This document shows positions 1 to 64,000 of a stretch of 64,000 nucleotides of DNA, piece by piece (the stretch's first letter is position 1; each line of letters begins with the position of its first letter). The translations under genes and the position numbers were made by a program. The notes beneath the pieces are model-generated. The model ran no database searches. It was not told the DNA's origin and saw only the letters and a program-made list of their open reading frames with translations. Source of the stretch: Acidimicrobiales bacterium (GTDB lineage Bacteria; Actinomycetota; Acidimicrobiia; Acidimicrobiales; SZUA-35); assembly GCA_020630195.1 (NCBI GenBank), contig JAHDBV010000002.1, positions 62,001 to 126,000 of the forward strand. The letters run 5' to 3'.

Positions 1-1
1 C

Positions 2-511
2 GAGTGGGCTTCGGTCGGCGGAGACGACACCTGGGGGCTGATCGCCGCCGAAGGTGCCGGCACGACCGTGCGAAAGCTCGGCCGTGAGCGGCGCATCGTC
101 GTACGCAACATCTTCAGCTTCAGCCGACGCTCCCGACACGACGGTCGCTGGCTGGCGACGGCGGAGCGGACGCATCGACGATCGTTCGACCGCAGGTTCC
201 CGACGCTGGCGGGCATTCCGTTCGAGTTCACCTGGGGTGGCCCGGTGAGCCTCAGCCGCAACGGTCAGCCCGCCTTCGGCGAGCTCCGACCGGGTGTGCA
301 GGGTTCGATCGTGCACAACGGGGTCGGCATCGTGCGGGGCACGGTCTGCGGGATGCTCCTCGCCGACTCGATGCACGGGGCCCCGTCGGAGCATCTCGAT
401 CTGATGCTCGCGAAAGGGCGTCCCAGCCGGAACTTCCCCGAACCGTTCAACTCCCTCGGCGTGCGGGCCAACCTGCGCTGGCGCCGCTGGCGCGCCGGCA
501 TCGAGGAATGA
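2..511 (+). CDS. FAD-dependent oxidoreductase (DAO family), C-terminal fragment
   Basis: The gene enters from the left edge; the reading frame is open from base 2 and ends with TGA at 509-511, so about 169 residues of the C-terminus are visible. The segment WGGPVSLSRNGQPAFGEL followed by GVGIVRGTVCGMLLADSM matches the end of DAO-fold amine or amino-acid oxidases, where a Trp-Gly-Gly turn and a Gly-rich helix close over the flavin. The N-terminal Rossmann fold lies outside the window, so substrate and exact subfamily cannot be stated. It converges on the nitroreductase gene, with a hairpin between them. It is the first of several DAO-fold enzymes in the window, but nothing links it directly to the sarcosine genes 40 kb away. 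Confidence 0.7.
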   Translation, partial: EWASVGGDDTWGLIAAEGAGTTVRKLGRERRIVVRNIFSFSRRSRHDGRWLATAERTHRRSFDRRFPTLAGIPFEFTWGGPVSLSRNGQPAFGELRPGVQGSIVHNGVGIVRGTVCGMLLADSMHGAPSEHLDLMLAKGRPSRNFPEPFNSLGVRANLRWRRWRAGIEE

Positions 512-526
512 CCACATCCCCGCGCC

Positions 527-547
527 AGGTGATGCTGCGCATCACCT
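527..547. terminator. Hairpin between convergent genes, candidate bidirectional terminator
   Basis: Arms 527-535 (AGGTGATGC) and 539-547 (GCATCACCT) are a perfect 9-bp inverted repeat around a 3-nt loop, placed between two converging stop codons. There is no T-run, so an intrinsic terminator is an inference from position and stem. Confidence 0.5.
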
Positions 548-586
548 CCTCGCGGGAACTCCGGCTCGCACCCGCCGGGCGGCGGC

Positions 587-1249
587 TCAGGCGATCGGGT
601 TCTTGTAGCTGTCGAGGTAGGTGATCTCCGACACAGGGGGCCGCTTCGCCGCCTTGAAGTCGGTGCCCTTCGTGTAGGCCACCGGCAAGAGCCCAGCCTG
701 GCTCATGTGGGCCGGGATGCCGAGCAGCTCCGCTGCTTCTTGCTCGAGGCCGAGATGCAACGTCGTGTAGCAGGAGCCGAGGCCGCGGCTGCGCAGTGCC
801 AACTGGAACGACCACATCGCCGGCACGATCGACCCCATGAGGCCCGCGGCGGCGTTGGTGAGATTCCGTCCTTCGCCGACGGCGTCCTCGAGGCGTCCGA
901 TGATCAGCGGGATGACGAACACCGGCACCCGTTCGAGGTTCTGGGCGAGGAAGTTGGCGGAGTCGAGCACCCGGCCCGTCTGTGAGCCGTCCTCGGCATC
1001 GGCGGCCGCCGCGGCGAGGTACTCGCCTCCGGCCCGGCGGTACATGTCGGCCAGCGCCGCCTTCTTCTCGGCGTCACGCACGACCATCCATCGCCAGCCC
1101 TGACGGTTCGAACCCGTCGGCGCCTGCACGGCCAGCTGGAGGCACTCGAGCAGGACGTCGTCGGGAACCTCCCGATCGAAGTCGAGGCGCTTACGCACCG
1201 CCCGCGTCGTGGAGAGCAGGGCGTCGGTCTGGTCGAGGTCGAACTCCAT
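587..1249 (-). CDS. Nitroreductase family protein (FMN-dependent oxidoreductase)
   Basis: The product of 220 aa has the usual nitroreductase length. Visible family features are the N-terminal TTRAVRKRLD segment (FMN phosphate-binding arginines), the APTGSNRQGWRW loop, and the C-terminal GLGSCYTT segment that contacts the flavin in this fold. Members are cytoplasmic homodimers that reduce nitro groups, quinones or enones with NAD(P)H; the substrate here is unknown. I chose the ATG at 1249 because the family N-terminus starts just after it and the upstream in-frame extension (to 1432) overlaps the divergent crotonase gene and looks non-coding. The divergent crotonase start is 106 bp away, so the two may share a control region. 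No iodotyrosine-deiodinase or BluB signature was recognised. Confidence 0.85.
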   Translation of the reverse strand: MEFDLDQTDALLSTTRAVRKRLDFDREVPDDVLLECLQLAVQAPTGSNRQGWRWMVVRDAEKKAALADMYRRAGGEYLAAAAADAEDGSQTGRVLDSANFLAQNLERVPVFVIPLIIGRLEDAVGEGRNLTNAAAGLMGSIVPAMWSFQLALRSRGLGSCYTTLHLGLEQEAAELLGIPAHMSQAGLLPVAYTKGTDFKAAKRPPVSEITYLDSYKNPIA

Positions 1250-1355
1250 GCGGCGAGCCTGGCAGGACCTCGGTGCTTGCTCAAATTCCCGCGCTGGGGT
1301 GACACTGTGCCCCACCTGCACCTGGGATTTCGGATGAGGATGAGGAGCGTGCGCC

Positions 1356-2198
1356 GTGGGATATGAGTGTTTCGACGTGGCGGTGAGCGACAAGGTCGCA
1401 AGGATCCGGATGAATCGGCCGGACAAGGCCAACTCGATGATCGCCGCGTTCTGGCGTGAGCTCCCCGAGATCGTCGACGGCCTCTCCGCCTCCGGTGACG
1501 TCCGTGCGATCGTGCTCGAGGCCGAAGGGCGCCACTACTGCTCGGGCATGGATCTCTCGGTGTTCGCCGGCAACGACGACGTGCGCCCCGGGGGCTCGGG
1601 TCATCGGAGCCGGCGCAACGAGCGGTTCCGTTCGACGGCCATGAAGCTCCAGGACACCTTCACCGCGCTCGAACGTTCGCGGGTGCCGGTGCTCTGCGCC
1701 ATCCAGGGGGCCTGCGTTGGTGGGGCCATCGACATGATCTCGGCCGCGGACATGCGGTATGCGACGGCCGACGCGTTCTTCTCGATCGCCGAGATCAACA
1801 TCGGGATGACCGCGGACGTCGGCACGCTCCAGCGCATGCCGAAGCTCGTCGCCGAGGGCATCGTCCGGGAGCTCGCCTACACCGGCCGCAAGTGGTCGGC
1901 GCAGGAGGCGTTCGAGGCGGGGTTCGTGAACAAGGTCTACGACGACCACGAGGCGCTGCTCGCCGGCGTGCTCGAGATCGCGGCCGAGATCGCATCCAAG
2001 TCGCCCATGGCGATCTGGGGCACGAAGCAGACCATGCACTACACCCGCGATCACTCCGTGGCCGACGGGCTCGAGTTCATCGCCAACTGGAATGCCGCAC
2101 ACTTCGACACCGACGACATGGCCGAGGCCTTCGCCGCACAGATGGAGCAGCGGCCCGCCGAGTTCCCCGACCTCTGGCCGCTCTCCGAGGGCCTCTGA
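1356..2198 (+). CDS. Enoyl-CoA hydratase/isomerase, delta(3,5)-delta(2,4)-dienoyl-CoA isomerase-like
   Basis: This 280-aa crotonase-fold protein carries the oxyanion-hole segments CSGMDL (around 62-67) and CVGGAIDM (120-127). Asp126, Glu146 and Asp154 lie 20 and 28 residues apart, the same spacing as the three acidic catalytic residues of mammalian dienoyl-CoA isomerase (Asp176, Glu196, Asp204 in the rat enzyme). The TADVGTLQRMPK segment is also typical of that subgroup. It therefore probably isomerises 3,5-dienoyl-CoA to 2,4-dienoyl-CoA during beta-oxidation of odd-position unsaturated fatty acids. The GTG start at 1356 is preceded by a purine-rich GAGGATGAGGAG. It converges with the DUF3179 gene, leaving only 21 bp. 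An ordinary enoyl-CoA hydratase is less likely given the third acidic residue. Confidence 0.85.
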   Translation: MGYECFDVAVSDKVARIRMNRPDKANSMIAAFWRELPEIVDGLSASGDVRAIVLEAEGRHYCSGMDLSVFAGNDDVRPGGSGHRSRRNERFRSTAMKLQDTFTALERSRVPVLCAIQGACVGGAIDMISAADMRYATADAFFSIAEINIGMTADVGTLQRMPKLVAEGIVRELAYTGRKWSAQEAFEAGFVNKVYDDHEALLAGVLEIAAEIASKSPMAIWGTKQTMHYTRDHSVADGLEFIANWNAAHFDTDDMAEAFAAQMEQRPAEFPDLWPLSEGL

Positions 2199-2219
2199 CC
2201 GGCGGCCGGGGCGACACCC

Positions 2220-3509
2220 TCACCCGACGATCGTCGTCTCCGGTTCGAAGGTCGCCCAGGCGAACCAGAACGTGTCGAGGTGCTCGACGGGGGTGAGCCG
2301 TCGGCCGGCCAGCGGCCCGGTGAGTGCCGTGCCCGCGATCGACCAGGAGCTTCCGGTCTGGGCGTCGGTGAACACGCCGTCGTCGGAGGTGAAGGTCAGC
2401 TCCCGGCCGTCGATGATCGGCGAGAAGACCCCGGTCGCCCCGATGTCGTCGCCGCCGGCGACGTCGTCGTCCTGGAGCGGTGAGTTCGTGCCGGGCGACC
2501 AGAACACGACGAGTGGTGCGCCGTCGTCGAGCGGGATCACGCCGCGCTCGGCGGCGAGGTCGAGTGGGACCGCGAGGGGCGTCGCCCGCCGGATCCCGAT
2601 GACGCGGGTCATCAGCGCCAGCCGGTCGGACACCTCGCGGTTGGTGAACCAGCCGGTGAGGGGTGCATCCGCCTGGTCGTAGCCGGCGTACCGGTTGCGT
2701 CCGTAGGGCTTCGGGTCGACCGTGTCACGTTCGAGCACCGTGGCGTCGGGGAAGGCCGCGATCGCATCGGCCCACGACATCGTCGAGGCGGGGACGAGTG
2801 GCAGCTCCGTGCCGATGAGGGTGCCGACCACCGAGCGGCCGTCGAAGTGGGTCCACAGCGACTCGGTCTGGCGGTCGTACATCACGAGCGACGACTGGTA
2901 GAGGTAGCCGGACGTGCCGAAGTCGAGGAGACGACCGTCGATCTCCCGTTCGAACACGACGGCCGAGTTGCACAGCGGGCAGTAGGTGACGGTGATCGGG
3001 ACGTCGCCGAGCTCGTCGTTGACGATCTCGTGCCAGATCAGGACCTGGATCGGGTAGATCCGCGTCGACTCCCCGACGCTGACGACGATCACGGCCTCGG
3101 CGTCGTCGAGCCAGTCGATCCGTTCGACGGGCACGGCGGAGGGCGTGTCGATGGAGGGGATGCCGTCCGGTGGCGGTCCGCCGGGCAGGATCTCGGTCCG
3201 CTCGACGAGGATCTCGGGGAACCGTTCGGGGTCCCAGTGGCGCGGAGGCATCGCCGAGTTCTCGACGGGGCGGGGCTCGTTCATCTGCCGCATGAACGCC
3301 CGAGCGGGGCCATCGAGGTACTCGAGCGGGGTGGTGGTCTGGCTGCGGTCCCGGTCGGATTCGGCTCCGGACGCCTCGACGGCCGTCGTCGACGAGGTCG
3401 AGGGGTCGCCTGCGGTGGTGCTCGCCGGTGCCGGTGCGGTGGTCGTGGAGCCGGGTGAGCAGGCCGAGGCGGCGAGCAGGAGGACGAGCAGCACGATCGG
3501 TCGACGCAC
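2220..3509 (-). CDS. DUF3179 domain lipoprotein
   Basis: The predicted 429-aa product begins with a lipoprotein signal: a short basic start, the hydrophobic IVLLVLLLAA and a lipobox ASAC with Cys17, followed by a Ser/Thr/Ala-rich linker (about residues 18-70) typical of exported actinobacterial lipoproteins. The remainder matches DUF3179, with YCPLCNSAVVFER and FGTSGYLYQSSLVMYDR as recognisable blocks. The function of DUF3179 is unknown; the CPLC pair might bind a metal or redox group, but that is speculation. The GTG at 3509 is chosen because it places the signal peptide at the N-terminus; no strong Shine-Dalgarno precedes it. It lies 83 bp downstream of the thioesterase gene on the same strand. 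Confidence 0.8.
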   Translation of the reverse strand: MRRPIVLLVLLLAASACSPGSTTTAPAPASTTAGDPSTSSTTAVEASGAESDRDRSQTTTPLEYLDGPARAFMRQMNEPRPVENSAMPPRHWDPERFPEILVERTEILPGGPPPDGIPSIDTPSAVPVERIDWLDDAEAVIVVSVGESTRIYPIQVLIWHEIVNDELGDVPITVTYCPLCNSAVVFEREIDGRLLDFGTSGYLYQSSLVMYDRQTESLWTHFDGRSVVGTLIGTELPLVPASTMSWADAIAAFPDATVLERDTVDPKPYGRNRYAGYDQADAPLTGWFTNREVSDRLALMTRVIGIRRATPLAVPLDLAAERGVIPLDDGAPLVVFWSPGTNSPLQDDDVAGGDDIGATGVFSPIIDGRELTFTSDDGVFTDAQTGSSWSIAGTALTGPLAGRRLTPVEHLDTFWFAWATFEPETTIVG

Positions 3510-3592
3510 GGAGGCGGAACCGGTGGGCGGGGCATCTCGTTCCCGGCGCCTCCGATCGTCGCCGATCGAGATCGAGCCCGGGCTCGGCCGGA

Positions 3593-4405
3593 TCAGGCGT
3601 CGGGTGGGGGAAGGCGCACCGACATCGACTGCGACGCGGTGGCGAGCAGCCGTCCCGATTCGCTCCACATGCGGCAGCGACCGATCCCGAAGCCGTTGCC
3701 GACGAACTCCGCGGAGTTCTCGAGCAGCACCCAACCGTCGGGATCGTCGACGGGGTCGGCGAAGCGGATCGTGTTGTCGATGCTCGAGCACCAGACCCGC
3801 GAGTCGACGGCGTTGCCGAGGACCGACGGCATGTAGTCGGCGATCAACGCCAGGACCGCGCCGTCGAGCGACACCGACGGCATGCGACACCAGATCCAGG
3901 ATCGCTCGTCGCCCGAGGCCGCACCGGTCTCGGTGAACCCGAACATGCCCCGGGCCACCCGCGTCTCGACGAGATGATGCAGTTCGGACGGGTCGTCGGG
4001 ATCGCGCACGACCGGCTCGGACTCCTCGGGGCCGGGGGCCGCGGGCGGCCGGATCTGGTCGGTTCGGTGGTGCTCCGGTCGCTCGCCGCAGGCACCGAGC
4101 CCGGCGATGACGATCCGGCCGTCGACCTCACCGTCGATGTGGACCTGGGTCATCGTGCGCCCCACCGCCGGTTGGGCGCACCCGAACGAGATGGTCTCGC
4201 CCCGGCGGGTGAGGGACACGAACTGGGTGGTCATCCAGACCGCCGGTCGTTGCGTGCGTTGCTCGGCCAGCACCACACCGGCGGCGAGTCCGGCGCCACC
4301 GAACAACGACGCGCCACCACCGGTGTTCGCCGGCGTCAGGAGCATGTCGCTGCGGCCGTCGGGGCGATCGGTGAGGCCGAGGAACTCGGTGGAGGTGACA
4401 GGCAC
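3593..4405 (-). CDS. Acyl-CoA thioesterase-like double-hotdog protein
   Basis: The 270-aa protein resembles TesB/acyl-CoA thioesterase II-type double-hotdog proteins: an N-terminal half with the GGASLFGGAGLAAGVVLAEQ helix, and a C-terminal half with the SSIDNTIRFAD strand that aligns with the catalytic-Asp strand of TesB, followed by GFGIGRCRMWSESGRLLA. It would hydrolyse acyl-CoA to free acid and CoA, fitting the beta-oxidation-type genes nearby; the substrate is unknown. The GTG start at 4405 is supported by a TAGCGT box exactly 7 nt upstream on the minus strand. A longer ATG start at 4513 would overlap the start codon of the divergent peroxidase gene and was rejected. Confidence 0.7.
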   Translation of the reverse strand: MPVTSTEFLGLTDRPDGRSDMLLTPANTGGGASLFGGAGLAAGVVLAEQRTQRPAVWMTTQFVSLTRRGETISFGCAQPAVGRTMTQVHIDGEVDGRIVIAGLGACGERPEHHRTDQIRPPAAPGPEESEPVVRDPDDPSELHHLVETRVARGMFGFTETGAASGDERSWIWCRMPSVSLDGAVLALIADYMPSVLGNAVDSRVWCSSIDNTIRFADPVDDPDGWVLLENSAEFVGNGFGIGRCRMWSESGRLLATASQSMSVRLPPPDA

Positions 4406-4412
4406 CGGCCGG

Positions 4413-4418
4413 ACGCTA
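4413..4418 (-). promoter_or_regulatory. -10 box (TAGCGT) of leaderless thioesterase promoter
   Basis: TAGCGT on the minus strand lies 7 nt before the GTG at 4405, the geometry of actinobacterial leaderless promoters. It fixes the start choice for the thioesterase gene. Confidence 0.5.
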
Positions 4419-4498
4419 GCCGTGCCACCTCGCCGCTCCGAACCCACCAGCGGGCCCGATCGGTCCGCCGCCCGTCCGGAGCCGGCGACGGCGGCGGC

Positions 4499-4504
4499 TA
4501 CGGT
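4499..4504 (+). promoter_or_regulatory. -10 box (TACGGT) of leaderless glutathione peroxidase promoter
   Basis: TACGGT is followed by 7 nt and then the ATG at 4512. There is no Shine-Dalgarno, so leaderless translation is likely. Confidence 0.5.
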
Positions 4505-4511
4505 CTCGGTC

Positions 4512-4988
4512 ATGACCACATTCCATGATCTGACGATGCCGTCGATCGATGGCGAGGACGTCTCGTTCTCGTCGTTCGCCGGCTCCGCCTGCCTGGTGGT
4601 GAACGTCGCCTCGCATTGAGGCCTCACGCCCCAGTACGCAGGTCTGCGTACGCTCCACCACGACGACAACGGCACCATCGTGCTCGGCTTCCCCTGCAAC
4701 CAGTTCGGTGAGCAGGAGCCCGGCTCCGACGCCGAGATCAAGCAGTTCGTGACCGAGAGCTTCGACATCGACTTCCCGATGTTCTCGAAGATCGAGGTGA
4801 ACGGCGACGGCGCCGCCGAGCTCTACCAGTGGCTCCGCTCCGAGCAGCCGGGAGCCGGTGAGACGAGTGACATCGCCTGGAACTTCACGAAGTTCCTGGT
4901 CTCGGGCGACGGCGAGGTGCTCGCCCGGTTCGAACCGATGACCTCACCCGAGGAGATCGCGGCCCAGTTGCCCGACCTGCTCGCCTGA
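4512..4988 (+). CDS. Glutathione peroxidase, selenoprotein with in-frame UGA (Sec36)
   Basis: Two open segments in one frame (4512-4616 and 4620-4988) are separated only by TGA at 4617-4619. Together they give a 158-aa glutathione peroxidase. The TGA falls exactly at the catalytic position, in the context NVASH-U-GLTPQY, where family members have selenocysteine or cysteine. The rest of the active site is intact: GFPCNQFGEQEPG (59-71) and Trp123-Asn124 in WNFTKFLV. The gene is not decayed on either side of the TGA, and a perfect hairpin sits 15 nt behind it. The enzyme would reduce hydroperoxides, with glutathione, mycothiol or thioredoxin as reductant (unknown). Expression as full-length protein requires selABD and tRNA-Sec elsewhere in the genome; otherwise a 35-aa peptide would result. 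A TGC-to-TGA error is the main alternative. Confidence 0.8.
4634..4651 (+). promoter_or_regulatory. Bacterial SECIS-like stem-loop downstream of UGA
   Basis: Arms 4634-4640 (GTACGCA) and 4645-4651 (TGCGTAC) form a perfect 7-bp stem closed by a GGTC loop. The loop begins 22 nt after the UGA and starts with G. These properties match the usual description of bacterial SECIS elements: short apical loop with an early guanosine, roughly 16-37 nt from the UGA. It lies inside the coding sequence, as bacterial elements do. Confidence 0.65.
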
Positions 4989-5014
4989 GTGGCGACACCA
5001 CGACGAACGTGACG

Positions 5015-5041
5015 ACGGGCCGGGTGCTTCACCCGGCCCGT
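5015..5041. terminator. Strong 12-bp hairpin between convergent genes
   Basis: Arms 5015-5026 (ACGGGCCGGGTG) and 5030-5041 (CACCCGGCCCGT) are a perfect 12-bp inverted repeat with a CTT loop. It sits between the peroxidase stop (4988) and the MFS gene, and contains the MFS stop codon (minus-strand TGA, 5029-5031). No long T-run follows, so this is a GC-type terminator by inference. Confidence 0.65.
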
Positions 5042-6444
5042 TGCGCGTTGCCGCGGGGGAAGAAGACCCCGAAGACCAACGCCTGGACGACGAAACACCC
5101 GAGGGCGAGCCACCAGCCCCGTCGGGACGCGTCCAGGGCGGCCTGGCCGGCCTCGGGCCGGCCGACGACGGCGACCGCGAGTGCGATGGCCAGCGCCACG
5201 CCGAGCTGGAAGATGGTGGTGCGGCCCGCTCCCGCCATCCCGAACCGCGCCGGGCTCACGTCCCGCATCGACGCGGACACCGACATGGCGAACGACGAGC
5301 CGGCGGCGATGCCGAGCAGCAGGGCGCCGGGCAACAGGCCGACGAGCCAGCGTGATTCGACGGTCATGAACGTGAGGTGCCAGGCCATCGAGGCCGTGCC
5401 GGCCAGTCCGCCGACGGCCAGGATCGGGCCGGGGCCGACGCGGTCGGCGAGGTTGCCGAGCACGGGCGACAACACGGTGGCGAGGAGTGGGCCCGGCGCG
5501 ATCGCGAGCCCGGTGCGGATCACCGAGTAGTCCCAGGTCCCCTGCACGAAGGTGGGGAAGGGGACGAAGAACGAGAAGAAGGCGACCACGAAGAAGACCG
5601 TGCCGAGGTTGCCGAGGGCGTAGCTGCGCAACCGGAACAGATCGAGGTCGAACAGCGGCCGGTCGTGCCCCGCCGAGCGGACGACGAACAGCGCCACCAA
5701 GACGACACCGGCGGCGAAGGCCACGAGTGTCCGGGTGTCGGCCCACCCCCAGGTCTCGCTCTGGACGATGCCGAACACGATCGCGCCGACGCCGATGGAC
5801 GCGATCGGCACCGAGACGGGATCGACCCGATCGGGCACGTCGTCCGAGGTCGACTCGGTCAACCAGGACCGACCGGCGATGACCGCGAAGGCCGCGACGG
5901 GCACGTTCACGAGGAACACGGCTCGCCAGTCGAACAGGCCGACCAGCAGGCCGCCGAGTGGCGGGCCGAGGGCGGCGGCCAGGCCGCCCATCGCGCCCCA
6001 GATCCCGATGGCCATGCCCCGGCGTTCGATGGGGAACGCCGGCAGGAGCAGGGCCAGACCGGCGGGGAACTGGAGTGCACCGCCGATCGACTGGAGCGCG
6101 CGGGCGGCGATCAGCTGCGTCGCCGAACCGGCGAGACCGGACAGGAGCGAACCCACCAGGAAGATCGACAGGCCCCACAGGAACACGCGCTTGCGCCCGT
6201 GCCGGTCGGCCGCCCAGCCGGCCAGCAGCAGCAGGGAGGCCACCCCGATGTTGTAGGTGGTGATGACCCACGAGAGCGTCGCCTCGTCCGCGTCGGGGAA
6301 CGCGTCGCGGATGTCGGGCAGCGCGAGGGCGATGATCGTGATCTCCATCGAGACCATGAACCCCACGAGGGAGGTGATGGCGAGGGTCTGCCAGGAGGAG
6401 CGTGGAATCGGCGGCGCCGACCGTTCGGGTGCGGGATCGGTCAT
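5029..6444 (-). CDS. MFS drug-efflux-type transporter (DHA2-like, about 14 TM)
   Basis: The 471-aa product is almost entirely hydrophobic, with about 14 predicted membrane segments. It has MFS motif A (GWAADRHGRKRVF, around 76-88) in the first cytoplasmic loop, an acidic residue in TM1 (SMEITIIALALPDI) typical of the EmrB/QacA-type family, and a motif C-like GAMGGLAAALGPPLGG segment (about 150-165) that marks drug/proton antiporters. Its ATG overlaps the stop of the upstream monooxygenase gene by 4 bp (ATGA), so the two are co-translated. Such a pair suggests export of a compound oxidised by the monooxygenase; this is inference from context. The ligand cannot be predicted. Confidence 0.85.
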   Translation of the reverse strand: MTDPAPERSAPPIPRSSWQTLAITSLVGFMVSMEITIIALALPDIRDAFPDADEATLSWVITTYNIGVASLLLLAGWAADRHGRKRVFLWGLSIFLVGSLLSGLAGSATQLIAARALQSIGGALQFPAGLALLLPAFPIERRGMAIGIWGAMGGLAAALGPPLGGLLVGLFDWRAVFLVNVPVAAFAVIAGRSWLTESTSDDVPDRVDPVSVPIASIGVGAIVFGIVQSETWGWADTRTLVAFAAGVVLVALFVVRSAGHDRPLFDLDLFRLRSYALGNLGTVFFVVAFFSFFVPFPTFVQGTWDYSVIRTGLAIAPGPLLATVLSPVLGNLADRVGPGPILAVGGLAGTASMAWHLTFMTVESRWLVGLLPGALLLGIAAGSSFAMSVSASMRDVSPARFGMAGAGRTTIFQLGVALAIALAVAVVGRPEAGQAALDASRRGWWLALGCFVVQALVFGVFFPRGNAQRAG

Positions 6445-7922
6445 GCGGGGGCGGGAGACGACGCCCTCGCACCGGCGAAGACCAGGACGCCGTCATCGAG
6501 TGGCGCCTCGACGATGAGCGTCCGGTCGGCCTCGTAGCGCTGGGGGTTCAACCACGGGGCCCGATCGCCCTGCTTGGGCAGCATCGGCATCATCCGCTGC
6601 ATGTAGCCGGCGGAGAAGTCGTCGATCCAGGGTCGCCGGGGCATGTCGGCATCGGAGGGTCGCAGCCTCGGAGTCACGCTCGTCGTCTGGGTGTCCCGGA
6701 GATGGTTCAGCAGACGGGTCACGAACCCGCAGGTGATGTCGGCGCGGAGTGTCCAGGAGGCGTTGATGTAGCCGAACGACGAGACCAGGTTCGGCACGTC
6801 GGAGTAGGCGAGGCCCTTGTAGGTCCACGTGTCGCTGAAGTCGACCGTCTCCCCGTCCACCTCGATCTCCACGTGACCGAGCGAGACGAGCTGGAGTCCG
6901 GTGGCGGTCACGATCACATCGGCCTCGAGGTGCTCACCGGAGTCGAGTCGGATCCCGTCGGGTGTGACGGTGTCGATCGTGTCGGTCACGACCGACGCCG
7001 AACCGCCCGTGATGGCGTTGAACAGGTCGCCGTTGGGAATCAGGCACAACCGCTGATCCCAGGGTCCGTACGTCGGTGTGAAGTGCTCCTCGACCGTGGC
7101 GTCACCGAGGTGCTTGCGGGTCTCGTCGAGCAGTTTCTGTTTGACCTTGTCCGGGTTCTTCCGGGTCTGGCCGTAGAACCACTGGCCCATCGTGATGTTC
7201 TTCTTGCGGACGAGCTTGTAGGCGAGGTGAGCGGGCAACACCTTGCGCAGGGCCCGATCCACCGGGTCGACGTCGGGTCGGGAGACGACGTAGGTGGGGG
7301 AGCGCTGGAGCATCGTGACGTGGGCGGCGGTGTCGGCCATGGCGGGCACGATGGTCATCGCCGTGGCTCCGGAGCCGATGACCACGACGCGCTTGCCCGC
7401 GTGGTCGAAGTCGTCCGGCCACGCCTGGGGGTGGATGACGTCACCCCCGAAGCCGTCGAGTCCGGTGATCTCGGGGGTGTAGCCGCCCCGGTACGAGTAG
7501 TAGCCGGCGCACATGAACAGGAAGCCGCAGGTCATCGTGGCGGTCGTGTCGGTCTCGACGTCGCGCACCGTCAACGTCCAGCGCTGCTCGTCGGTCGACC
7601 AGGCCGCCCGCTCGACGAGGCGGTGGTAGCGGATGAGGCGATCGATCCCGTACTCCGCGGCGGTTTCGCGGAGGTACGCCAGGATCGACGGCCCGTCCGC
7701 GATCGACTTCTCGGCGGTCCACGGCTTGAAGCTGTAGCCGAGGGTGTGCATGTCCGAATCCGAACGGACTCCGGGGTACCGGAAGAGGTCCCAGGTGCCG
7801 CCGAGATCGCCCCGGCCTTCGAGGATGACGACCGACCGGTCCGGACAGTCCTGCTGCAGGTGGTAGCCGGCTCCGATGCCGGAGATCCCGGCGCCCACCA
7901 CCACCACGTCGACGTGTTCCAT
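6441..7922 (-). CDS. Flavin-containing monooxygenase, EthA-like Baeyer-Villiger type
   Basis: This 493-aa protein has an N-terminal FAD-binding Rossmann motif GAGISGIG (10-17), the FRYPGVRSDSDMHTLGY segment characteristic of EthA-type enzymes, the Baeyer-Villiger fingerprint FGGDVIHPQAWP (about 158-169) and a second, NADPH-binding, Rossmann motif GSGATA (183-188). Members insert oxygen into ketones or oxidise sulfides and thioamides using NADPH and O2. I chose the ATG at 7922 because GAGGGG lies 8 nt upstream; the ORF extends to 7955, but that start has no such site. Its stop overlaps the start of the MFS exporter gene, so a two-gene operon is clear. The natural substrate is unknown. Confidence 0.85.
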   Translation of the reverse strand: MEHVDVVVVGAGISGIGAGYHLQQDCPDRSVVILEGRGDLGGTWDLFRYPGVRSDSDMHTLGYSFKPWTAEKSIADGPSILAYLRETAAEYGIDRLIRYHRLVERAAWSTDEQRWTLTVRDVETDTTATMTCGFLFMCAGYYSYRGGYTPEITGLDGFGGDVIHPQAWPDDFDHAGKRVVVIGSGATAMTIVPAMADTAAHVTMLQRSPTYVVSRPDVDPVDRALRKVLPAHLAYKLVRKKNITMGQWFYGQTRKNPDKVKQKLLDETRKHLGDATVEEHFTPTYGPWDQRLCLIPNGDLFNAITGGSASVVTDTIDTVTPDGIRLDSGEHLEADVIVTATGLQLVSLGHVEIEVDGETVDFSDTWTYKGLAYSDVPNLVSSFGYINASWTLRADITCGFVTRLLNHLRDTQTTSVTPRLRPSDADMPRRPWIDDFSAGYMQRMMPMLPKQGDRAPWLNPQRYEADRTLIVEAPLDDGVLVFAGARASSPAPA

Positions 7923-7959
7923 GGCCTGTGCCCCTCGCTGATCGATCGGTGTCATGCAT

Positions 7960-7979
7960 GGTGGGCCGGCGGGCCCACC
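7960..7979. repeat. 8-bp inverted repeat in the 146-bp intergenic region 7923-8068
   Basis: GGTGGGCC (7960-7967) and GGCCCACC (7972-7979) flank a GGCG loop between the divergent monooxygenase and kinase-like genes. It may be an operator or a structured 5' leader; the remainder of the gap shows no clear promoter boxes. Confidence 0.3.
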
Positions 7980-8068
7980 CGGTGGGCGGCAACCTAACCC
8001 AGCGGCTTCATCTGGGGCTCATTGCCCACTCGTTCACGTTGGGGGCTCGATCGGCCGATGGAACGGGG

Positions 8069-9394
8069 ATGGCTCGGTTGCGCGCGCTCCTGGATCGACG
8101 GTGGACGGTCGTGTTGTCGATCGCCGCCGGCGCCACGGTGCTGCTGATCGCCGTCGGCGTCTACACGATGGCAGCCCGGGCGGCGGAGACGAACGAGCAG
8201 GCCGCAGCGCTCTACCTGGCCGACGAGACCATCCGCACGATCGAGATCGCGGATGCCCGGGCCCGCCAGCTCGTGATGCTCACGTTGCTGTCGCGCGACG
8301 GGTTCGAGACCACGTCGGCCCGACAGGACAGCCGCACCGAGTTCGACACCGCCGTGGACGACGCGAGATCGGGCATCGTCGCCCTCGTCACCGTCGGCAT
8401 GCTCGACGAGGCGGCGCTGACGTCCCTCGACGATGCCGAGCAGGGCATGGTCGGTGTCTCGAGCGAGCTGGCCTCCGCCGAGGATCTCACCGCACTCACG
8501 TCCATGCGGCGAGACGTGCTCGAACCACTCGCGGCGACCGCCGACGCGGTCGCCGCCGACCGGGACGAGCTCCTGGATCGGATCGACGCGACCTCGGACT
8601 CGTTGCGGGCCGTGGCGACCCTCGTCGGCTTCGTCGTCGCCTTCGTGGTGCCGACCGTCGCCGTCGTCGTCCATCGGGTCGCCACACGCCCGGGTCGCCT
8701 CGAATCGGAACTCCGGGCGGATCTCGGGTCGGTCGAGGACCGGCTGAGCGACGTGACGCGGGGCGCGGAGGATCTGATGCTGCACCGCGTCGTCGAGCCG
8801 CTCGCCGATGCGGTGGAGGGGCGGACGACCACGACGCTGCATCCGGGGCTGCGTGAGGCCGATCGCGGCGCCCAGCGAGTGCTGCTCCTGCTCCGGCTCG
8901 GCAACGGCACGCTCGACGTGGTCCCCGCCGCGATGCCGCTCGCACCGATGCTCGAGCGGGTGTCGACCCGCCACGACGTTCCCCTGCGGGTTCGTGACCT
9001 CCCGGGCCAGATCCTCACGGACCCGACGCTGCTCGAGTGGTGTCTCGACGAGCTCGTGGCCAACGCCTGCGCCCACGGGTCCGCCGCGGAGCTCGAGGTC
9101 GCCATCGCGGAGGACGGTGTGGCCCTGTCGGTGATCGACCACGGCGTGGGTCTCCCGCCGGAGGTCGCCGGTCTCGTCTTCGGTCGCCGCTCGGCGGACC
9201 GTCAGCGTCGTGCCCGCCGAGGAGAGTTCGCGACAGGGCTCCTGCTCGTCGCCTCCGTGGCCGAACGACTCGGCGGTCGCCTCGAGCACGAACGGCGGGA
9301 CGGCATGACCCGACTCACGATCCGTGGCGCCGCATTGGTCGACCACAGCCGGCGTTCGGGAGCTCGTGAACGACGGAGGACGGTGCCTTCGTGA
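8069..9394 (+). CDS. Two-TM histidine-kinase-like ATPase, cassette copy 1
   Basis: A 441-aa membrane protein: TM1 about 12-34, an extracytoplasmic helical domain about 35-180, TM2 about 182-204, then a cytoplasmic part. The C-terminal half has a HATPase fold: N-box ELVANACAHG (Glu328, Asn332), G1 box DHGVGLP (Asp357), and a shortened G2 segment ATGLLLVASVAERLGG. No HExxTP-type phosphoacceptor box is present. The only cytoplasmic His shared with the paralogue is His258 in an HPG motif, followed by a Leu-rich helix. The layout recalls Streptomyces conservon CvnA-type proteins, but no CvnB-D partners are present. The ATG at 8069 follows a GAACGGGG stretch. Its stop overlaps the GTG of the giant gene (GTGA at 9391-9394), so the two are translationally coupled. 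A role in sensing or supporting the giant surface protein is inference. Confidence 0.7.
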   Translation: MARLRALLDRRWTVVLSIAAGATVLLIAVGVYTMAARAAETNEQAAALYLADETIRTIEIADARARQLVMLTLLSRDGFETTSARQDSRTEFDTAVDDARSGIVALVTVGMLDEAALTSLDDAEQGMVGVSSELASAEDLTALTSMRRDVLEPLAATADAVAADRDELLDRIDATSDSLRAVATLVGFVVAFVVPTVAVVVHRVATRPGRLESELRADLGSVEDRLSDVTRGAEDLMLHRVVEPLADAVEGRTTTTLHPGLREADRGAQRVLLLLRLGNGTLDVVPAAMPLAPMLERVSTRHDVPLRVRDLPGQILTDPTLLEWCLDELVANACAHGSAAELEVAIAEDGVALSVIDHGVGLPPEVAGLVFGRRSADRQRRARRGEFATGLLLVASVAERLGGRLEHERRDGMTRLTIRGAALVDHSRRSGARERRRTVPS

Positions 9395-12300
9395 CGGGGA
9401 CCGCCTGCCCGGAGGCCCTGCGGTGCCGTCGTTCCGAACGGGAACGGCGGCATCGTCGCGTCCGGGACCGCCTCGTGGTGGTGCTGGCGGCGCTCGTCGC
9501 GGTGCCGGTGCTGGTGGGCGGAGGGCTCCTGCCGACTCCCGCCGCGGCGTTCGCACACTGCCTGACCGACACCGACGGCGACGGTGTCTGCGACGAGTTC
9601 GAGACGGGCGACACCGACGACGATCTGACCCCCGACGTCAGCGACCCCGACGACGACGGTGACGGCATCGACACCCGCTGGGAACGGGCCGACCCCGACG
9701 GCGACGGGCATCCGACCGACGCCGTCGACACCGATGGGGACGGGATTCCGGACTACCTCGACGACGACGATGACGACGACGGTGTGCTCACCGCCGCCGA
9801 AGGGGCGGATCCGAACGGCGACGGGGACGACCGCGACGCCCTCGACTCGGACCTCGACGGACAGCCGGACCATCTCGACCCGCCCCTCCTCGCCGCGGAG
9901 CTCGTCGCGGACACGTCGACGAAGATCTCCGATCTCACGGGGGGACTCGGCGCCTCGCCACTCGACGGCTTCGGCGCCGGGGTGGCCGCGATCGGCGACG
10001 TCGACGGCGATGGCATCACCGACCTCGCGGTCGGTGAACCCGGACATCCCGGTGTCGGCGGCTCGAATCGCGGGGCGGTCCACATCCTGTTCCTCGACGC
10101 CGACGGCACCGTCCGGGCGGAGCAGGAGATCAGCGACGGCCTCGGTGTCACGCTCGCGAACGGCGATCGGTTCGGCGCGTCACTGGCCGGCGTCGGCGAC
10201 CTCGACGGAGACGGCGTGGCCGAGCTCGCCGTGGGCGCTGACCAAGCCGACGTCGGCGGGCCGTCCAACGGGGCGGTCCACATTCTCTTCCTCGATCCCG
10301 ACGGCACGGTGCGCGCCGAGCAGATCATCGCCGAGGGAACGGGTGGGCTCGCCGAGGACCTCAACGACAATTCCCGGTTCGGATTCGCCCTCGGTTCGGT
10401 CGGCGACCTCGACGACGACGGGGTCAACGATCTGGCGGTCGGTGCGGTCGGCGACTCGACCAACGGACCGTTCACGGGTGCGGTGTACCTGTTGTTCCTG
10501 AACGCCGACGGCACCGTGGGGTCGGAACAGAAGATCACACACGGCACCGGTGGCCTCACCGCCACCATCTCGGCCGATGACTCCCTGGCCGCGGTCGCCG
10601 GGATCGGAGATCTCGACGGTGACGGGGTCGAGGACATCGTGGTCGGCGCCTATTCCGCGGACGACGGCGGGAACGATCGTGGTCGGCTCCACGTCCTGTT
10701 CCTCGACACCGACGGCACCGTCCGAGCCGAGCAGACGATCAGCGACCTCGAGGGGGGCCTCACGGCGGCCTTGGACGACAGCGACTTCTTCGGGGTCGCG
10801 CTGGCGGCGCCGGGTGACGTGGACGGCGACGGGCTGCCCGACGTCGCCGTCGGTGCGACCTGGGACGACGACGCCGGCGGCAATGCCGGGGCCGTGTACC
10901 TCCTGGGCCTCGCGGCGGACGGCACCGTCCGTGCGGAGCAGAAGTTCACCGACGGGGTCGGTGGGTTCACGGGCGACCTGGATGGGGGAGACCTGCTCGG
11001 CGGCGCATTGACGGGGCTCGGCGATCTCGACGGCGACGGAGCCGTCGATCTCGCCGTCGGCGCCGTCGGCGACGACGACGGACTCTCGCAGTCGGGTGCG
11101 GTGCACCTGTTCGATCTCACACCGGCGGCCCTGACCGTCAACAGCACCGGCGACGCCTCCGACCTGCTCGCCGGCGACGGGATCTGCGACACCGGGGCCC
11201 TGAACGTCGCCGGGGCGACCGAGTGCACCCTGCGCGCCGCGATCGAGGAGACCAACGCGGGCGCGGTCGGTGTGGTCGAGTTCGCGATCCCCGACGACGA
11301 CCCGAACCACCGCTACTTCCGGGACGACGCCACGCCCGTCTCGATCGGCATCGAGACCACCACCTCGCTGCCCGACGGCGCGATCGTCGACTTCGACGCC
11401 GATCACCCGAACGGTGGGTTCTCGTGGTGGGCGATCGAACCCGCCACCGACCTGCCGGCGATCACGGCCCCGACCCGTCTGGACGGCTCCACCCAGCCCG
11501 GTTGGCAACCCACGACGACCGTCGACGGCTCGCCGCTGACGACGCGACTGCCGATCCGGGTGGTCGGTCCCAACGCGGGATCCACGCTTCGGCTGATGGG
11601 GAGCGGCGCCGAGATCCGCTCGCTCAACCTCGACAGCGTGAGCAGCTCCGGCACGGCGCTGCTCCTCGGCGGCGGCGGCCGCCACGTCGTGCAGGACACC
11701 TGGCTCATGGTCGACCCGGTCGGGTTCACCTACGGCTCCGGCGATCTCGGACTCCTCGTCCTCGGGGGCTCGGACGACAACGTCGTCGGCGGCGCACGAC
11801 CCGCCGACCTGGTCCTCGTCGGCAACGGCTTCGGCGGCACGGGTGTCGAGCTCGACGGCGACCGCGCGGTTGTCGCCAACCTCTGGATCGGCGTCTCGGC
11901 GAGCGGCGAGGTGTTCGACGGGTACAACGACATCGCCCTCGATCTGCGTGGTGATGACAACGTCGTGGGCGCCCCGGGAGCGGGGGTCGTCGTCGCCTCG
12001 AGCCTCAATCTGCAGATGGTGGTCGACGGTGACCGCAACGTGATCGAGGCCAGCCGATTCGGCGAGGCCCCCGACGGCACGCCGGCGCCCGAGAACCGCC
12101 GCGACGTGGTCCAGATCGCCGGCTCGGACAATCGCTTCGGCGGCACCACGCCCGGGAGCGGGAACCGCGTCGTCGCCGACGACAGCAACGGCTCCGCCGC
12201 GCTGTCGATCGTCGGAGGTCGGGGCAACAGCGTCCTCGGGTCGTCCCTGGTCGACGGGCTCCGTCCCGGCCTCGACCACAACGACGACGGCGTCACGGTG

Positions 12301-15300
12301 AACGACCCGGGGGACGGCGACGTCGGACCGAACGACCTGCTCAATCACCCGGTCATCGTGACCGCCGTCCCGAACGCGACGGACCTCGACGTCGATCTCG
12401 CACTCGACGTGCCCGCCGGCACCTACCGGATCGAGCTCTTCGCCGACACGAGTCGGGCGCCCTCGCCGACGGGCCACGGCGCCTCGGAGAGCCTGCTCGG
12501 AGCCACGACCGTCGTCAGTGCCGGGATCGGTCTCCAGACCTTCTCGATGACCGTGCCCGACCCCGGGCCCGCGTACCTCTCGGCAACGGCCACCGTCGAT
12601 CTCGGCGCCGGTGCCTTCGGCTCGACGTCGGAGTTCGGGCCGACCAGACGGGCGCCGACCACGGCCGTGGTGGTGAACTCCACCGGCACGGCCGCCGACG
12701 CCAACCCCGGCGACGGCATCTGCGACACCGGCGTTCTGAACGTCTCCGGTGAGACCGAGTGCACCCTCCCCGCCGCCGAGGCGGAGACGGACGCCTCGGC
12801 GGGCATCGATCTCGTCCACTTCGACATCCCGACCGGCGACCCCGGCCACAGTGGCGGCGTCTGGACGATCCAGCTCACGGCGCCGGTGCTCATCGACACG
12901 ACGTCCACCTACGACGCGACCACCCAACCCGGCTTCACGACGACGCCCGTGATCCATCTGGACGGCTCGAACGCACCGGCATCCGACATGATGAGGATCC
13001 GGACCGGGGCGAACGGTGTCACCATCCGGGGCTTCGCGATCGACGGCTACAGCGGCTCGCTGGCGAACGGCATCGAGATCGACGGCGACGACGCCGTGAT
13101 CGTCGGCAACCACGTCGGTGTCGACCCCACGGGGTTCGCCCCCGTCGGCGTCGGAGACGCCGCCGTCCTGGTCGACGAAGGCGATCGAGCGACGATCGGC
13201 GGCTCCGATCCCGCCGACCGGAACATCATCGGCGGCTGGAGCGCCGTCATCGTCCAGAGCGGAGCGATCGACACCACCATTGCGGGCAATCACATCGGCG
13301 TCGCCATCGACGGCACCACGGCCATCGCCGGTACCGGTGATGGCGTGCGGATCCAGGAAGGCGCCCGGCGGACGGTCGTCGGCGGCCCGACGATCGCACA
13401 CGGCAACGTGATCGGCGGCTGGAGCAACAACGCCGTCCGGATCGATGATGTCGGGACGGACGACACGATCGTGCGGTGGAACGCCATCGGCATGTCGGCC
13501 GACGGCGCCACGGCGATCCCCACGACCGTGTCCTCCATCAGGATCTCGGGCGGGCCGACGGGGGTCACCATCGCCGACAACGCCATCGGCAACGGCCTCG
13601 TGGGCATCGAGCTCGACGGCACCTCGGCCGACGTGCGCATCGACGGCAACGCCATCGGCGTGAACCGAGCCGGGGATGTCGCCCATCCACTCGTCGAGAA
13701 CGGTGTGCTCGCCGAGAACGGGCCGACCGGCGTGGTGATCGGCGAGCTCGCCCCGAACACGATCACCAACAGTGGTGCAGGAGGCACGTTCCTCGACGCC
13801 ATCAACGTGCTCGACGCCGGAACCGAGGTCGCCGCCGTCGGCAACAGGATCACGGGCAATCCCGGCCTGGCCATCGACCTCGGCGGCGACGGGGTGACGT
13901 CGAACGATCCGGGCGACGGCGACACCGGCCCCAACGGCCTGCTCAACCACCCGGTGTTGCGCTCCGCCACCGACCTCGGCGCCGGCAGCGTCGACCTCGA
14001 GTTCGACCTGGACGTGCCCGCGTCGCGCTACCGCCTCGACGTGTACACGAACCCGTCGGGCCCCGATGCCAGTGGGTCCGGTGAGGGCGAGGACCCCACC
14101 GATGTCGTGTTCTTCGACCATCCCGGCGGCCCGCTCACCCGGACCGAGACCATCTCCGCCTCGCTCGGTGACGTGCTCACGGCGACCTTGACCACGAACC
14201 CGGTCGGTGACATCGGCGTCACCTCGGAGTTCTCCGGCGCCGTCGTCGTGCCGGCGGCGAACACCGACCCGATCGCCGTCGCCGCGCCCGTCGGCCCCAT
14301 CGCGGAGGGTGACGACGTCACGCTCGACGGGAGCGGCTCGAGCGACCCCGACACCGACCCGCTGACACACACCTGGGATCTCGACGGTGACGGCAACCAC
14401 GACGACGCCGCCGGCCCGAACCCGCTCGTCACCTGGGCCGACCTCCAGATGGCGGGACGCGGCGACGACGGCACCCACACCATCGGCCTCCGTGTCGATG
14501 ACGGCGCCGGTGGGTCGGACACGACCACGGTCGACCTCGTCGTCACCGACACGCCACCGACGATCGCGGTGACCGCCCCGTCGACCACGACGGTGGGACA
14601 GACCGTCACGATCACCGTGGCCTCGACCGACCCCGGTGACGACACCGTCACCGGCTGGTCCGTCGCCTGGGGCGACGGGACCATCACCGACCACGCGGGA
14701 TCCGGCGGCATCGCCACCCACACCTACACCGCCGCCGCCGGCGTCCGTGGCGTCACGGTCGCCGTGACGAACGACGACGGCACGTTCGTCGACACCGACC
14801 TGCTCGTCCCACTTCACGATCAGACGACCGTGCTCCGCCTCGACATCGACACGGCCGGGGTCGCCGACACCATCGGTGTCGGGCACGGCCTCTCGTCGCC
14901 CTATGCCGCCGTCGTCGCACTCGACGGGCGCATCCTCGTGTCCGACTTCGGCAACGACCGGGTCCTGCGATTCGACGACGACGGGACCTTCGTCGACGTG
15001 TTCGTGCCCACGGGGGTCGCCCAGCCGAAGGGGCTCGCGATCGCACCGGACGGGGATCTCCTCGTCGCGTCCTCCGGCACCGGCGCCGTCGTCCGCTTCG
15101 ACGGTGTGAACGGGGCGAACCTGGGCCCCGTCGTCACGCTGAACGCACCCGCGGCATTGCACATCGGGCCCGACGGTGAGCTCTATGTCACCGATCAGAC
15201 GACCGAGCTCGTGTCCCGGGTCGATCTCGCCACCGACTCCGTCGAGTGGAGCGCCGGCACCGGGGCGCCGGCCGCCATGCCGGTCGCGCTCGAGATCGCG

Positions 15301-18300
15301 CCGACCGGCGAGCTCCTCGTCGCCCGCTGGGACGACTCGTCGGTCGTGCGCCTCGACCGGAGCGACGGATCGCTGCTCGGGGTGCTCGTGGCCGACGGAG
15401 CAGCCGGCACCGGCTCCCCGAACGGGCTGACGGTGCTTCCCGACGGTCGCCTGGTGGTCTCGGACTACCAGAACGACGAGCTCGAGACGTTCGACGTCGA
15501 CTCCGGCCTCCATCTCGCACGCCTCGCCGAGCTCGACCCCCTCGCCGGAGGTGCGTCGGGTCCGTTCCACCACGCAGTCGTCCCGCACCGGCGGATCCTG
15601 GTCGAGAACAGTCCGGGCGCGATCGTGAACGACGCCGGCGACGGTGGCGACCTGACACCCGGCGACGGCCTCTGCGACACGGGAGCACTGAACGTGGCCG
15701 GCGACCCCGCGTGCACGCTGCGCGCCGCCATCGAGGAGACCAACGCCTCGGCGGTTCTCGACACGATCCTGTTCGCCATTCCCGTCGCGGATGCCGGACA
15801 CGACACCGGCACGTGGCGGATCCGACCGGCCACGGCGCTCCCGGACATCACCGCGACGGTGACGATCGACGGCACCAGCCAGCCCGGGCACGTCGACCGC
15901 CCCGTCATCGAAGTCGACGGCGACCGCCTGGGTAGCCACAGTGGACTCGTCCTCCGTGCCGGCGCAATCGACAGCGAGATCCGGGCGCTCGCCATCGGTG
16001 AGTTCAACGCCCGGGCGGTCCAGATCCAGGCCGACCGGGTGCGCCTGATCGGGAATCACTTCGGGCTCTCGGCCGACGGGACGACCCCGATGCCCGTGGG
16101 AGGCACGCTGGTCTGGGTCGATGCCGGCGACGACGCCGTGATCGGCGGGACGACCCCGGGCGAGGGGAACGTCTTCGTGGGTGCGCCGGGCTCGATCGCC
16201 CTGCTGATCCAGGACGGCGGCCCGGCCGTGGTGTTCGGCAACGAGTTCGGTCGGACGGGGCTCCTCGCCGCCGAGCGGATCGGTACCGCGATCCAGATCG
16301 ACGGCGGCTCGAGCGACATCGTCATCGGCGGCACGGCGCCGGGCGAGGCCAACACGATCGTCGACACGACCGGTGACGCGATCATCATCACCGGCGCCGG
16401 ATCGAGCCGGAACACGGTCGAGGGGAACCTGATCGGGCTCCAGCAGGACGGCACCACGCCGGGCGTCATCGGCGGGTCGGGGATCTCGGTCCGCCAGCCC
16501 GCCGTCACCACCACGCTCTCGTCGAACACCATCGCCAACACGGCCGGCCACGGCATCGAGATCGACGGTGCAGACGACGTCGTGGTGACGGGGCAACGAA
16601 TCGGGCTCGATGCCGGCGCCGGGGCACATCCGGTCTCGGGTCACGGAGTGCTGGTCCGCTCCGGCGCCTCGGCCGTGGTGATCGGCGGCCCGGGCCCACT
16701 CGACGGGAACCTCATCCGGGACGTGGGCCAGGACGGCGTCGCCGTGGTCGACGCGGCGACCGACGGTGTCGTGGTGCTCGGCAACTCGATCCGGGGGAGC
16801 GGAGGCCTCGGCATCGACCTCGGGGACGACGGGGTGACACCGAACGACGCCGGCGACGCCGACACGGGCCCCAACACACTCCTCAACACGCCGCAGCCGA
16901 TCCGGGCGATCCACGACGGAGGGACGACCACACTCGACGTGGACCTGGACCTCGTCGCCGGCGATGCCCGCCTGGAGGTCTTCGCGAACCCGACGGGTCT
17001 CGACCCGAGCGGCTCCGGCGAGGGCGACGTCCTGCTCGCCGCGGTCACGGTGTCCCACACCGGCGCCGGTGTCGAGTCGTTCGACGTGACGGTGCCGGCA
17101 CTCCCCGGCGAACGGCTCACGGTGACGGTCACGCAGCTGACCGGCGGCGGCGCCCCGATCCGGACCTCGGAGTTCTCCTCCGGCGTCACGGTGGTGGACT
17201 CGGTCGTGGTCGTCAACGCGACCGGCGACAGCGACGACGCCGCTGCCGGCGACGGCCGATGTGACACCGGTGCGCTCAACAGCGCCGGTGCCACCGAGTG
17301 CACGCTGCGAGCCGCCCTGACCCACGCGGCGGCCACCCCCGGTGTCGATCGGATCGAGTTCCAGATGCCCGCCACCGAAGCGGGTCACGCTGCCGGCACG
17401 TGGACCATCAGCCCCGGCACCGACCTTCCCCGGGTCACCCGGACCGTGGTGATCGACGGCACCAGCCAGCCCGGTGCGACGGTCACCACGACGGTGTCGC
17501 CGGCGCCGATCGACGGGCGTCCCGCCGTCGAGATCGTCCCGTCGGTCCGGGCCTCGGTGTTCGACATCGACGCCGACGACGTCGTCGTTCGCGGGCTCGC
17601 GATCGCCGGGCACGACGGGCTCGAGATCCGGGGTGACCGGGTGCGCATCGTCGGATCGTTCCTGGGGCTCCGTGCCGACGGCCGCACGACCGAGACGGGC
17701 TGGAACAACGTGGTCACCGTCTTCGGCAGTGCGTTCGAACTCGGCGGGGCCGCGCCCGCCGATCGGGCCGTGGTGGCCGGGCATGGTGCCGCCCTCTACC
17801 TCCCGGGTTCGCGTGGCGTCGTTCGAGGTTCGTTCATCGGGCTCGACGTCGACGGCACACCCGTCACGGGGGGTCTCGGTGATCGGGCGATCCTGCTCCG
17901 GGGTTCGGACCATCTGGTCGGCGGTGTCGGTGTCGGTGAGGGCAACGTCGTCGCCGGTGCGACCGTGGCGATCAGCATCGACGGCGGAACCGCCAACTCG
18001 ATCCTCGGCAACCATCTGCTGGCCGACGGGGGCGCCGCCATCGACCGCAGTGGATTCAACGACCCCGATGGCCTGGACCCGAACGACCCGGGCGATCTCG
18101 ACACGGGCGTCAACGACGGGATCAACCATCCCGTCGTCACCTCGGCGACCGCATCGGCCGGCACGGTCCGTGTCGAACTGGCGGTCGACCTCCAACCCGG
18201 CCCGCACCGGATCGAGGTGTTCGCCAACCCGAGCGGTGCCAGTGCGTCAGGATCGGGCCCGGGCGAGGAGTTCCGTGGCGCACTGTCCGTCAACGTGACC

Positions 18301-21300
18301 GGCGCGACCACGATCGAGGTCCCCGTGCCCGGGACCCCCGGCGAGGTCTTCAGCGCCACCGTCACCCGCGAGCTCGCCGGCGGCTCGTACGGGTCGACGT
18401 CGGAACTCTCACCCGCCGTCACGGCGATCGTCCCGCCGAGCCTCGTGGTCAACGACACCGGCGACGCCGTGGATCTCGTGCCCGGCGACGGCGCCTGTGA
18501 CACCGGCGCACTCAACACCGCAGGAGCGCCGGCCTGCACGCTGCGAGCGGCGCTCCAGGAAGCGGCCGGCGGAGGAAGTGTGTCGATCCTGTTCGACCTC
18601 CCCACCACCGAACCGGGCCGGACCCCGTGGGGCTGGGCCATCACGCCCGCCACGACGCTGCCCGTCGTGCCCGACGCCGTCTCCGTCGACGGATCGAGCC
18701 AGCCGGGAGCGGGGCCGGGCGCACCGGTCGTCGGTCTCGAACTCGGGACCGGAGCGGTTCTCGAACTCGGCTCGTCGACGACCGTTCGCGGCCTCGCCAT
18801 CGTGGGTGGGACGAGCGAGAGTCTGCTGATCGACGGTCGGAGCTCGGTCGTGGTCTCCGATCTGGTGGTCGGCGGTCGCCCCGACGGCTCACGCCCGGCC
18901 TCGGCGGCCGCGGGGATCCGGATCCGCTCCTCGGCCGACGTCCGAGTGGGCGACGCCGGTGGTCACGTCGTCGTCCACGGCCGGTCCACGGGTGTCGTCG
19001 TCGACGGCGCCTCCGGGGCGGTCCAGCTCGACGGCCTCGTCGTGGGCTCCGATCCGACCAGTCGCCCCCAGGTCGCACTCGACGTCGACGGGACCGGCGC
19101 CGATGTCGTGGTGATCGACGCCGAGGCGTTTGCGACCGCCACCATCGTCTCGGCCGACGGCACGACGAGTGTCCAGGTACTCGGTGGACGCCTCGGCGTG
19201 CGCGGCGACGGCGGCACCGAGCCGACCGCCGAGGTCGTCGTCGCGGTGGCCGGTGCGGCGTCGGCCACCATCGGCGGCACCGGTCCCGGTGAGGGTGTGA
19301 TGCTCGGCGGTCACGGCCGCGCCGGCATCGTGCACCGCTCGACGGGCACGGTCGCCGTCCGCCGGTCGAGCATCGAGGCCCGCCCGGGTGGCGCCGCGGC
19401 CGCGCCGATCGACCTCGGTGACGACGGCCCCACCGCCAACGATCCGGGTGACGGCGACGGCGGGCCGAACGGCCGGCTCAACCACCCGGAGCTCGATGTG
19501 GTCGAGCTCGACGGCGTCCTGACGGTCGCGGTCACGATGGACGCTCCCGCCGGCGCCTACGAGGTCGAGGTCTGGCGAGCCGGGGAGGGCAACCACCCGA
19601 GGACGCTGCTCGGCGTCGTGAACCTCCTGCTGACGGCCGGGCCCGAGACCGTCGAACTGACCGCACCCGGTGCCGTCGGTGACCGGCTCGTGGCGGTCGC
19701 CACGGCGACCGGAGCCCCGCCGACCTCATCGGAGGTCTCCCCGGTCGCGACCGCCACGCCCGGCAATCAGGCCCCGACCGTCGTCGCCGCCACGGCCTCG
19801 ACCACGGCCGAGGGCGGCGCCGCGGTGGTGCGCGCCGACGTCGTGGACCCCGACGGCGACCCACTGACTGTTCGTTGGGATCTCGATGGCGACGGCGGGT
19901 ACGACGACGCCGACGGTCCCGTCGTCGCCCTCGACTGGTCCGACCTCGTCGCGCTCGGCATCGATGACGACGGGTCCCGCCCGATCGGCGTCCGTGTCGA
20001 CGACGGCCGGACCGTCGTCACCGCCTCGACCACCTTGATCGTGCTCGACACCCCACCGGAGCTCTCGTGGAGTGGTCCGGTCGAGATCGCCGTCGACCGC
20101 GAGGCCACCTTCGGGCTGCGGGCCGTCGACCCCGGGCGGGATCCGATCGTGGCCTGGGACGTCGAGGGTCTCGGCAACGGCGTCGAACGGCGATCCGACG
20201 TGGGCGCCGACGGAGGTCTGGAGGTCCGCGGTGCGTGGGCGTCCACCGGGCGGCGGACGCTGCGCGCCTGGGCGATCGACGCGGACGGCCTGCGCACCGG
20301 ACCGGTCGAGTTCGTCGTGACGGTCACGCCGGGACCCACCGGCGACCCCGTGGCCGACCGCTACCAGACGCCCGAGGACCGGACGCTCGTCGTACCCGCG
20401 CCCGGGGTGCTGGCGAACGATCCGCTCGGGACCGGTCCCGTGGCGCTCCCCGGCGACGTCGACGAGATCGTCACCACCGCAGGTCGGTTCGTGCTCGCCC
20501 CGGACGGATCGTTCGAGTACGTGCCCTCCCCGAACTGGTCGGGCGAGGCACGCTTCTCCTACGAGACCGCCGAGGGACGAGCCGTCACCGTCGTGATCAC
20601 CGTGACGGCGGTGAACGATCCCGCCGATCTCACCGTCGACCGCGCACCGCGAGACCCCGAGACCGGGCTCCGCTCGATCGAGATCCTCGACGTCGACGAC
20701 GGGGACTACGAGATGATCCTCGAGCCGACCGGTGTCACCATCGGGTGGGCGCCCACACCGGGGGTGGAGGTCGTCGAAGGAGCGGACGGCTCGGTCACCG
20801 CGACCGGGTCCCGGGAGGCGCTCGAGCGGTGGATCGCCACCCTGACCAGCCTGGAGGACACCGACGGCGAGGCATCCGTGGTCGTGACCCTGACGGAATC
20901 GACGCCCGACGGCGACCGTCTCCCGCCCCGGCGGGCGATCATCGAGATCGCGGGCGGGGCGCAGGACACCTCCTCGGCGGAACTCCTCGACGGGATCATC
21001 GTGTTGCCGGGTTCACCGGACGAAGAGCCGCCCGACGCGCTCGCAGCCGTCGCGATCGAGACGGGGACACTCCGGGAACTGCCCTCGGTCACCCGGGCAC
21101 TGGCCGTCGCGATCCTCGAACTGATCTCCGACCCGGCGGTCCCTCGGCGGACGTTGTCGGCGGGCACGGCCTGGTTCCTCGGCATCACCTGGTTCGTCGT
21201 GTGGCGGCGACGTCTCCGTCCGGTGCTCCGGGTGGTCGACGTCGTGCCGGGGGAGACCCTCGAGGTCACCGCCCGACCGGGCTCGGGTCCGGTGGTGTTC

Positions 21301-21468
21301 GAGCTGCGTCACGACGCCGAGACCCTCCGATCCACGGGTCGTCGACGTCGCCGCCGGGCCCTCGTGGAGATCGAGACGACCAACGGCGCCGGCTGGGTGC
21401 CGAAGGCCAACGTCGAGCGGATGCGCCTCGCTTCATCGGGCGGGGAGCGTCTCTCCACCGGGTCCTGA
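9391..21468 (+). CDS. Giant modular surface protein with five CSLREA/beta-helix modules, copy 1
   Basis: The 4025-aa product has a basic N-region and a signal peptide ending near AAAFA (about residue 55). Domains in order: thrombospondin-3-like Ca-binding repeats rich in DxDGDG (about 57-165); six FG-GAP repeats such as FGAGVAAIGDVDGDG (about 185-575); CSLREA/beta-helix modules 1 and 2 (583-1618); two PKD-like domains and a beta-propeller of NHL-like strands (about 1620-2070); modules 3-5 (2077-3455); PKD-like domains (3458-3650); an Ig-like domain with YQTPEDRTLVVPAPGVLAND (about 3655-3750); a single TM helix (about 3922-3938) followed by arginines; and an 87-aa basic tail ending in a GWVPKANVERM segment reminiscent of SH3-like folds. 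It should be anchored in the cytoplasmic membrane with a very long extracellular rod. The GTG start overlaps the kinase-like gene. An adhesin or receptor role is inferred. Confidence 0.8.
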   Translation: MTGTACPEALRCRRSERERRHRRVRDRLVVVLAALVAVPVLVGGGLLPTPAAAFAHCLTDTDGDGVCDEFETGDTDDDLTPDVSDPDDDGDGIDTRWERADPDGDGHPTDAVDTDGDGIPDYLDDDDDDDGVLTAAEGADPNGDGDDRDALDSDLDGQPDHLDPPLLAAELVADTSTKISDLTGGLGASPLDGFGAGVAAIGDVDGDGITDLAVGEPGHPGVGGSNRGAVHILFLDADGTVRAEQEISDGLGVTLANGDRFGASLAGVGDLDGDGVAELAVGADQADVGGPSNGAVHILFLDPDGTVRAEQIIAEGTGGLAEDLNDNSRFGFALGSVGDLDDDGVNDLAVGAVGDSTNGPFTGAVYLLFLNADGTVGSEQKITHGTGGLTATISADDSLAAVAGIGDLDGDGVEDIVVGAYSADDGGNDRGRLHVLFLDTDGTVRAEQTISDLEGGLTAALDDSDFFGVALAAPGDVDGDGLPDVAVGATWDDDAGGNAGAVYLLGLAADGTVRAEQKFTDGVGGFTGDLDGGDLLGGALTGLGDLDGDGAVDLAVGAVGDDDGLSQSGAVHLFDLTPAALTVNSTGDASDLLAGDGICDTGALNVAGATECTLRAAIEETNAGAVGVVEFAIPDDDPNHRYFRDDATPVSIGIETTTSLPDGAIVDFDADHPNGGFSWWAIEPATDLPAITAPTRLDGSTQPGWQPTTTVDGSPLTTRLPIRVVGPNAGSTLRLMGSGAEIRSLNLDSVSSSGTALLLGGGGRHVVQDTWLMVDPVGFTYGSGDLGLLVLGGSDDNVVGGARPADLVLVGNGFGGTGVELDGDRAVVANLWIGVSASGEVFDGYNDIALDLRGDDNVVGAPGAGVVVASSLNLQMVVDGDRNVIEASRFGEAPDGTPAPENRRDVVQIAGSDNRFGGTTPGSGNRVVADDSNGSAALSIVGGRGNSVLGSSLVDGLRPGLDHNDDGVTVNDPGDGDVGPNDLLNHPVIVTAVPNATDLDVDLALDVPAGTYRIELFADTSRAPSPTGHGASESLLGATTVVSAGIGLQTFSMTVPDPGPAYLSATATVDLGAGAFGSTSEFGPTRRAPTTAVVVNSTGTAADANPGDGICDTGVLNVSGETECTLPAAEAETDASAGIDLVHFDIPTGDPGHSGGVWTIQLTAPVLIDTTSTYDATTQPGFTTTPVIHLDGSNAPASDMMRIRTGANGVTIRGFAIDGYSGSLANGIEIDGDDAVIVGNHVGVDPTGFAPVGVGDAAVLVDEGDRATIGGSDPADRNIIGGWSAVIVQSGAIDTTIAGNHIGVAIDGTTAIAGTGDGVRIQEGARRTVVGGPTIAHGNVIGGWSNNAVRIDDVGTDDTIVRWNAIGMSADGATAIPTTVSSIRISGGPTGVTIADNAIGNGLVGIELDGTSADVRIDGNAIGVNRAGDVAHPLVENGVLAENGPTGVVIGELAPNTITNSGAGGTFLDAINVLDAGTEVAAVGNRITGNPGLAIDLGGDGVTSNDPGDGDTGPNGLLNHPVLRSATDLGAGSVDLEFDLDVPASRYRLDVYTNPSGPDASGSGEGEDPTDVVFFDHPGGPLTRTETISASLGDVLTATLTTNPVGDIGVTSEFSGAVVVPAANTDPIAVAAPVGPIAEGDDVTLDGSGSSDPDTDPLTHTWDLDGDGNHDDAAGPNPLVTWADLQMAGRGDDGTHTIGLRVDDGAGGSDTTTVDLVVTDTPPTIAVTAPSTTTVGQTVTITVASTDPGDDTVTGWSVAWGDGTITDHAGSGGIATHTYTAAAGVRGVTVAVTNDDGTFVDTDLLVPLHDQTTVLRLDIDTAGVADTIGVGHGLSSPYAAVVALDGRILVSDFGNDRVLRFDDDGTFVDVFVPTGVAQPKGLAIAPDGDLLVASSGTGAVVRFDGVNGANLGPVVTLNAPAALHIGPDGELYVTDQTTELVSRVDLATDSVEWSAGTGAPAAMPVALEIAPTGELLVARWDDSSVVRLDRSDGSLLGVLVADGAAGTGSPNGLTVLPDGRLVVSDYQNDELETFDVDSGLHLARLAELDPLAGGASGPFHHAVVPHRRILVENSPGAIVNDAGDGGDLTPGDGLCDTGALNVAGDPACTLRAAIEETNASAVLDTILFAIPVADAGHDTGTWRIRPATALPDITATVTIDGTSQPGHVDRPVIEVDGDRLGSHSGLVLRAGAIDSEIRALAIGEFNARAVQIQADRVRLIGNHFGLSADGTTPMPVGGTLVWVDAGDDAVIGGTTPGEGNVFVGAPGSIALLIQDGGPAVVFGNEFGRTGLLAAERIGTAIQIDGGSSDIVIGGTAPGEANTIVDTTGDAIIITGAGSSRNTVEGNLIGLQQDGTTPGVIGGSGISVRQPAVTTTLSSNTIANTAGHGIEIDGADDVVVTGQRIGLDAGAGAHPVSGHGVLVRSGASAVVIGGPGPLDGNLIRDVGQDGVAVVDAATDGVVVLGNSIRGSGGLGIDLGDDGVTPNDAGDADTGPNTLLNTPQPIRAIHDGGTTTLDVDLDLVAGDARLEVFANPTGLDPSGSGEGDVLLAAVTVSHTGAGVESFDVTVPALPGERLTVTVTQLTGGGAPIRTSEFSSGVTVVDSVVVVNATGDSDDAAAGDGRCDTGALNSAGATECTLRAALTHAAATPGVDRIEFQMPATEAGHAAGTWTISPGTDLPRVTRTVVIDGTSQPGATVTTTVSPAPIDGRPAVEIVPSVRASVFDIDADDVVVRGLAIAGHDGLEIRGDRVRIVGSFLGLRADGRTTETGWNNVVTVFGSAFELGGAAPADRAVVAGHGAALYLPGSRGVVRGSFIGLDVDGTPVTGGLGDRAILLRGSDHLVGGVGVGEGNVVAGATVAISIDGGTANSILGNHLLADGGAAIDRSGFNDPDGLDPNDPGDLDTGVNDGINHPVVTSATASAGTVRVELAVDLQPGPHRIEVFANPSGASASGSGPGEEFRGALSVNVTGATTIEVPVPGTPGEVFSATVTRELAGGSYGSTSELSPAVTAIVPPSLVVNDTGDAVDLVPGDGACDTGALNTAGAPACTLRAALQEAAGGGSVSILFDLPTTEPGRTPWGWAITPATTLPVVPDAVSVDGSSQPGAGPGAPVVGLELGTGAVLELGSSTTVRGLAIVGGTSESLLIDGRSSVVVSDLVVGGRPDGSRPASAAAGIRIRSSADVRVGDAGGHVVVHGRSTGVVVDGASGAVQLDGLVVGSDPTSRPQVALDVDGTGADVVVIDAEAFATATIVSADGTTSVQVLGGRLGVRGDGGTEPTAEVVVAVAGAASATIGGTGPGEGVMLGGHGRAGIVHRSTGTVAVRRSSIEARPGGAAAAPIDLGDDGPTANDPGDGDGGPNGRLNHPELDVVELDGVLTVAVTMDAPAGAYEVEVWRAGEGNHPRTLLGVVNLLLTAGPETVELTAPGAVGDRLVAVATATGAPPTSSEVSPVATATPGNQAPTVVAATASTTAEGGAAVVRADVVDPDGDPLTVRWDLDGDGGYDDADGPVVALDWSDLVALGIDDDGSRPIGVRVDDGRTVVTASTTLIVLDTPPELSWSGPVEIAVDREATFGLRAVDPGRDPIVAWDVEGLGNGVERRSDVGADGGLEVRGAWASTGRRTLRAWAIDADGLRTGPVEFVVTVTPGPTGDPVADRYQTPEDRTLVVPAPGVLANDPLGTGPVALPGDVDEIVTTAGRFVLAPDGSFEYVPSPNWSGEARFSYETAEGRAVTVVITVTAVNDPADLTVDRAPRDPETGLRSIEILDVDDGDYEMILEPTGVTIGWAPTPGVEVVEGADGSVTATGSREALERWIATLTSLEDTDGEASVVVTLTESTPDGDRLPPRRAIIEIAGGAQDTSSAELLDGIIVLPGSPDEEPPDALAAVAIETGTLRELPSVTRALAVAILELISDPAVPRRTLSAGTAWFLGITWFVVWRRRLRPVLRVVDVVPGETLEVTARPGSGPVVFELRHDAETLRSTGRRRRRRALVEIETTNGAGWVPKANVERMRLASSGGERLSTGS
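11137..19755 (+). repeat. Five internal CSLREA/beta-helix modules in giant protein 1
   Basis: Modules start near 11137, 12673, 15622, 17206 and 18444. Each opens with a CSLREA-like unit, GDGxCDTGALNxxG then CTLRAA, with two conserved Cys that could pair. A segment ending in IDGxSQPG follows, then parallel beta-helix coils (GNxIGG-type turns), a conserved GDGDTGPNxLLNHP strand and a beta-sandwich ending in TSEFS. Module 2 is divergent (CTLPAA). A PKD/propeller insert separates modules 2 and 3. Confidence 0.75.
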
Positions 21469-21551
21469 CGCCGATCCGGCGCAGCGTCGTCGGTTCCCGG
21501 GGTCCGGGCCCCCGGCCTTGAGGGGCTGCCTCCGCTGCCGATGGAGCCCGG

Positions 21552-22889
21552 ATGGCCCCGATCACACGATTCCTCCAGCGGCGATGGACGCTGATCGTCC
21601 CCGTGGTGGCGGGGATGACCGTGCTCGTGCTCGCGATCGGCGTCTACACGATGGCGGCCCGTGCCTCGACCACGAACGAGCAGGCGGCGGCGCTCCATCT
21701 CGCCGACGAGTCGATCCGTTCCATCGAGATCGCGGACGCGAGGGCCCGCCAGATCGTGCTCCTCACCTTGCTGAGCGGCGACGGCGTCGAGGTCGCCAGC
21801 TCGCTGGAGCGCAGCCGCGCCGACTTCGACCTCGCGCTGGACGATGCCGAGCTCGGTCTCACCGCGCTCCGCACGCTCGCACCCGACGATGCCTCGAGTG
21901 CCCTGCTCTCGGCCGCCAGCGAGGACCTCGTCGCGGCCTCGGCCGGACTCGACGACGTCGTCCGGTCGGTCGACGCCGACGACCAGGCGGGAGCGCTCGA
22001 GCGGTTGTCGACCGCCGTCGTCGGCCCGTTGGGGGAGGCGGCGGGTCACGTGGCGGTGGATCGCGATCACCGGATCGACGAGCTCGACGCCACGGCCGAT
22101 GCGCTCCAGGCCGTCGCCACACTCGTCGGCTTCATCGTCGCGTTCATCGTGCCGACCGTGGCCGTCGTGACCTATCGGGTCGCCACCCGCCCGGGGCGCG
22201 ACGAGGCGTTGCTGCGGACCTCGGTCGTCGACCTCGACGAACGGCTCGCCGATCTCGGACGTGGCGCCGAGGATCTCACGCTCGGATCGATCATCTCGCC
22301 GCTCCGTGACGCCGTCGCGGGCCGCGACCCCTCCGCGGTGCATCCCGGGATCGGCCAGGCGTCTGCCGGGGCCGAACGACTCCTCCTGCTGCTCCGATCG
22401 ACCAACGGTTCGATCGTCGCCCGACCCGAAGCGGTCGACCTCGCTCGTCTCGCCACCGACGTCGGCGCCCACCACGATCTCCCCGTCTCGGGATCGGGCG
22501 GTCGGGTGGTCGCCATCGCCGATCCCCAGCTCCTGCGATGGAGCGTCCAGGAGCTCATCGCGAACGCCGTTCGGCACGGCCACGCGCCGGCACTCGAGCT
22601 CGCGACCGACGGTGCCCGCGCCTCGCTCGTCGTCGTCGATCGTGGTGCGGGCCTGCCGGCCGAGGTCGCGGAGATCGTCTTCGGCCGCCGGTCGTCGGAC
22701 GCGAAACGCCGAGCCCGGCGGGGCGAACAGGCGACGGGGCTGCTCCTCGTCGCCCACCTCGCCGATCGGATGGGTGGCGCACTGACACACGAGCGCCGCG
22801 GCAACGAGACCCGGGTCCGCTTCGACCTACCGGCATCGTCGGATCTCGAGCGCCTTCCGAGCCCCGATGCCCGGAGGGTGCCTTCGTGA
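21552..22889 (+). CDS. Two-TM histidine-kinase-like ATPase, cassette copy 2
   Basis: The 445-aa paralogue of the gene at 8069 has the same topology: TM1 about 12-35, extracytoplasmic domain about 36-188, TM2 about 189-208, and a cytoplasmic ATPase-like domain with ELIANAVRHG (Glu334, Asn338) and DRGAGLP (Asp363). The segment just outside TM1, from TNEQAAAL to ADARARQ, is almost identical between copies, which suggests a shared ligand or partner site. The position of His239 in copy 1 is not His here; only the HPG histidine (His264) is shared. GGAG at 21543-21546 lies 5 nt before the ATG. The stop overlaps the next GTG. The 83-bp gap from the first giant gene holds only a weak GC-rich hairpin, so all four genes could form one transcript. 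Confidence 0.7.
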   Translation: MAPITRFLQRRWTLIVPVVAGMTVLVLAIGVYTMAARASTTNEQAAALHLADESIRSIEIADARARQIVLLTLLSGDGVEVASSLERSRADFDLALDDAELGLTALRTLAPDDASSALLSAASEDLVAASAGLDDVVRSVDADDQAGALERLSTAVVGPLGEAAGHVAVDRDHRIDELDATADALQAVATLVGFIVAFIVPTVAVVTYRVATRPGRDEALLRTSVVDLDERLADLGRGAEDLTLGSIISPLRDAVAGRDPSAVHPGIGQASAGAERLLLLLRSTNGSIVARPEAVDLARLATDVGAHHDLPVSGSGGRVVAIADPQLLRWSVQELIANAVRHGHAPALELATDGARASLVVVDRGAGLPAEVAEIVFGRRSSDAKRRARRGEQATGLLLVAHLADRMGGALTHERRGNETRVRFDLPASSDLERLPSPDARRVPS

Positions 22890-25800
22890 CCGTCGGGCTC
22901 CTCCTCGCCGACCGCACCACACGTCGTTCGCCCCGAACCCGGGTCGGGCGACGTCGTCGCGTCGGGGGAACCCGATCATGGGTGATGCGAGGGGGCACGG
23001 CGGGGCTCACGCTGTTCCTCGCGGTGATCCTGACCGGTGCCCTCGGGAGCCGCCCGGGCGCCGCGTTCGCCCACTGCGCCGACGGCGACGGCGACGGCGT
23101 GTGTGACGTCTACGAACTGGGCGACACCGACGGCGACGGCACGCCGGACGCGGCCGACACCGACGACGACGGCGACGGTCTCGCCACCGTGATCGAAGGC
23201 GCCGACCCCGACGGCGACGGACACCCGACCGACGCCGTCGACTCGGACGGCAACGGCCGAGCGGACTATCTCGAGTGGACGGCCGCCTCGGCCGGGGCCC
23301 CCGCCGACCGCTCCACCTCGCTCGGCTCGGGAAGCGGCGGCTTCGGCGGCGCGCTCGCCGACGGCGACGGCTTCGGCACCTCCGTGGCCGCGATCGGCGA
23401 CCTCGACGGCGACGGCGGTGTCGATCTGCTGGTCGGCGCACCCGGGAGCGATGTCGGGGGCGTGGACGCCGGTGTGGTCTGGTTCATCTCACGCGACGCA
23501 TCCGGGACCGTGACGGGTGAGGTCCGCCTCGACAACACGGTCCACCCGGACATCGACGCAGGCGACGGGTTCGGGACCGCCGTCGCGATTCTGGGTGATC
23601 TGGACGACGACGGCGAGGTCGCCGTCGCCATCGGTGCACCCGGCGAGGACGGGCCCGGTTCCGACAGCGGTGCCGTGTACGTCCTCGATCTGAGCGGAGC
23701 CGGTGTCGTGTCGTCGGTGGAGAAGATCGACGGCTCCGACCTGACCATCGTCGATGCCGGAGGGCTCTCCGGCGGCGAACGGTTCGGGTCGGCGCTGGAC
23801 GGCCTCGGCGACATCGACCGGGACGGGCAGCCCGACCTCGCCGTCGGCGCCCCGTTCCCGGGGGCCACCTCCGCCGGGGAGACCTGGCTGCTCGCACTCG
23901 GCGCCGACGGCCGACCCCTCCAGGCCTCCCGTCTCGTCGCCGGCGACCTCACCTCGGTCACCCTCGCCAACGGCGACCGCTTCGGTTCCTCGCTCGCATC
24001 GTTCGGAGACCTCGACGGCGACGGAGTCCGTGACCTCGCCATCGGGGCCCCGGGCCACGACGACGGGGGCGGCGACGCCGGTGCCGTCGTGCTCGTCGAG
24101 CTCACCTCGACCTTCGGACGACAGAACGACCATGTGCTGTCGGCCTCGGTCGGCGACCTCGCCACCGCACCGGTGGCCGGCGACGAGTTCGGCTCGGCGC
24201 TGAGCCCGACCGGCGACCTGGACCGCGACGGTGTCGCCGATCTCCTCGTCGGGTCCTCCGGCGCCGACGACGGTGATCCGGACGCCGGCGCCATCGTGCT
24301 GCTCTCGTTGCGGACCGACGGCGCCGTGGCCGAGACCACGCGGTTCTCGGCCACCACGGGCGTCACCGGGCCCATCACCTCCGCGGGCGATCACTTCGGC
24401 ACCGCGATCGCGTTCCTCGGTCACGCACCCGACGGTGGGCCACGCCTCGTCGTCGGCTCACCCGGTGACGACGGAGGTGGTCCGGATCGGGGGAGCGTGG
24501 ACCGGCTGCGGCTCCGGCCGACGACACTGCGGGTCACCTCGACGGGCGACGAACCCGACAACGACCCGGCCGACGCCCACTGCGCGACGGCGAGCCTCTT
24601 CCCCGACGGCACCGCCACCTGCACCCTCCGAGCGGCGATCCAGATGGCGAACGACGCGTCGAGCACCGTCGGCTGGATCGAGTTCGCACTCCCGACCTCG
24701 GACCCCAACCACGAGGCGTCCCCGCTGGTCTGGACGATCTCCCCGGCGTCCCCGCTCCCGAACATCAACCGCTCGATCGTCATCGACGGCGGGAGCCAGC
24801 CGGGCCAGGCCGCCACCGGGCGACCCGTCGTACGCCTCGACGGCGCCGCCGCCGGCGACACCCGCGGCCTCGCCGTGACCTCGAACGGCTCGGGCATCAA
24901 TCAGCTCCTCGTCACCAACTGGCAGGCCGCCGGTGTCGTGTGGACCGGCGACGACGGGGCACTCGGTCGATCCTGGCTCGGGCTCGACGAGTCGGGCAGC
25001 AGCAACGGCAACGAGTTCGGTCTGTTCGTGCGCGGCGATCGGCTCCGGGTCACCGAGAGCGTGATGTCGGGCAACACCTTCGAGGGCATCTTCGTCGACA
25101 CGACGGCGAACTCCATCGAGGTCTACGACACGAAGCTCGGTACGGACGCAACCGGACTCGCCGCCCGCCCCAACGCCGGCGAGGGGCTCGAGATCGTCGG
25201 GGGCGACGGTCACATCGTCGGGGAACCCGGGCGGGGCAACCTGATCTCCGGCAACACGCTCGGCGGGATCCGCGCCACCGGAACCAGCACGAACGTGACC
25301 GTGCAGGCCAACGCCATCGGCACGGCGGCCGACGGCACGCCCCTGCCCAACACGAATGCCGGCGTCAACATCCAGGGTGGCACCGATTGGCTCCTCGGTG
25401 GTCCGGCGGCCGGTGAGGGCAACACCATCGCCCACAACGACCACGACGGGGTCAAGATCGAGGGCACCAGCCAGCGCATCGCCGTGCTCGGCAATCAGAT
25501 CCGCGGCAACGGCGCCCTCGGGATCGACCTCAGCGACGGCGAGGCGTTCCCGTTCATCAACGCCATCGATGCGGGTGACGCCGACACCGGCCCGAACGAT
25601 CTCCTCAACACGGGTGTGATCACCTCGGCCGAGGTCACCGGCTCGACCGCCGAGCTCGACGTCGAACTCGACCTGCCGGCGGGCCTGTACCGGGTCGAGG
25701 CGTTCACCAACCCGGGCGGTGTGAACCCCCGCGGCGCGGGCGACGGCGAGGTGTTCGCCGGTGCGACGGGAATCAGCCACGCCGGCGCCGGCGCGCAGAC

Positions 25801-28800
25801 CTTCCCGGTGACCGCCTCGGCTGTCGTCGGCGATGACCTCACGATCACCGTCACCCAGGACTTCGGCGGCGGGTCGTACGGCGCCACGTCGGAGTTCTCC
25901 GCAGCCGCCCAGGCCGTGCCCTCCGCCACCCTCGTGGTGAACGACGGCGGCGATGCCGCCGATGCGACCCCCGGTGATCAGGCGTGCGACACCGGCGCCC
26001 TCAACCCGCTCGGACAGCCCGCCTGCACGCTCCGCGCCGCGATCCAGGAGGCGAACGCCTCGGCGGGCGCGATCGACACGATCGAGTTCGCGCTCACCGT
26101 CGCCGACCCGGCTCGTCTCCTGACGCCGCACGAGCACTGGTCGATCCGTCCGACCACGGCACTGCCCGCCGTGACCCAGAGCATCCTCATCGACGGCCTG
26201 AGCCAGAGCGGGGCGACACTCGGCACCCACGTGTTCCCGGCCCCCATCGACTCGGTGTTGACCGTGGAACTCGACGGTCGAGACCTCGTCGCCGGCGCCG
26301 GGCTCCGGCTGGAGGCCACGAACTCCCACGTTCGTGGACTCGCCGTGAACAACTTCGGCAACGGCTTCGCCGGGATCGAGCTGGCCGGAGCCGACGGTCG
26401 GTTGGAGGCGTCGTATGTGGGTGTCGGCGTCGACGGTGCCACACCGGAGTCCAACACGGTCGGCATCACCGTCGGCGGAGAGCGCGTGATCGTGGGAGGC
26501 CGCGATCCGGGTGACGGGAATCTGCTCGCCGGTCCCACCACCGTGCAGATCAGCGCGTCGAACGTCGTCTTCCGCGGCAACCTGGTCGGCACCGACCGAA
26601 CCGGCACGACGCTGCTCGAGGGGCTCTCGAACGCCGTCATGCTCTTCAGCGGTGACGGGATCCAGATCGGCGGCTCGCTCACCGGCGACGGCAACCTGAT
26701 CAACGGCGGCACCACCCACAACCTCTGGGAGAACTCGACTCCCACGAACACCGAGATCCGCGGCAACCGGTTCGGTACGACCCTCGACGGATTGTCCTCG
26801 ATCGGCAGCTCCGGCAACGTCTTCCTCAACGGCACCGACACCGTGCTCGGTGGGGCGGGCGCCCTCGAGGGCAACGTCATCGCCAGCACCACGACCGCGT
26901 CGTCCGTGATCGTCCAGCCGTCCGCCGTTCGTGCCGTCATCGACGGGAACACCATCGGCCTGGGCGCCGACGGCACGACGCCCGTCGGGGCTGATGGCGG
27001 CCTCCTGATCCGGGGCGACGACACCATCGTCGGGGGTGAAGGGACCGGGATCGGGGTCGGGAACCGCATCGCCCACACCGACGGCCCGGCCATCACCGTC
27101 GACGGGGCGCTCGGGGTCAGCATCATCGGGAACGAGATCAGCACCGTCGGTCCGAACGCCACGACCCTCGGCATCGACCTCGGCGCCGACGGCGTGACGC
27201 CCAACGACGTCGGTGACGGGGACACGGGGCCGAACGACCTGCTGAACCATCCGGTGATCACCGCCGTCCAGGACCTCGGGGTGAACGTGCGCGTCGACTA
27301 CTCGGTGGACCTGCCCGCCGGGACCTACCTGCTCGAGCTGTTCGCGAATCCGTCCGGAGTCGGCCCGGAGGGCCATGGTCCCGGCGAGATCCTGCTCGGG
27401 AACACGGGAATCACCGTCGCGGCGCCCGGAACGGTCACGGGGTTCGTGAACCGACCCGGGGACGCGAGCCAACCGATGAGCCTGGTCGTCACCGAGGATC
27501 TCGGTGGCGGTGACTACGGATCGACATCCGAATCGTCGCTCAGCCGGAGTCTCCCCGACGGGACCCACCTCGTGAACTCGACGGGCGACACGACGGACGT
27601 GAACCCGGGCAACGGGTTCTGCGACACGGGCGCGCTCAATTCGGCCGGTCATGTCGAGTGCACACTCCGAGCCGCCATCCGGGAGGCCGAAGCCTCCGGC
27701 CACACCTCCATCGAGTTCGACATCCCGACCACCGACACCGGGTTCGTCGGGGGCACGTGGACGATCCAGCCGACGAGCCAACTGCTCGTCACCGACGGAC
27801 TCGACATCGATGCCACCACCCAACCGGGCTACGGCGGTCTGCCCGTCGTCTTCCTCGACGGGACGAACAGCCCGGCCGGCGACGGACTCCGACTGAGCTC
27901 CACCGCGGTCGCCGCGCGCATCGCCGGCTTCGCCATCGGCAACTACACCGGCGTCGGAGCGAACGGCATCGAGATCAATGCCGCCGACGTCGTCATCGTC
28001 GCGAACCACCTCGGCGTCGACCCGTCCGGCACCACGATCCAGCCGCTCGGTGATGCCACCGTGCAGGTCAACGGCGGCGGTGACGCCGTCATCGGCGGCA
28101 CGGCCGCCGCCGATCGCAATGTCATCGGTGGCACGAACGGGATCCTGGTGAGTGGCGGGGTCCCGCGGACGCGGATCATCGGCAATCTCATCGGTGTCGG
28201 CGCCGACGGGCTCTCCGATGTCGGCGGCACCGGCAGCGGCGTGCGCCTCACGGGATCGGCGACCGACACCGAGATCGGCGGCACACTCGCCGGTGAGGGC
28301 AACGTGATCGGCGGGTGGGACGCCCACGGCGTCGATCTCGACGGCGCGGGGCTCAGTGACACCAGCGTCGCCGGGAACACGATCGGGATCTCGGCCGACG
28401 GCGTCACGCCCATCGGCCTCGGCGGTGACGGCGTGCGCATGTTCGGAGCGATGACCCCCGTCGTCGTCCGGGACAACGTCATCGGCAACACCGACCGGGG
28501 CATCGCGATCGGCACCTCGGCCACGGGGGTGTTCGTCTCCGGGAACACCCTCGGCACGAACACCGCCGAGACGATCGCCCACCCGATCGGGCGCTCGGGT
28601 ATCTCGGTCTCGAACGGCGCGACGAGCGTCCGGATCGGCGACATCGGCCCCAACCTGATCACCAACACGGGCCTCAGCGACCCGGCGGCCGCCGCGATCG
28701 AGGTGGTCGGGGCCACGACCGACGACATCGCCATCGTCAACAACCGCATCTTCGACAACGCCGGGCTCGGCATCGACCTCGGCGGCGACGGTGCGACGGC

Positions 28801-31800
28801 GAATGATCCCGGTGATGGTGACGCCGGACCGAACTTCGGGCAGAACGCGCCGGAGATCGTCTCCGTCGTCGTGGTCAACCCGTCGCAGGTCGAGGTCACC
28901 TTCGACCTCGACACGACGACCGGCAACTACCTGGTGGAGCTGTTCGACAATCCCGGCGGGGCGGATCCGGTTCGAGGAGAGGGCGAGGTGTCCGTGGGCA
29001 GCACGGTGGTCAGCCACGCCGGTGGCGACATCCGCCTCACGATGACCGTGCCCGGTGACGCCGGGTCGCTCATCACCGCCACGGCCACCGAGTACATCTC
29101 GCCGTCGGTCTACGGCGCCTCGTCGGAGTTCTCCGAGGCCGTTGCCGTCTCGGCCGCCAACCAGGACCCGGTGGCGACCTTCACCCAGCCGCCGGACATC
29201 GCGGAGGGCGATGGCGTGACGCTGGACGCCAGCTCCTCGAGCGACCCCGACGGCGATCCACTGGCCTTCACCTGGGACCTCGACGCCGACGGCCAGTTCG
29301 ACGACGCGACCGGGCCGACACCGTCGGTCACCTGGGCGCAACTCCAGGCCCTCGGCATCGATGACGACGGCACCCATCCGATCTCGGTCCGCGTCGACGA
29401 CGGCCGCGGCGGCACCGTCGACGCGCTCCGGCAGCTGACCGTCACCGACACCGAGCCGACCGTGACCATGAGCGGTCCGGCGAATCCCGTCGCCGGCCAG
29501 CCGGCCGTCTTCATCATCGGCGTCACCGATCCTGGTGCCGACACCATCACCGACTGGGCCATCGACTGGGGCGACGGGACACGCACGACCGGGACCGGTT
29601 CACCGACCACGGCGACCAAGACATGGACCGGCCCGGGAACCCACGGCATCACGATCCAGGTGGTCGACGAGGACGGCACCCACACCGACGGCGACCTGGC
29701 CATCCCGCTCGCAGCGGCCGGCCAGCTCGCCATCATCGACCCGGCGGGTGGTGTCACGATCGACACCGCCGGCGGATTCCCGGTCAGCCCCACCGATGTC
29801 GTGCCGTTGCCCGACGGCGACTGGCTCGTGGCCGACTCGACCGGGGGCGCCGTGGTCAGATTCGCGTCCGACGGCACACCTCTCGGCACCGTCATCAGCG
29901 GCGTCCCGCAGGTCAGCGCACTCGCACTCGCGCCGGATGACGACGTGCTCGTCGGTTTCGGGACCGAGGTGCGACGGTTCGACATCGCGACCGGTGCGCA
30001 GGTGTCCGTGCTCGTCACCGGCGTCGGCGAGGTCGCCGACCTGCTCACCGGAGCCGACGGCACCTTCCACCTCGCCGATCCGGTCGACGGCCTCGTCGGC
30101 CGCTACGACGTCGACACCGGCGCCTTCGCCTGGACCAGCGCCCCGGTCGGGTGGGAGCCCACGGCGCTCGCGTTCGCTCCCGACGGCTCCCTCGCCGTCC
30201 TCCAGGGCGACACCGGGGCGATCACGAGACTCGACGCCGACTCGGGCGCACCCCTGCCGGACCTCGTGGCCCCCGGCACCCCCGGCTCGGATGCGCGGGG
30301 TCTCGCCGTGCAGCCCCTCGGTCTCCTCGTCCGAGCGGTCGACACCGCCGACGAGATCCGCTCATTCGACGGTGACACGGGTGCACCGATCGGCCTGTTC
30401 ACCTCCTTCACCGGCGACGCCGATCCGGGAACCCCGACGCTGCGCCCCAACCGCTTCGCTCGGGTCGGTGCCAGCCCCGGCATGATCGTGAACACCACGG
30501 CCGACGACGGAGATCTCGCCCCCGGTGACGGTGTGTGCGACACCGGGCAGCTCAACGCCACGGGTGCGGTGGCATGTTCGCTCCGCGCCGCACTCGAGGA
30601 GACCAACGCCAATCCGGTCGTCGACACCATCTCGTTCGACATCCCGACCGCCGACCCCGGCCACGCGGGCGGCCGCTGGACGTTGCGTCCGCAGAGCGCC
30701 TACCCCGACATCACCCGGGGCGTCGTGCTCGACGCGACGACACAGCCCGGCGCCGACCCGGCCCCACGCGTCGAGCTCGACGGGCTGAACGCCGGAGCGG
30801 GCCAGACCGGCCTCACGGTCGACACCGGTGGTGCCGGGAGCCGACTGTCCGGACTGGCCGTCGTCGCCTACGGAGGCGACGGCATCGACATCCGGGCCGA
30901 CGGTGTCGTGATCACCGACGTCTCGGTCGGTCTCCGTGCCGATGGCACGACGACGAGTGCGGTCAGCTTCGACGGGATCCGGGTCCTCGGTGCCGACGAC
31001 GTCGTGATCGGTGGCCCGGCAGGCACCGGCCGGGTGCTCCTCGGCGCCATCACGAACGGCATCAGCGTCCTCGGCGCCGACGACACCACGATCCGGAACA
31101 CGTGGATGGGCCTCGACCGCGCCGGCGCCGCCGTCACCGGCCCGCTCACGAGCGGCGTGGTCGTCACGGGCGACTCGAACCGGACGATCATCGGCGGACC
31201 ATCCGACGACGACGCCGTGATCATCGCCTCGTCCGGCTCCCACGCCATCAGCCTCTCCGGCCCCGACGTCGCCGTCACGACCGTCGAACGGGTCCGCCTC
31301 GGCGTCCTGCCCGATGACGGCGCCGGCACGATCGGTGGACACGCCGTGCTCGCCAACGGCGCGACCGATGTGACCGTGGTCGACGTCGTCGTCGGCAACA
31401 CCGTCGGGGAGGGCGTGCGCTTCGTCGACGTCGCCGGCGGAACGATCCGGGGCAGCCTCATCGGCGTCGACGGAACGGGCGGCGCCCACCCGATCGGCGG
31501 CGCCGGCGTCCGGGCGTCGGGAGCGACGAGGGACGTCATCGTGGGCGGAGCCGGCCCCGGCCTGCCGAACGCGATCCGCAACAGCACCACCGGCGTGGTC
31601 GTCGAGGACACCGCCGATGGCGTGGCGGTCGTGGGGAACAGCATCGCGGCCTCCTCCGCCCTCGGCATCGACCTCGGCAACGACGGTGTCTCGGCCAACG
31701 ACCCCGGCGACGGCGACACCGGACCCAACACCCTGCTCAACCACCCCGAACCCGTCTCGGCCGTGTTCGACGGAGCGACGACGCTCCTCACGTTCGACCT

Positions 31801-34800
31801 CGACGTGCCCGCCGGCACCTACCACATCGACGTCTTCGCGAACCCCTCCGGCGTCGATGCCGCGGCGGGAGAAGGCGAGATCCTCCTCGCCGAGGACCGT
31901 CTCGCACATGCCGGCGCGGGTGCCGAGCGCGTCGTCCTCTCCGTTCCGGGACTGCCCGGCGACCGCCTCACCCTCACCGCCACGGCCTCGGCCAGCCCCG
32001 GTGTCTACGCCGCCACCTCCGAGTTCTCGGCCGACGTCGCCGTGGTCTTCCCGATCGCCACGGTCAATTCGACCGGGGACACCGACGACCTCGATCCCGA
32101 CGACGGGCTCTGTGACACCGGCGGGACCAACTCCGCCGGGACGACCGAATGCACGCTGCGGGCCGCGCTGACGCACGCGAACGCCTCGCTCGACGTCGAC
32201 ACGATCCACTTCGCGATGCCGGCCACCGAGCCCGGCCACGCCGGCGGAGTGTGGACGCTCGCCCCGGCGGGCGGGCTCCCCGAGGTGTCGATCCCCGTCA
32301 CCATCGACGCCGGCACCCAGGCCGGGGCCACGCCGACCACCGTCTCGGCGCCCGGCCCCGTCGACGGTCGACCCGTGGTGCGACTGGATCCGGCCTCACC
32401 CGACGTCACACTGCCGGTGACGGCGGATGACACGATCGTCCGTGGCCTCGCGCTCGTCGGTTCGGCCCGGGTCGAGGTCGGCGGCGACCGCTTCACACTC
32501 GTCGGCTCGTTCGTGGGCCTCGAACCCGACGGTGTCACCGGGTCCGGCGGGTTCGCGTCACCGCTGATCGTCCGGGGCGCGGACGCCGGGATCGGTGGGG
32601 CGAGCCCGGCCGATCGCAACGTCTTCGGCGCCGCGGGCGGGCCGCTGGTGCTCGAGGGGGACGGCGCCGTCGTCGTCGGCAACCGGTTCGGCACCACGGC
32701 ACCCGGCACGCTGGTGATCGGACCCGATCGGCCGGCGGTACTCGTCCAGGGCACGTGGAATCGGATCGGCGGCACCGACCCGGCGTTGGCCAACGTGATC
32801 AGCGGCGGCGGGACCGGTGTGGCCATCGAGTCCGGTGTCGGCAACGCCGTCATCGGGAACGTGATCACGGCGAACGCCAGCGGACTCGGGATCGACCTGA
32901 CCACACCCGGCCTGCTCGACGGTGTGAGTGCGAACGATCCGGGCGACGCCGACGCCGGGGCCAACAACGGACTCAACCATCCCGTCATCACCTCCGCCGT
33001 GGCATCCGCCGGCACCGTCACGGTCGAGGCGTCCCTCGACGTCACCGACGGTGACTACCGGATCGAGTTCTTCGGCAATCCGAGCGGTTCGGACCCGTCG
33101 GGCCACGGCGAAGGCGAGGTGTTGCTCGCGGCCCGAACCCTCACCGTCGCCGGTGGTATGACGGCGACGTTCCAGATCCCCGGCGCCCCCGGGGACGAGA
33201 TCACGGCCACCGCGACCCGCATCAACCTCGGCGAGCACCGCTCCACGTCGGAGTTCGGGCCGATCGTCGTCGCGACGACGGCGCCGTTCGTGGTCGTCAA
33301 CGACGTCGGTGACGCGGCCGACCTGGTCCCGGGCGACGGCGCCTGTGACACGGGGGGCCTCGCCGTCGACGGGAACCCCGAGTGCACACTGCGAGCGGCC
33401 CTCGCCGAAGCGGCCGCGTCGACCGGGCCCACCGAGGTCCGGTTCGACCTGCCGGGTGCCCAACAGGGTGCGTTCGGGTGGACGATCGCACCGGGCACCC
33501 CGCTGCCGATCGTCGGCCCCGGCGTCTCGGTCGCCGGTTCGAGCCAGAGCCCCGGCGAGACGCCGGTGATCGAACTCGATCTCGCCACCTCCGGCGCCCT
33601 GGTGCTCGCCTCCGACGTCGTGGTCGAGGGGCTGGCCGTCACCGGGGCCTCGCTCGAGATCGACGGCGCCGATCGCGTCGTGGTCCGCGACCTCGATGTC
33701 GGCTTCGCGCTCGACGGCACACCCAGACCGGTCACGGTCGGGCTGCTGACCCGCAACAGCACCGACGTCGACATCGGCGTCGCCGATGCGCCCGTCGTCG
33801 TCGCGGCGACCGCCGCCGCCGTTCGGATCTCCGGCTCCGCCGACGACCTCCGACTCGACGGGCTGGTCGTTCCGCCGGCATCGGCACCCGCCGTCGCCGT
33901 GGACATCGACGCAGCCGGTGGCCGGATCGACATCGACGGGGCCTCCCTGTTCGGCACCGACCGGGTGGTGGTCATCGACGGCTCCGTCGACGTCGGCATC
34001 ACGGACAGCCGGATCGGTGTCGACGACAACGGTGACACGCCCGTCGTCGCCGCCGTTGCGATCGAGATCGACGGTTCCGGCCGAACGGTCCTCGGTGGAG
34101 GCTCCGTCGCCGAGGAGGTCCACCTCGGCGGCCACACGAACTCCGGCGTGCAACAGGCCGCCGGTGCCACCGGCTCCGTTGCGCTCGAGCATGTCCACGT
34201 CACCCCACATCCGACGGCGGATGCCCCGCTCGCGTTCGACATCGGCGGCGACGGGCCGGACACCAACGATCCCGGGGACGGCGACACCGGCCCCAACGAC
34301 CGCCTCAACCATCCCGAGTTCACCATCACCGAGACCGATGGGGTCCTGCGGTTCGACATCGACCTCGACGTCCCTGCCGGCACCCACCGCGTCGACATCC
34401 ACCGCAGCGACGGTCCCGGCCGGGTCGCCAGCCGGGTGCTCACCTCCACGATGGTCACGGACGGCACGCCGACGAACGTCGTGCTCACCCTCCCGGGTAC
34501 CCCCGGCGATCGATTCGTCGCCACCGTGACCCGGGTCGACGGACCGGGGGAGCGGACCTCGGAGTTCTCCGTTCGGATCCCCGCCGTGCGCGGCAACCGG
34601 GCGCCGGACGTGAGCGCACTCGTCGCCGGACCGGGCAGCGAGGGCGCCGACATCGTGCTCCGGGCCGATGCGACCGACCCCGACGGCGACGCGCTGACCG
34701 TCCGGTGGGACCTCGACGGTGATGGCGTCCACACCGATGCGATCGGGCTCGAGGTCGTCGTGACGTGGGATCAGCTCGTCGCACTCGGCCTCGACGACGA

Positions 34801-36289
34801 CGGCACGTTCCCCGTCACCGCACGCATCGACGACGGTACGGTCGCCCTGGAGCGAACCACCACCCTCGTGCTCACCGACACCACGCCGACCCTCGTCGCC
34901 GTGGGGCCGACGACCTCGATCGTCGGCCGCACCGACGTCATCACGGTGCTCGTCACCGACCCGGGCGACGACCCGGTCACCGGTTACGAGGTCGAGTGGC
35001 GCCACACCTCCGCTGACGGCTCGGTCGAGCGGAGTTCCGCATCGGGATCCGACGACGGCGACGGACGCTTCTCGGTCTCGCGCACGTGGCCGACCCCGGG
35101 CCGCACCGAACTCCTCGTCTGGGTCGTCGACGACGAGGGGCTCCGCACCGGCCCCACGACGGTGCTCGAGGTCACGATCGCCCCGGAGACCGTCGTCGAC
35201 GACGGCGAACCCGTCGACGACGCCTACCAGACCCCCGAGGACACCGAACTGGTCGTCGAGGCACCCGGCGTGCTCGCCAACGACGGCGGGACCGGTGACG
35301 TCACGCTGGTGGCGGCACCTCCAGTCGGGGACCTCACCCTCGCCGACGACGGCTCGCTCCGGTACCGACCCTCCCCGAACTGGCACGGCACGACCACCGC
35401 CGTCTATCGCCGGGGCGACGGCGCCACCGCCACGATCTCCATCACCGTCGCGCCGGTCAACGACCCGGCCACCGTGTCGGCCTCCGGCGCTCCGGAACCG
35501 ACCGATGCGCTCCGGACACTCCGGATCGACGATGTCGAACCCGACGGGAGCTATCGACTGACGCTCACCATCGGCGAACTCGATCTCCGTTGGGCCGACA
35601 TCGCGGGTCTCGACATCGTCGAGCGCGACGGCGAGGTCGAGGTGACCGGCTCGGGAACGGCCCTCGCCGCCTGGATCGCCTCGCTCGAGACCAGCCACAC
35701 GTCCGCCGATGCACCCATCGACGTGGCCGTCGAGCTCGTCGACCTCGGCACGGACGGCCGGGCGCTGCCGGCCCGTCGTGTCGTCATCGCGCTCGGCGGA
35801 CGAGCCGAGCCGACGCCCACACCGTCGGAGCTCGTCGATGCCCTCGTCGATCTCGGAACCGACACCGACGCCGCACCGGACGCCCTCGCCTCGGTCGACG
35901 ACGACGGTGGCGGTGGCATCACCGCCCCGCCCACGACCCGCCGACTCGCCATCGCCATCCTCGAGCTCATCTCGAACCCCGCCGTGCCACGGCGCACGCT
36001 GGCACTCGGCAGTGGCTGGTTCGTGGGCATCACCTGGTTCATCGCCTGGCGACGGCGCCGCCGACCGATCCTGCGCATCACCGGTGCACCCGTCGGGTCC
36101 GACGTCGCCGCCACCGTCCGACCCGGGGGAGAGGCGGTCGGCTTTCTGCTCCGCTGGGACGCCACCGGCCTGGTCGCGACGGGCCGACGGCGGGCACGGG
36201 GTCGCTGGATCGAGATCGAGACCCCGGCCGGTCCGGGCTGGGTTCCCGGCGATCGCGTCGAGATCATGCCGGCCAGCACCACGAGCTGA
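22886..36289 (+). CDS. Giant modular surface protein with six CSLREA/beta-helix modules, copy 2
   Basis: The GTG at 22886 overlaps the upstream stop and gives 4467 aa. Domain order mirrors copy 1: a long basic N-region and signal peptide ending near GAAFA; DGDGDGVCD-type calcium repeats; six FG-GAP repeats such as FGTSVAAIGDLDGDG; three CSLREA/beta-helix modules; PKD-like domains (from about 2090) and a beta-propeller (about 2280-2528); three further modules; PKD-like domains (from about 3900); an Ig-like domain with YQTPEDTELVVEAPGVLAND (from about 4105); a TM helix (about 4372-4388) and a 79-aa basic tail ending with GWVPGDRVEIM. It is 442 aa longer than copy 1, about one module. The open frame continues upstream to 22538, but that part overlaps the kinase-like gene and lies before the signal peptide. 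Function unknown; cell-surface adhesion or sensing is inference. Confidence 0.8.
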   Translation: MTVGLLLADRTTRRSPRTRVGRRRRVGGTRSWVMRGGTAGLTLFLAVILTGALGSRPGAAFAHCADGDGDGVCDVYELGDTDGDGTPDAADTDDDGDGLATVIEGADPDGDGHPTDAVDSDGNGRADYLEWTAASAGAPADRSTSLGSGSGGFGGALADGDGFGTSVAAIGDLDGDGGVDLLVGAPGSDVGGVDAGVVWFISRDASGTVTGEVRLDNTVHPDIDAGDGFGTAVAILGDLDDDGEVAVAIGAPGEDGPGSDSGAVYVLDLSGAGVVSSVEKIDGSDLTIVDAGGLSGGERFGSALDGLGDIDRDGQPDLAVGAPFPGATSAGETWLLALGADGRPLQASRLVAGDLTSVTLANGDRFGSSLASFGDLDGDGVRDLAIGAPGHDDGGGDAGAVVLVELTSTFGRQNDHVLSASVGDLATAPVAGDEFGSALSPTGDLDRDGVADLLVGSSGADDGDPDAGAIVLLSLRTDGAVAETTRFSATTGVTGPITSAGDHFGTAIAFLGHAPDGGPRLVVGSPGDDGGGPDRGSVDRLRLRPTTLRVTSTGDEPDNDPADAHCATASLFPDGTATCTLRAAIQMANDASSTVGWIEFALPTSDPNHEASPLVWTISPASPLPNINRSIVIDGGSQPGQAATGRPVVRLDGAAAGDTRGLAVTSNGSGINQLLVTNWQAAGVVWTGDDGALGRSWLGLDESGSSNGNEFGLFVRGDRLRVTESVMSGNTFEGIFVDTTANSIEVYDTKLGTDATGLAARPNAGEGLEIVGGDGHIVGEPGRGNLISGNTLGGIRATGTSTNVTVQANAIGTAADGTPLPNTNAGVNIQGGTDWLLGGPAAGEGNTIAHNDHDGVKIEGTSQRIAVLGNQIRGNGALGIDLSDGEAFPFINAIDAGDADTGPNDLLNTGVITSAEVTGSTAELDVELDLPAGLYRVEAFTNPGGVNPRGAGDGEVFAGATGISHAGAGAQTFPVTASAVVGDDLTITVTQDFGGGSYGATSEFSAAAQAVPSATLVVNDGGDAADATPGDQACDTGALNPLGQPACTLRAAIQEANASAGAIDTIEFALTVADPARLLTPHEHWSIRPTTALPAVTQSILIDGLSQSGATLGTHVFPAPIDSVLTVELDGRDLVAGAGLRLEATNSHVRGLAVNNFGNGFAGIELAGADGRLEASYVGVGVDGATPESNTVGITVGGERVIVGGRDPGDGNLLAGPTTVQISASNVVFRGNLVGTDRTGTTLLEGLSNAVMLFSGDGIQIGGSLTGDGNLINGGTTHNLWENSTPTNTEIRGNRFGTTLDGLSSIGSSGNVFLNGTDTVLGGAGALEGNVIASTTTASSVIVQPSAVRAVIDGNTIGLGADGTTPVGADGGLLIRGDDTIVGGEGTGIGVGNRIAHTDGPAITVDGALGVSIIGNEISTVGPNATTLGIDLGADGVTPNDVGDGDTGPNDLLNHPVITAVQDLGVNVRVDYSVDLPAGTYLLELFANPSGVGPEGHGPGEILLGNTGITVAAPGTVTGFVNRPGDASQPMSLVVTEDLGGGDYGSTSESSLSRSLPDGTHLVNSTGDTTDVNPGNGFCDTGALNSAGHVECTLRAAIREAEASGHTSIEFDIPTTDTGFVGGTWTIQPTSQLLVTDGLDIDATTQPGYGGLPVVFLDGTNSPAGDGLRLSSTAVAARIAGFAIGNYTGVGANGIEINAADVVIVANHLGVDPSGTTIQPLGDATVQVNGGGDAVIGGTAAADRNVIGGTNGILVSGGVPRTRIIGNLIGVGADGLSDVGGTGSGVRLTGSATDTEIGGTLAGEGNVIGGWDAHGVDLDGAGLSDTSVAGNTIGISADGVTPIGLGGDGVRMFGAMTPVVVRDNVIGNTDRGIAIGTSATGVFVSGNTLGTNTAETIAHPIGRSGISVSNGATSVRIGDIGPNLITNTGLSDPAAAAIEVVGATTDDIAIVNNRIFDNAGLGIDLGGDGATANDPGDGDAGPNFGQNAPEIVSVVVVNPSQVEVTFDLDTTTGNYLVELFDNPGGADPVRGEGEVSVGSTVVSHAGGDIRLTMTVPGDAGSLITATATEYISPSVYGASSEFSEAVAVSAANQDPVATFTQPPDIAEGDGVTLDASSSSDPDGDPLAFTWDLDADGQFDDATGPTPSVTWAQLQALGIDDDGTHPISVRVDDGRGGTVDALRQLTVTDTEPTVTMSGPANPVAGQPAVFIIGVTDPGADTITDWAIDWGDGTRTTGTGSPTTATKTWTGPGTHGITIQVVDEDGTHTDGDLAIPLAAAGQLAIIDPAGGVTIDTAGGFPVSPTDVVPLPDGDWLVADSTGGAVVRFASDGTPLGTVISGVPQVSALALAPDDDVLVGFGTEVRRFDIATGAQVSVLVTGVGEVADLLTGADGTFHLADPVDGLVGRYDVDTGAFAWTSAPVGWEPTALAFAPDGSLAVLQGDTGAITRLDADSGAPLPDLVAPGTPGSDARGLAVQPLGLLVRAVDTADEIRSFDGDTGAPIGLFTSFTGDADPGTPTLRPNRFARVGASPGMIVNTTADDGDLAPGDGVCDTGQLNATGAVACSLRAALEETNANPVVDTISFDIPTADPGHAGGRWTLRPQSAYPDITRGVVLDATTQPGADPAPRVELDGLNAGAGQTGLTVDTGGAGSRLSGLAVVAYGGDGIDIRADGVVITDVSVGLRADGTTTSAVSFDGIRVLGADDVVIGGPAGTGRVLLGAITNGISVLGADDTTIRNTWMGLDRAGAAVTGPLTSGVVVTGDSNRTIIGGPSDDDAVIIASSGSHAISLSGPDVAVTTVERVRLGVLPDDGAGTIGGHAVLANGATDVTVVDVVVGNTVGEGVRFVDVAGGTIRGSLIGVDGTGGAHPIGGAGVRASGATRDVIVGGAGPGLPNAIRNSTTGVVVEDTADGVAVVGNSIAASSALGIDLGNDGVSANDPGDGDTGPNTLLNHPEPVSAVFDGATTLLTFDLDVPAGTYHIDVFANPSGVDAAAGEGEILLAEDRLAHAGAGAERVVLSVPGLPGDRLTLTATASASPGVYAATSEFSADVAVVFPIATVNSTGDTDDLDPDDGLCDTGGTNSAGTTECTLRAALTHANASLDVDTIHFAMPATEPGHAGGVWTLAPAGGLPEVSIPVTIDAGTQAGATPTTVSAPGPVDGRPVVRLDPASPDVTLPVTADDTIVRGLALVGSARVEVGGDRFTLVGSFVGLEPDGVTGSGGFASPLIVRGADAGIGGASPADRNVFGAAGGPLVLEGDGAVVVGNRFGTTAPGTLVIGPDRPAVLVQGTWNRIGGTDPALANVISGGGTGVAIESGVGNAVIGNVITANASGLGIDLTTPGLLDGVSANDPGDADAGANNGLNHPVITSAVASAGTVTVEASLDVTDGDYRIEFFGNPSGSDPSGHGEGEVLLAARTLTVAGGMTATFQIPGAPGDEITATATRINLGEHRSTSEFGPIVVATTAPFVVVNDVGDAADLVPGDGACDTGGLAVDGNPECTLRAALAEAAASTGPTEVRFDLPGAQQGAFGWTIAPGTPLPIVGPGVSVAGSSQSPGETPVIELDLATSGALVLASDVVVEGLAVTGASLEIDGADRVVVRDLDVGFALDGTPRPVTVGLLTRNSTDVDIGVADAPVVVAATAAAVRISGSADDLRLDGLVVPPASAPAVAVDIDAAGGRIDIDGASLFGTDRVVVIDGSVDVGITDSRIGVDDNGDTPVVAAVAIEIDGSGRTVLGGGSVAEEVHLGGHTNSGVQQAAGATGSVALEHVHVTPHPTADAPLAFDIGGDGPDTNDPGDGDTGPNDRLNHPEFTITETDGVLRFDIDLDVPAGTHRVDIHRSDGPGRVASRVLTSTMVTDGTPTNVVLTLPGTPGDRFVATVTRVDGPGERTSEFSVRIPAVRGNRAPDVSALVAGPGSEGADIVLRADATDPDGDALTVRWDLDGDGVHTDAIGLEVVVTWDQLVALGLDDDGTFPVTARIDDGTVALERTTTLVLTDTTPTLVAVGPTTSIVGRTDVITVLVTDPGDDPVTGYEVEWRHTSADGSVERSSASGSDDGDGRFSVSRTWPTPGRTELLVWVVDDEGLRTGPTTVLEVTIAPETVVDDGEPVDDAYQTPEDTELVVEAPGVLANDGGTGDVTLVAAPPVGDLTLADDGSLRYRPSPNWHGTTTAVYRRGDGATATISITVAPVNDPATVSASGAPEPTDALRTLRIDDVEPDGSYRLTLTIGELDLRWADIAGLDIVERDGEVEVTGSGTALAAWIASLETSHTSADAPIDVAVELVDLGTDGRALPARRVVIALGGRAEPTPTPSELVDALVDLGTDTDAAPDALASVDDDGGGGITAPPTTRRLAIAILELISNPAVPRRTLALGSGWFVGITWFIAWRRRRRPILRITGAPVGSDVAATVRPGGEAVGFLLRWDATGLVATGRRRARGRWIEIETPAGPGWVPGDRVEIMPASTTS
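24524..34590 (+). repeat. Six internal CSLREA/beta-helix modules in giant protein 2
   Basis: Modules start near 24530, 25933, 27571, 30485, 32062 and 33292. The first has a degenerate opening (HCATASLFPDG before CTLRAA); the others keep CDTG and C(T/S)LRAA. A PKD/propeller insert lies between modules 3 and 4. Module 3 resembles module 2 of copy 1 most closely, and module 6 resembles module 5 of copy 1. Confidence 0.75.
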
Positions 36290-36343
36290 CCGGAGCCCGA
36301 GCCCCCTGCCCACCGCCGGTGGCGCCGCCCGTGGCCAACTGCG

Positions 36344-36349
36344 TAGCGT
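36344..36349 (+). promoter_or_regulatory. -10 box (TAGCGT) of leaderless acyl-CoA synthetase promoter
   Basis: TAGCGT is followed by 6 nt and the GTG at 36356. It lies 55 bp after the second giant gene, so the synthetase appears to have its own promoter. Confidence 0.5.
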
Positions 36350-36355
36350 GCGAGC

Positions 36356-37969
36356 GTGCCTTCCTGGAACCTCGCGGACCTGTTCGAACAGACGGCGGGA
36401 GCCGTGCCCGATCGGATCGCCGCGCGCTGGCCCGGGGGCCAGCGCTCCTACGGCGATCTCGCGGCCCGATCCCGCGCCGTCGGCGCGGGGATCTCGTCGA
36501 GCGATCTGCCCGGTCGGGCGGCCCGGCCCGGGGAGCACGTGGCGATCCTCGCCTGGAACCGCATCGAATGGCTCGAAGCCATGCTCGGCTGCTTCGCCGC
36601 CCGGCTCGCCCCGATCAACGTGAACTACCGCTACGTCGACACCGAGGTCCGATACCTGCTCGACAACAGCGACGCCGTGTCGATCGTCGTCGAGCCGGAG
36701 TTCCTCGACATGGTCCGGCGCCTGCGCCCGTCGTTGCCGCTCCTCGGCCGGGTGATCGTCCTGGGTGACGACCACGACGGCCCCGTGACCACGGCCCTCG
36801 ATGCGGACGCCGGCGAAGTGGCGTGGTCGAGTGTGCTCGCCGCCGACGGCGATGCTCTCGGTCCCCGCACCCCCGACGACCCCTACGTGCTCTACACCGG
36901 CGGCACCACCGGCATGCCGAAGGGTGTGATGTGGCGCTCCGAGGACATCTGGCTCGGCGCCATCAGCGGCGGTCGTGCTCCCGAGCGGCCGGAGCTCGTG
37001 CTCGACATGCTCTCCGAGGCCGGGCCGTGGCTCGTGACCTCGCCCTTCATGCACGGCAACGGTCAGTGGAACTCGATCCGACCGCTCATCGAGGGTTCCG
37101 GCGTGTCGTTGTGGACCCGACGTGGCTTCGATGCGGACGGTGTGATCGACCAGGCCGAGGCCGACGGCGCCTGGCTGATCGTCCTCGTCGGCGACGGCAT
37201 GGCTCGCCCCTTCGCGGATGCGCTCGCCGCCCGGGTCGCCGCCGGCGACCCGCCCGACCTGTCGGCGGTCGGAGCCCTCGCCTCCGGCGGCGCCATCCTG
37301 TCTCCCGTCGTGAAGGCCCAACTCGCGGAGTTGTTGCCCCACGTCCGCATCGTCGACGGGTTCGGTGCGTCGGAGTCGGGTGGCAACGGCGCCCTGATCG
37401 GTCCCTCGGCGGACGGGGCACCCCGGTTCATGATGAATGCCGACACGATGGTGCTCGACGACGACCTCATGCCGACCACGCCGGGTGATGGCGTGATGGG
37501 GCGGCTGGGTCGCACGGGCAACATCCCGCTCGGTTACTACAAGGACCCGGAGAAGACCGCCGCCACGTTCCCGACCGGTCCCGATGGTCGGCGCTGGGCG
37601 ATTCCCGGTGACGCCGCCCGGTGGGAGGCCGACGGGACCATCGCCGTGTTCGGCCGGGGCTCGAACTGCATCAACACCGGCGGCGAGAAGGTCTTCCCCG
37701 AAGAAGTCGAGGCCGTCGTGAAGTCGCACCCCGAGGTGGAGAACGCGTTCGTGTTGGGCCGTGCCGACGACCGTTTCGGTCAACGGGTGGCGGCGGTCAT
37801 CGCTCGACGTCCCGGCTCGACCGTCGAACTCGAGGAGATCCGGACCTTCTGTCGTGATCGCCTCGCCGGCTACAAGCTGCCGAGGGAGGCCGTGTTCGTG
37901 CCCGAGCTCCAGTTCACCGGGCCCGGCAAGCCCGACTACGCCTGGGCTCGAAGCCGCTTCGACGACTGA
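36356..37969 (+). CDS. Acyl-CoA synthetase (AMP-binding, FadD-like)
   Basis: The 537-aa enzyme of the adenylate-forming superfamily would activate a carboxylic acid with ATP and CoA. The P-loop LYTGGTTGMPKG is at about 179-190, the A5-type GFGASESGG follows the middle, the hinge region reads GRGSNCINTGGEKVFPEEVE, and the C-terminal catalytic lysine lies in GPGKPDYAWAR. Length and motifs fit actinobacterial FadD-type fatty or branched acyl-CoA ligases. A methylmercaptopropionate-CoA ligase (DmdB) role would suit the DmdA-like protein 24 kb away, but nothing in the sequence singles that out. The GTG start is supported by TAGCGT 6 nt upstream. It converges with the methyltransferase gene. Confidence 0.85.
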   Translation: MPSWNLADLFEQTAGAVPDRIAARWPGGQRSYGDLAARSRAVGAGISSSDLPGRAARPGEHVAILAWNRIEWLEAMLGCFAARLAPINVNYRYVDTEVRYLLDNSDAVSIVVEPEFLDMVRRLRPSLPLLGRVIVLGDDHDGPVTTALDADAGEVAWSSVLAADGDALGPRTPDDPYVLYTGGTTGMPKGVMWRSEDIWLGAISGGRAPERPELVLDMLSEAGPWLVTSPFMHGNGQWNSIRPLIEGSGVSLWTRRGFDADGVIDQAEADGAWLIVLVGDGMARPFADALAARVAAGDPPDLSAVGALASGGAILSPVVKAQLAELLPHVRIVDGFGASESGGNGALIGPSADGAPRFMMNADTMVLDDDLMPTTPGDGVMGRLGRTGNIPLGYYKDPEKTAATFPTGPDGRRWAIPGDAARWEADGTIAVFGRGSNCINTGGEKVFPEEVEAVVKSHPEVENAFVLGRADDRFGQRVAAVIARRPGSTVELEEIRTFCRDRLAGYKLPREAVFVPELQFTGPGKPDYAWARSRFDD

Positions 37970-37983
37970 CGCGGCCGGCTCGG

Positions 37984-38607
37984 TCAGGACGCCGAGACGA
38001 CGACCTCGATCACCCGGATGTCGTCGGCGTACTCGGGGTGCCCCGGGAGGTACGGCAGCGGCTCGCCGACATCGATCGTCATCCCGTCGGCGCGGAGTCG
38101 CCCGACGACCTCGTCCATGGATCGTGTCTCCCACAGATCGGTGCGCTGCGAGATCACGACGGGGCCGCGTGTGACCCGGGCGAGCTCCCGCAGTGACGCC
38201 TCGGGGTCGGGCAGATACGTGAACACACCGGCCGACATGGCGGCATCGACCGCGTCGTCGGTGAGGGGGAGTGGTGCGGTGAGGTCGACCACGGCGAGGT
38301 CGGCGTAGATCCCGCGGGCCGATGCCAGTTCGAGCGATGCGGGGCTCACGTCGATCCCGACGAGCGACTCGAACCCGGCGCCGCGGAGGGCCTCGCCGGA
38401 CAGCCCGGTGCCGCAGCCCGCGTCGAGGACCGTGACGCCGCCGGGTTGGCACCGTCGGGCGAGTGTCGCGGCGAGACGTTCGGGGACCGCGTACCCCCAC
38501 GACCGGACATCGTCGTCGTAGGAGGACGACCAGTCGTCGTAGATCCCGACGAGCTCCGAGGTGGGCGTGGCGAACGCCTGACTGAGGTCCTGCGGATCTC
38601 GGCTCAT
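37984..38607 (-). CDS. SAM-dependent methyltransferase (class I)
   Basis: The 207-aa protein begins with a YDDWSSSYDDDVRSWGY helix typical of small Methyltransf_11/25 enzymes. It contains motif I VLDAGCGTGLSGE (about 60-72), an acidic end of strand 2 (GIDVSPASLELA), and a motif IV-like region with DAAMSAGVFTYLPD. The substrate is not predictable. The ATG at 38607 is preceded by GGGAGA at a 4-nt distance and overlaps the stop of a tiny upstream ORF (ATGA), suggesting coupling. It converges with the acyl-CoA synthetase. Confidence 0.8.
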   Translation of the reverse strand: MSRDPQDLSQAFATPTSELVGIYDDWSSSYDDDVRSWGYAVPERLAATLARRCQPGGVTVLDAGCGTGLSGEALRGAGFESLVGIDVSPASLELASARGIYADLAVVDLTAPLPLTDDAVDAAMSAGVFTYLPDPEASLRELARVTRGPVVISQRTDLWETRSMDEVVGRLRADGMTIDVGEPLPYLPGHPEYADDIRVIEVVVSAS

Positions 38608-38723
38608 CGGGTCTCCCGGCGTTCGACGACGTCGGGGAGTCTCACCCGCCGCAGGGGAACCCGCAAGCGCCGGGGAGCGGATGGTGCGCCCGAGAGATCG
38701 GTGACCTGGAGGGGGATGGTCAC
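38604..38723 (-). CDS. Possible 39-aa small protein coupled to the methyltransferase
   Basis: A GTG at 38723 with GAGGG 4 nt upstream opens a 39-codon frame beginning VTIPLQVTDLSG. Its TGA overlaps the methyltransferase ATG. The overlap and ribosome site are the only support; no family is recognised. It could also be the frameshifted second half of the ORF at 38744-38878. Confidence 0.25.
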   Translation of the reverse strand: MTIPLQVTDLSGAPSAPRRLRVPLRRVRLPDVVERRETR

Positions 38724-38743
38724 CGAGCCCTCGGGCGGCGGGA

Positions 38744-38878
38744 TCAGCGCCGGGCGGACACCCGGCGGAGAAGGAGATCGGTGACGGCACCGCTCTGGAA
38801 CCCGGGACCGATGGCCAGCCGGAGCTGCGCCTGGTCGAGCTGCGGACCGTGCTGCGTGTGCGGGGTGGTGGGGGTCAT
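38744..38878 (-). CDS. Possible 44-aa small protein
   Basis: The ATG at 38878 is preceded by GAGGAGG about 11 nt upstream, a good ribosome site. The 44-aa frame (MTPTTPHTQHGPQLDQAQLR at the start) has a polar N-terminus and ends in LLLRRVSARR. No family is recognised. A stretch with a strong ribosome site directly upstream of a second tiny frame and the methyltransferase suggests a small operon or a gene broken by a frameshift. Confidence 0.35.
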   Translation of the reverse strand: MTPTTPHTQHGPQLDQAQLRLAIGPGFQSGAVTDLLLRRVSARR

Positions 38879-38934
38879 GTCCGCAGTGTCCTCCTCGGGA
38901 ATCCATGATGCAAGAGACACGTGCTTGTGCTTTT

Positions 38935-38951
38935 CATGACGCTCCGTCATG
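38935..38951. promoter_or_regulatory. Inverted repeat CATGACG-CTC-CGTCATG, candidate operator
   Basis: A perfect 7-bp inverted repeat with a 3-bp spacer lies just ahead of the LysR gene, in the 82-bp gap to the divergent small ORF. Its GTCATGC edge recurs at 43517 and 60773, so it may be a regulator binding site, possibly autoregulatory. Confidence 0.4.
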
Positions 38952-38960
38952 CTGTCGGGC

Positions 38961-39929
38961 ATGCTCGACGACGACGATCAGAGCCCGTCCACGACCGCAC
39001 CGGTCAACCCGGCACCGGAGCTCCAACTCGACGTCGAGTCGCTGCGCACGCTGCTCGCGGTGCTCGATCACGGGGGCCCGACGCGGGCCGCCGAGCACCT
39101 CGGTCTGTCGCAGTCGGCCGTGAGCTGGAAGATCAAGCGGCTCGAGGCCAAGGTGGGGGAGAGCCTCCTGATCCGGGACGGCCACACCCTCGTCCCGACA
39201 CGGGCCGGACGGGCGCTCCTCGAGGACGCCCGGGCGATCGTGACGTTGCACGATCGTGCCGTCGGCCGACTCACCGCCTCGGAGCTGAAGGGCACCGTCC
39301 ACCTCGGTTCCAACGAGGAGGTCGCCGCATCCAACATGGCGGCGCTGCTCGGCCGCTTCTCCCGCACCCATCCCGACGTCCAGATCGAGTTCCACGTCGG
39401 CAACTCACGCGACCTGTCCGATCGGGTGGATCGGGGCGATCTCGATGTGGCGGTGATCCAGGTCGACGACGGGGCGCTGCGCTCGACCGACCGCGTGCTG
39501 TGGACCGACGAGCTGCGCTGGATCACCTACATCGACTGTCCCTTCGACGAGGGCGACGTCCCCCTCATCACGTTCGGTCGGCGCTGCGTGTATCGGCCCC
39601 TGTCCGAGCCGCTGCTCGCAGCCGCCGGCATCGACCACCACATCGCCTTCTCCGGGCCGTCCTCCATCGGGGTGCACGCGGCCGTCGCCGCGGGACTCGG
39701 CGTGGCCGTGCTGTCGTCACGCTTCCTCGGCCACGACAACGTCGTCGAGTGGCCGAGGGCCGACGAGGTCGGACCGTTGCCCGACGTCCACCAGGTCGCC
39801 CGAGGGGTGCCCGGCGAGACGTCGGTGCTCATGGACGCCTTGATGGAGGCCATCGAGGCCGAACTCCGCGAGCCGGTGTTCGGCCACGGCGTTCCGCTGC
39901 CGAACCCGGTGATCAGCAGCGCGGTGTGA
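38961..39929 (+). CDS. LysR-type transcriptional regulator (LysR-1)
   Basis: The 322-aa protein has an N-terminal winged helix-turn-helix (about 28-85) with AAEHLGLSQSAVSWKIKRLE as the recognition region, then a periplasmic-binding-protein-like effector domain. The block LITFGRRCVYRPL is shared with the regulator at 54261 ([13 protein letters not shown]), marking the two as paralogues; that one is divergent from a sarcosine-oxidase-like gene. I prefer the ATG at 38961 because the upstream ATG (38949) lies inside the inverted repeat. The effector is unknown; a methylated amine or glycine derivative is a guess from context. The 3' end overlaps the convergent PhnD-like gene by 17 bp. Confidence 0.85.
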   Translation: MLDDDDQSPSTTAPVNPAPELQLDVESLRTLLAVLDHGGPTRAAEHLGLSQSAVSWKIKRLEAKVGESLLIRDGHTLVPTRAGRALLEDARAIVTLHDRAVGRLTASELKGTVHLGSNEEVAASNMAALLGRFSRTHPDVQIEFHVGNSRDLSDRVDRGDLDVAVIQVDDGALRSTDRVLWTDELRWITYIDCPFDEGDVPLITFGRRCVYRPLSEPLLAAAGIDHHIAFSGPSSIGVHAAVAAGLGVAVLSSRFLGHDNVVEWPRADEVGPLPDVHQVARGVPGETSVLMDALMEAIEAELREPVFGHGVPLPNPVISSAV

Positions 39930-40686
39930 GGTCGTCCTCGGTCAGCATCCGCGCCACCGGATCACAGTGGCGCTCGTCGACCGCGACCAGCGCCCGGAGC
40001 CCCGCATCGTCCAGCAGTGCTCGGAGCACCGGGTCGGGCTCGGCCGTGAGGACCTCACGGATCGCCGCGATCCGCTCGGGGTCGAGTCCGGGTCGGGCGA
40101 TGAGCGGTTGGGTGGGCCAGGGGCCGAGGCGATCGACGACGGTCAGCTGGTCGTTGAGCGTCGGGTCCCGACGCACGCGGTTGGACCACACGATCGAGTC
40201 GATGACGGCACCGTCGAGTTCACCTCGCCGGACCGCCGCCAGGGAGCGGGCGTGGCTGCCGGTGAGCTCCAGGTGGGCGAAGGTGTCCGGGTCCTCCCCG
40301 AGCTCGGTCACGGCGATCCGGTAGGAGTGGCATCCCGAGAGTGAGGCGGCGTCGTTGCCCCCGACCCGGCAACCGGCCAGATCGCGTAGCGAGCGCGCCG
40401 TCGAGCCGGCCGGCACCACCACGACCCCGTGGTATTCGGGCCGTTCCTCGCCCTCGGGCGCCCATGCCACCCCGACCTGTGAGGCCGCCACACCGTGCCG
40501 GCGCAGCTGAAGAAACGAGGTCGAACAGACCCAGGCGACATCGGCTCGACCGGCGGTCAGTGGATGGTCACCGGGGTCGGGGCCCGACCCACCGGTGCCG
40601 ACCACGACCTCCGCACCGATCCGGCGCCCCAGCTCTTCGAACAGCGCCAGCGGGTACGCCGGGGCCAGGTAGGTCCAGAGCTGCAC
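39913..40686 (-). CDS. PhnD/SsuA-like substrate-binding-fold protein without signal peptide
   Basis: This 257-aa protein resembles the phosphate/phosphonate-binding PhnD group: an opening strand and helix (LAPAYPLALFEELGRRIG), ADVAWVCSTSF, then VVVVPAGSTARSLRDLAG, VGGNDAASLSGCHSY and a DGAVIDSIVW strand. Binding proteins normally carry a Sec signal or lipobox, but this one begins directly with the first beta strand and no transporter genes adjoin it. It may be a cytoplasmic sensor or enzyme-like relative. The GTG at 40686 has TAGGTT 6 nt upstream, which supports this start and argues against a missed signal peptide. It is divergent from an MFS transporter. Confidence 0.7.
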   Translation of the reverse strand: MQLWTYLAPAYPLALFEELGRRIGAEVVVGTGGSGPDPGDHPLTAGRADVAWVCSTSFLQLRRHGVAASQVGVAWAPEGEERPEYHGVVVVPAGSTARSLRDLAGCRVGGNDAASLSGCHSYRIAVTELGEDPDTFAHLELTGSHARSLAAVRRGELDGAVIDSIVWSNRVRRDPTLNDQLTVVDRLGPWPTQPLIARPGLDPERIAAIREVLTAEPDPVLRALLDDAGLRALVAVDERHCDPVARMLTEDDLTPRC

Positions 40687-40692
40687 GGCGGG

Positions 40693-40698
40693 AACCTA
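40693..40698 (-). promoter_or_regulatory. -10 box (TAGGTT) of leaderless PhnD-like gene
   Basis: TAGGTT on the minus strand ends 6 nt before the GTG at 40686. It lies within the 81-bp region shared with the divergent MFS gene. Confidence 0.45.
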
Positions 40699-40767
40699 TC
40701 CGGCCCCGACGACGGGTCCGAAGTCGCCGGATGGCGTCGCACGCCACTCCGATGCGAGCATGCGCGG

Positions 40768-42093
40768 ATGCATGAGCCCGATGTGGAGGCGACCGACGCC
40801 GGTCTGACGTCGCCGCCCGACCACGGCACCGGCGGAACGGCCGGCAACCCCGCCGATGCCGACCCGACCGAGGCGCCCGCCGCGACGCGTGGGGCCCTCT
40901 CGATTCCGGCGTTCCGGGCGCTGTGGATCAACAACGTCTTCTACTTCCTCGTCATGAACGCCCAGCGGTTCGCCCTCGGCTGGCTGGTGCTCGACGGTCT
41001 CGACGGCGACGAACGCGATCAGGGCATCGTCGTGTTCGCCCTCGGTGTGCCCGCGCTGTTCCTCGTGCTCCAGGCCGGGAGCTGGGCCGACCGTCTCGAT
41101 CGCAAGAAGCTGCTCGTCGGCAGCCAGCTGGGCTCGCTCGTCATGATGGCGGCGATCGCGCTCGCCATCGAGACCGATGCGATCTCGATCACCCTGGCCA
41201 TCGCGCTGGCGGTCGTGGCGGGGTCGTTCGGCGTGATCGGACAGCCCGTGCGCTCCGCCCTCGTGCCGATCCTCGTCGACCGCGATCGCCTGTTCAACGC
41301 CATCGGTGTCACCGCACTGGCGATGACGGCGTCGATGATCCTCGGGCCGCTCCTCGTTCAGCTCGTGGGTGACCGCTTCGGGTTCGCGGCCGGCTTCTGG
41401 TTCCTGACGATCCTGCTGCTCCTCGGCTGCCTCGCCCTCATCCCGCTTCGCATCCCGGGTCACGCACCGTCGGAGGTGCCCTCGGCGTCGGTGTGGGCCG
41501 GCACGCTCGAGGCGGTCCGATCCGTGATCGCCGACCGGTCGCTGAACCGGCTCTTCCTGCTCCTCACCGTGGCGGGGCTCACGGTCAACCCGGCGGTGAT
41601 GGTCTCGCTGCAGGCCCATGTGAAGGAGGAGCTCGGACGAGACGCCGCGGACGCCGCGCTGCCGTTCGCCCTGATGGGATTGGGCATCGCGATCTCCTCG
41701 ATCGTGATCATGCGCAAGGGTGACCTCGCCAACAAGGGCATGTGGTTCCAGCGGGCGATGATGGTGGGCAGCACGATGACCTTCCTGATGGGCCGCACCA
41801 CCGAGTACGGCCAGCTGCTGCCGCTCACCTTCGTGATGGGGCTCGCCGGTGGGGCCTACATCAACATGAACCAGGGCTTGATCCAGGCGAACACGCCCCA
41901 GCCGCTGATGGGGCGGGTGATGGGGTTGTTCACGCTCGTGAACGCCGGACTGTTGCCGGTCGGTGCGCTGCTCGCCGGCTGGATCTCGTCGTTCATCGGG
42001 ATCGGCACGACGATCTCGGCGGCAGCCGCGATCTGTCTCTGTGTCGTGATCACGGTCTACGTCACCGAGAGCGAGCTGCGGCGCCTCTCCTGA
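40768..42093 (+). CDS. MFS transporter (EntS/MFS_3-like, about 12 TM)
   Basis: The 441-aa protein has a hydrophilic Asp/Ala/Pro-rich N-terminal stretch (about 1-45), then about 12 membrane segments. SWADRLDRKKLL is a motif A-like loop and GQPVRSALVPILVDRDRLFNA is characteristic of the MFS_3 (enterobactin-exporter EntS-like) group, with PQPLMGRVMGLFTLVNAGLLP in the C-terminal half. Substrate unknown. The ATG at 40768 is the best in-frame start, but no ribosome site or TANNNT box is obvious. It converges on the sarcosine-oxidase-like gene with a 28-bp gap. Confidence 0.8.
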   Translation: MHEPDVEATDAGLTSPPDHGTGGTAGNPADADPTEAPAATRGALSIPAFRALWINNVFYFLVMNAQRFALGWLVLDGLDGDERDQGIVVFALGVPALFLVLQAGSWADRLDRKKLLVGSQLGSLVMMAAIALAIETDAISITLAIALAVVAGSFGVIGQPVRSALVPILVDRDRLFNAIGVTALAMTASMILGPLLVQLVGDRFGFAAGFWFLTILLLLGCLALIPLRIPGHAPSEVPSASVWAGTLEAVRSVIADRSLNRLFLLLTVAGLTVNPAVMVSLQAHVKEELGRDAADAALPFALMGLGIAISSIVIMRKGDLANKGMWFQRAMMVGSTMTFLMGRTTEYGQLLPLTFVMGLAGGAYINMNQGLIQANTPQPLMGRVMGLFTLVNAGLLPVGALLAGWISSFIGIGTTISAAAAICLCVVITVYVTESELRRLS

Positions 42094-42121
42094 CCGGCCG
42101 ACGGCCCGACCGGTCGTCCGA

Positions 42122-43471
42122 TCAGCCGAGCACCGAGCCCGTGGAGTCCGCGTTGATGTCGCGGTTCCGGCTGAACGAGCCCATGTCGATCGGGGTGCCC
42201 GTGTAGCGCCCCTCGACGACGAGCGGTTCGGCGTCGTGGTCGAGCCCGCCCTCGACGGCCGTGACCAGTTCGGCCATGAGGTGGGAGGCCACGCAGGCGT
42301 TCTTGAACTGGTTCCCGCTCGTGCCCATCGCCACGAAGAGCCCGTCCACGTCGGTGCGGTCGTAGACCGGACCCCAGTCGGTGGAGACGTCGTAGGCCTC
42401 GGCCACGCCTCGGAACGTGTGGGGGATCCCGAAGTCGGGGAACCGGCGGGCGGTGCGCAGCATCTGGCGCTCGGAGATGTCCCGGGTCACTTCGCGGTTC
42501 ATGGCGTCGAGGTCGTCGACCCAGTCGTGACCGTCGCACTCGGGATCGGTGGAGCCGACGAAGATCTGGTTGCCGGACTCGGGTCGGTAGTACACCCCGA
42601 TGTCGAGGTCGGCGACGATCCCACCCTCGGTCTCGAAGTCGACACCCGACGGGGGTGGCGCGACGTGTGCCTCGTGACGCATCGGCCGGGTCTCGATCGT
42701 CATCGTGCCGGTGAGTCCGGCCATCTCGACGAGTGAGGCCGACCACGGCCCGCCCACGTTCACGACGATCGGCGCAGACAGCTCCTCGCCGTCGGTGAGG
42801 CGCACTCCTCGCACCGTCCGTGCGGAACCATCGCGTCCGTCGGTGGTGAGGATCTCGGCCACACGGGTGCCGTAGCGGAACGTGGCCCCCTTCGCCTCGG
42901 CCGCGGTGGCCAGGTTCCTGGCCGCGAGCATCGGATCGCTCACGTAGCCGGCATCGGCGGTGTAGAGGGCGCCTCGGTAGGCGCCGGTCGGCGGGCCGAA
43001 GAAGCGCTCGTCATCCGGGCTCGCCGGTCCGCCGTAGGTGTCGAGCGTCATGAAGGGGAATCGCTCAGTCACCTGCTCGGCGGTCCAGTCCTCGAAGTCG
43101 ACGCCGGCCTCGGTCAGGTTGTGGATGTAGAGCTCGTGCAGTGCGTCGTCGAGACGCAGGAACCACAGCCCGGTGGTGACCTTGTGGGCGACGCCGGTCT
43201 CGTGGGCCTCGGGTGGCGTCTCGAGATAGTCGGCGAAGTCCTCCCAGTACCGGTTTCCCTCCCAGGCAAGACGGACGCCGTCGACCGTGGAGTACATGAA
43301 CCGCACGATCGCTCCCGAGCTCGACGTGGAACCCTGGCCGGGCCCGGGATTCATCTCCACGGTGGTCACCCGGTGGCCCCGCCGGGCCAGCTCGTAGGAG
43401 ATGCCACATCCGAAGATGCCGGCACCGATCACGATCACGTCACGAGGGCCATCGAGGGCGGCGGTGTTCAC
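42122..43471 (-). CDS. FAD-dependent oxidoreductase, sarcosine-oxidase-like DAO family (copy 1)
   Basis: The 449-aa enzyme has the dinucleotide motif GAGIFGCG (16-23), the DAO-family segment GSTSSSGAIVRFMYS next to the flavin, VVNVGGPWSASLVEMAG, and the closing YDRTDVDGLFVAMGTSGNQFKNA. It is clearly paralogous to the gene at 55250. Family members oxidise N-methyl or secondary amines, giving an imine or formaldehyde and H2O2 or reduced carriers; the exact amine is unknown. The GTG start at 43471 is supported by TACGGT 7 nt upstream. A TCATG-CGGC-CATGA repeat lies 47 bp upstream. The surrounding sarcosine and dimethylglycine genes suggest a methylated glycine or related osmolyte as substrate. 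Confidence 0.8.
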   Translation of the reverse strand: MNTAALDGPRDVIVIGAGIFGCGISYELARRGHRVTTVEMNPGPGQGSTSSSGAIVRFMYSTVDGVRLAWEGNRYWEDFADYLETPPEAHETGVAHKVTTGLWFLRLDDALHELYIHNLTEAGVDFEDWTAEQVTERFPFMTLDTYGGPASPDDERFFGPPTGAYRGALYTADAGYVSDPMLAARNLATAAEAKGATFRYGTRVAEILTTDGRDGSARTVRGVRLTDGEELSAPIVVNVGGPWSASLVEMAGLTGTMTIETRPMRHEAHVAPPPSGVDFETEGGIVADLDIGVYYRPESGNQIFVGSTDPECDGHDWVDDLDAMNREVTRDISERQMLRTARRFPDFGIPHTFRGVAEAYDVSTDWGPVYDRTDVDGLFVAMGTSGNQFKNACVASHLMAELVTAVEGGLDHDAEPLVVEGRYTGTPIDMGSFSRNRDINADSTGSVLG

Positions 43472-43478
43472 CCTCGAG

Positions 43479-43484
43479 ACCGTA
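43479..43484 (-). promoter_or_regulatory. -10 box (TACGGT) of leaderless DAO gene
   Basis: TACGGT on the minus strand lies 7 nt before the GTG at 43471. Confidence 0.5.
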
Positions 43485-43517
43485 GATGCCCCGTCCGGCG
43501 CACGGCCGCGAGTCTCG

Positions 43518-43531
43518 TCATGCGGCCATGA
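43518..43531. promoter_or_regulatory. Inverted repeat TCATG-CGGC-CATGA, candidate operator
   Basis: Perfect 5-bp half-sites with a 4-bp spacer sit about 35 bp upstream of the -10 box of the DAO gene. The context GTCATGCGGCC is repeated at 60773-60783 in front of the MttB-family gene. Confidence 0.4.
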
Positions 43532-43543
43532 GCCCGCAGCGGA

Positions 43544-44134
43544 TCAGTCGCCGTTCGGGCGGCACCAGGCGACGTAGCGACCCATGCTGAGCGGCTCCTC
43601 GACACCCGTCTCCGGGTGGAAGATGCTGCGGTCGACCCCGGACAGGCCACCGAGGTAGACGTGCACGGCTCGGGTCCAGGCGCCATCGGCCGCCGCGATC
43701 GCGTGCACGGCCTCCGGGGTGAGTGCGAGCACGTCGTCGCCGGCACGGATCGTCCGGGTGCCGGAGTGTTCGATGGCCGGCTCGCTCGTGCCGGTCCGGC
43801 GGTAGAAGCGGTGGACCTCACCGCCGTCGTAGACACCGATGATCGCGTCGACGAGGTGGTCGTGCGCCGGTTGATCGTGACCCGGGCGGGTGTGCACCAG
43901 CATCACCGTGAGCGAGTCGTCCTCGAAGATCGTCTCGTCCGCCCCGGTGATCCGATGGCCGGCGTCGGGTGCGGGGACGGGCAGGGAGGCCAACAGGTCT
44001 CGGTCGGCCATCAGGCCGGCGACCTCGGCGATCACGGCCCGACGGGGCTCGGCGCTGTGCACGGCGGCACGACAGCGTTCGACGAAGGGTGCGAGCAGCG
44101 CCGTGGTGTCCGGGTCGGTCGTGGTGGTCGTCAT
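43544..44134 (-). CDS. Cysteine-dioxygenase-like cupin
   Basis: The 196-aa protein has a cupin core resembling cysteine dioxygenase-type thiol dioxygenases: HTRPGHDQPAHDHLVDAIIG contains the His91-x-His93 pair, and TPEAVHAI supplies the third His144, the expected 3-His iron site. GEVHRFYRR and RAVHVYLGGL are family strands. Thiol dioxygenases convert cysteine, mercaptopropionate or similar thiols to sulfinates with O2; substrate specificity cannot be read here. The ATG at 44134 has GGGAGGA 7 nt upstream. It is divergent from the ACT-domain gene and sits behind the DAO gene's upstream region. Relevance to DMSP-derived mercaptopropionate is possible but unproven. Confidence 0.65.
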   Translation of the reverse strand: MTTTTTDPDTTALLAPFVERCRAAVHSAEPRRAVIAEVAGLMADRDLLASLPVPAPDAGHRITGADETIFEDDSLTVMLVHTRPGHDQPAHDHLVDAIIGVYDGGEVHRFYRRTGTSEPAIEHSGTRTIRAGDDVLALTPEAVHAIAAADGAWTRAVHVYLGGLSGVDRSIFHPETGVEEPLSMGRYVAWCRPNGD

Positions 44135-44192
44135 CGTTCGGTCCTCCCGCCCCATGGTCACACATCGCGTGGTGATCGACGAGACTGCGTCG

Positions 44193-44594
44193 ATGTCCGG
44201 CGCGCTCCACGACCTCGATGACATCCTCGCCTCCCTCGACGTGGCCCGTCGCGACGGCGTCTGGACGGTCGTGACGGTGCCCGACCGCGTCGAGCCGGAG
44301 CTGCTCGCCGAGGCGGCCGCCACCATCGCCGAGGACGAGGGGCTGACCCTGGTGCTGCCGGTCGAGATGGCCGAGGCGGCCGGGTTCGATGCCGGGTTCC
44401 GGGCGAGCTGGCTCACGCTGACGGTGCACTCCGCACTCGAAGCCGTCGGACTGACCGCGGCGTTCGCCCGGGCGCTGGGTGATCACGAGATCCCGTGCAA
44501 CGTGCTCGCCGGGTATCACCACGACCATCTCCTGGTGCCGGTCGATCGGGCCGAGGAGGCCATGGCGGTGCTCCGGGGTCTACGGACGGGCTGA
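44193..44594 (+). CDS. ACT-domain protein (COG3602-like)
   Basis: A small 133-aa protein. Its N-terminus, MSGALHDLDDILASLD, and the C-terminal AGYHHDHLLVPVDRAEEAM match the uncharacterised two-ACT-domain family COG3602, thought to bind amino acids or similar ligands. The ATG at 44193 is preferred over 44154 because family members begin at this MSG. No clear ribosome site is seen. The end overlaps the convergent LysR gene by 15 bp. Function unknown; a regulatory ligand-binding role is inferred from the domain. Confidence 0.7.
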   Translation: MSGALHDLDDILASLDVARRDGVWTVVTVPDRVEPELLAEAAATIAEDEGLTLVLPVEMAEAAGFDAGFRASWLTLTVHSALEAVGLTAAFARALGDHEIPCNVLAGYHHDHLLVPVDRAEEAMAVLRGLRTG

Positions 44595-45497
44595 CACCAC
44601 CGACCGTCGGGCGACCTCGATCGCCGTCGACACGATCGGCCTCGGACCGGGGCGGTGCAGCAGCATCAGTCGGGCGACGGCGTCGTCGTCCCGGACCGTC
44701 AGGTAGCCGAGCCCACGTGGGGCGAAGGTCCGCACCGACGCCGGCGCGAGCGCCACCCCGAGACCCGCCGCCACCAGGCCGAGCACGGTGGTGTACTCGC
44801 CGGCCTCGAGCACCGGGTCGTAGACCATGCCCCGGCGGGCGAACAGCGACGCCACCTCGGCGAACAGCGTCGGCGAGGCGGAGCGGTCGAACCCGATGAA
44901 CGACGATCCGGCCACCTCCTCCAGGTCAATGCGGCCCGCCGACGCCAACGGATGATCGTCCGCGACCGCCAGCACGAGCGGCTCCGTCGCGAGCATCACG
45001 ACCTCGAGGTCGGCGACGGCACCCGGTGTCCGGGTGATGCCGAGGTCGAGCTCACCATCGAGGAGCGCGGCCCGCTGGGCGTCCGAGCTCATCGATCGGA
45101 GGACGTGGCGCACCCCGGGCGCGGCGTCGCGGTGCTCACGCAGGAACGGCGGCAGCATCCCGTACGACGCCGAATCGACGAACCCGAGGCGGAGGATCCC
45201 CGCCCGGCCGTCGCGCACACCGTCCATCGTGCGTCGGAGCTCGTCCGCACCACGCAGCATCGACCGAGCGTGGGGGAGCAGCTCCCGCCCGGCGTCGGTC
45301 AGCGCCACCCGACGGGTGTTGCGTTGGAACAAGCGCAACCCGAGCTCGTTCTCGAGGGTCCGGATCTGTTGCGACAGCGGCGGCTGGGCCATGTCGAGCC
45401 GATCGGCCGCCCGGCCGAAGTGCAGCTCCTCGGCCACGGCCACGAAGTAGTGCAGTCGGCGGAGGTTGACCTCGGCGAGCTCGGCGGGCAGCGGCAC
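44580..45497 (-). CDS. LysR-type transcriptional regulator (LysR-3), divergent from sox operon
   Basis: This 305-aa LysR regulator opens with NLRRLHYFVAVAEELHFGRA, with the helix-turn-helix AADRLDMAQPPLSQQIRTLE (about 30-50) of the large CatR/BenM-like subgroup, followed by an effector domain with LRLGFVDSASYGMLPPFL and GLVAAGLGVALAPASV. The start is set at GTG 45497, because TAGCGT lies exactly 7 nt upstream and the family N-terminus fits; the open frame extends to 45539. It is divergent from soxB across about 106 bp that contain an inverted repeat, so it is the likely local regulator of the sarcosine oxidase operon. Confidence 0.85.
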   Translation of the reverse strand: MPLPAELAEVNLRRLHYFVAVAEELHFGRAADRLDMAQPPLSQQIRTLENELGLRLFQRNTRRVALTDAGRELLPHARSMLRGADELRRTMDGVRDGRAGILRLGFVDSASYGMLPPFLREHRDAAPGVRHVLRSMSSDAQRAALLDGELDLGITRTPGAVADLEVVMLATEPLVLAVADDHPLASAGRIDLEEVAGSSFIGFDRSASPTLFAEVASLFARRGMVYDPVLEAGEYTTVLGLVAAGLGVALAPASVRTFAPRGLGYLTVRDDDAVARLMLLHRPGPRPIVSTAIEVARRSVVSARP

Positions 45498-45504
45498 CCA
45501 CCGC

Positions 45505-45510
45505 ACGCTA
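45505..45510 (-). promoter_or_regulatory. -10 box (TAGCGT) of leaderless LysR-3 gene
   Basis: TAGCGT on the minus strand ends 7 nt before the GTG at 45497. Confidence 0.45.
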
Positions 45511-45550
45511 CTCCCGGCCCCCTTCGGATTCAGAGGCACACGGTCTCAAT

Positions 45551-45582
45551 GGGACCCCGATTGATATTTCCCGCAGGGTCCC
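45551..45582. promoter_or_regulatory. GGGACCC-N18-GGGTCCC inverted repeat between LysR-3 and soxB
   Basis: GGGACCC (45551-45557) and GGGTCCC (45576-45582) are perfect complements around an AT-rich centre containing TTGATATTTC. The repeat lies 9-40 bp upstream of the soxB -10 box. It is a candidate LysR-3 binding site. Confidence 0.4.
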
Positions 45583-45590
45583 GGGCCGTT

Positions 45591-45596
45591 TAGCGT
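45591..45596 (+). promoter_or_regulatory. -10 box (TAGCGT) of leaderless soxB promoter
   Basis: TAGCGT is followed by 7 nt and the ATG at 45604. It would drive the whole soxBDAG operon. Confidence 0.55.
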
Positions 45597-45603
45597 GCGC
45601 GCC

Positions 45604-46935
45604 ATGGCCACGCCGTCGTCGATCGTTGCAGGAGCCCGGCGCAAGCTGGGCGCCGGCCCACCCCGCTATTCCGCCGCCGGACTCGTCCGCAAGGGCCTGT
45701 CCGGCGACAGCTGGCCCCGTGTGTGGCGTGACGTCGAGCTGAAGTCGAGCTACGACGTCGTCATCATCGGGGGCGGCGTGCACGGGCTCGCCACCGCCTA
45801 CTATCTGGCCACCAACCACGGCATCACCGACGTCGCCGTGCTCGACAAGGCCTACCTCGGCTCGGGCGGCTCGGGCCGCAACACCGCGATCGTGCGCTCG
45901 AACTACCTGACGCCCGAAGGTGTCGCCTTCTACGACCGGTCGCTCACGCTCTACAACACGATGGCGACCGACCTGAACCTCAACGTCATGTTCTCCGAGC
46001 GGGGACACATGACACTGGCCCACACCGACGGCGCACTGCGCACCATGAACTGGCGGGCCGAGGTCAACAAGCTCCAGGGCATCGACTCCTCGGTGATCGA
46101 CCCGACCGAGGTCGGCAAGCTCGCGCCGAGCCTCGATGTCAGCGGCGACAGCCGCTACCCGATCCTCGGCGCGCTGTACCACCCACCGGGCGGCACGATC
46201 CGCCACGACGCCGTCGTGTGGGGTTACGCCCGTGGCGCCGACCATCGTGGCGTCGAGATGCACCAGAAGACCGAGGTGCTCGACATCCTCTGCGAGGGCG
46301 GGTCCGGGCCCGACGGCAAGGGTCCCGGTGGGAGGGTGACCGGTGTCCGCACGAGTCGAGGCGACATCTCGGCGCCCATCGTCGTCAACTGCACCGCCGG
46401 CTGGGCGTCGCTGATCTCCGACATGGCCGGCGTGAAGCTCCCGATCCACACCCGGCCGCTCCAGGCGGCGGTCACCGAACCGGTGAAGGTGTTCCTGCCC
46501 ACGGTGGTGGTGTCGGGATCGCTCCACGTCTACGTCTCCCAGACCGACCGGGGTGAGCTCGTGTTCGGCGCCTCGGTCGACCCGTTCAACAACTACAACG
46601 TGGGCGGCTCGCTCGAGTTCACCGAGGAACTGGCCGGCCACGTACTCGAGCTGATGCCCGGCATCTCCAAGATGCGCCTGCTCCGTCAGTGGGCCGGCCT
46701 CTGTGACATGACCCCCGACTACTCACCCGTGATGGGCGACACCGACGTCGACGGGTTCTACGTCGACGTCGGGTGGGGGACCTACGGGTTCAAGGCCGGT
46801 CCCGTGTCCGGCGAGGCCATGGCCGAGGCCATCGCCACCCGGGCGATGCCGAAGATCATCGCCCCGTTCCACATCTCCCGGTTCGCCACCGGCGAGCTGG
46901 TCGGCGAGAAGGGCGCGGCGGCCGTCGGCCACTGA
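45604..46935 (+). CDS. soxB: Sarcosine oxidase subunit beta
   Basis: The 443-aa protein has a FAD-binding GGGVHGLATAYYLA motif (about 56-69), GSGGSGRNTAIVRSNYL, and PPGGTIRHDAVVWGYARGAD. His201 of that segment is probably the histidine that holds covalent FMN in heterotetrameric sarcosine oxidase (alignment by memory). The enzyme oxidises sarcosine to glycine, passing the methyl group to tetrahydrofolate via the alpha subunit and reducing O2 to H2O2. The start is set at ATG 45604 by the TAGCGT box, giving a slightly extended N-terminus compared with known SoxB. It heads the operon soxB-soxD-soxA-soxG. Confidence 0.92.
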   Translation: MATPSSIVAGARRKLGAGPPRYSAAGLVRKGLSGDSWPRVWRDVELKSSYDVVIIGGGVHGLATAYYLATNHGITDVAVLDKAYLGSGGSGRNTAIVRSNYLTPEGVAFYDRSLTLYNTMATDLNLNVMFSERGHMTLAHTDGALRTMNWRAEVNKLQGIDSSVIDPTEVGKLAPSLDVSGDSRYPILGALYHPPGGTIRHDAVVWGYARGADHRGVEMHQKTEVLDILCEGGSGPDGKGPGGRVTGVRTSRGDISAPIVVNCTAGWASLISDMAGVKLPIHTRPLQAAVTEPVKVFLPTVVVSGSLHVYVSQTDRGELVFGASVDPFNNYNVGGSLEFTEELAGHVLELMPGISKMRLLRQWAGLCDMTPDYSPVMGDTDVDGFYVDVGWGTYGFKAGPVSGEAMAEAIATRAMPKIIAPFHISRFATGELVGEKGAAAVGH

Positions 46936-46965
46936 GCCGGCGCCCCACGACAGGAGACCACGACG

Positions 46966-47232
46966 ATGCTGCTCGTTCCCACCCCGTTCGGTCCTCGCAA
47001 CGCGAGCGACCTCCGCTACGTCGGCGAAGCCACCAGCCGGCCCGACCCGTCGACCACCTCACCCGAGGCGTGGCGGGACTACCTCTACCTGGAACACAAC
47101 CCCGCCGGGTGGCTCCGTGAGACCTGGTACGACCGTGTGAACCGCGTCTATTTCCAGGTGGAGCGGAACACCGCCACCAACGAGTTCCGCAACCCCACCA
47201 TGCCGGTGGCCAAGCACGGGAAGAAGGCGTGA
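46966..47232 (+). CDS. soxD: Sarcosine oxidase subunit delta, lacking the zinc ligands
   Basis: The 88-aa protein aligns with SoxD through MLLVPTPFGPRN, EAWRDYLYLEHNPAGWLRETW and the NRVYFQVERNT end, and its place between soxB and soxA is diagnostic. Known delta subunits bind zinc with two N-terminal cysteines (a CPWCG-type motif) and a His/Cys pair near residue 60. Here the first Cys is Thr6, the second is deleted, and the later pair is Asp and Asn; the whole protein contains no cysteine. AGGAGA lies 8 nt before the ATG. Its stop overlaps the soxA start region. The fold presumably persists without metal. Confidence 0.9.
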   Translation: MLLVPTPFGPRNASDLRYVGEATSRPDPSTTSPEAWRDYLYLEHNPAGWLRETWYDRVNRVYFQVERNTATNEFRNPTMPVAKHGKKA

Positions 47233-50141
47233 TGTTGAATCCCCTCGGCCTGCTCCGCACCGCCACGACCGCGCCCGGAGTCCGTCGCCTCGACACACCC
47301 CAGCCCGGCGAGGTGATCGACCGTGACACCTCGGTCCGGTTCACCTTCAACGGGGCCCGGCTCACCGGCCACGAAGGCGACACCATCGCCTCGGCCCTCA
47401 TGGGCAACGGCATCCGGGTGGTGAGCCGCTCGATGAAGTACCACCGCCCACGTGGGTATCTCACCGCCGACATCTGGGACCCGAACGGCGCCCTCCAGGT
47501 CGGCGACGAACCGAACGTGCGCTCCGCCCACCGCCTGCTCACCGACGGCATGGCGATCTCCACCCAGAACGTCTGGCCGTCGCTCGATCTCGACGTCAAG
47601 GCCGCCAACGGCCTCGTGTCGCGGTTCCTGACCGCGGGCTTCTACTACAAGACGTTCATGAAGCCCGCCGCGCTGTGGCCCTACTACGAGAAGGTGCTCG
47701 CCACGTTCGCCCCCGGCGGCACGGTCGACCTCGACACACCACACGGCGAGTTCGACAAGCGCTACGCCCACCCCGACGTGTTGATCGCCGGTGCGGGCCC
47801 CGCCGGCATGGCGGCCGCCGTGGCCGCCGCCGACGAGGGTGCGAGCGTCATGTTGGTCGAGACCGAGCACGAGCTCGGCGGCCACCTCCGGTGGGGTGAC
47901 GAAGCCGAGTTGGCGGCGGCCGCCGAACTGATCCACGCGGTCCGCTCCCGACCGGAGATCGAGGTGCTCACCGACGCCACCGTCACCGGGCGCTACGAGG
48001 ACAACTGGTGCGCCATCAGCCAGCGCACCCACACCCACGTGGCCGAGCGGCTGATCAAGGCCCGGGCCAAGGTCCTCGTGGTCGCCCCGGGCCTGATCGA
48101 GCGGCCCTACGTGTTCGCCGGCAACGACAAGCCCGGTGTGATGACCGCCGGTGCGGTCCGACGACTCGTGAACATGTACGGCGTGCAGCCCGGCGACCGG
48201 GCCGTCGTGTTCACCGCCAACACCCACGGGGATGCCGCCGCCGACGATCTCGAGCGCATCGGTGTGCCTGTGCAGCGGGTCGACGCACGAGCCGGGGAGC
48301 GCATCGCCGAGGCGACGGGCCCCGATGCCGGTGTCGCCGGGGTGACCCTGGTCGACGGCCGCACGATCGAGGCCGACCTCCTCGTGACCGCGGTCGGCTG
48401 GACCGCACCCACCTCACTGCTCAACATGGCGGGCGATCGCCCCGTGTACGACCGTGCGACGGCCCGGTTCTTCGGCTCGGCCGAGATCGACAACGTCCTC
48501 ACGACGGGCGGGATCGCCGGCGACGGCACCGTCACCGAACTCGTCGGGCACGGCTCGGCCACGGGTCGCCTCGCCGCCCGACGGGCCGCGGTGATCGGCG
48601 CCCACCTGCGCGCCGCCACGGTGTGGGCCGCCCCCGTCGACACCACGCCGCCGGCGACGTTGCCCGCCGACGACCGCAGCCCGCTCGGGCGTGACGCCCA
48701 CCCCGAGCTGTTCCGCTCGACCACCCACGGCATCGTCGACTACTCAGAAGACGTCGGCTCGAAGGACCTCGTGGCCGCGGCGACGGAGGGCTACGACTCC
48801 ATCGAGCTGCTGAAGCGCTACACGACGGCGACGATGGGGCCGGCCCAGGGCAAGCTCGAGACCGTCAACACCGCGGCCGTGCTCGCCGAAGCACGAGGCG
48901 AGCGCATCGAGGACGTCGGCACCACCGTGTGGCGGCCGCCGTTCGTGCCCGTGAGCCTCGGCGCCCTCGCGGGACGGGTCTTCGAGCCCACCCGGGTCTC
49001 GTCGATCCAGCCGTGGCACGAGGCCAACGGCGCCACCCCGATCCTCGCCGGCCAGTGGATCCGCCCGGAGCACTACGGCGATCCGGCCGCCGAGGTGCTC
49101 GCCACACGAGCCGGTGTCGGCATCATCGACGTGACACCACTCGGGAAGCTCGACCTCCGGGGCCCCGACGTACCGAAGCTCCTCGAGCAGCTCTACACCA
49201 ACAAGTGGCAGAAGCTGCCGGTCGGTGGCGTGCGGTATGGGCTGATGTGTGCCGAGGACGGTGTCGTCATGGACGACGGCGTCACGGCCCGGCTCGGCGA
49301 CGAGCACTACCTCATGACGACGACGTCGTCGGGCGCCGCGTCGGTGTGGGAGTGGGCCGAGATGTGGCTCCAGACCGAACACCCCGACTGGCAGGTCCAC
49401 GTCACCCCGGTGACCACGGCCTACACGTCCATCAACGTCGCCGGCCCGAAGAGCCGAGAGCTCGTCGGCCGGCTCTGCGACGACGTCGACCTCTCCCCGG
49501 AGGCATTCGCCTACATGCAGGTCCGGACCGGCACGGTGGCCGGTGTCGCCGACTGTGTGATGTGGCGGATCGGGTTCACCGGGGAACTCTCCTACGAACT
49601 CCACGTGCCCGCCGGCCACGGCCTCCACGTCTGGGAACGACTGCTCGCCGAGGGCGCCGACCTGGGTGTGCGACCGTTCGGGCTCGAGGCGCAGCGGATC
49701 ATGCGACTCGAGAAGGGCCACTTCATCGTCGGACAGGACACCGACGGACTCACGAAGGCACCGAGCACCGGTCTCGAATCGCTGATCAAGCTGGACAAGG
49801 ACGATTTCGCCGGCAAGCCGGAGCTCGCCTGGGCGCTCTCGCCCGAGGCCCTCGCCTCGGCGCCCCGGGTCGTGGCCATCCAACCCGACGATCCGACGAT
49901 CGTGCCCGACGAGGCCTGCCAGATCGTCGGTGGCGAGACGACCGAGATCCTCGGCCGCATCACCTCGTCCCGCATGTCACCGACCCTCGGCCGCTCGATC
50001 TGTCTCGGACAGGTCGTCCCGACGCTCGCCGCACCCGGAACGAAGCTCACCGTGCTCCTCGTCGACGGGCGGCGTGTGCCGGCGACCGTGATGGAACACC
50101 ACGCGCACTACGACCCCGAAGGAGCACGCCTCCGTGTCTGA
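47229..50141 (+). CDS. soxA: Sarcosine oxidase subunit alpha
   Basis: A 970-aa protein of the usual SoxA size. N-terminal residues about 33-110 form the 2Fe-2S-ferredoxin-like domain without cluster cysteines (FNGARLTGHEGDTIASALM, then MKYHRPRGYLTADIW). A NAD-binding Rossmann unit with GAGPAGMAAAVAA follows (about 185-200), then a second pyridine-nucleotide region. The C-terminal about 380 residues are a GcvT-like folate-binding domain (GFTGELSYELHVPAGHG, LRLEKGHFIVGQD-type block). It binds FAD-interface, NAD and tetrahydrofolate and yields 5,10-methylene-THF. The start may be GTG 47229 or ATG 47232; both overlap the soxD stop, with AAGAAGG just upstream. Confidence 0.93.
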   Translation: MMLNPLGLLRTATTAPGVRRLDTPQPGEVIDRDTSVRFTFNGARLTGHEGDTIASALMGNGIRVVSRSMKYHRPRGYLTADIWDPNGALQVGDEPNVRSAHRLLTDGMAISTQNVWPSLDLDVKAANGLVSRFLTAGFYYKTFMKPAALWPYYEKVLATFAPGGTVDLDTPHGEFDKRYAHPDVLIAGAGPAGMAAAVAAADEGASVMLVETEHELGGHLRWGDEAELAAAAELIHAVRSRPEIEVLTDATVTGRYEDNWCAISQRTHTHVAERLIKARAKVLVVAPGLIERPYVFAGNDKPGVMTAGAVRRLVNMYGVQPGDRAVVFTANTHGDAAADDLERIGVPVQRVDARAGERIAEATGPDAGVAGVTLVDGRTIEADLLVTAVGWTAPTSLLNMAGDRPVYDRATARFFGSAEIDNVLTTGGIAGDGTVTELVGHGSATGRLAARRAAVIGAHLRAATVWAAPVDTTPPATLPADDRSPLGRDAHPELFRSTTHGIVDYSEDVGSKDLVAAATEGYDSIELLKRYTTATMGPAQGKLETVNTAAVLAEARGERIEDVGTTVWRPPFVPVSLGALAGRVFEPTRVSSIQPWHEANGATPILAGQWIRPEHYGDPAAEVLATRAGVGIIDVTPLGKLDLRGPDVPKLLEQLYTNKWQKLPVGGVRYGLMCAEDGVVMDDGVTARLGDEHYLMTTTSSGAASVWEWAEMWLQTEHPDWQVHVTPVTTAYTSINVAGPKSRELVGRLCDDVDLSPEAFAYMQVRTGTVAGVADCVMWRIGFTGELSYELHVPAGHGLHVWERLLAEGADLGVRPFGLEAQRIMRLEKGHFIVGQDTDGLTKAPSTGLESLIKLDKDDFAGKPELAWALSPEALASAPRVVAIQPDDPTIVPDEACQIVGGETTEILGRITSSRMSPTLGRSICLGQVVPTLAAPGTKLTVLLVDGRRVPATVMEHHAHYDPEGARLRV

Positions 50142-50676
50142 TCCCACCCTCGCCTCGTCCGTGGTCGACCCCGGGAGCGCCCCCACCGGAGCGCTCGCGC
50201 TCATCGATCGATCCGACGTCACCAAGCTCGTCGTGCGGGCCCCGCACGCCGGTGAGACCGCGACGGCGCTCGCCACGGCCCACGGTCGGTCCCGACGCGC
50301 CGCGGGCGTGACGATCCTCGGCCAACGACCCACCGAGTGGCTGCTCGTCGGAGAGCGGGCCGCCTGCGACGCACTCGCGGCCGAGGTCGCCGACGATCCC
50401 GCGACCTCGGTCATCGACCTCACCCACGGCCGGTGTCTCTTCGAGCTCCGCGGCGCCGACGGGCCCCGCGTCATGGAGAAGATCAACGGACTCGACTGGT
50501 CCGATCCGATGATGCCTGATGGCGCGGTCACCGGCGGATCGGTGGCCAAGGTCATGTCCGACCTGGCCCGCCAGGACGTCGACGGCACCTGGGCGTGTTG
50601 GATCGCCGCCGACCGCAGCTTCGGGCAGTACCTGTTCGACGCCATCGCCGACGCGTGCCGCGAGTTCGCCCACTGA
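50134..50676 (+). CDS. soxG: Sarcosine oxidase subunit gamma
   Basis: The 180-aa product starts with a GTG that overlaps the soxA end by 8 bp. It has the SoxG/GcvT-like pattern: TILGQRPTEWLLVG, then VIDLTHGRCLFELRGADG and SFGQYLFDAIADACREF near the end. The gamma subunit is structural and packs against alpha in the heterotetramer. Strict gene order and overlap support the call. Nothing unusual is seen apart from a polar, Ala-rich N-terminus. Confidence 0.9.
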   Translation: MSDPTLASSVVDPGSAPTGALALIDRSDVTKLVVRAPHAGETATALATAHGRSRRAAGVTILGQRPTEWLLVGERAACDALAAEVADDPATSVIDLTHGRCLFELRGADGPRVMEKINGLDWSDPMMPDGAVTGGSVAKVMSDLARQDVDGTWACWIAADRSFGQYLFDAIADACREFAH

Positions 50677-50723
50677 GGCACCGCCCCGGAATCCGGCACC
50701 CCGAACGCGGGTTGGAGCAGAAC

Positions 50724-51278
50724 ATGAGTGCACTCGTCGACCCCGGTCCCATCACGATGTACGGCGCCGACTGGTGCGGCGACTGCCGACGCGCCAAGGC
50801 GTGGTTCGCCGATCACGGCATCGACTACACCTACGTCGATCTGATCGAGGAGCCGGATCAGACCTCCGTGGTCCTCGAGCGCAACGACGGCCGCAAGAGC
50901 ATCCCGGTGATCGTGTTCGCCGACGACACGCACCTCACCGAGCCGTCCGACGACGAACTGGCCCGCAAGGTCGCCGCACTCGACGCCGGCCGTGACGAAC
51001 TGGAGGTCGTCGAGGTCGCCGACCGCAGCCGCTTCGAGCTACGCCGTGGCGACGAGGTCCTCAGCCTCGCCGACTACCGGGTCCGCGACGGCGCCATCGT
51101 CGTGCCCCACGTCGAGACGATGCCCGAACACCGCGGCCACGGCCATGCCGGCCGGCTGATGGACGGCCTGCTCGCGATCCTCCGGGCCGACGGTCGCACG
51201 ATCGTGCCGCTGTGCCCGTTCGCCGCCGCACACATCCGGGATCGTCCGGAGTACCACGACCTGCTCGCCACGGGCTGA
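50724..51278 (+). CDS. Fusion of glutaredoxin-like domain and GNAT acetyltransferase-like domain
   Basis: The 184-aa protein joins two small domains. Residues about 8-90 are glutaredoxin/thioredoxin-fold: ITMYGADWCGDCRRAKAWF with the redox pair Cys18-Gly-Asp-Cys21, and SIPVIVF with the cis-proline. Residues about 98-184 match the short GNAT group COG2388 (YidJ/Gtl3-like): FELRRGDEVLSLADY, VPHVETMPEHRGHGHAGRLM as the acetyl-CoA loop, and IVPLCPFAAAHIRDRPEY at the end. It starts 48 bp after soxG with GGAG upstream of the ATG and is probably co-transcribed with the sox operon. A role in handling peroxide or formaldehyde adducts is speculation. Confidence 0.75.
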   Translation: MSALVDPGPITMYGADWCGDCRRAKAWFADHGIDYTYVDLIEEPDQTSVVLERNDGRKSIPVIVFADDTHLTEPSDDELARKVAALDAGRDELEVVEVADRSRFELRRGDEVLSLADYRVRDGAIVVPHVETMPEHRGHGHAGRLMDGLLAILRADGRTIVPLCPFAAAHIRDRPEYHDLLATG

Positions 51279-51283
51279 GGACG

Positions 51284-51308
51284 ACGCTCCCGGGCCGGGC
51301 CGGGGCGT
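51284..51308. terminator. GC-rich hairpin between convergent sox-operon end and SulP gene
   Basis: ACGC-T-CCCGG pairs with CCGGGGCGT through a 9-bp stem with one bulged T and a 6-nt loop. It lies between two converging stops (51278 and 51315), so it may end both transcripts. Confidence 0.45.
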
Positions 51309-51314
51309 GTGGGC

Positions 51315-52826
51315 TCAGTGCCCGGCGCCGACCTGGCCGCTCGTGCGGGTGTGCAGCTTCTCGGCGTGGCGGTTCAGCCCGACGAGGCGTGCCTCGATGC
51401 CCCGCTCGGCGAACTTCGCCACCACGGCATCGAGGGCGACGACGGCCGAGGTGTCCCAGATCCGGGCCTCGGTGAGGTCGATCTCGACGAGGGGCACCTT
51501 CACGGCGTCGTAGTCGAACATGTGCACGAGGTCGTTCGTCGAGGCGAAGAAGAGCTCGCCCGACACGGCGTAGAGCCGTTCGGTCTGCTCGGGGTCGAGC
51601 ACGCTCGTCACCTTCACCACGTGGGCGACCCGGCGGACGAAGAAGACCGCCGAGAGCAACACGCCGGCGGCGACGCCGTAGGCGAGGTTGTGCGTGAGCA
51701 CGACGATCCCCACCGTGGCGACCATCACCGCCATCTCCTCCCAGGGCATGGCCCGCACCGTGGAGGGGGCGACACTGCGCCAGTCGAACGTGCCGACCGA
51801 GACCATGATCATGACGGCCACGAGTGCGGCCATCGGGATCTGGGCGACGAGGTCGCCGAGGGCGAGGATCAGGATCAGCAGGAACACGCCGGCAGCGAGG
51901 CTCGAGAGGCGGGTCCGACCGCCGGAGCGGTGGTTGATCATCGACTGGCCGATCATGGCGCAGCCCGCCATGCCACCGAGGAAGCCGGTGGCGATGTTGG
52001 CCACACCCTGGCCACGGGACTCGACGTTCTTGTCCGAGTCGGTGTCGGTCATGTCGTCGAGCAGCTGTGCGGTGAGGAGCGACTCGAGCAGACCGACCAG
52101 GGCCAGCGTGATCGAGAACGGCAGGATGATGCCGAGCGTCTCGAGATTCCAGGGCAGGTCGGGGAGCGAGATGATCGGCAGTGCCGAAGGCAGGTCACCC
52201 ATGTCGCCGACCGTCGGCAGATCGACGTTGGCCGCCGTCATGCCGACACCGAGGACCACGATCGCGACGAGCGGTGACGGCACGGCCTTGGTGATGCGGG
52301 GCAGGCCGTAGATGATGGCGAGGCCGATGCCGATCATCGCGAGGTTGAGCGGCAGCTTGGACGCGCCGTCGGCCTCGTCGCTGAGCAGGATGTGGGGCAC
52401 CTGGGCCAGGAAGATGAGGATCGCCAGGGCGTTCACGAAGCCGATCATCACGGTGCGGGGGACGAGACGCATCAGCGACCCGACACCGAGCGCACCGAGA
52501 CCGACCTGGATGAAGCCGGCGAGGATCGTGGCGGCGAACAGGTACTCGACCCCGTAGTCGGCGACCAGTGGCACGATCACGAGCGCCATGGCCCCCGTGG
52601 CCGCCGAGATCATCCCCGGGCGGCCACCGGCGAAGGCGATGACGATGGCGATCGAGAACGAGGCGTACAGGCCGACCTTGGGATCGACACCGGCGATGAT
52701 CGAGAACGAGATCGCCTCGGGGATCAGCGCCAACGCGACGACCAACGCCGAGAGCAGGTCGGCCTTCGGGTTCGACAACCACGCCGCGCGCGTGAGGAGT
52801 GGTGCGGGAAGGGTGGACGTGGACAC
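51315..52826 (-). CDS. SulP-family anion transporter with STAS domain
   Basis: The 503-aa protein has about 11-14 hydrophobic segments followed by a cytoplasmic STAS domain (about 395-490). Family marks are AEA-type ALIPEAISFSIIAGVDPKVGLYAS near the start (only partly quoted: ALIPEAISFS), FVNALAILIFLAQVP, and GLLESLLTAQLLDDMTDTDS. SulP carriers import sulfate, bicarbonate or dicarboxylates; specificity is not readable. The GTG at 52826 is preceded by a weak AGG. It lies back to back with the Nudix gene across a 202-bp gap, which shows a TAGCGT on the minus strand at 52875-52880 as a possible promoter element. Confidence 0.85.
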   Translation of the reverse strand: MSTSTLPAPLLTRAAWLSNPKADLLSALVVALALIPEAISFSIIAGVDPKVGLYASFSIAIVIAFAGGRPGMISAATGAMALVIVPLVADYGVEYLFAATILAGFIQVGLGALGVGSLMRLVPRTVMIGFVNALAILIFLAQVPHILLSDEADGASKLPLNLAMIGIGLAIIYGLPRITKAVPSPLVAIVVLGVGMTAANVDLPTVGDMGDLPSALPIISLPDLPWNLETLGIILPFSITLALVGLLESLLTAQLLDDMTDTDSDKNVESRGQGVANIATGFLGGMAGCAMIGQSMINHRSGGRTRLSSLAAGVFLLILILALGDLVAQIPMAALVAVMIMVSVGTFDWRSVAPSTVRAMPWEEMAVMVATVGIVVLTHNLAYGVAAGVLLSAVFFVRRVAHVVKVTSVLDPEQTERLYAVSGELFFASTNDLVHMFDYDAVKVPLVEIDLTEARIWDTSAVVALDAVVAKFAERGIEARLVGLNRHAEKLHTRTSGQVGAGH

Positions 52827-53016
52827 AGCGACCTCGGGCTGCCGTGACGTCGGAGGCGAGCAGCGCAGCCTGGCACGCTATGAGCGTCCCGCTCGCCCCA
52901 GGTGTTCCATTCGTCACACAACCGGGCGCGCTTGACCGAAACGGCCCGAACGGATCGTGGTCATCCGGCACAGCTCCCGCATCGTGAGCCTCCGCCGTGG
53001 GTTCGGCGCCTCGGCG

Positions 53017-53022
53017 TAGGGT
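53017..53022 (+). promoter_or_regulatory. -10 box (TAGGGT) of leaderless Nudix gene
   Basis: TAGGGT is followed by 6 nt and the ATG at 53029. Confidence 0.45.
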
Positions 53023-53028
53023 CGGGTC

Positions 53029-53655
53029 ATGGCCGATGAGCTGCTCGACGAGGTCGATCCCGCCACCGGAGCCGTGCTCAGAACCATGAGTCGGACCGTC
53101 GCCCACGCCGAGGGTCGGTGGCATCAGGTCTTCCATGCCCTCGTGGCGTCGCCGGCTCGGGGCTCGGTCGTGCTCCAGCGGCGAGCCGCCACCAAGTCGG
53201 CCTTCCCCTCGCTGCTCGATTTCTCCGCCACCGGACATCTCGAGGCCGGGGAGACCCCACTCGAGGGTCGTCGCGAACTCGAGGAGGAGCTCGGCGTCGA
53301 GGTCGAACCGGACGCGCTGGTCCCCCTCGGCACCCGCCTGCTCGCCGACGACGCGGGCGAGGGGCGCAATCGAGAACTGGTCCACGTCTTCCTCGCCGCC
53401 GACGATCGGGCACTCGTCGACTACCGCCCGCCGGTCGACGAGGTCGACGGGCTCGTGGAGATCGGCGTCGACACACTGCTCGGTGTGCTCGCCGACCCCG
53501 GGTTCCGCGGCACCGCGACCGAGGCCACCACCACCGGCGTCTCGTCGATCGAGGTGACCCGCGACGACCTCGTGGCCGGCGAGGAGGGCTACTGGGTCGT
53601 GCTCGTCACGATGGCGAGTCGGTTCCTCGCCGGCGAACGGCCCCTCGCCGTCTGA
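53029..53655 (+). CDS. Nudix hydrolase (IPP-isomerase-like N-terminus)
   Basis: The 208-aa protein opens with LLDEVDPATGAVLRTMSRTVAHAEG and WHQVFHALV, the pattern of COG1443-type Nudix proteins related to isopentenyl diphosphate isomerase. The Nudix box reads GHLEAGETPLEGRRELEEEL, with the metal-binding REL-EE core intact. Compared with the consensus Gx5Ex7REUxEExGU, the second spacer is one residue short (x6). Substrate would be a nucleoside diphosphate linked to another group; unknown. Leaderless start supported by TAGGGT. It converges with folE with a 9-bp gap. Confidence 0.8.
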   Translation: MADELLDEVDPATGAVLRTMSRTVAHAEGRWHQVFHALVASPARGSVVLQRRAATKSAFPSLLDFSATGHLEAGETPLEGRRELEEELGVEVEPDALVPLGTRLLADDAGEGRNRELVHVFLAADDRALVDYRPPVDEVDGLVEIGVDTLLGVLADPGFRGTATEATTTGVSSIEVTRDDLVAGEEGYWVVLVTMASRFLAGERPLAV

Positions 53656-53664
53656 GCGCGTCGG

Positions 53665-54264
53665 TCAGGACCGCTGGCCGGCGTTGATGAGCCCGAGCGC
53701 CTCGGCGCGGGTGGCCGGGTTCTCCTTCATCAAGCCCCGCACCGCCGAGGTGGTCGTCAGTGCGCCGGGTTTGCGGGCGCCCCGGATCGTCATGCAGAGG
53801 TGCTCGGCCTCGATGACCACGAGCGCCCCGGCGGCACCGAGGCGGTCCATGATCGCCTCGGTCACCTGCTTGGTCAGTCGCTCCTGCACCTGGAGACGGC
53901 TCGCGTAGCCGTCGACCACCCGGGCGAGCTTCGAGAGTCCGCAGACGAACCCGTCGGGGCCGGGGAGGTAGGCGACGTGGGCCTTGCCCAAGAACGGCAG
54001 CATGTGGTGCTCACACAGCGAGCTGAACGGGATGTCGCGGACGATCACCATCTCGTTGTGGTCGACCTCGAACTGCTTGGCCAGATGATCGCCGGGGTCC
54101 TCGGCATAGCCACGCAGGGTCTCGGCATGCGCCCGGGCCACCCGGGCGGGCGTCTCGAGCAGGCCGTCACGGTCGGGGTCCTCACCGACGGCGATGAGGA
54201 TCTCCCGGACGGCGGCTTCGATGCGTGCGAGATCGACGGGGGACGTGTCGTACTGGTCGGTCAC
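53665..54264 (-). CDS. folE: GTP cyclohydrolase I
   Basis: The 199-aa enzyme converts GTP to 7,8-dihydroneopterin triphosphate, the first step of tetrahydrofolate synthesis. Zinc ligands are visible as Cys84 and His87 in [11 protein letters not shown] and Cys157 in [35 protein letters not shown] is a family block. Its ATG overlaps the stop of the LysR-2 gene (ATGA at 54261-54264), which is an unusual pairing: folate synthesis is placed directly behind a regulator of a methylamine-type oxidase. Because sarcosine oxidase, dimethylglycine dehydrogenase and the DmdA-like protein all use folate, this suggests folate supply is raised with the pathway (inference). Confidence 0.95.
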
Positions 54265-55139
54265 GCCGGGAGACTACGGCCGTCGGCCGGTCGACCCCGG
54301 AGGTCGTGTTCGAACTCTTCCACGAGCGCCCGGACCGCGGCCGAGCGGGTCCGGCGGTTGGTCCGGATCACGAACGACGCCTCGGGGAGGGCCGTGTCGA
54401 CCCCGTCGGGAGCCCAGTCCACCAGACCCGGCGCGAGCCCACGTTCGTTGATCACCCCGATCCCCATCCCGGCGCGCAGCGCATCGACCACCGACGCCGA
54501 CGACGGCGCCTCGTAGGCGACGTAGTGGGCCAGGCCGACCCGCTCGAGTTCGGCGGCCATCAACGGGCGATAGAGACAACGCCGGCCGAAGGTCACGAGC
54601 GGAACCGGGGTGCCACGCTCCCAGACCGGCTCGGGCCCCCGCACCCACCGCAGACCCTCGGTCCAGACCACGTGATCGTCGGCGTCGGGGGCGATCGTGG
54701 CGAGCAACGCCAGATCGAGTTCACCCGTCGCCAGATCCGACTCGAGTTCGGTCGACAGACCGACACGGACGTGGAGCTGCACGAGCGGGTGACGGCGACG
54801 GAAGCTCGACACCACGGCGGCGAGGTCGACCGCATCGAGCTCGTCGTTGGCCCCGAGATGCACCGTGCCCTCGAGCTGCGAGCGCTGCAGCCGATCGACC
54901 GCCTCGTCGTGGGCCGCGACGATCCGCTCGGCGTGATCGAGCAGCTCCCGGCCGAGCTCGGTCAGTCCGAGTTCCCGACCGTCGCGACGGAACAGCGTGG
55001 CGCCGAGGCGTTCCTCGAGCCGCTTCATCTTCCACGAGACCGCCGACTGCGTGAGGTGCAGTTGTGCCGCCGCCGCCGTGAAGCTGCCGGTGGTCGCGAC
55101 CGCCCGGAACGCCCGGAGCGATTCGGTGTCGAGCCGCAT
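54261..55139 (-). CDS. LysR-type transcriptional regulator (LysR-2), paralogue of LysR-1
   Basis: The 292-aa regulator has a helix-turn-helix in [20 protein letters not shown] (about 22-41) and an effector domain with [15 protein letters not shown], nearly the same block as in LysR-1 at 38961. It is divergent from the FAD oxidoreductase gene at 55250 across 110 bp, the classical LysR arrangement, and is coupled to folE downstream by a 4-bp overlap. The intergenic region contains a TGTCAT half-site on the minus strand (55169-55174) like those in the TCATG repeats elsewhere. Confidence 0.85.
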
Positions 55140-55249
55140 GCCTGCAGTCTCGCAGCCCCGTGGCGGGTATGACAGGGACTGGGGTCGGGGCTAGCCGATT
55201 CGCGGCGGATTCGATGGCGGGTCGGCCCGGTTGGTGGAACGATCCGGGC

Positions 55250-56602
55250 ATGAGCGACTCGCCGTCCGCCCCGTTCGCCCAGTCGGACCCGGCCCCCGAC
55301 ACCGAGGTCGACGCCGTCGTCATCGGCGCCGGTGTGATCGGCGGAGCCGTCGGGTTCGAACTCGCCCGGCGCGGGTGGTCGACGCTCAACGTCGACACCC
55401 TCCCCGCCGCCGGCTACGGATCCACGGCCAACTCCTGTGCGATCGTCCGCTTCAGCTACTCCACGGCCCCGGGCGTCGCCCTCGCGTGGGAGGGCATGCA
55501 CTACTGGAAGCACTGGGCCGACTACCTCGAAGCCGACGACGAACGAGGGCTCATCGAGTTCGTCCAGTGCGGCATGGCGATCCTGCTCACCGACGACGGC
55601 GGCCACGGCGCAGCCACGAAGCCGATCTGGGACCGCCTCGGGGTGCCCCACGAAGAGTGGTCGATCGAGGAGTTCCGGCGACGGGCGCCGGTGTTCGACA
55701 CGGGCGTGTTCGGCCCACCGAGTCGACCGTCCGACGACGCGTTCTGGAACGATGCGTCCGGCCAGCACGTCGGTGCGCTGTTCTGTCCGGACGCCGGCTA
55801 CATCGACGATCCCCAGCTCTCGTGCCACAACCTCGAACGGGCCACCGAGGCGAAGGGCGGAGCGTTCTGGTTCAACTCGAAGGTCGTCGAGGTCACCCGT
55901 GAGGACGGACGCGTGAGCGGTGTGGTGCTCGAGGACGGTCGGCGGGTGCGGGCGAAGGTCGTCGTGAACGTCGCCGGCCCGCACTCGTATCTGGTGAACG
56001 AGATGGCCGGGCTGGCCGGCACGATGACGATCGGCACCCGGGCGCTCCGCCACGAGGTCCATCACGTGCCCGGCCCGAACGACTGGGACTATTCGACCCT
56101 GGGGTTCAACGTCGCCGACGACGACTCCGGCATCTACCTGCGTGGCCAACCCGGCAACCACGTGCTGATCGGGTCGGCCGACCCGGCGTGTGACCCGCAG
56201 GTGATCGTCGACCCGGACGACTACGACCGCACGATCGACCCCGACCAGTGGGAAGCACAGGTCCTGCGGGCCAACCGCCGCATCCCCTCGATGGGCGTGC
56301 CCCACGAGAAGAAGGGCATCGTCGATCTCTACGACCTCAGCGACGACTGGGGACCGATCTACGACCGGACCGACCTCGACGGCTTCTACGTGGCGATCGG
56401 CACCAGCGGCAACCAGTACAAGAACGCAGGCTCGGTGGGTCACCTCATGGCCGAGCTGATCACCGCGGTCGAGCGCGGCCACGATCACGACCGGGACCCC
56501 ATCCGGGTGACCGGCCGTTACACGGGCTGGGAGATCGACACCGCACAGTTCCGCCGCAACCGGCCGATCAACCGCAACTCCTCGATGAGCGTGCACGGCT
56601 GA
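55250..56602 (+). CDS. FAD-dependent oxidoreductase, sarcosine-oxidase-like DAO family (copy 2)
   Basis: The 450-aa paralogue of the gene at 42122 has FAD-binding GAGVIGGAVGFELARRG (26-42), GSTANSCAIVRFSYS, VVNVAGPHSYLVNEMAG and the end YDRTDLDGFYVAIGTSGNQY. Like copy 1, it should oxidise a secondary or tertiary amine; no covalent-flavin motif was identified with certainty. The ATG at 55250 is chosen over earlier in-frame starts because the family N-terminus follows it; an AACGAT box 6 nt upstream is a weak leaderless -10. It is divergent from LysR-2 and converges with dimethylglycine dehydrogenase with a 16-bp gap. Confidence 0.8.
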   Translation: MSDSPSAPFAQSDPAPDTEVDAVVIGAGVIGGAVGFELARRGWSTLNVDTLPAAGYGSTANSCAIVRFSYSTAPGVALAWEGMHYWKHWADYLEADDERGLIEFVQCGMAILLTDDGGHGAATKPIWDRLGVPHEEWSIEEFRRRAPVFDTGVFGPPSRPSDDAFWNDASGQHVGALFCPDAGYIDDPQLSCHNLERATEAKGGAFWFNSKVVEVTREDGRVSGVVLEDGRRVRAKVVVNVAGPHSYLVNEMAGLAGTMTIGTRALRHEVHHVPGPNDWDYSTLGFNVADDDSGIYLRGQPGNHVLIGSADPACDPQVIVDPDDYDRTIDPDQWEAQVLRANRRIPSMGVPHEKKGIVDLYDLSDDWGPIYDRTDLDGFYVAIGTSGNQYKNAGSVGHLMAELITAVERGHDHDRDPIRVTGRYTGWEIDTAQFRRNRPINRNSSMSVHG

Positions 56603-56618
56603 CGCCGCGGATCTCCGC

Positions 56619-59138
56619 TCAGGAACGCATCCGGGTCCCGCTCGGATCGAACGGCGGCGCCGTGAGCCGGCGGGCCGGACGCTGATTGCCGATGATCTCG
56701 ATCTCCCACCCGTCGTCGGACTCCGCGAGATCGATCGGCACGTACCCGAGCGCCAGGCTCATGCCCGAGTGGTGGGCGAAGCCGCCGGAGGTCACCCACC
56801 CGACGACCTCACCGTCGTGGGCGATGGGTTCGTCGCCGATGCAGTCGGCGGCGGCCTCACCGTCGGCGACGGTGATCTCGAACGCCACGAGCTTGCGCGC
56901 CGGTCCCGCCTCGGCGACGGCCCGGGCGGCGTCACGCCCGATGAAGTCGCCCTTGTCGAGCTTCACCATCCAGCCCATGTTGGCTTCGTAGGGGTCGTAG
57001 ATCGGGCGGTACTCCGTGGCCCAGGAGCCCCAGAGCTTGTCGAGCCGCATCGAGTCGAGCGCCCTCAGTCCGAACAGCCGGATGTCGTGCGCCTCGCCCG
57101 CCGCCATCAGCTCGGCGAAGAGTTGCCGCACATAGGCGGGTCGGCACCAGATCTCGTAGCCGAGATCGCCGGTGAAGCTCACCCGGCCGACGAGGGCGGG
57201 GGAGCGTCCGACCCAGGTCTCCCGGATGTCCCGGAAGGCGAACCCGTCGTCGGAGGCGTCGAAGTCGACCAACTGCTCGAGCACGGCTCGGGCCTTCGGA
57301 CCGGCGATCGACAACCCGCACAGATCCGGTCCGAGCGCTCGCACCGAGACCGACCGGTCGTCGGGGAGGTGGGCGTCGAACCAGCGCTCGTGGTAGCGCT
57401 CGGCGGGACCGGAGCCGAAGATCATGAACCGCTCGTCGCCTCCCGGGTGGGCCGGTGCGAGACAGGCGACGGTGAAGTCGCCGATGAGCCTGCCCTGCTC
57501 GTTCAGCATCGGCGTCAGCACCAGGCGGCCGGCCTTCGGCATGCGGTTGGCCAGCATCGACTCGAGCCAGGCGCGAGCACCCGGGCCCTCCACCTCGTAC
57601 TTCGCGTAGCCGGTGATGTCGAGCAGACCGACACCCGCTCGAACGGCGGCGACCTCCTCGCCGACGACCTCGAACGCATTCGAGCGACGGAACGTGACGT
57701 CCTCCACCGCCTCCTCGCCGGCACGCTGGAACCAGAGCGGGTACTCGAGGCCATAGCTCGCGCCCATCACGGCGTTGCGGGCCACGAACTCGTCGTGCAG
57801 GGGTGTCGTGAGATGGTCCCGGCCGGCCGGCAGTTCCTCGTTCGGGAAGGTGATCCGGAAGCGTCGGCCGTAGTTCTCGACGACCTTCGCGTTCGTGTAA
57901 CGCGGTGTCGCCCAGTCGCCGAAGCGGGCGTTGTCCATGCCCCACACGTCGAACCCGGGATCGCCGTCGATGATCCAGTTCGCCATCGACAACCCGACGC
58001 CGCCGCCCTGGGAGAGGCCGGCCATGATCCCGCACGCCAGCCACATGCCCGGCTGGTTCCGCACGGGGCCGATCACGGGGTTGCCGTCGGGGGCGAAGGT
58101 GAACGGTCCGTTGATGGTCTGGGCGAGGCCGACCTCGTTGAAGATCGGGAAGTGCTGGAAGCCGACATCGAGGTTGGCGGCGATGCGCTCGAGATCGGGC
58201 GGGAGCAGCTGGGCACCGAAGCTCCACGGGGTCTCGTGGGGCATCCAGGGCACACCGTTCGGTTCGTAGGTGCCGAGCAGCAGGCCCTCACCCTCCTCCC
58301 GCATGTAGATCTCGCCGCCGAGGTCCATCACGTGGAAGCCCGGCAGGCTCGAGCTCTCGCGCCACTCGGCGAGTTCGGGGACCGGCTCGGTGAGCACGTA
58401 CATGTGCTCCATCGCCAGGATCGGGAGCTCGAGGCCGGTCATCCGGCCGACTTCGCGGGCCCAGAGGCCACCGGCGTTGACCACGTGCTCGCAGTCGATG
58501 TGGCCCAACGGTTCGGAGATCGTCGCCGCCCGTGGGTCGCTGGCGGCGTTGACCTGGGCCCGGGTGTCGTGCAGGTGCACCCGCCAGGTCCCATCCGCGT
58601 TGCGGGTGATGTCGTGGGCCCATGTGTACTTGTGGATCTCGGCCCCGGCCTGCTTCGCACACTCGGCGTAGGCATGGGTGACACCCGACGGGTCGACATG
58701 GCCCTCGTGGGCGTCGAACATCGCACCCTTGAAGAACGACGGGTCGAGGAACGGGACCATGTCGTGGGCTTCTTCGGCCGAGATCAGGTGTGCGTCCATC
58801 CCGAGGTACTTGGCCCGGGCGTTGGCCATCTTGAGGAAGTCCCAGCGCTCGTCGGAGTCGGCCAGCACGAGGCCGCCGGTCAGGTGCACGCCGCAGTCGC
58901 GGCCCGAGCGTTCCTCGATGCTCTTGTAGAGCTCGACGGTGTACTTCTGCAGCGCCGCCACGTTCGGGTCGCCGTTGAGCGTGTGCATGCCGCCGGCGGA
59001 GTGCCAGGTCGAGCCGTGGGTCAGTTCACGCCGCTCGACCATGACCACGTCGGTCCAGCCCCGCTCGGTGAGGTGGAACAGCACGGACGCGCCGATCACG
59101 CCTCCGCCGATCACCACGACCTGTGCGCTCTGCTTCAT
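56619..59138 (-). CDS. Dimethylglycine/sarcosine dehydrogenase-like flavoprotein with GcvT domain
   Basis: The 839-aa protein has an N-terminal DAO domain and a C-terminal GcvT-type folate domain, the layout of dimethylglycine and sarcosine dehydrogenases. FAD motif GGGVIGAS is at 11-18. His46 in HGSTWHSAG corresponds to the histidine that binds FAD covalently in dimethylglycine dehydrogenase. The folate domain begins about residue 430 and contains SFTGDLGYEIWCRPAYV and RLDKLWGSWATEYRP. It would demethylate dimethylglycine to sarcosine with transfer of the methyl group to tetrahydrofolate. The ATG at 59138 has GGGAG 8 nt upstream. It lies 45 bp behind the MttB-family gene and is probably in its operon. 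Confidence 0.85.
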   Translation of the reverse strand: MKQSAQVVVIGGGVIGASVLFHLTERGWTDVVMVERRELTHGSTWHSAGGMHTLNGDPNVAALQKYTVELYKSIEERSGRDCGVHLTGGLVLADSDERWDFLKMANARAKYLGMDAHLISAEEAHDMVPFLDPSFFKGAMFDAHEGHVDPSGVTHAYAECAKQAGAEIHKYTWAHDITRNADGTWRVHLHDTRAQVNAASDPRAATISEPLGHIDCEHVVNAGGLWAREVGRMTGLELPILAMEHMYVLTEPVPELAEWRESSSLPGFHVMDLGGEIYMREEGEGLLLGTYEPNGVPWMPHETPWSFGAQLLPPDLERIAANLDVGFQHFPIFNEVGLAQTINGPFTFAPDGNPVIGPVRNQPGMWLACGIMAGLSQGGGVGLSMANWIIDGDPGFDVWGMDNARFGDWATPRYTNAKVVENYGRRFRITFPNEELPAGRDHLTTPLHDEFVARNAVMGASYGLEYPLWFQRAGEEAVEDVTFRRSNAFEVVGEEVAAVRAGVGLLDITGYAKYEVEGPGARAWLESMLANRMPKAGRLVLTPMLNEQGRLIGDFTVACLAPAHPGGDERFMIFGSGPAERYHERWFDAHLPDDRSVSVRALGPDLCGLSIAGPKARAVLEQLVDFDASDDGFAFRDIRETWVGRSPALVGRVSFTGDLGYEIWCRPAYVRQLFAELMAAGEAHDIRLFGLRALDSMRLDKLWGSWATEYRPIYDPYEANMGWMVKLDKGDFIGRDAARAVAEAGPARKLVAFEITVADGEAAADCIGDEPIAHDGEVVGWVTSGGFAHHSGMSLALGYVPIDLAESDDGWEIEIIGNQRPARRLTAPPFDPSGTRMRS

Positions 59139-59183
59139 GTCTCGTTCTCCCAACGGATGGCTCGGGCCGGGCCCGGGCTCGGT

Positions 59184-60746
59184 TCAGAAATCGGTGGCGA
59201 CGCCGCCTTCGGCGATGCGCCGGTCGACGTAGTCGCGCAGCTCGGCGGCGATCGCGTCGTCGATCGGCGGCGCCTCGAAGTCGGCCAGGATCTCGCCCGC
59301 CACCTTCGCGGCACGGTCGCCGGCGATCGGGGCGCCGCCTTCGGTCCAGGTCTCCCAGTTGCGCCAGTCCGAGACCATGGGGGAGTAGAACTCCGTCGCG
59401 TACCGGGCCTGGGTGTGTGGCTCGCCGAAGAAGTGGCCGGACGGTCCGACGGCGGTGATCGCCTCGAGGGCCAGCGCGTCCGGGTCGGTGTCGACGGGGC
59501 GGAGGTAGGTCGAGACCATGTTCAACAGGTCGGCGTCCATCACCATCTTGGCGTAGCTCGCATGCAGGCCGCCCTCCATCCACCCGGCGGCGTGGAAGAC
59601 GAGGTCGGCGCCACCCGTCACCGCGCCCCACAACGCCCAGGTCGACTCGTAGCCCGCCTGGGCATCGACGTTGTTCGAGGCACTCACGTTCGAGGAGCGG
59701 TAGGGCAGCCCGTAGCGCCGGCACAGCTGACCCGTGATGGTCGCCGCCCGTGCGTACTCGGGGGTGCCGAATGCGGGCGACCCCGACCGCATGTCCACGT
59801 TCGAGGTGAACCCGCCGTAGATCACCGGCGCACCCCGGCGGACGACCTGGGAGAAGCAGATGCCGGCGAGCGCCTCGGCGTTCTGCTGCACGATCGCCCC
59901 GGCGACCGTGATCGGTGCCATCGCCCCGGCGAGGGTGAACGGGGTGATGATGGACACCTGATTCCGGCTCGCCATCTGGATGATGCCCTCGAGCATCGGG
60001 GTGTCGTAGGTCAGTGGGGAGTTCGCGTTGATCACCGTCGTGAGGCTCGGCTGGGTGTCGAGGGTCTCGTCGTCGATGCCCCGGGCGATCCGGACCATCT
60101 CGAGCCCGTCGAGGTTGCGCTCCCGTCCGAGCGAGTAGATGTGGAACGCCTTGTCCGAGAGCGTGTGCACGTCGTAGGCGCACTCCAGGTGGCGGATCGA
60201 CGCGTGGAGGTCGACCGCCTCCACCGGGTACCCGCCGAAGAAGTGCACGGGGTTGAGCATCTGGCCGAGCTTCACGAGGTCCCGGAAACCGTCCCGGTCG
60301 CCGGTGCGACGCTCGCCGTCGAGCCCGATGTAGTTGGGTGCCGAGGCGACCGACCCGAACGTCAGGTGGCCGTCGCCGATGCGGAGGTCCTTCGCCGGTG
60401 TCCGACCGTGGAGCGTGAACGACGACGGCGCCGAGCCGACGAAGTCCATGAGCATCTCGGGGTCGAACCGGACTCGCATGCCCTCGACCCGGGCGCCGGC
60501 GTCGGCGAGCCGGCGTCGGGCGTCGTCGTGGAGGAACTCGATGCCGTGGTCACGCAACAGCGTGAGCGAGGCCGAGTGGATCGCCTCGAGCTGGTCGTCG
60601 TCGACGAGGGTGGTGGGGGTGATCGTCCGTCGGGGTTGGCCGAACGGAGGCTGCTCGGCCACGGCGCTGCGCACGCGCTTCGTGCGCTGCGACCGGCGGC
60701 GCCGGCCGCCCGACGATGCCGCGCCCGGATCCTGATCGTCACTCAT
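59184..60746 (-). CDS. Trimethylamine methyltransferase (MttB) family protein, non-pyrrolysine
   Basis: The 520-aa protein begins with an Arg-rich tail (GGRRRRSQRTKR) and continues with the MttB pattern DQLEAIHSASLTLLRDHGIE. The core includes HTLSDKAFHIYSLGRERN, PLTYDTPMLEGIIQMASRN and a GGADLVFHAAGWMEGGL segment. The frame has no internal amber codon, so it belongs to the non-pyrrolysine branch, whose known members (such as MtgB) demethylate glycine betaine and related quaternary amines with a corrinoid protein. No corrinoid partner gene is in the window. The ATG at 60746 has TAGCGT 8 nt upstream and a TCATG-type repeat further up. The dimethylglycine dehydrogenase follows, so betaine is a likely substrate. 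Confidence 0.8.
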   Translation of the reverse strand: MSDDQDPGAASSGGRRRRSQRTKRVRSAVAEQPPFGQPRRTITPTTLVDDDQLEAIHSASLTLLRDHGIEFLHDDARRRLADAGARVEGMRVRFDPEMLMDFVGSAPSSFTLHGRTPAKDLRIGDGHLTFGSVASAPNYIGLDGERRTGDRDGFRDLVKLGQMLNPVHFFGGYPVEAVDLHASIRHLECAYDVHTLSDKAFHIYSLGRERNLDGLEMVRIARGIDDETLDTQPSLTTVINANSPLTYDTPMLEGIIQMASRNQVSIITPFTLAGAMAPITVAGAIVQQNAEALAGICFSQVVRRGAPVIYGGFTSNVDMRSGSPAFGTPEYARAATITGQLCRRYGLPYRSSNVSASNNVDAQAGYESTWALWGAVTGGADLVFHAAGWMEGGLHASYAKMVMDADLLNMVSTYLRPVDTDPDALALEAITAVGPSGHFFGEPHTQARYATEFYSPMVSDWRNWETWTEGGAPIAGDRAAKVAGEILADFEAPPIDDAIAAELRDYVDRRIAEGGVATDF

Positions 60747-60754
60747 CGCGGGCG

Positions 60755-60760
60755 ACGCTA
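60755..60760 (-). promoter_or_regulatory. -10 box (TAGCGT) of leaderless MttB-family gene
   Basis: TAGCGT on the minus strand lies 8 nt before the ATG at 60746. Confidence 0.5.
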
Positions 60761-60771
60761 GTTCGCACCCG

Positions 60772-60799
60772 TGTCATGCGGCCGTGGCGCTGCATGACA
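60772..60799. promoter_or_regulatory. Inverted repeat TGTCATGC-N12-GCATGACA, candidate operator
   Basis: Perfect 8-bp half-sites with a 12-bp spacer lie 11-39 bp upstream of the -10 box of the MttB-family gene. A further TCATGA palindrome sits at 60813-60818, over the stop of the GFA gene. It shares the GTCATGCGGCC core with the site at 43517. Confidence 0.5.
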
Positions 60800-60812
60800 G
60801 ACCCTGCTGGTC

Positions 60813-61256
60813 TCATGACGGGGGTGCCGCCTCGGCGGACGAGCCGGGCTGGGTCTCGAACGCGGGGATGTCGTCGGCGAGATGCACGTACTCGCCGGCG
60901 GTCGAGATCCACCACTGTTCGGCGGTCACCATGCCCGAGGTGTCGTCGAGCAGGCCGGCACACACCGACCACGTGTCGAGGCCACCGTGGGTCCAGAACG
61001 CCGAGGCCCCACACGTCGAGCAGAAGCCGTAGGCGACGTTCGGATCATCGTGCGGGTGGAACCAGGTGAGGGTCGCCGCCGCGTCGAGGTGGATGTCGAC
61101 GATGCGGGCCGAGCTCGCGGCGATGTGGTGACCGGTCGCCTTGCGGCAACGGATGCAGTGACAATCGAGCACATCGCGCATCGGGCCGGTGATCCGGTAG
61201 CGCAGGCCCCCGCAGAGGCAACTCCCGGTCCGTTCGGTCGACGTCGTGTCGGTCAT
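60813..61256 (-). CDS. GFA/CENP-V family zinc protein (formaldehyde-activating type)
   Basis: The 147-aa protein shows the full cysteine pattern of the GFA family: Cys13-x-Cys15 in GSCLCGGLRY, Cys32-His-Cys34-x2-Cys37 in DCHCIRCRK, and Cys79-x2-Cys82 in FCSTCG, which bind two zincs. Some members condense formaldehyde with glutathione, but most are uncharacterised and the substrate thiol in actinobacteria may differ. The ATG at 61256 has GGAGGGAG just upstream. Its place beside demethylating enzymes that can release formaldehyde is suggestive. It is divergent from the DmdA-like gene; the 153-bp gap holds an AT-richer stretch and a GAACGTTC palindrome. Confidence 0.8.
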   Translation of the reverse strand: MTDTTSTERTGSCLCGGLRYRITGPMRDVLDCHCIRCRKATGHHIAASSARIVDIHLDAAATLTWFHPHDDPNVAYGFCSTCGASAFWTHGGLDTWSVCAGLLDDTSGMVTAEQWWISTAGEYVHLADDIPAFETQPGSSAEAAPPS

Positions 61257-61409
61257 GTCGCTCCCTCCGGGCGGTGCGGCGCCGATCTTGGTCCGGGCCC
61301 CGGTGCGGCGTCACGCTCCATCGGCGACGTTCCCATTTCCACGAGTTCCGGTTGTGAGCTGAACGTTCGTCCAGCATGCTTCCGGTCCCGTCGATGGAGG
61401 TCCCGTGCC

Positions 61410-62513
61410 ATGCGCCTCGTCCAGAGCCCCCGCATCCGTGAATCGTGCTTCTACGAACGCTCGATCGCCGCCGGCGCCGATTCGGCTGGCCCCTACAACG
61501 GCATGATCCTGCCGTACAGCTACGGCGACCCCGTGGCGGAACACCAGCGCCTCATGCACGGTGTCGCCATGTGGGACGTGGCCGCCGAACGCCAGGTCGA
61601 GGTGGCCGGGCCCGACGCGGCCGCGTGCGTCCAGTACCTCACCGCCCGCGACCTGTCGACCATGAAGGACGGCCAGGGCAAGTACGTGGCCGTCTGCAAC
61701 CACGCCGGCGAGCTCCTCAACGACCCCGTGCTGCTCAAGCTGAACGACGAACAGTTCTGGTTCTCCATCGCCGACTCCGACTACCTGATGTTCGCCCAGG
61801 CGATCGCGGGGGAGCGGGGCTTCGACGTCGTCGTCAGCGAACCCGACGTGTCGCCGCTGGCGGTGCAGGGCCCGATGGCCGAGGACGTCGTGGCGTCGAT
61901 GTTCGGTGACGAGGTCCGGGCGCTCAAGTACTTCTGGTTCCTGGAGATGGAGTTCGAGGACATTCCCGTGGTCGTCTGTCGCAGCGGCTGGTCGAAGCAG
62001 GGTGGGTTCGAACTGTTCCTCCGCGACGGCAGCCGTGGCGCGGATCTCTGGGACGCTGTGGCCGAGGCCGGCGCGCCCTACGACATCGGACCCGGCGCAC
62101 CCAACGGGATCGAACGCATCGAGTCGGGTCTGCTCAGCTACGGCGGCGACACCACCGACGGCTCGAACCCGTTCGAGTGCGGCATGGAGCGCTACGTCCA
62201 GGTCGACATCGAGCCCGACTTCGTCGGCAAGGCGGCGCTGCAGCGCATCAAGGCCGAGGGGCCGGCCCGGCTGTTCGTCGGGCTCGTGCTCGCCGAGGAG
62301 GCGATCGACTGGCCGATGGGTCACCGCGAAGAGGTGTTGCTCGATGGTCGGGTGGTCGGGACCATGAGCGGGGTCGCCAACTCGACTCGTGTGGGCGCCG
62401 TCATCGGTGTCGCCCAGATCGAGACACCCGTCGTCGAAGCCGGGCCGACCGTCGAGGTCTGCACGCCGGCAGGGCTCATGTCGGCGGAGATCCGCCGTCT
62501 GCCCTTCTGCTGA
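61410..62513 (+). CDS. dmdA: DMSP-demethylase-like GcvT-family aminomethyltransferase
   Basis: The 367-aa protein is a single GcvT fold, of typical DmdA length. Segments that I recognise from dimethylsulfoniopropionate demethylases are MWDVAAERQVEVAGPDAA, ARDLSTMKDGQGKY, EPDVSPLAVQGPMAED, SGWSKQGGFELF and PNGIERIESGLLSYGGD. DmdA transfers a methyl group from DMSP to tetrahydrofolate, leaving methylmercaptopropionate. GGAGG lies 9 nt before the ATG at 61410; the longer open frame upstream is the shadow of the divergent GFA gene. Closely related GcvT proteins that do not act on DMSP exist, so the substrate is probable rather than certain. Downstream DMSP genes (dmdB, C, D) are not adjacent. Confidence 0.7.
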   Translation: MRLVQSPRIRESCFYERSIAAGADSAGPYNGMILPYSYGDPVAEHQRLMHGVAMWDVAAERQVEVAGPDAAACVQYLTARDLSTMKDGQGKYVAVCNHAGELLNDPVLLKLNDEQFWFSIADSDYLMFAQAIAGERGFDVVVSEPDVSPLAVQGPMAEDVVASMFGDEVRALKYFWFLEMEFEDIPVVVCRSGWSKQGGFELFLRDGSRGADLWDAVAEAGAPYDIGPGAPNGIERIESGLLSYGGDTTDGSNPFECGMERYVQVDIEPDFVGKAALQRIKAEGPARLFVGLVLAEEAIDWPMGHREEVLLDGRVVGTMSGVANSTRVGAVIGVAQIETPVVEAGPTVEVCTPAGLMSAEIRRLPFC

Positions 62514-62525
62514 GTCCGCCCGGGG

Positions 62526-63317
62526 TCAGTCCTCGTCGGTCTCGGCCCGGACCGGGATCAGCGTGAGGGTCGGGTTGTCGATCAGCACGCCGTGGGCCGA
62601 GTAGTTGAGGCTCTGGAACGCCAGGGTCGCCTCACTCGAGTCCGACGGGGGCAGCTTGACGGTGAAGGTGCGGGTCACGTTGTTGGGCAGGTCGACCTCG
62701 AGGGTCGAGATGCGCACGCCGTTCCATTCGACCGCCAGGGTCTTGGCGGCCGGGCCGCCGAACGAGTTCTCGCCGAGATCGATCGACAGGTTGTAGTCGG
62801 CGCCGGCGATGACCTCCACGGTCCGCTCGACCCGGCCGGGGCCGTGACCGTTCATGTCCATGAAGTTGCCGTCGACCTCGATGTCGAAGGGTCCCTTCTC
62901 GTCCACTCGGGCGTCGACCGAGCCGGAGGTGACGGTCCAGTCGCCGATCTTGTCGCCGGGCCAGCGGGTGTTCCAGAAGTTCGTGTCCTCGCCGTGATCG
63001 AAGCCGTTCGAACCGGCCTGCTGACCCGTGTTGCGGACGCCGGACGCGGCCGAACCGAGCGCGCCGCTGGAGCCGCCGGCACCGTTGTTGGCGCTCGGGC
63101 CATTCGTGGTGTCCTCGTCGACCGTCACCACCTCCTCGCCCAGCGCCTCGTTGGCGGTGTCGACGTCCTCGCCACCGACGGCGCCACCGAGGGCCCGGAT
63201 CGCACCGATGGCCACGAGTGCGACGAGGGCGAGCATCAACGCCGTCTCCATGGACGACGCGCCGCGTTCACGGCGGGCGCGGGTGGACCGCTCGGGCGAA
63301 GCGAAGGCAGGGGACAT
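62526..63317 (-). CDS. Flp-type pilin leader fused to a DUF642-like beta-sandwich domain
   Basis: The 263-aa protein has a basic 19-aa leader ending RRERG, then ASSMETALMLALVALVAIGA. A glycine at the cleavage site, Glu at mature position 5 and a long hydrophobic helix are features of Flp/type IVb pilins processed by a TadV-like peptidase. Flp pilins are usually 50-80 aa, but here a Gly/Ser/Asn-rich linker (about 70-110) leads into a 150-aa domain resembling DUF642/choice-of-anchor proteins: WTVTSGSVDARV, FMDMNGHGPGRVERTV and YNLSIDLGENSFGGPAAKTL. This would display a possibly sugar-binding domain at the surface. The ATG at 63317 has only a weak ribosome site. No tad genes adjoin it. Confidence 0.65.
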   Translation of the reverse strand: MSPAFASPERSTRARRERGASSMETALMLALVALVAIGAIRALGGAVGGEDVDTANEALGEEVVTVDEDTTNGPSANNGAGGSSGALGSAASGVRNTGQQAGSNGFDHGEDTNFWNTRWPGDKIGDWTVTSGSVDARVDEKGPFDIEVDGNFMDMNGHGPGRVERTVEVIAGADYNLSIDLGENSFGGPAAKTLAVEWNGVRISTLEVDLPNNVTRTFTVKLPPSDSSEATLAFQSLNYSAHGVLIDNPTLTLIPVRAETDED

Positions 63318-63408
63318 GCCTGGAATGTCGACACGGGGCCGATCGACCTTGAACGACCGGGTGGATCGACCCGACGTCCCGGGAGAACGGGCCGGCCGCC
63401 CCATTCAC

Positions 63409-63438
63409 TTGTTGGTCGTGCGACAACAACGTACGTTG
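63409..63438. promoter_or_regulatory. Two overlapping inverted repeats upstream of the MaoC gene
   Basis: TTGTTG-N9-CAACAA (63409-63429) is followed by the 12-bp palindrome CAACGTACGTTG (63427-63438), which covers the -10 box. Such spacing suits a TetR-type repressor. Confidence 0.4.
63432..63437 (+). promoter_or_regulatory. -10 box (TACGTT) of leaderless MaoC-like gene
   Basis: TACGTT is followed by 7 nt and the ATG at 63445, within the palindrome. Confidence 0.45.
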
Positions 63439-63444
63439 CGCCAC

Positions 63445-63960
63445 ATGAGCGGCACCGAGACGATCGACTTCGACAGCTTCCCGGTCGCCCGCAAGGGCAA
63501 CCAGTTCCAGGACTTCAGCGAGGGCGCCGTCTTCGATCACCACTGGGGCCGCACCGTGACCGACGGCGACAACGCGGTGTTCTCGACCGCGACCTGCAAC
63601 TGGAACCCGATGCATCTGAACGCCGAGTTCGCTCGAGCACATGGGCACGACGACGTCGTGGTCAACCCGATGCTGGTGCTGTGCACCGTGGTCGGCCTCT
63701 CGGTCGAGGATCTCAGCGAGATCGGTGGCCCGTTCCTCGGTATGGAGCACGTCCGGTTCCACCGACCCGTGTACCCCGGCGACACGCTCACCGCTCGGTC
63801 CACCGTCATCGAGACCCGCTCCTCGGACAGCCGACCCAAGGTCGGCATCGTCACCTGGCACACCGAGGCCCACAACCAGCACGGTGATCTCGTCGTCGAC
63901 TACCAGCGCACCAATCTCGTGGCCAAGCGCCGCGAACCGAAGCCAGAGCAGGAGGGCTGA
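63445..63960 (+). CDS. MaoC-like dehydratase (hotdog fold)
   Basis: The 171-aa protein is a single hotdog domain of the MaoC/(R)-specific enoyl-CoA hydratase type. FSTATCNWNPMHLNAEFARA is the hydratase-2 active-site segment, with the N-P-x-H-x-N/D variant in which Asn and His are the expected catalytic pair, and YPGDTLTARSTVIETRSSDS is the matching C-terminal strand. Related actinobacterial proteins hydrate mesaconyl- or enoyl-CoA esters; substrate unknown. Start fixed by the TACGTT box. The next gene begins 2 bp after its stop, so it heads an operon that leaves the window. Confidence 0.8.
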   Translation: MSGTETIDFDSFPVARKGNQFQDFSEGAVFDHHWGRTVTDGDNAVFSTATCNWNPMHLNAEFARAHGHDDVVVNPMLVLCTVVGLSVEDLSEIGGPFLGMEHVRFHRPVYPGDTLTARSTVIETRSSDSRPKVGIVTWHTEAHNQHGDLVVDYQRTNLVAKRREPKPEQEG

Positions 63961-63961
63961 C

Positions 63962-64000
63962 ATGCCCCGCCAGATCGTCGACCCCCGCCCACCGATCCCC
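63962..64000 (+). CDS. Start of a further gene, cut by the window edge
   Basis: ATG at 63962 follows AGGAGG (63950-63955) with a 6-nt spacing. Only 13 codons (MPRQIVDPRPPIP) are visible, so the product cannot be named. It is in the MaoC operon. Confidence 0.6.
   Translation, partial: MPRQIVDPRPPIP

Follow-up and report, generated by a model that had tools for sequence, protein, structure and literature searches.

Two overlapping genes, one for a histidine-kinase-like (HK) membrane protein and one for a giant exported protein, occur twice in succession in a draft genome of an Acidimicrobiales bacterium, which raises the question of whether the two proteins act together and what they would report to the cell. 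The window analyzed here, a stretch of 64,000 nucleotides with a GC content of ~71%, comes from contig 99 of the genome (4.9 Mb, 82% complete). Both pairs lie on the forward strand, at 8069–21468 and 21552–36289, in the direct tandem arrangement described by the initial annotation. The first starts with HK1 (441 aa, 8069–9394), a two-TM protein with a helical sensor, the TM2 motif FVVAFVVPTVAVVVHR, a DHp hairpin and a CA domain. Its TGA stop overlaps the GTG start of giant 1 (4025 aa, 9391–21468) by 4 bp, GTGA, at 9391–9394. Likewise, a GTGA overlap at 22886–22889 joins HK2 (445 aa, 21552–22889), a paralog of HK1 with Gly in place of the H-box His and a degenerate G2 box, to giant 2 (4467 aa, 22886–36289), the start of which was taken at 22886 (the mechanical ORF begins earlier, at 22538). 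Both overlaps had been recognized previously, as had the Val-Pro-Ser (VPS) C-terminus of HK1 and HK2, which the translations confirm.

The two giants share one architecture: an N-terminal hydrophobic signal segment, a repeat ectodomain, one C-terminal TM, and an Arg-rich stretch followed by a cytoplasmic tail of ~70 aa. In giant 1 the ectodomain holds TSP3-like Asp-rich repeats, FG-GAP repeats, CSLREA/beta-helix blocks, and PKD, NHL, and Big_9/cadherin-like domains; a rod shape is plausible from the beta-helix, Ig, and PKD repeats. The last 130 aa, comprising the TM helix and an SH3-like tail, are encoded at 21076–21465 in giant 1 and at 35897–36286 in giant 2, and are of a type found in partners class-wide. 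The hydropathy of this TM is weak in the window giants (<1.6), and a helix is present there in the AF2 prediction. A scan for promoter and terminator consensus at the starts of both cassettes found none, a result that is uninformative at the GC content of the window, and no c-di-GMP riboswitch or other Rfam RNA was detected in the window.

HK1 and HK2 are 51% identical and the giants 42–44%. A recent repeat or an assembly artefact was rejected, as the copies are this divergent (42–51%), both are open, and G001, the only genome of the same genus that was searched, has a single-copy orthologous locus between the same genes. G001 carries two HK/giant pairs, one of them at the locus orthologous to the window (the genes on either side match by sequence), where it has one cassette versus two in the window. 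In the HK tree, the G001 copy is joined to HK1 (support 97/94) and HK2 falls outside; the duplication therefore appears to predate the divergence of the two genomes, a cassette having been lost in G001. The giants agree with the HK tree, giant 1 being 54% identical to that of the ortholog (L026) and 44% to giant 2. A third copy exists in the same genome as the window, with its HK on contig C134, its giant ended by the contig end, and a matching C-terminal end on C150.

To see how general the pairing is, relatives of the HK were sought with an alignment restricted to the sensor and TM2, so that generic kinases were avoided. They were found in 57 of 395 genomes of the class Acidimicrobiia and hardly anywhere outside it. 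By ORF inspection, as opposed to curated annotation, and with many partners cut by contig ends, an exported protein directly follows the HK in 18 of the 19 testable HK genes of the order Acidimicrobiales; at the exception (L139) an unrelated lipoprotein-like gene follows, and L143 was left out of this count for want of downstream room. Counted in the same way, the rest of the class has an exported partner after the HK at 39 of 42 loci (21 times with a 4-bp overlap, and with no partner at L121, L132, and L133). Many of the loci in the two counts lie on MAG contigs, and related genomes are not independent. The arrangement is not due to chance, since it recurs in >50 loci at HK identities down to ~20%. 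As a control, ordinary HisKA kinases of the genome under study were inspected over the ~1 kb visible downstream: after the 23 that were readable come response regulators and other genes, and no such giant.

Nearly all complete partners have one clear C-terminal TM. The window-type tail occurs in 26 of the 57 HK-positive genomes versus 3 of the 338 HK-negative ones (Fisher p 1e-21, kinship ignored), so that 26 of the 29 genomes with the tail also bear the HK. Across 12 pairs, of which three were put together from separate contigs by inference, HK and tail distances are correlated at r=0.96 (0/5000 permutations), a match that co-inheritance of overlapping genes alone would be expected to produce. 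The interpretation in the initial annotation is supported in part. Its proposal that HK and giant function as a pair withstands the check suggested there, given the near-constant presence of such a gene after the HK across the class, the near confinement of the tail to HK-bearing genomes, the matching distances, and the frequent 4-bp overlaps. Frequent solo occurrence of the HK in relatives, named there as evidence against a pair, was not seen, an HK without a partner being very rare. That the genes are mere operon neighbors, sharing regulation without forming a functional complex, seems to us highly improbable: 4-bp overlaps are common in compact operons, and here ordinary kinases too form them with other neighbors, but a class-wide pairing, the rarity of the HK alone, and co-duplication paralog by paralog speak against it.

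What persists in the partner is not the part that had been expected. An exported partner does follow nearly every HK, as anticipated, but the CSLREA/FG-GAP rod is not its constant part; this is the TM and the tail. Ectodomains vary totally among partners (FG-GAP, beta-helix, LamG lectin, LRR, Ig/He_PIG, cadherin, or nothing recognized), and sizes range from 328 to >5500 aa. The largest partner gene seen (L119:1-16528, minus strand) is open for >5500 codons and is still cut by the end of the region. The persisting parts are the HK sensor with TM2, the partner TM and, often, the ~70-aa cytoplasmic SH3-like tail. Variability outside combined with constancy inside, as read from these sequences, is typical of a receptor. 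FG-GAP/CSLREA was rejected as a defining trait, FG-GAP being absent from many partners and present in genes of the same genome for which no HK relative was found. The other FG-GAP genes of this genome lie on C191, C135, and C151, contigs on which no HK relative was detected, and show no window-type TM and tail.

For the tail, AF2 predicted the TM helix followed by a seven-strand barrel in SH3-like order, the final strand being preceded by a short helix (pLDDT 73.5). The best PDB matches were Abl SH3 and a C. perfringens SH3b domain, with an E value of 0.02 at best, and no Pfam match was obtained; the model is therefore only suggestive of an SH3-like barrel. Window-type tails are recognizable in partners of kinases with a canonical core outside the order (L100, L104, and L105). 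These three partners carry a further domain of ~150 aa after the SH3-like tail, with no Pfam match, and a similar-looking stretch is found in secreted proteins (L076, L078). Three other partners of canonical kinases, all encoded on the minus strand, have a TM followed on the cytoplasmic side by a cold-shock domain (PF00313) above the cut-off: L120:13538-16555 (1.9e-10), L125:7249-14073 (1.1e-13), and L127:9656-16405 (1.1e-9). This domain is absent from the window copies, and some partners in the class have short tails only. The tail search also matched, in many relatives, secreted lipoprotein-like genes with SH3b-like domains (L071, L073, L074, L079, L084, and L085), which resemble the tail; they were not seen linked to an HK and were rejected as partners.

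The description of HK1 and HK2 as kinase-like holds for their fold. HATPase_c was matched above the curated cut-off in both (4.2e-13 in HK1, 1.6e-13 in HK2), and in the AF2 model of HK1 both the DHp hairpin and the CA domain are complete (pLDDT 87), the nearest Foldseek matches being HK853, CpxA, RetS, and DivL (E ~1e-9 to HK853, CpxA, and DivL). It does not extend to the phosphoacceptor, which is mostly absent in the order, where a diguanylate cyclase usually accompanies the module. Outside the order, HKs have a canonical SHELRTPL H-box, N and G1 motifs, and a mostly intact G2 box; a response regulator was seen upstream of the module at two of these canonical loci (L099 and L126) by sequence inspection and is not general. 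In Acidimicrobiales, the His column holds a non-His residue in 16 of 18 aligned members. A single change on the tree accounts for the split between canonical and degenerate forms (85/87 support, with some long branches). Degeneration was preferred to a full deletion of the H-box, since the His is in register in HK1 and in its ortholog L026. In L139 and L142–L144, a His lies a few residues downstream of the column.

Because the His is kept in register, residual kinase activity is possible in HK1, as far as can be read from its sequence. HK1 might even be an active kinase working through H239 with an unlinked response regulator, leaving only paralogs such as HK2 as pseudokinases. H239 and a PL motif in register in HK1 and L026, together with the N and G1 boxes kept in HK1, fit this explanation, but HisKA was not matched in HK1 (or in HK2) even at E 1, Arg replaces the acidic residue after the His, and the GxG of the G2 box is lost in both window HKs; we regard it as improbable. 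Judging by motifs, ATP binding is not lost in every member of the order, since the N, G1, and G2 motifs are well preserved in L137–L144. At the other end, L110, L111, and L098 have badly eroded ATPase motifs and still form part of a pair. This persistence, like the translational overlap, which favors co-translational assembly, would suit an HK that serves only as a chaperone or anchor for insertion of the TM of the giant and has no signaling role. An assembly factor would have no need, however, of the full canonical core (H-box, N, G1, and G2) that most of the class retains, and we give this possibility little weight.

The cyclase link comes from the adjacent upstream gene, which in the order is a multi-TM GGDEF protein at 16 of 20 HK genes; half of the 16 are divergent, and the other eight share an operon with the HK, which they overlap by 4 bp. 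Eight of these neighbors were confirmed by Pfam (E 7e-33 to 2e-44). The genome under study has 36 GGDEF hits in its 4.9 Mb, which makes the probability of adjacency by chance negligible even when kinship is taken into account. In L138:8382-20631 and L142:8337-12704, cyclase, HK-like protein, and surface protein apparently form a three-gene operon, the first two genes overlapping by 4 bp. The HK genes without a GGDEF neighbor are the window tandem, its G001 ortholog, and L094, which lies on a short contig. Upstream of the window tandem and of the ortholog there is a monooxygenase-like gene instead. Since no cyclase lies within 8–10 kb of either, c-di-GMP output is not directly supported for the window copies, and since these copies lack the cyclase, its link to the module could not be seen by the initial annotation.

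The linkage could also be read in the opposite direction, with the HK-like protein and the linked cyclase controlling whether the giant is displayed, anchored, or shed, in the way that LapD/LapG act on LapA. The large adhesin-like ectodomains and the GGDEF linkage would agree with such inside-out control, and it is well established that c-di-GMP controls large adhesins (LapD, PMC3032545; PMC6890996). However, inspection of the neighboring genes recognized no LapD-like receptor or LapG-like protease, only the multi-TM GGDEF protein in the order; the partners are single-pass membrane proteins and not type I-secreted outer-membrane adhesins; and no GGDEF gene was seen at the canonical loci, where the upstream room is often only 1.4 kb. 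Inside-out control is in our judgment unlikely, if less so than the kinase and assembly alternatives above.

Our preferred reading is a class-wide module of a surface receptor and a kinase-derived coupling subunit, the output of which in Acidimicrobiales has moved from phosphotransfer towards c-di-GMP, a shift suggested by the loss of the phosphoacceptor together with the cyclase linkage; we put the chances of this reading at about even. Pairing, frequent translational overlap, congruent inheritance, constant membrane and tail parts beside a variable ectodomain, canonical kinases outside the order, and H-box degeneration and cyclase linkage within it are documented here by sequence comparison. 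We infer a physical complex, an outside-in direction, and, in the order, an HK that acts as a coupling pseudokinase setting the activity of the linked cyclase. The partner would be exported and held by its one C-terminal TM, with the variable ectodomain as sensor or adhesin and the tail, in many cases a small beta-barrel, in the cytoplasm. The HK-like protein would be its dedicated membrane partner, passing the state of the giant inward. Outside the order, the module would work as an ordinary two-component input; in Acidimicrobiales, the coupling pseudokinase would set c-di-GMP levels through the cyclase and thereby an attachment program. For the window tandem, this would require a cyclase acting in trans, e.g., the neighbor of the third copy, on C134. 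The pair may then be a surface sensor or adhesion system that reports contact to the inside, as the initial annotation proposed. A more specific version, offered tentatively, is an adhesion-receptor-like system in which giant ectodomains evolve freely, the TM stays constant and bears an SH3-like or cold-shock tail, signals pass through a dedicated HK, and the pseudokinase of the order couples surface engagement to the co-encoded cyclase.

Several known systems resemble parts of the module. It shares with HisKA/HATPase_c kinases that have accessory membrane sensors a helical extracytoplasmic sensor, two TMs, DHp and CA domains and, in members from the rest of the class, the H, N, G1, and G2 boxes, but it differs in the dedicated exported and TM-anchored partner directly downstream, the degenerate H-box of the order, and the rarity of an adjacent response regulator. 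Among atypical kinases, DivL is a repurposed kinase that couples signaling pathways (PMC4211667, PMC5361649), and HK1 keeps the DHp and CA fold of DivL and RetS (Foldseek 4q20, 6dk7); kinship is nevertheless seen only at the level of the general HK fold, and the module has a giant surface protein, a cyclase in the order, and a different membrane sensor. The Lap system (LapA, LapD, and the cyclase GcbC) likewise ties a very large surface protein to c-di-GMP (PMC3032545, PMC6050961), whereas here a C-terminal TM anchors the partner, the tail of which is SH3-like, and a kinase-derived subunit stands in place of LapD. Integrin alpha-like receptors have an FG-GAP ectodomain, a single TM, and a short tail, an analogy only, as FG-GAP is optional in the bacterial family and no integrin-type second subunit was identified. 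DivL-type pseudokinases and the Lap giant-adhesin system are the nearest concepts, and neither defines the HK/partner family, no description of which was found in the open-licence literature searched. We regard the module as a variant of two-component sensing that may plausibly be more than this.

Giant repeat-rich surface proteins of environmental actinobacteria are mostly without a known role, and a large set of them is now tied to a signaling subunit and, in one order, to c-di-GMP. The SH3-like and cold-shock tails on the cytoplasmic side of these surface proteins are unexpected and provide concrete interaction targets. Furthermore, the natural series from working to degenerate kinase within one conserved module makes the role of a pseudokinase after the loss of catalysis directly testable.
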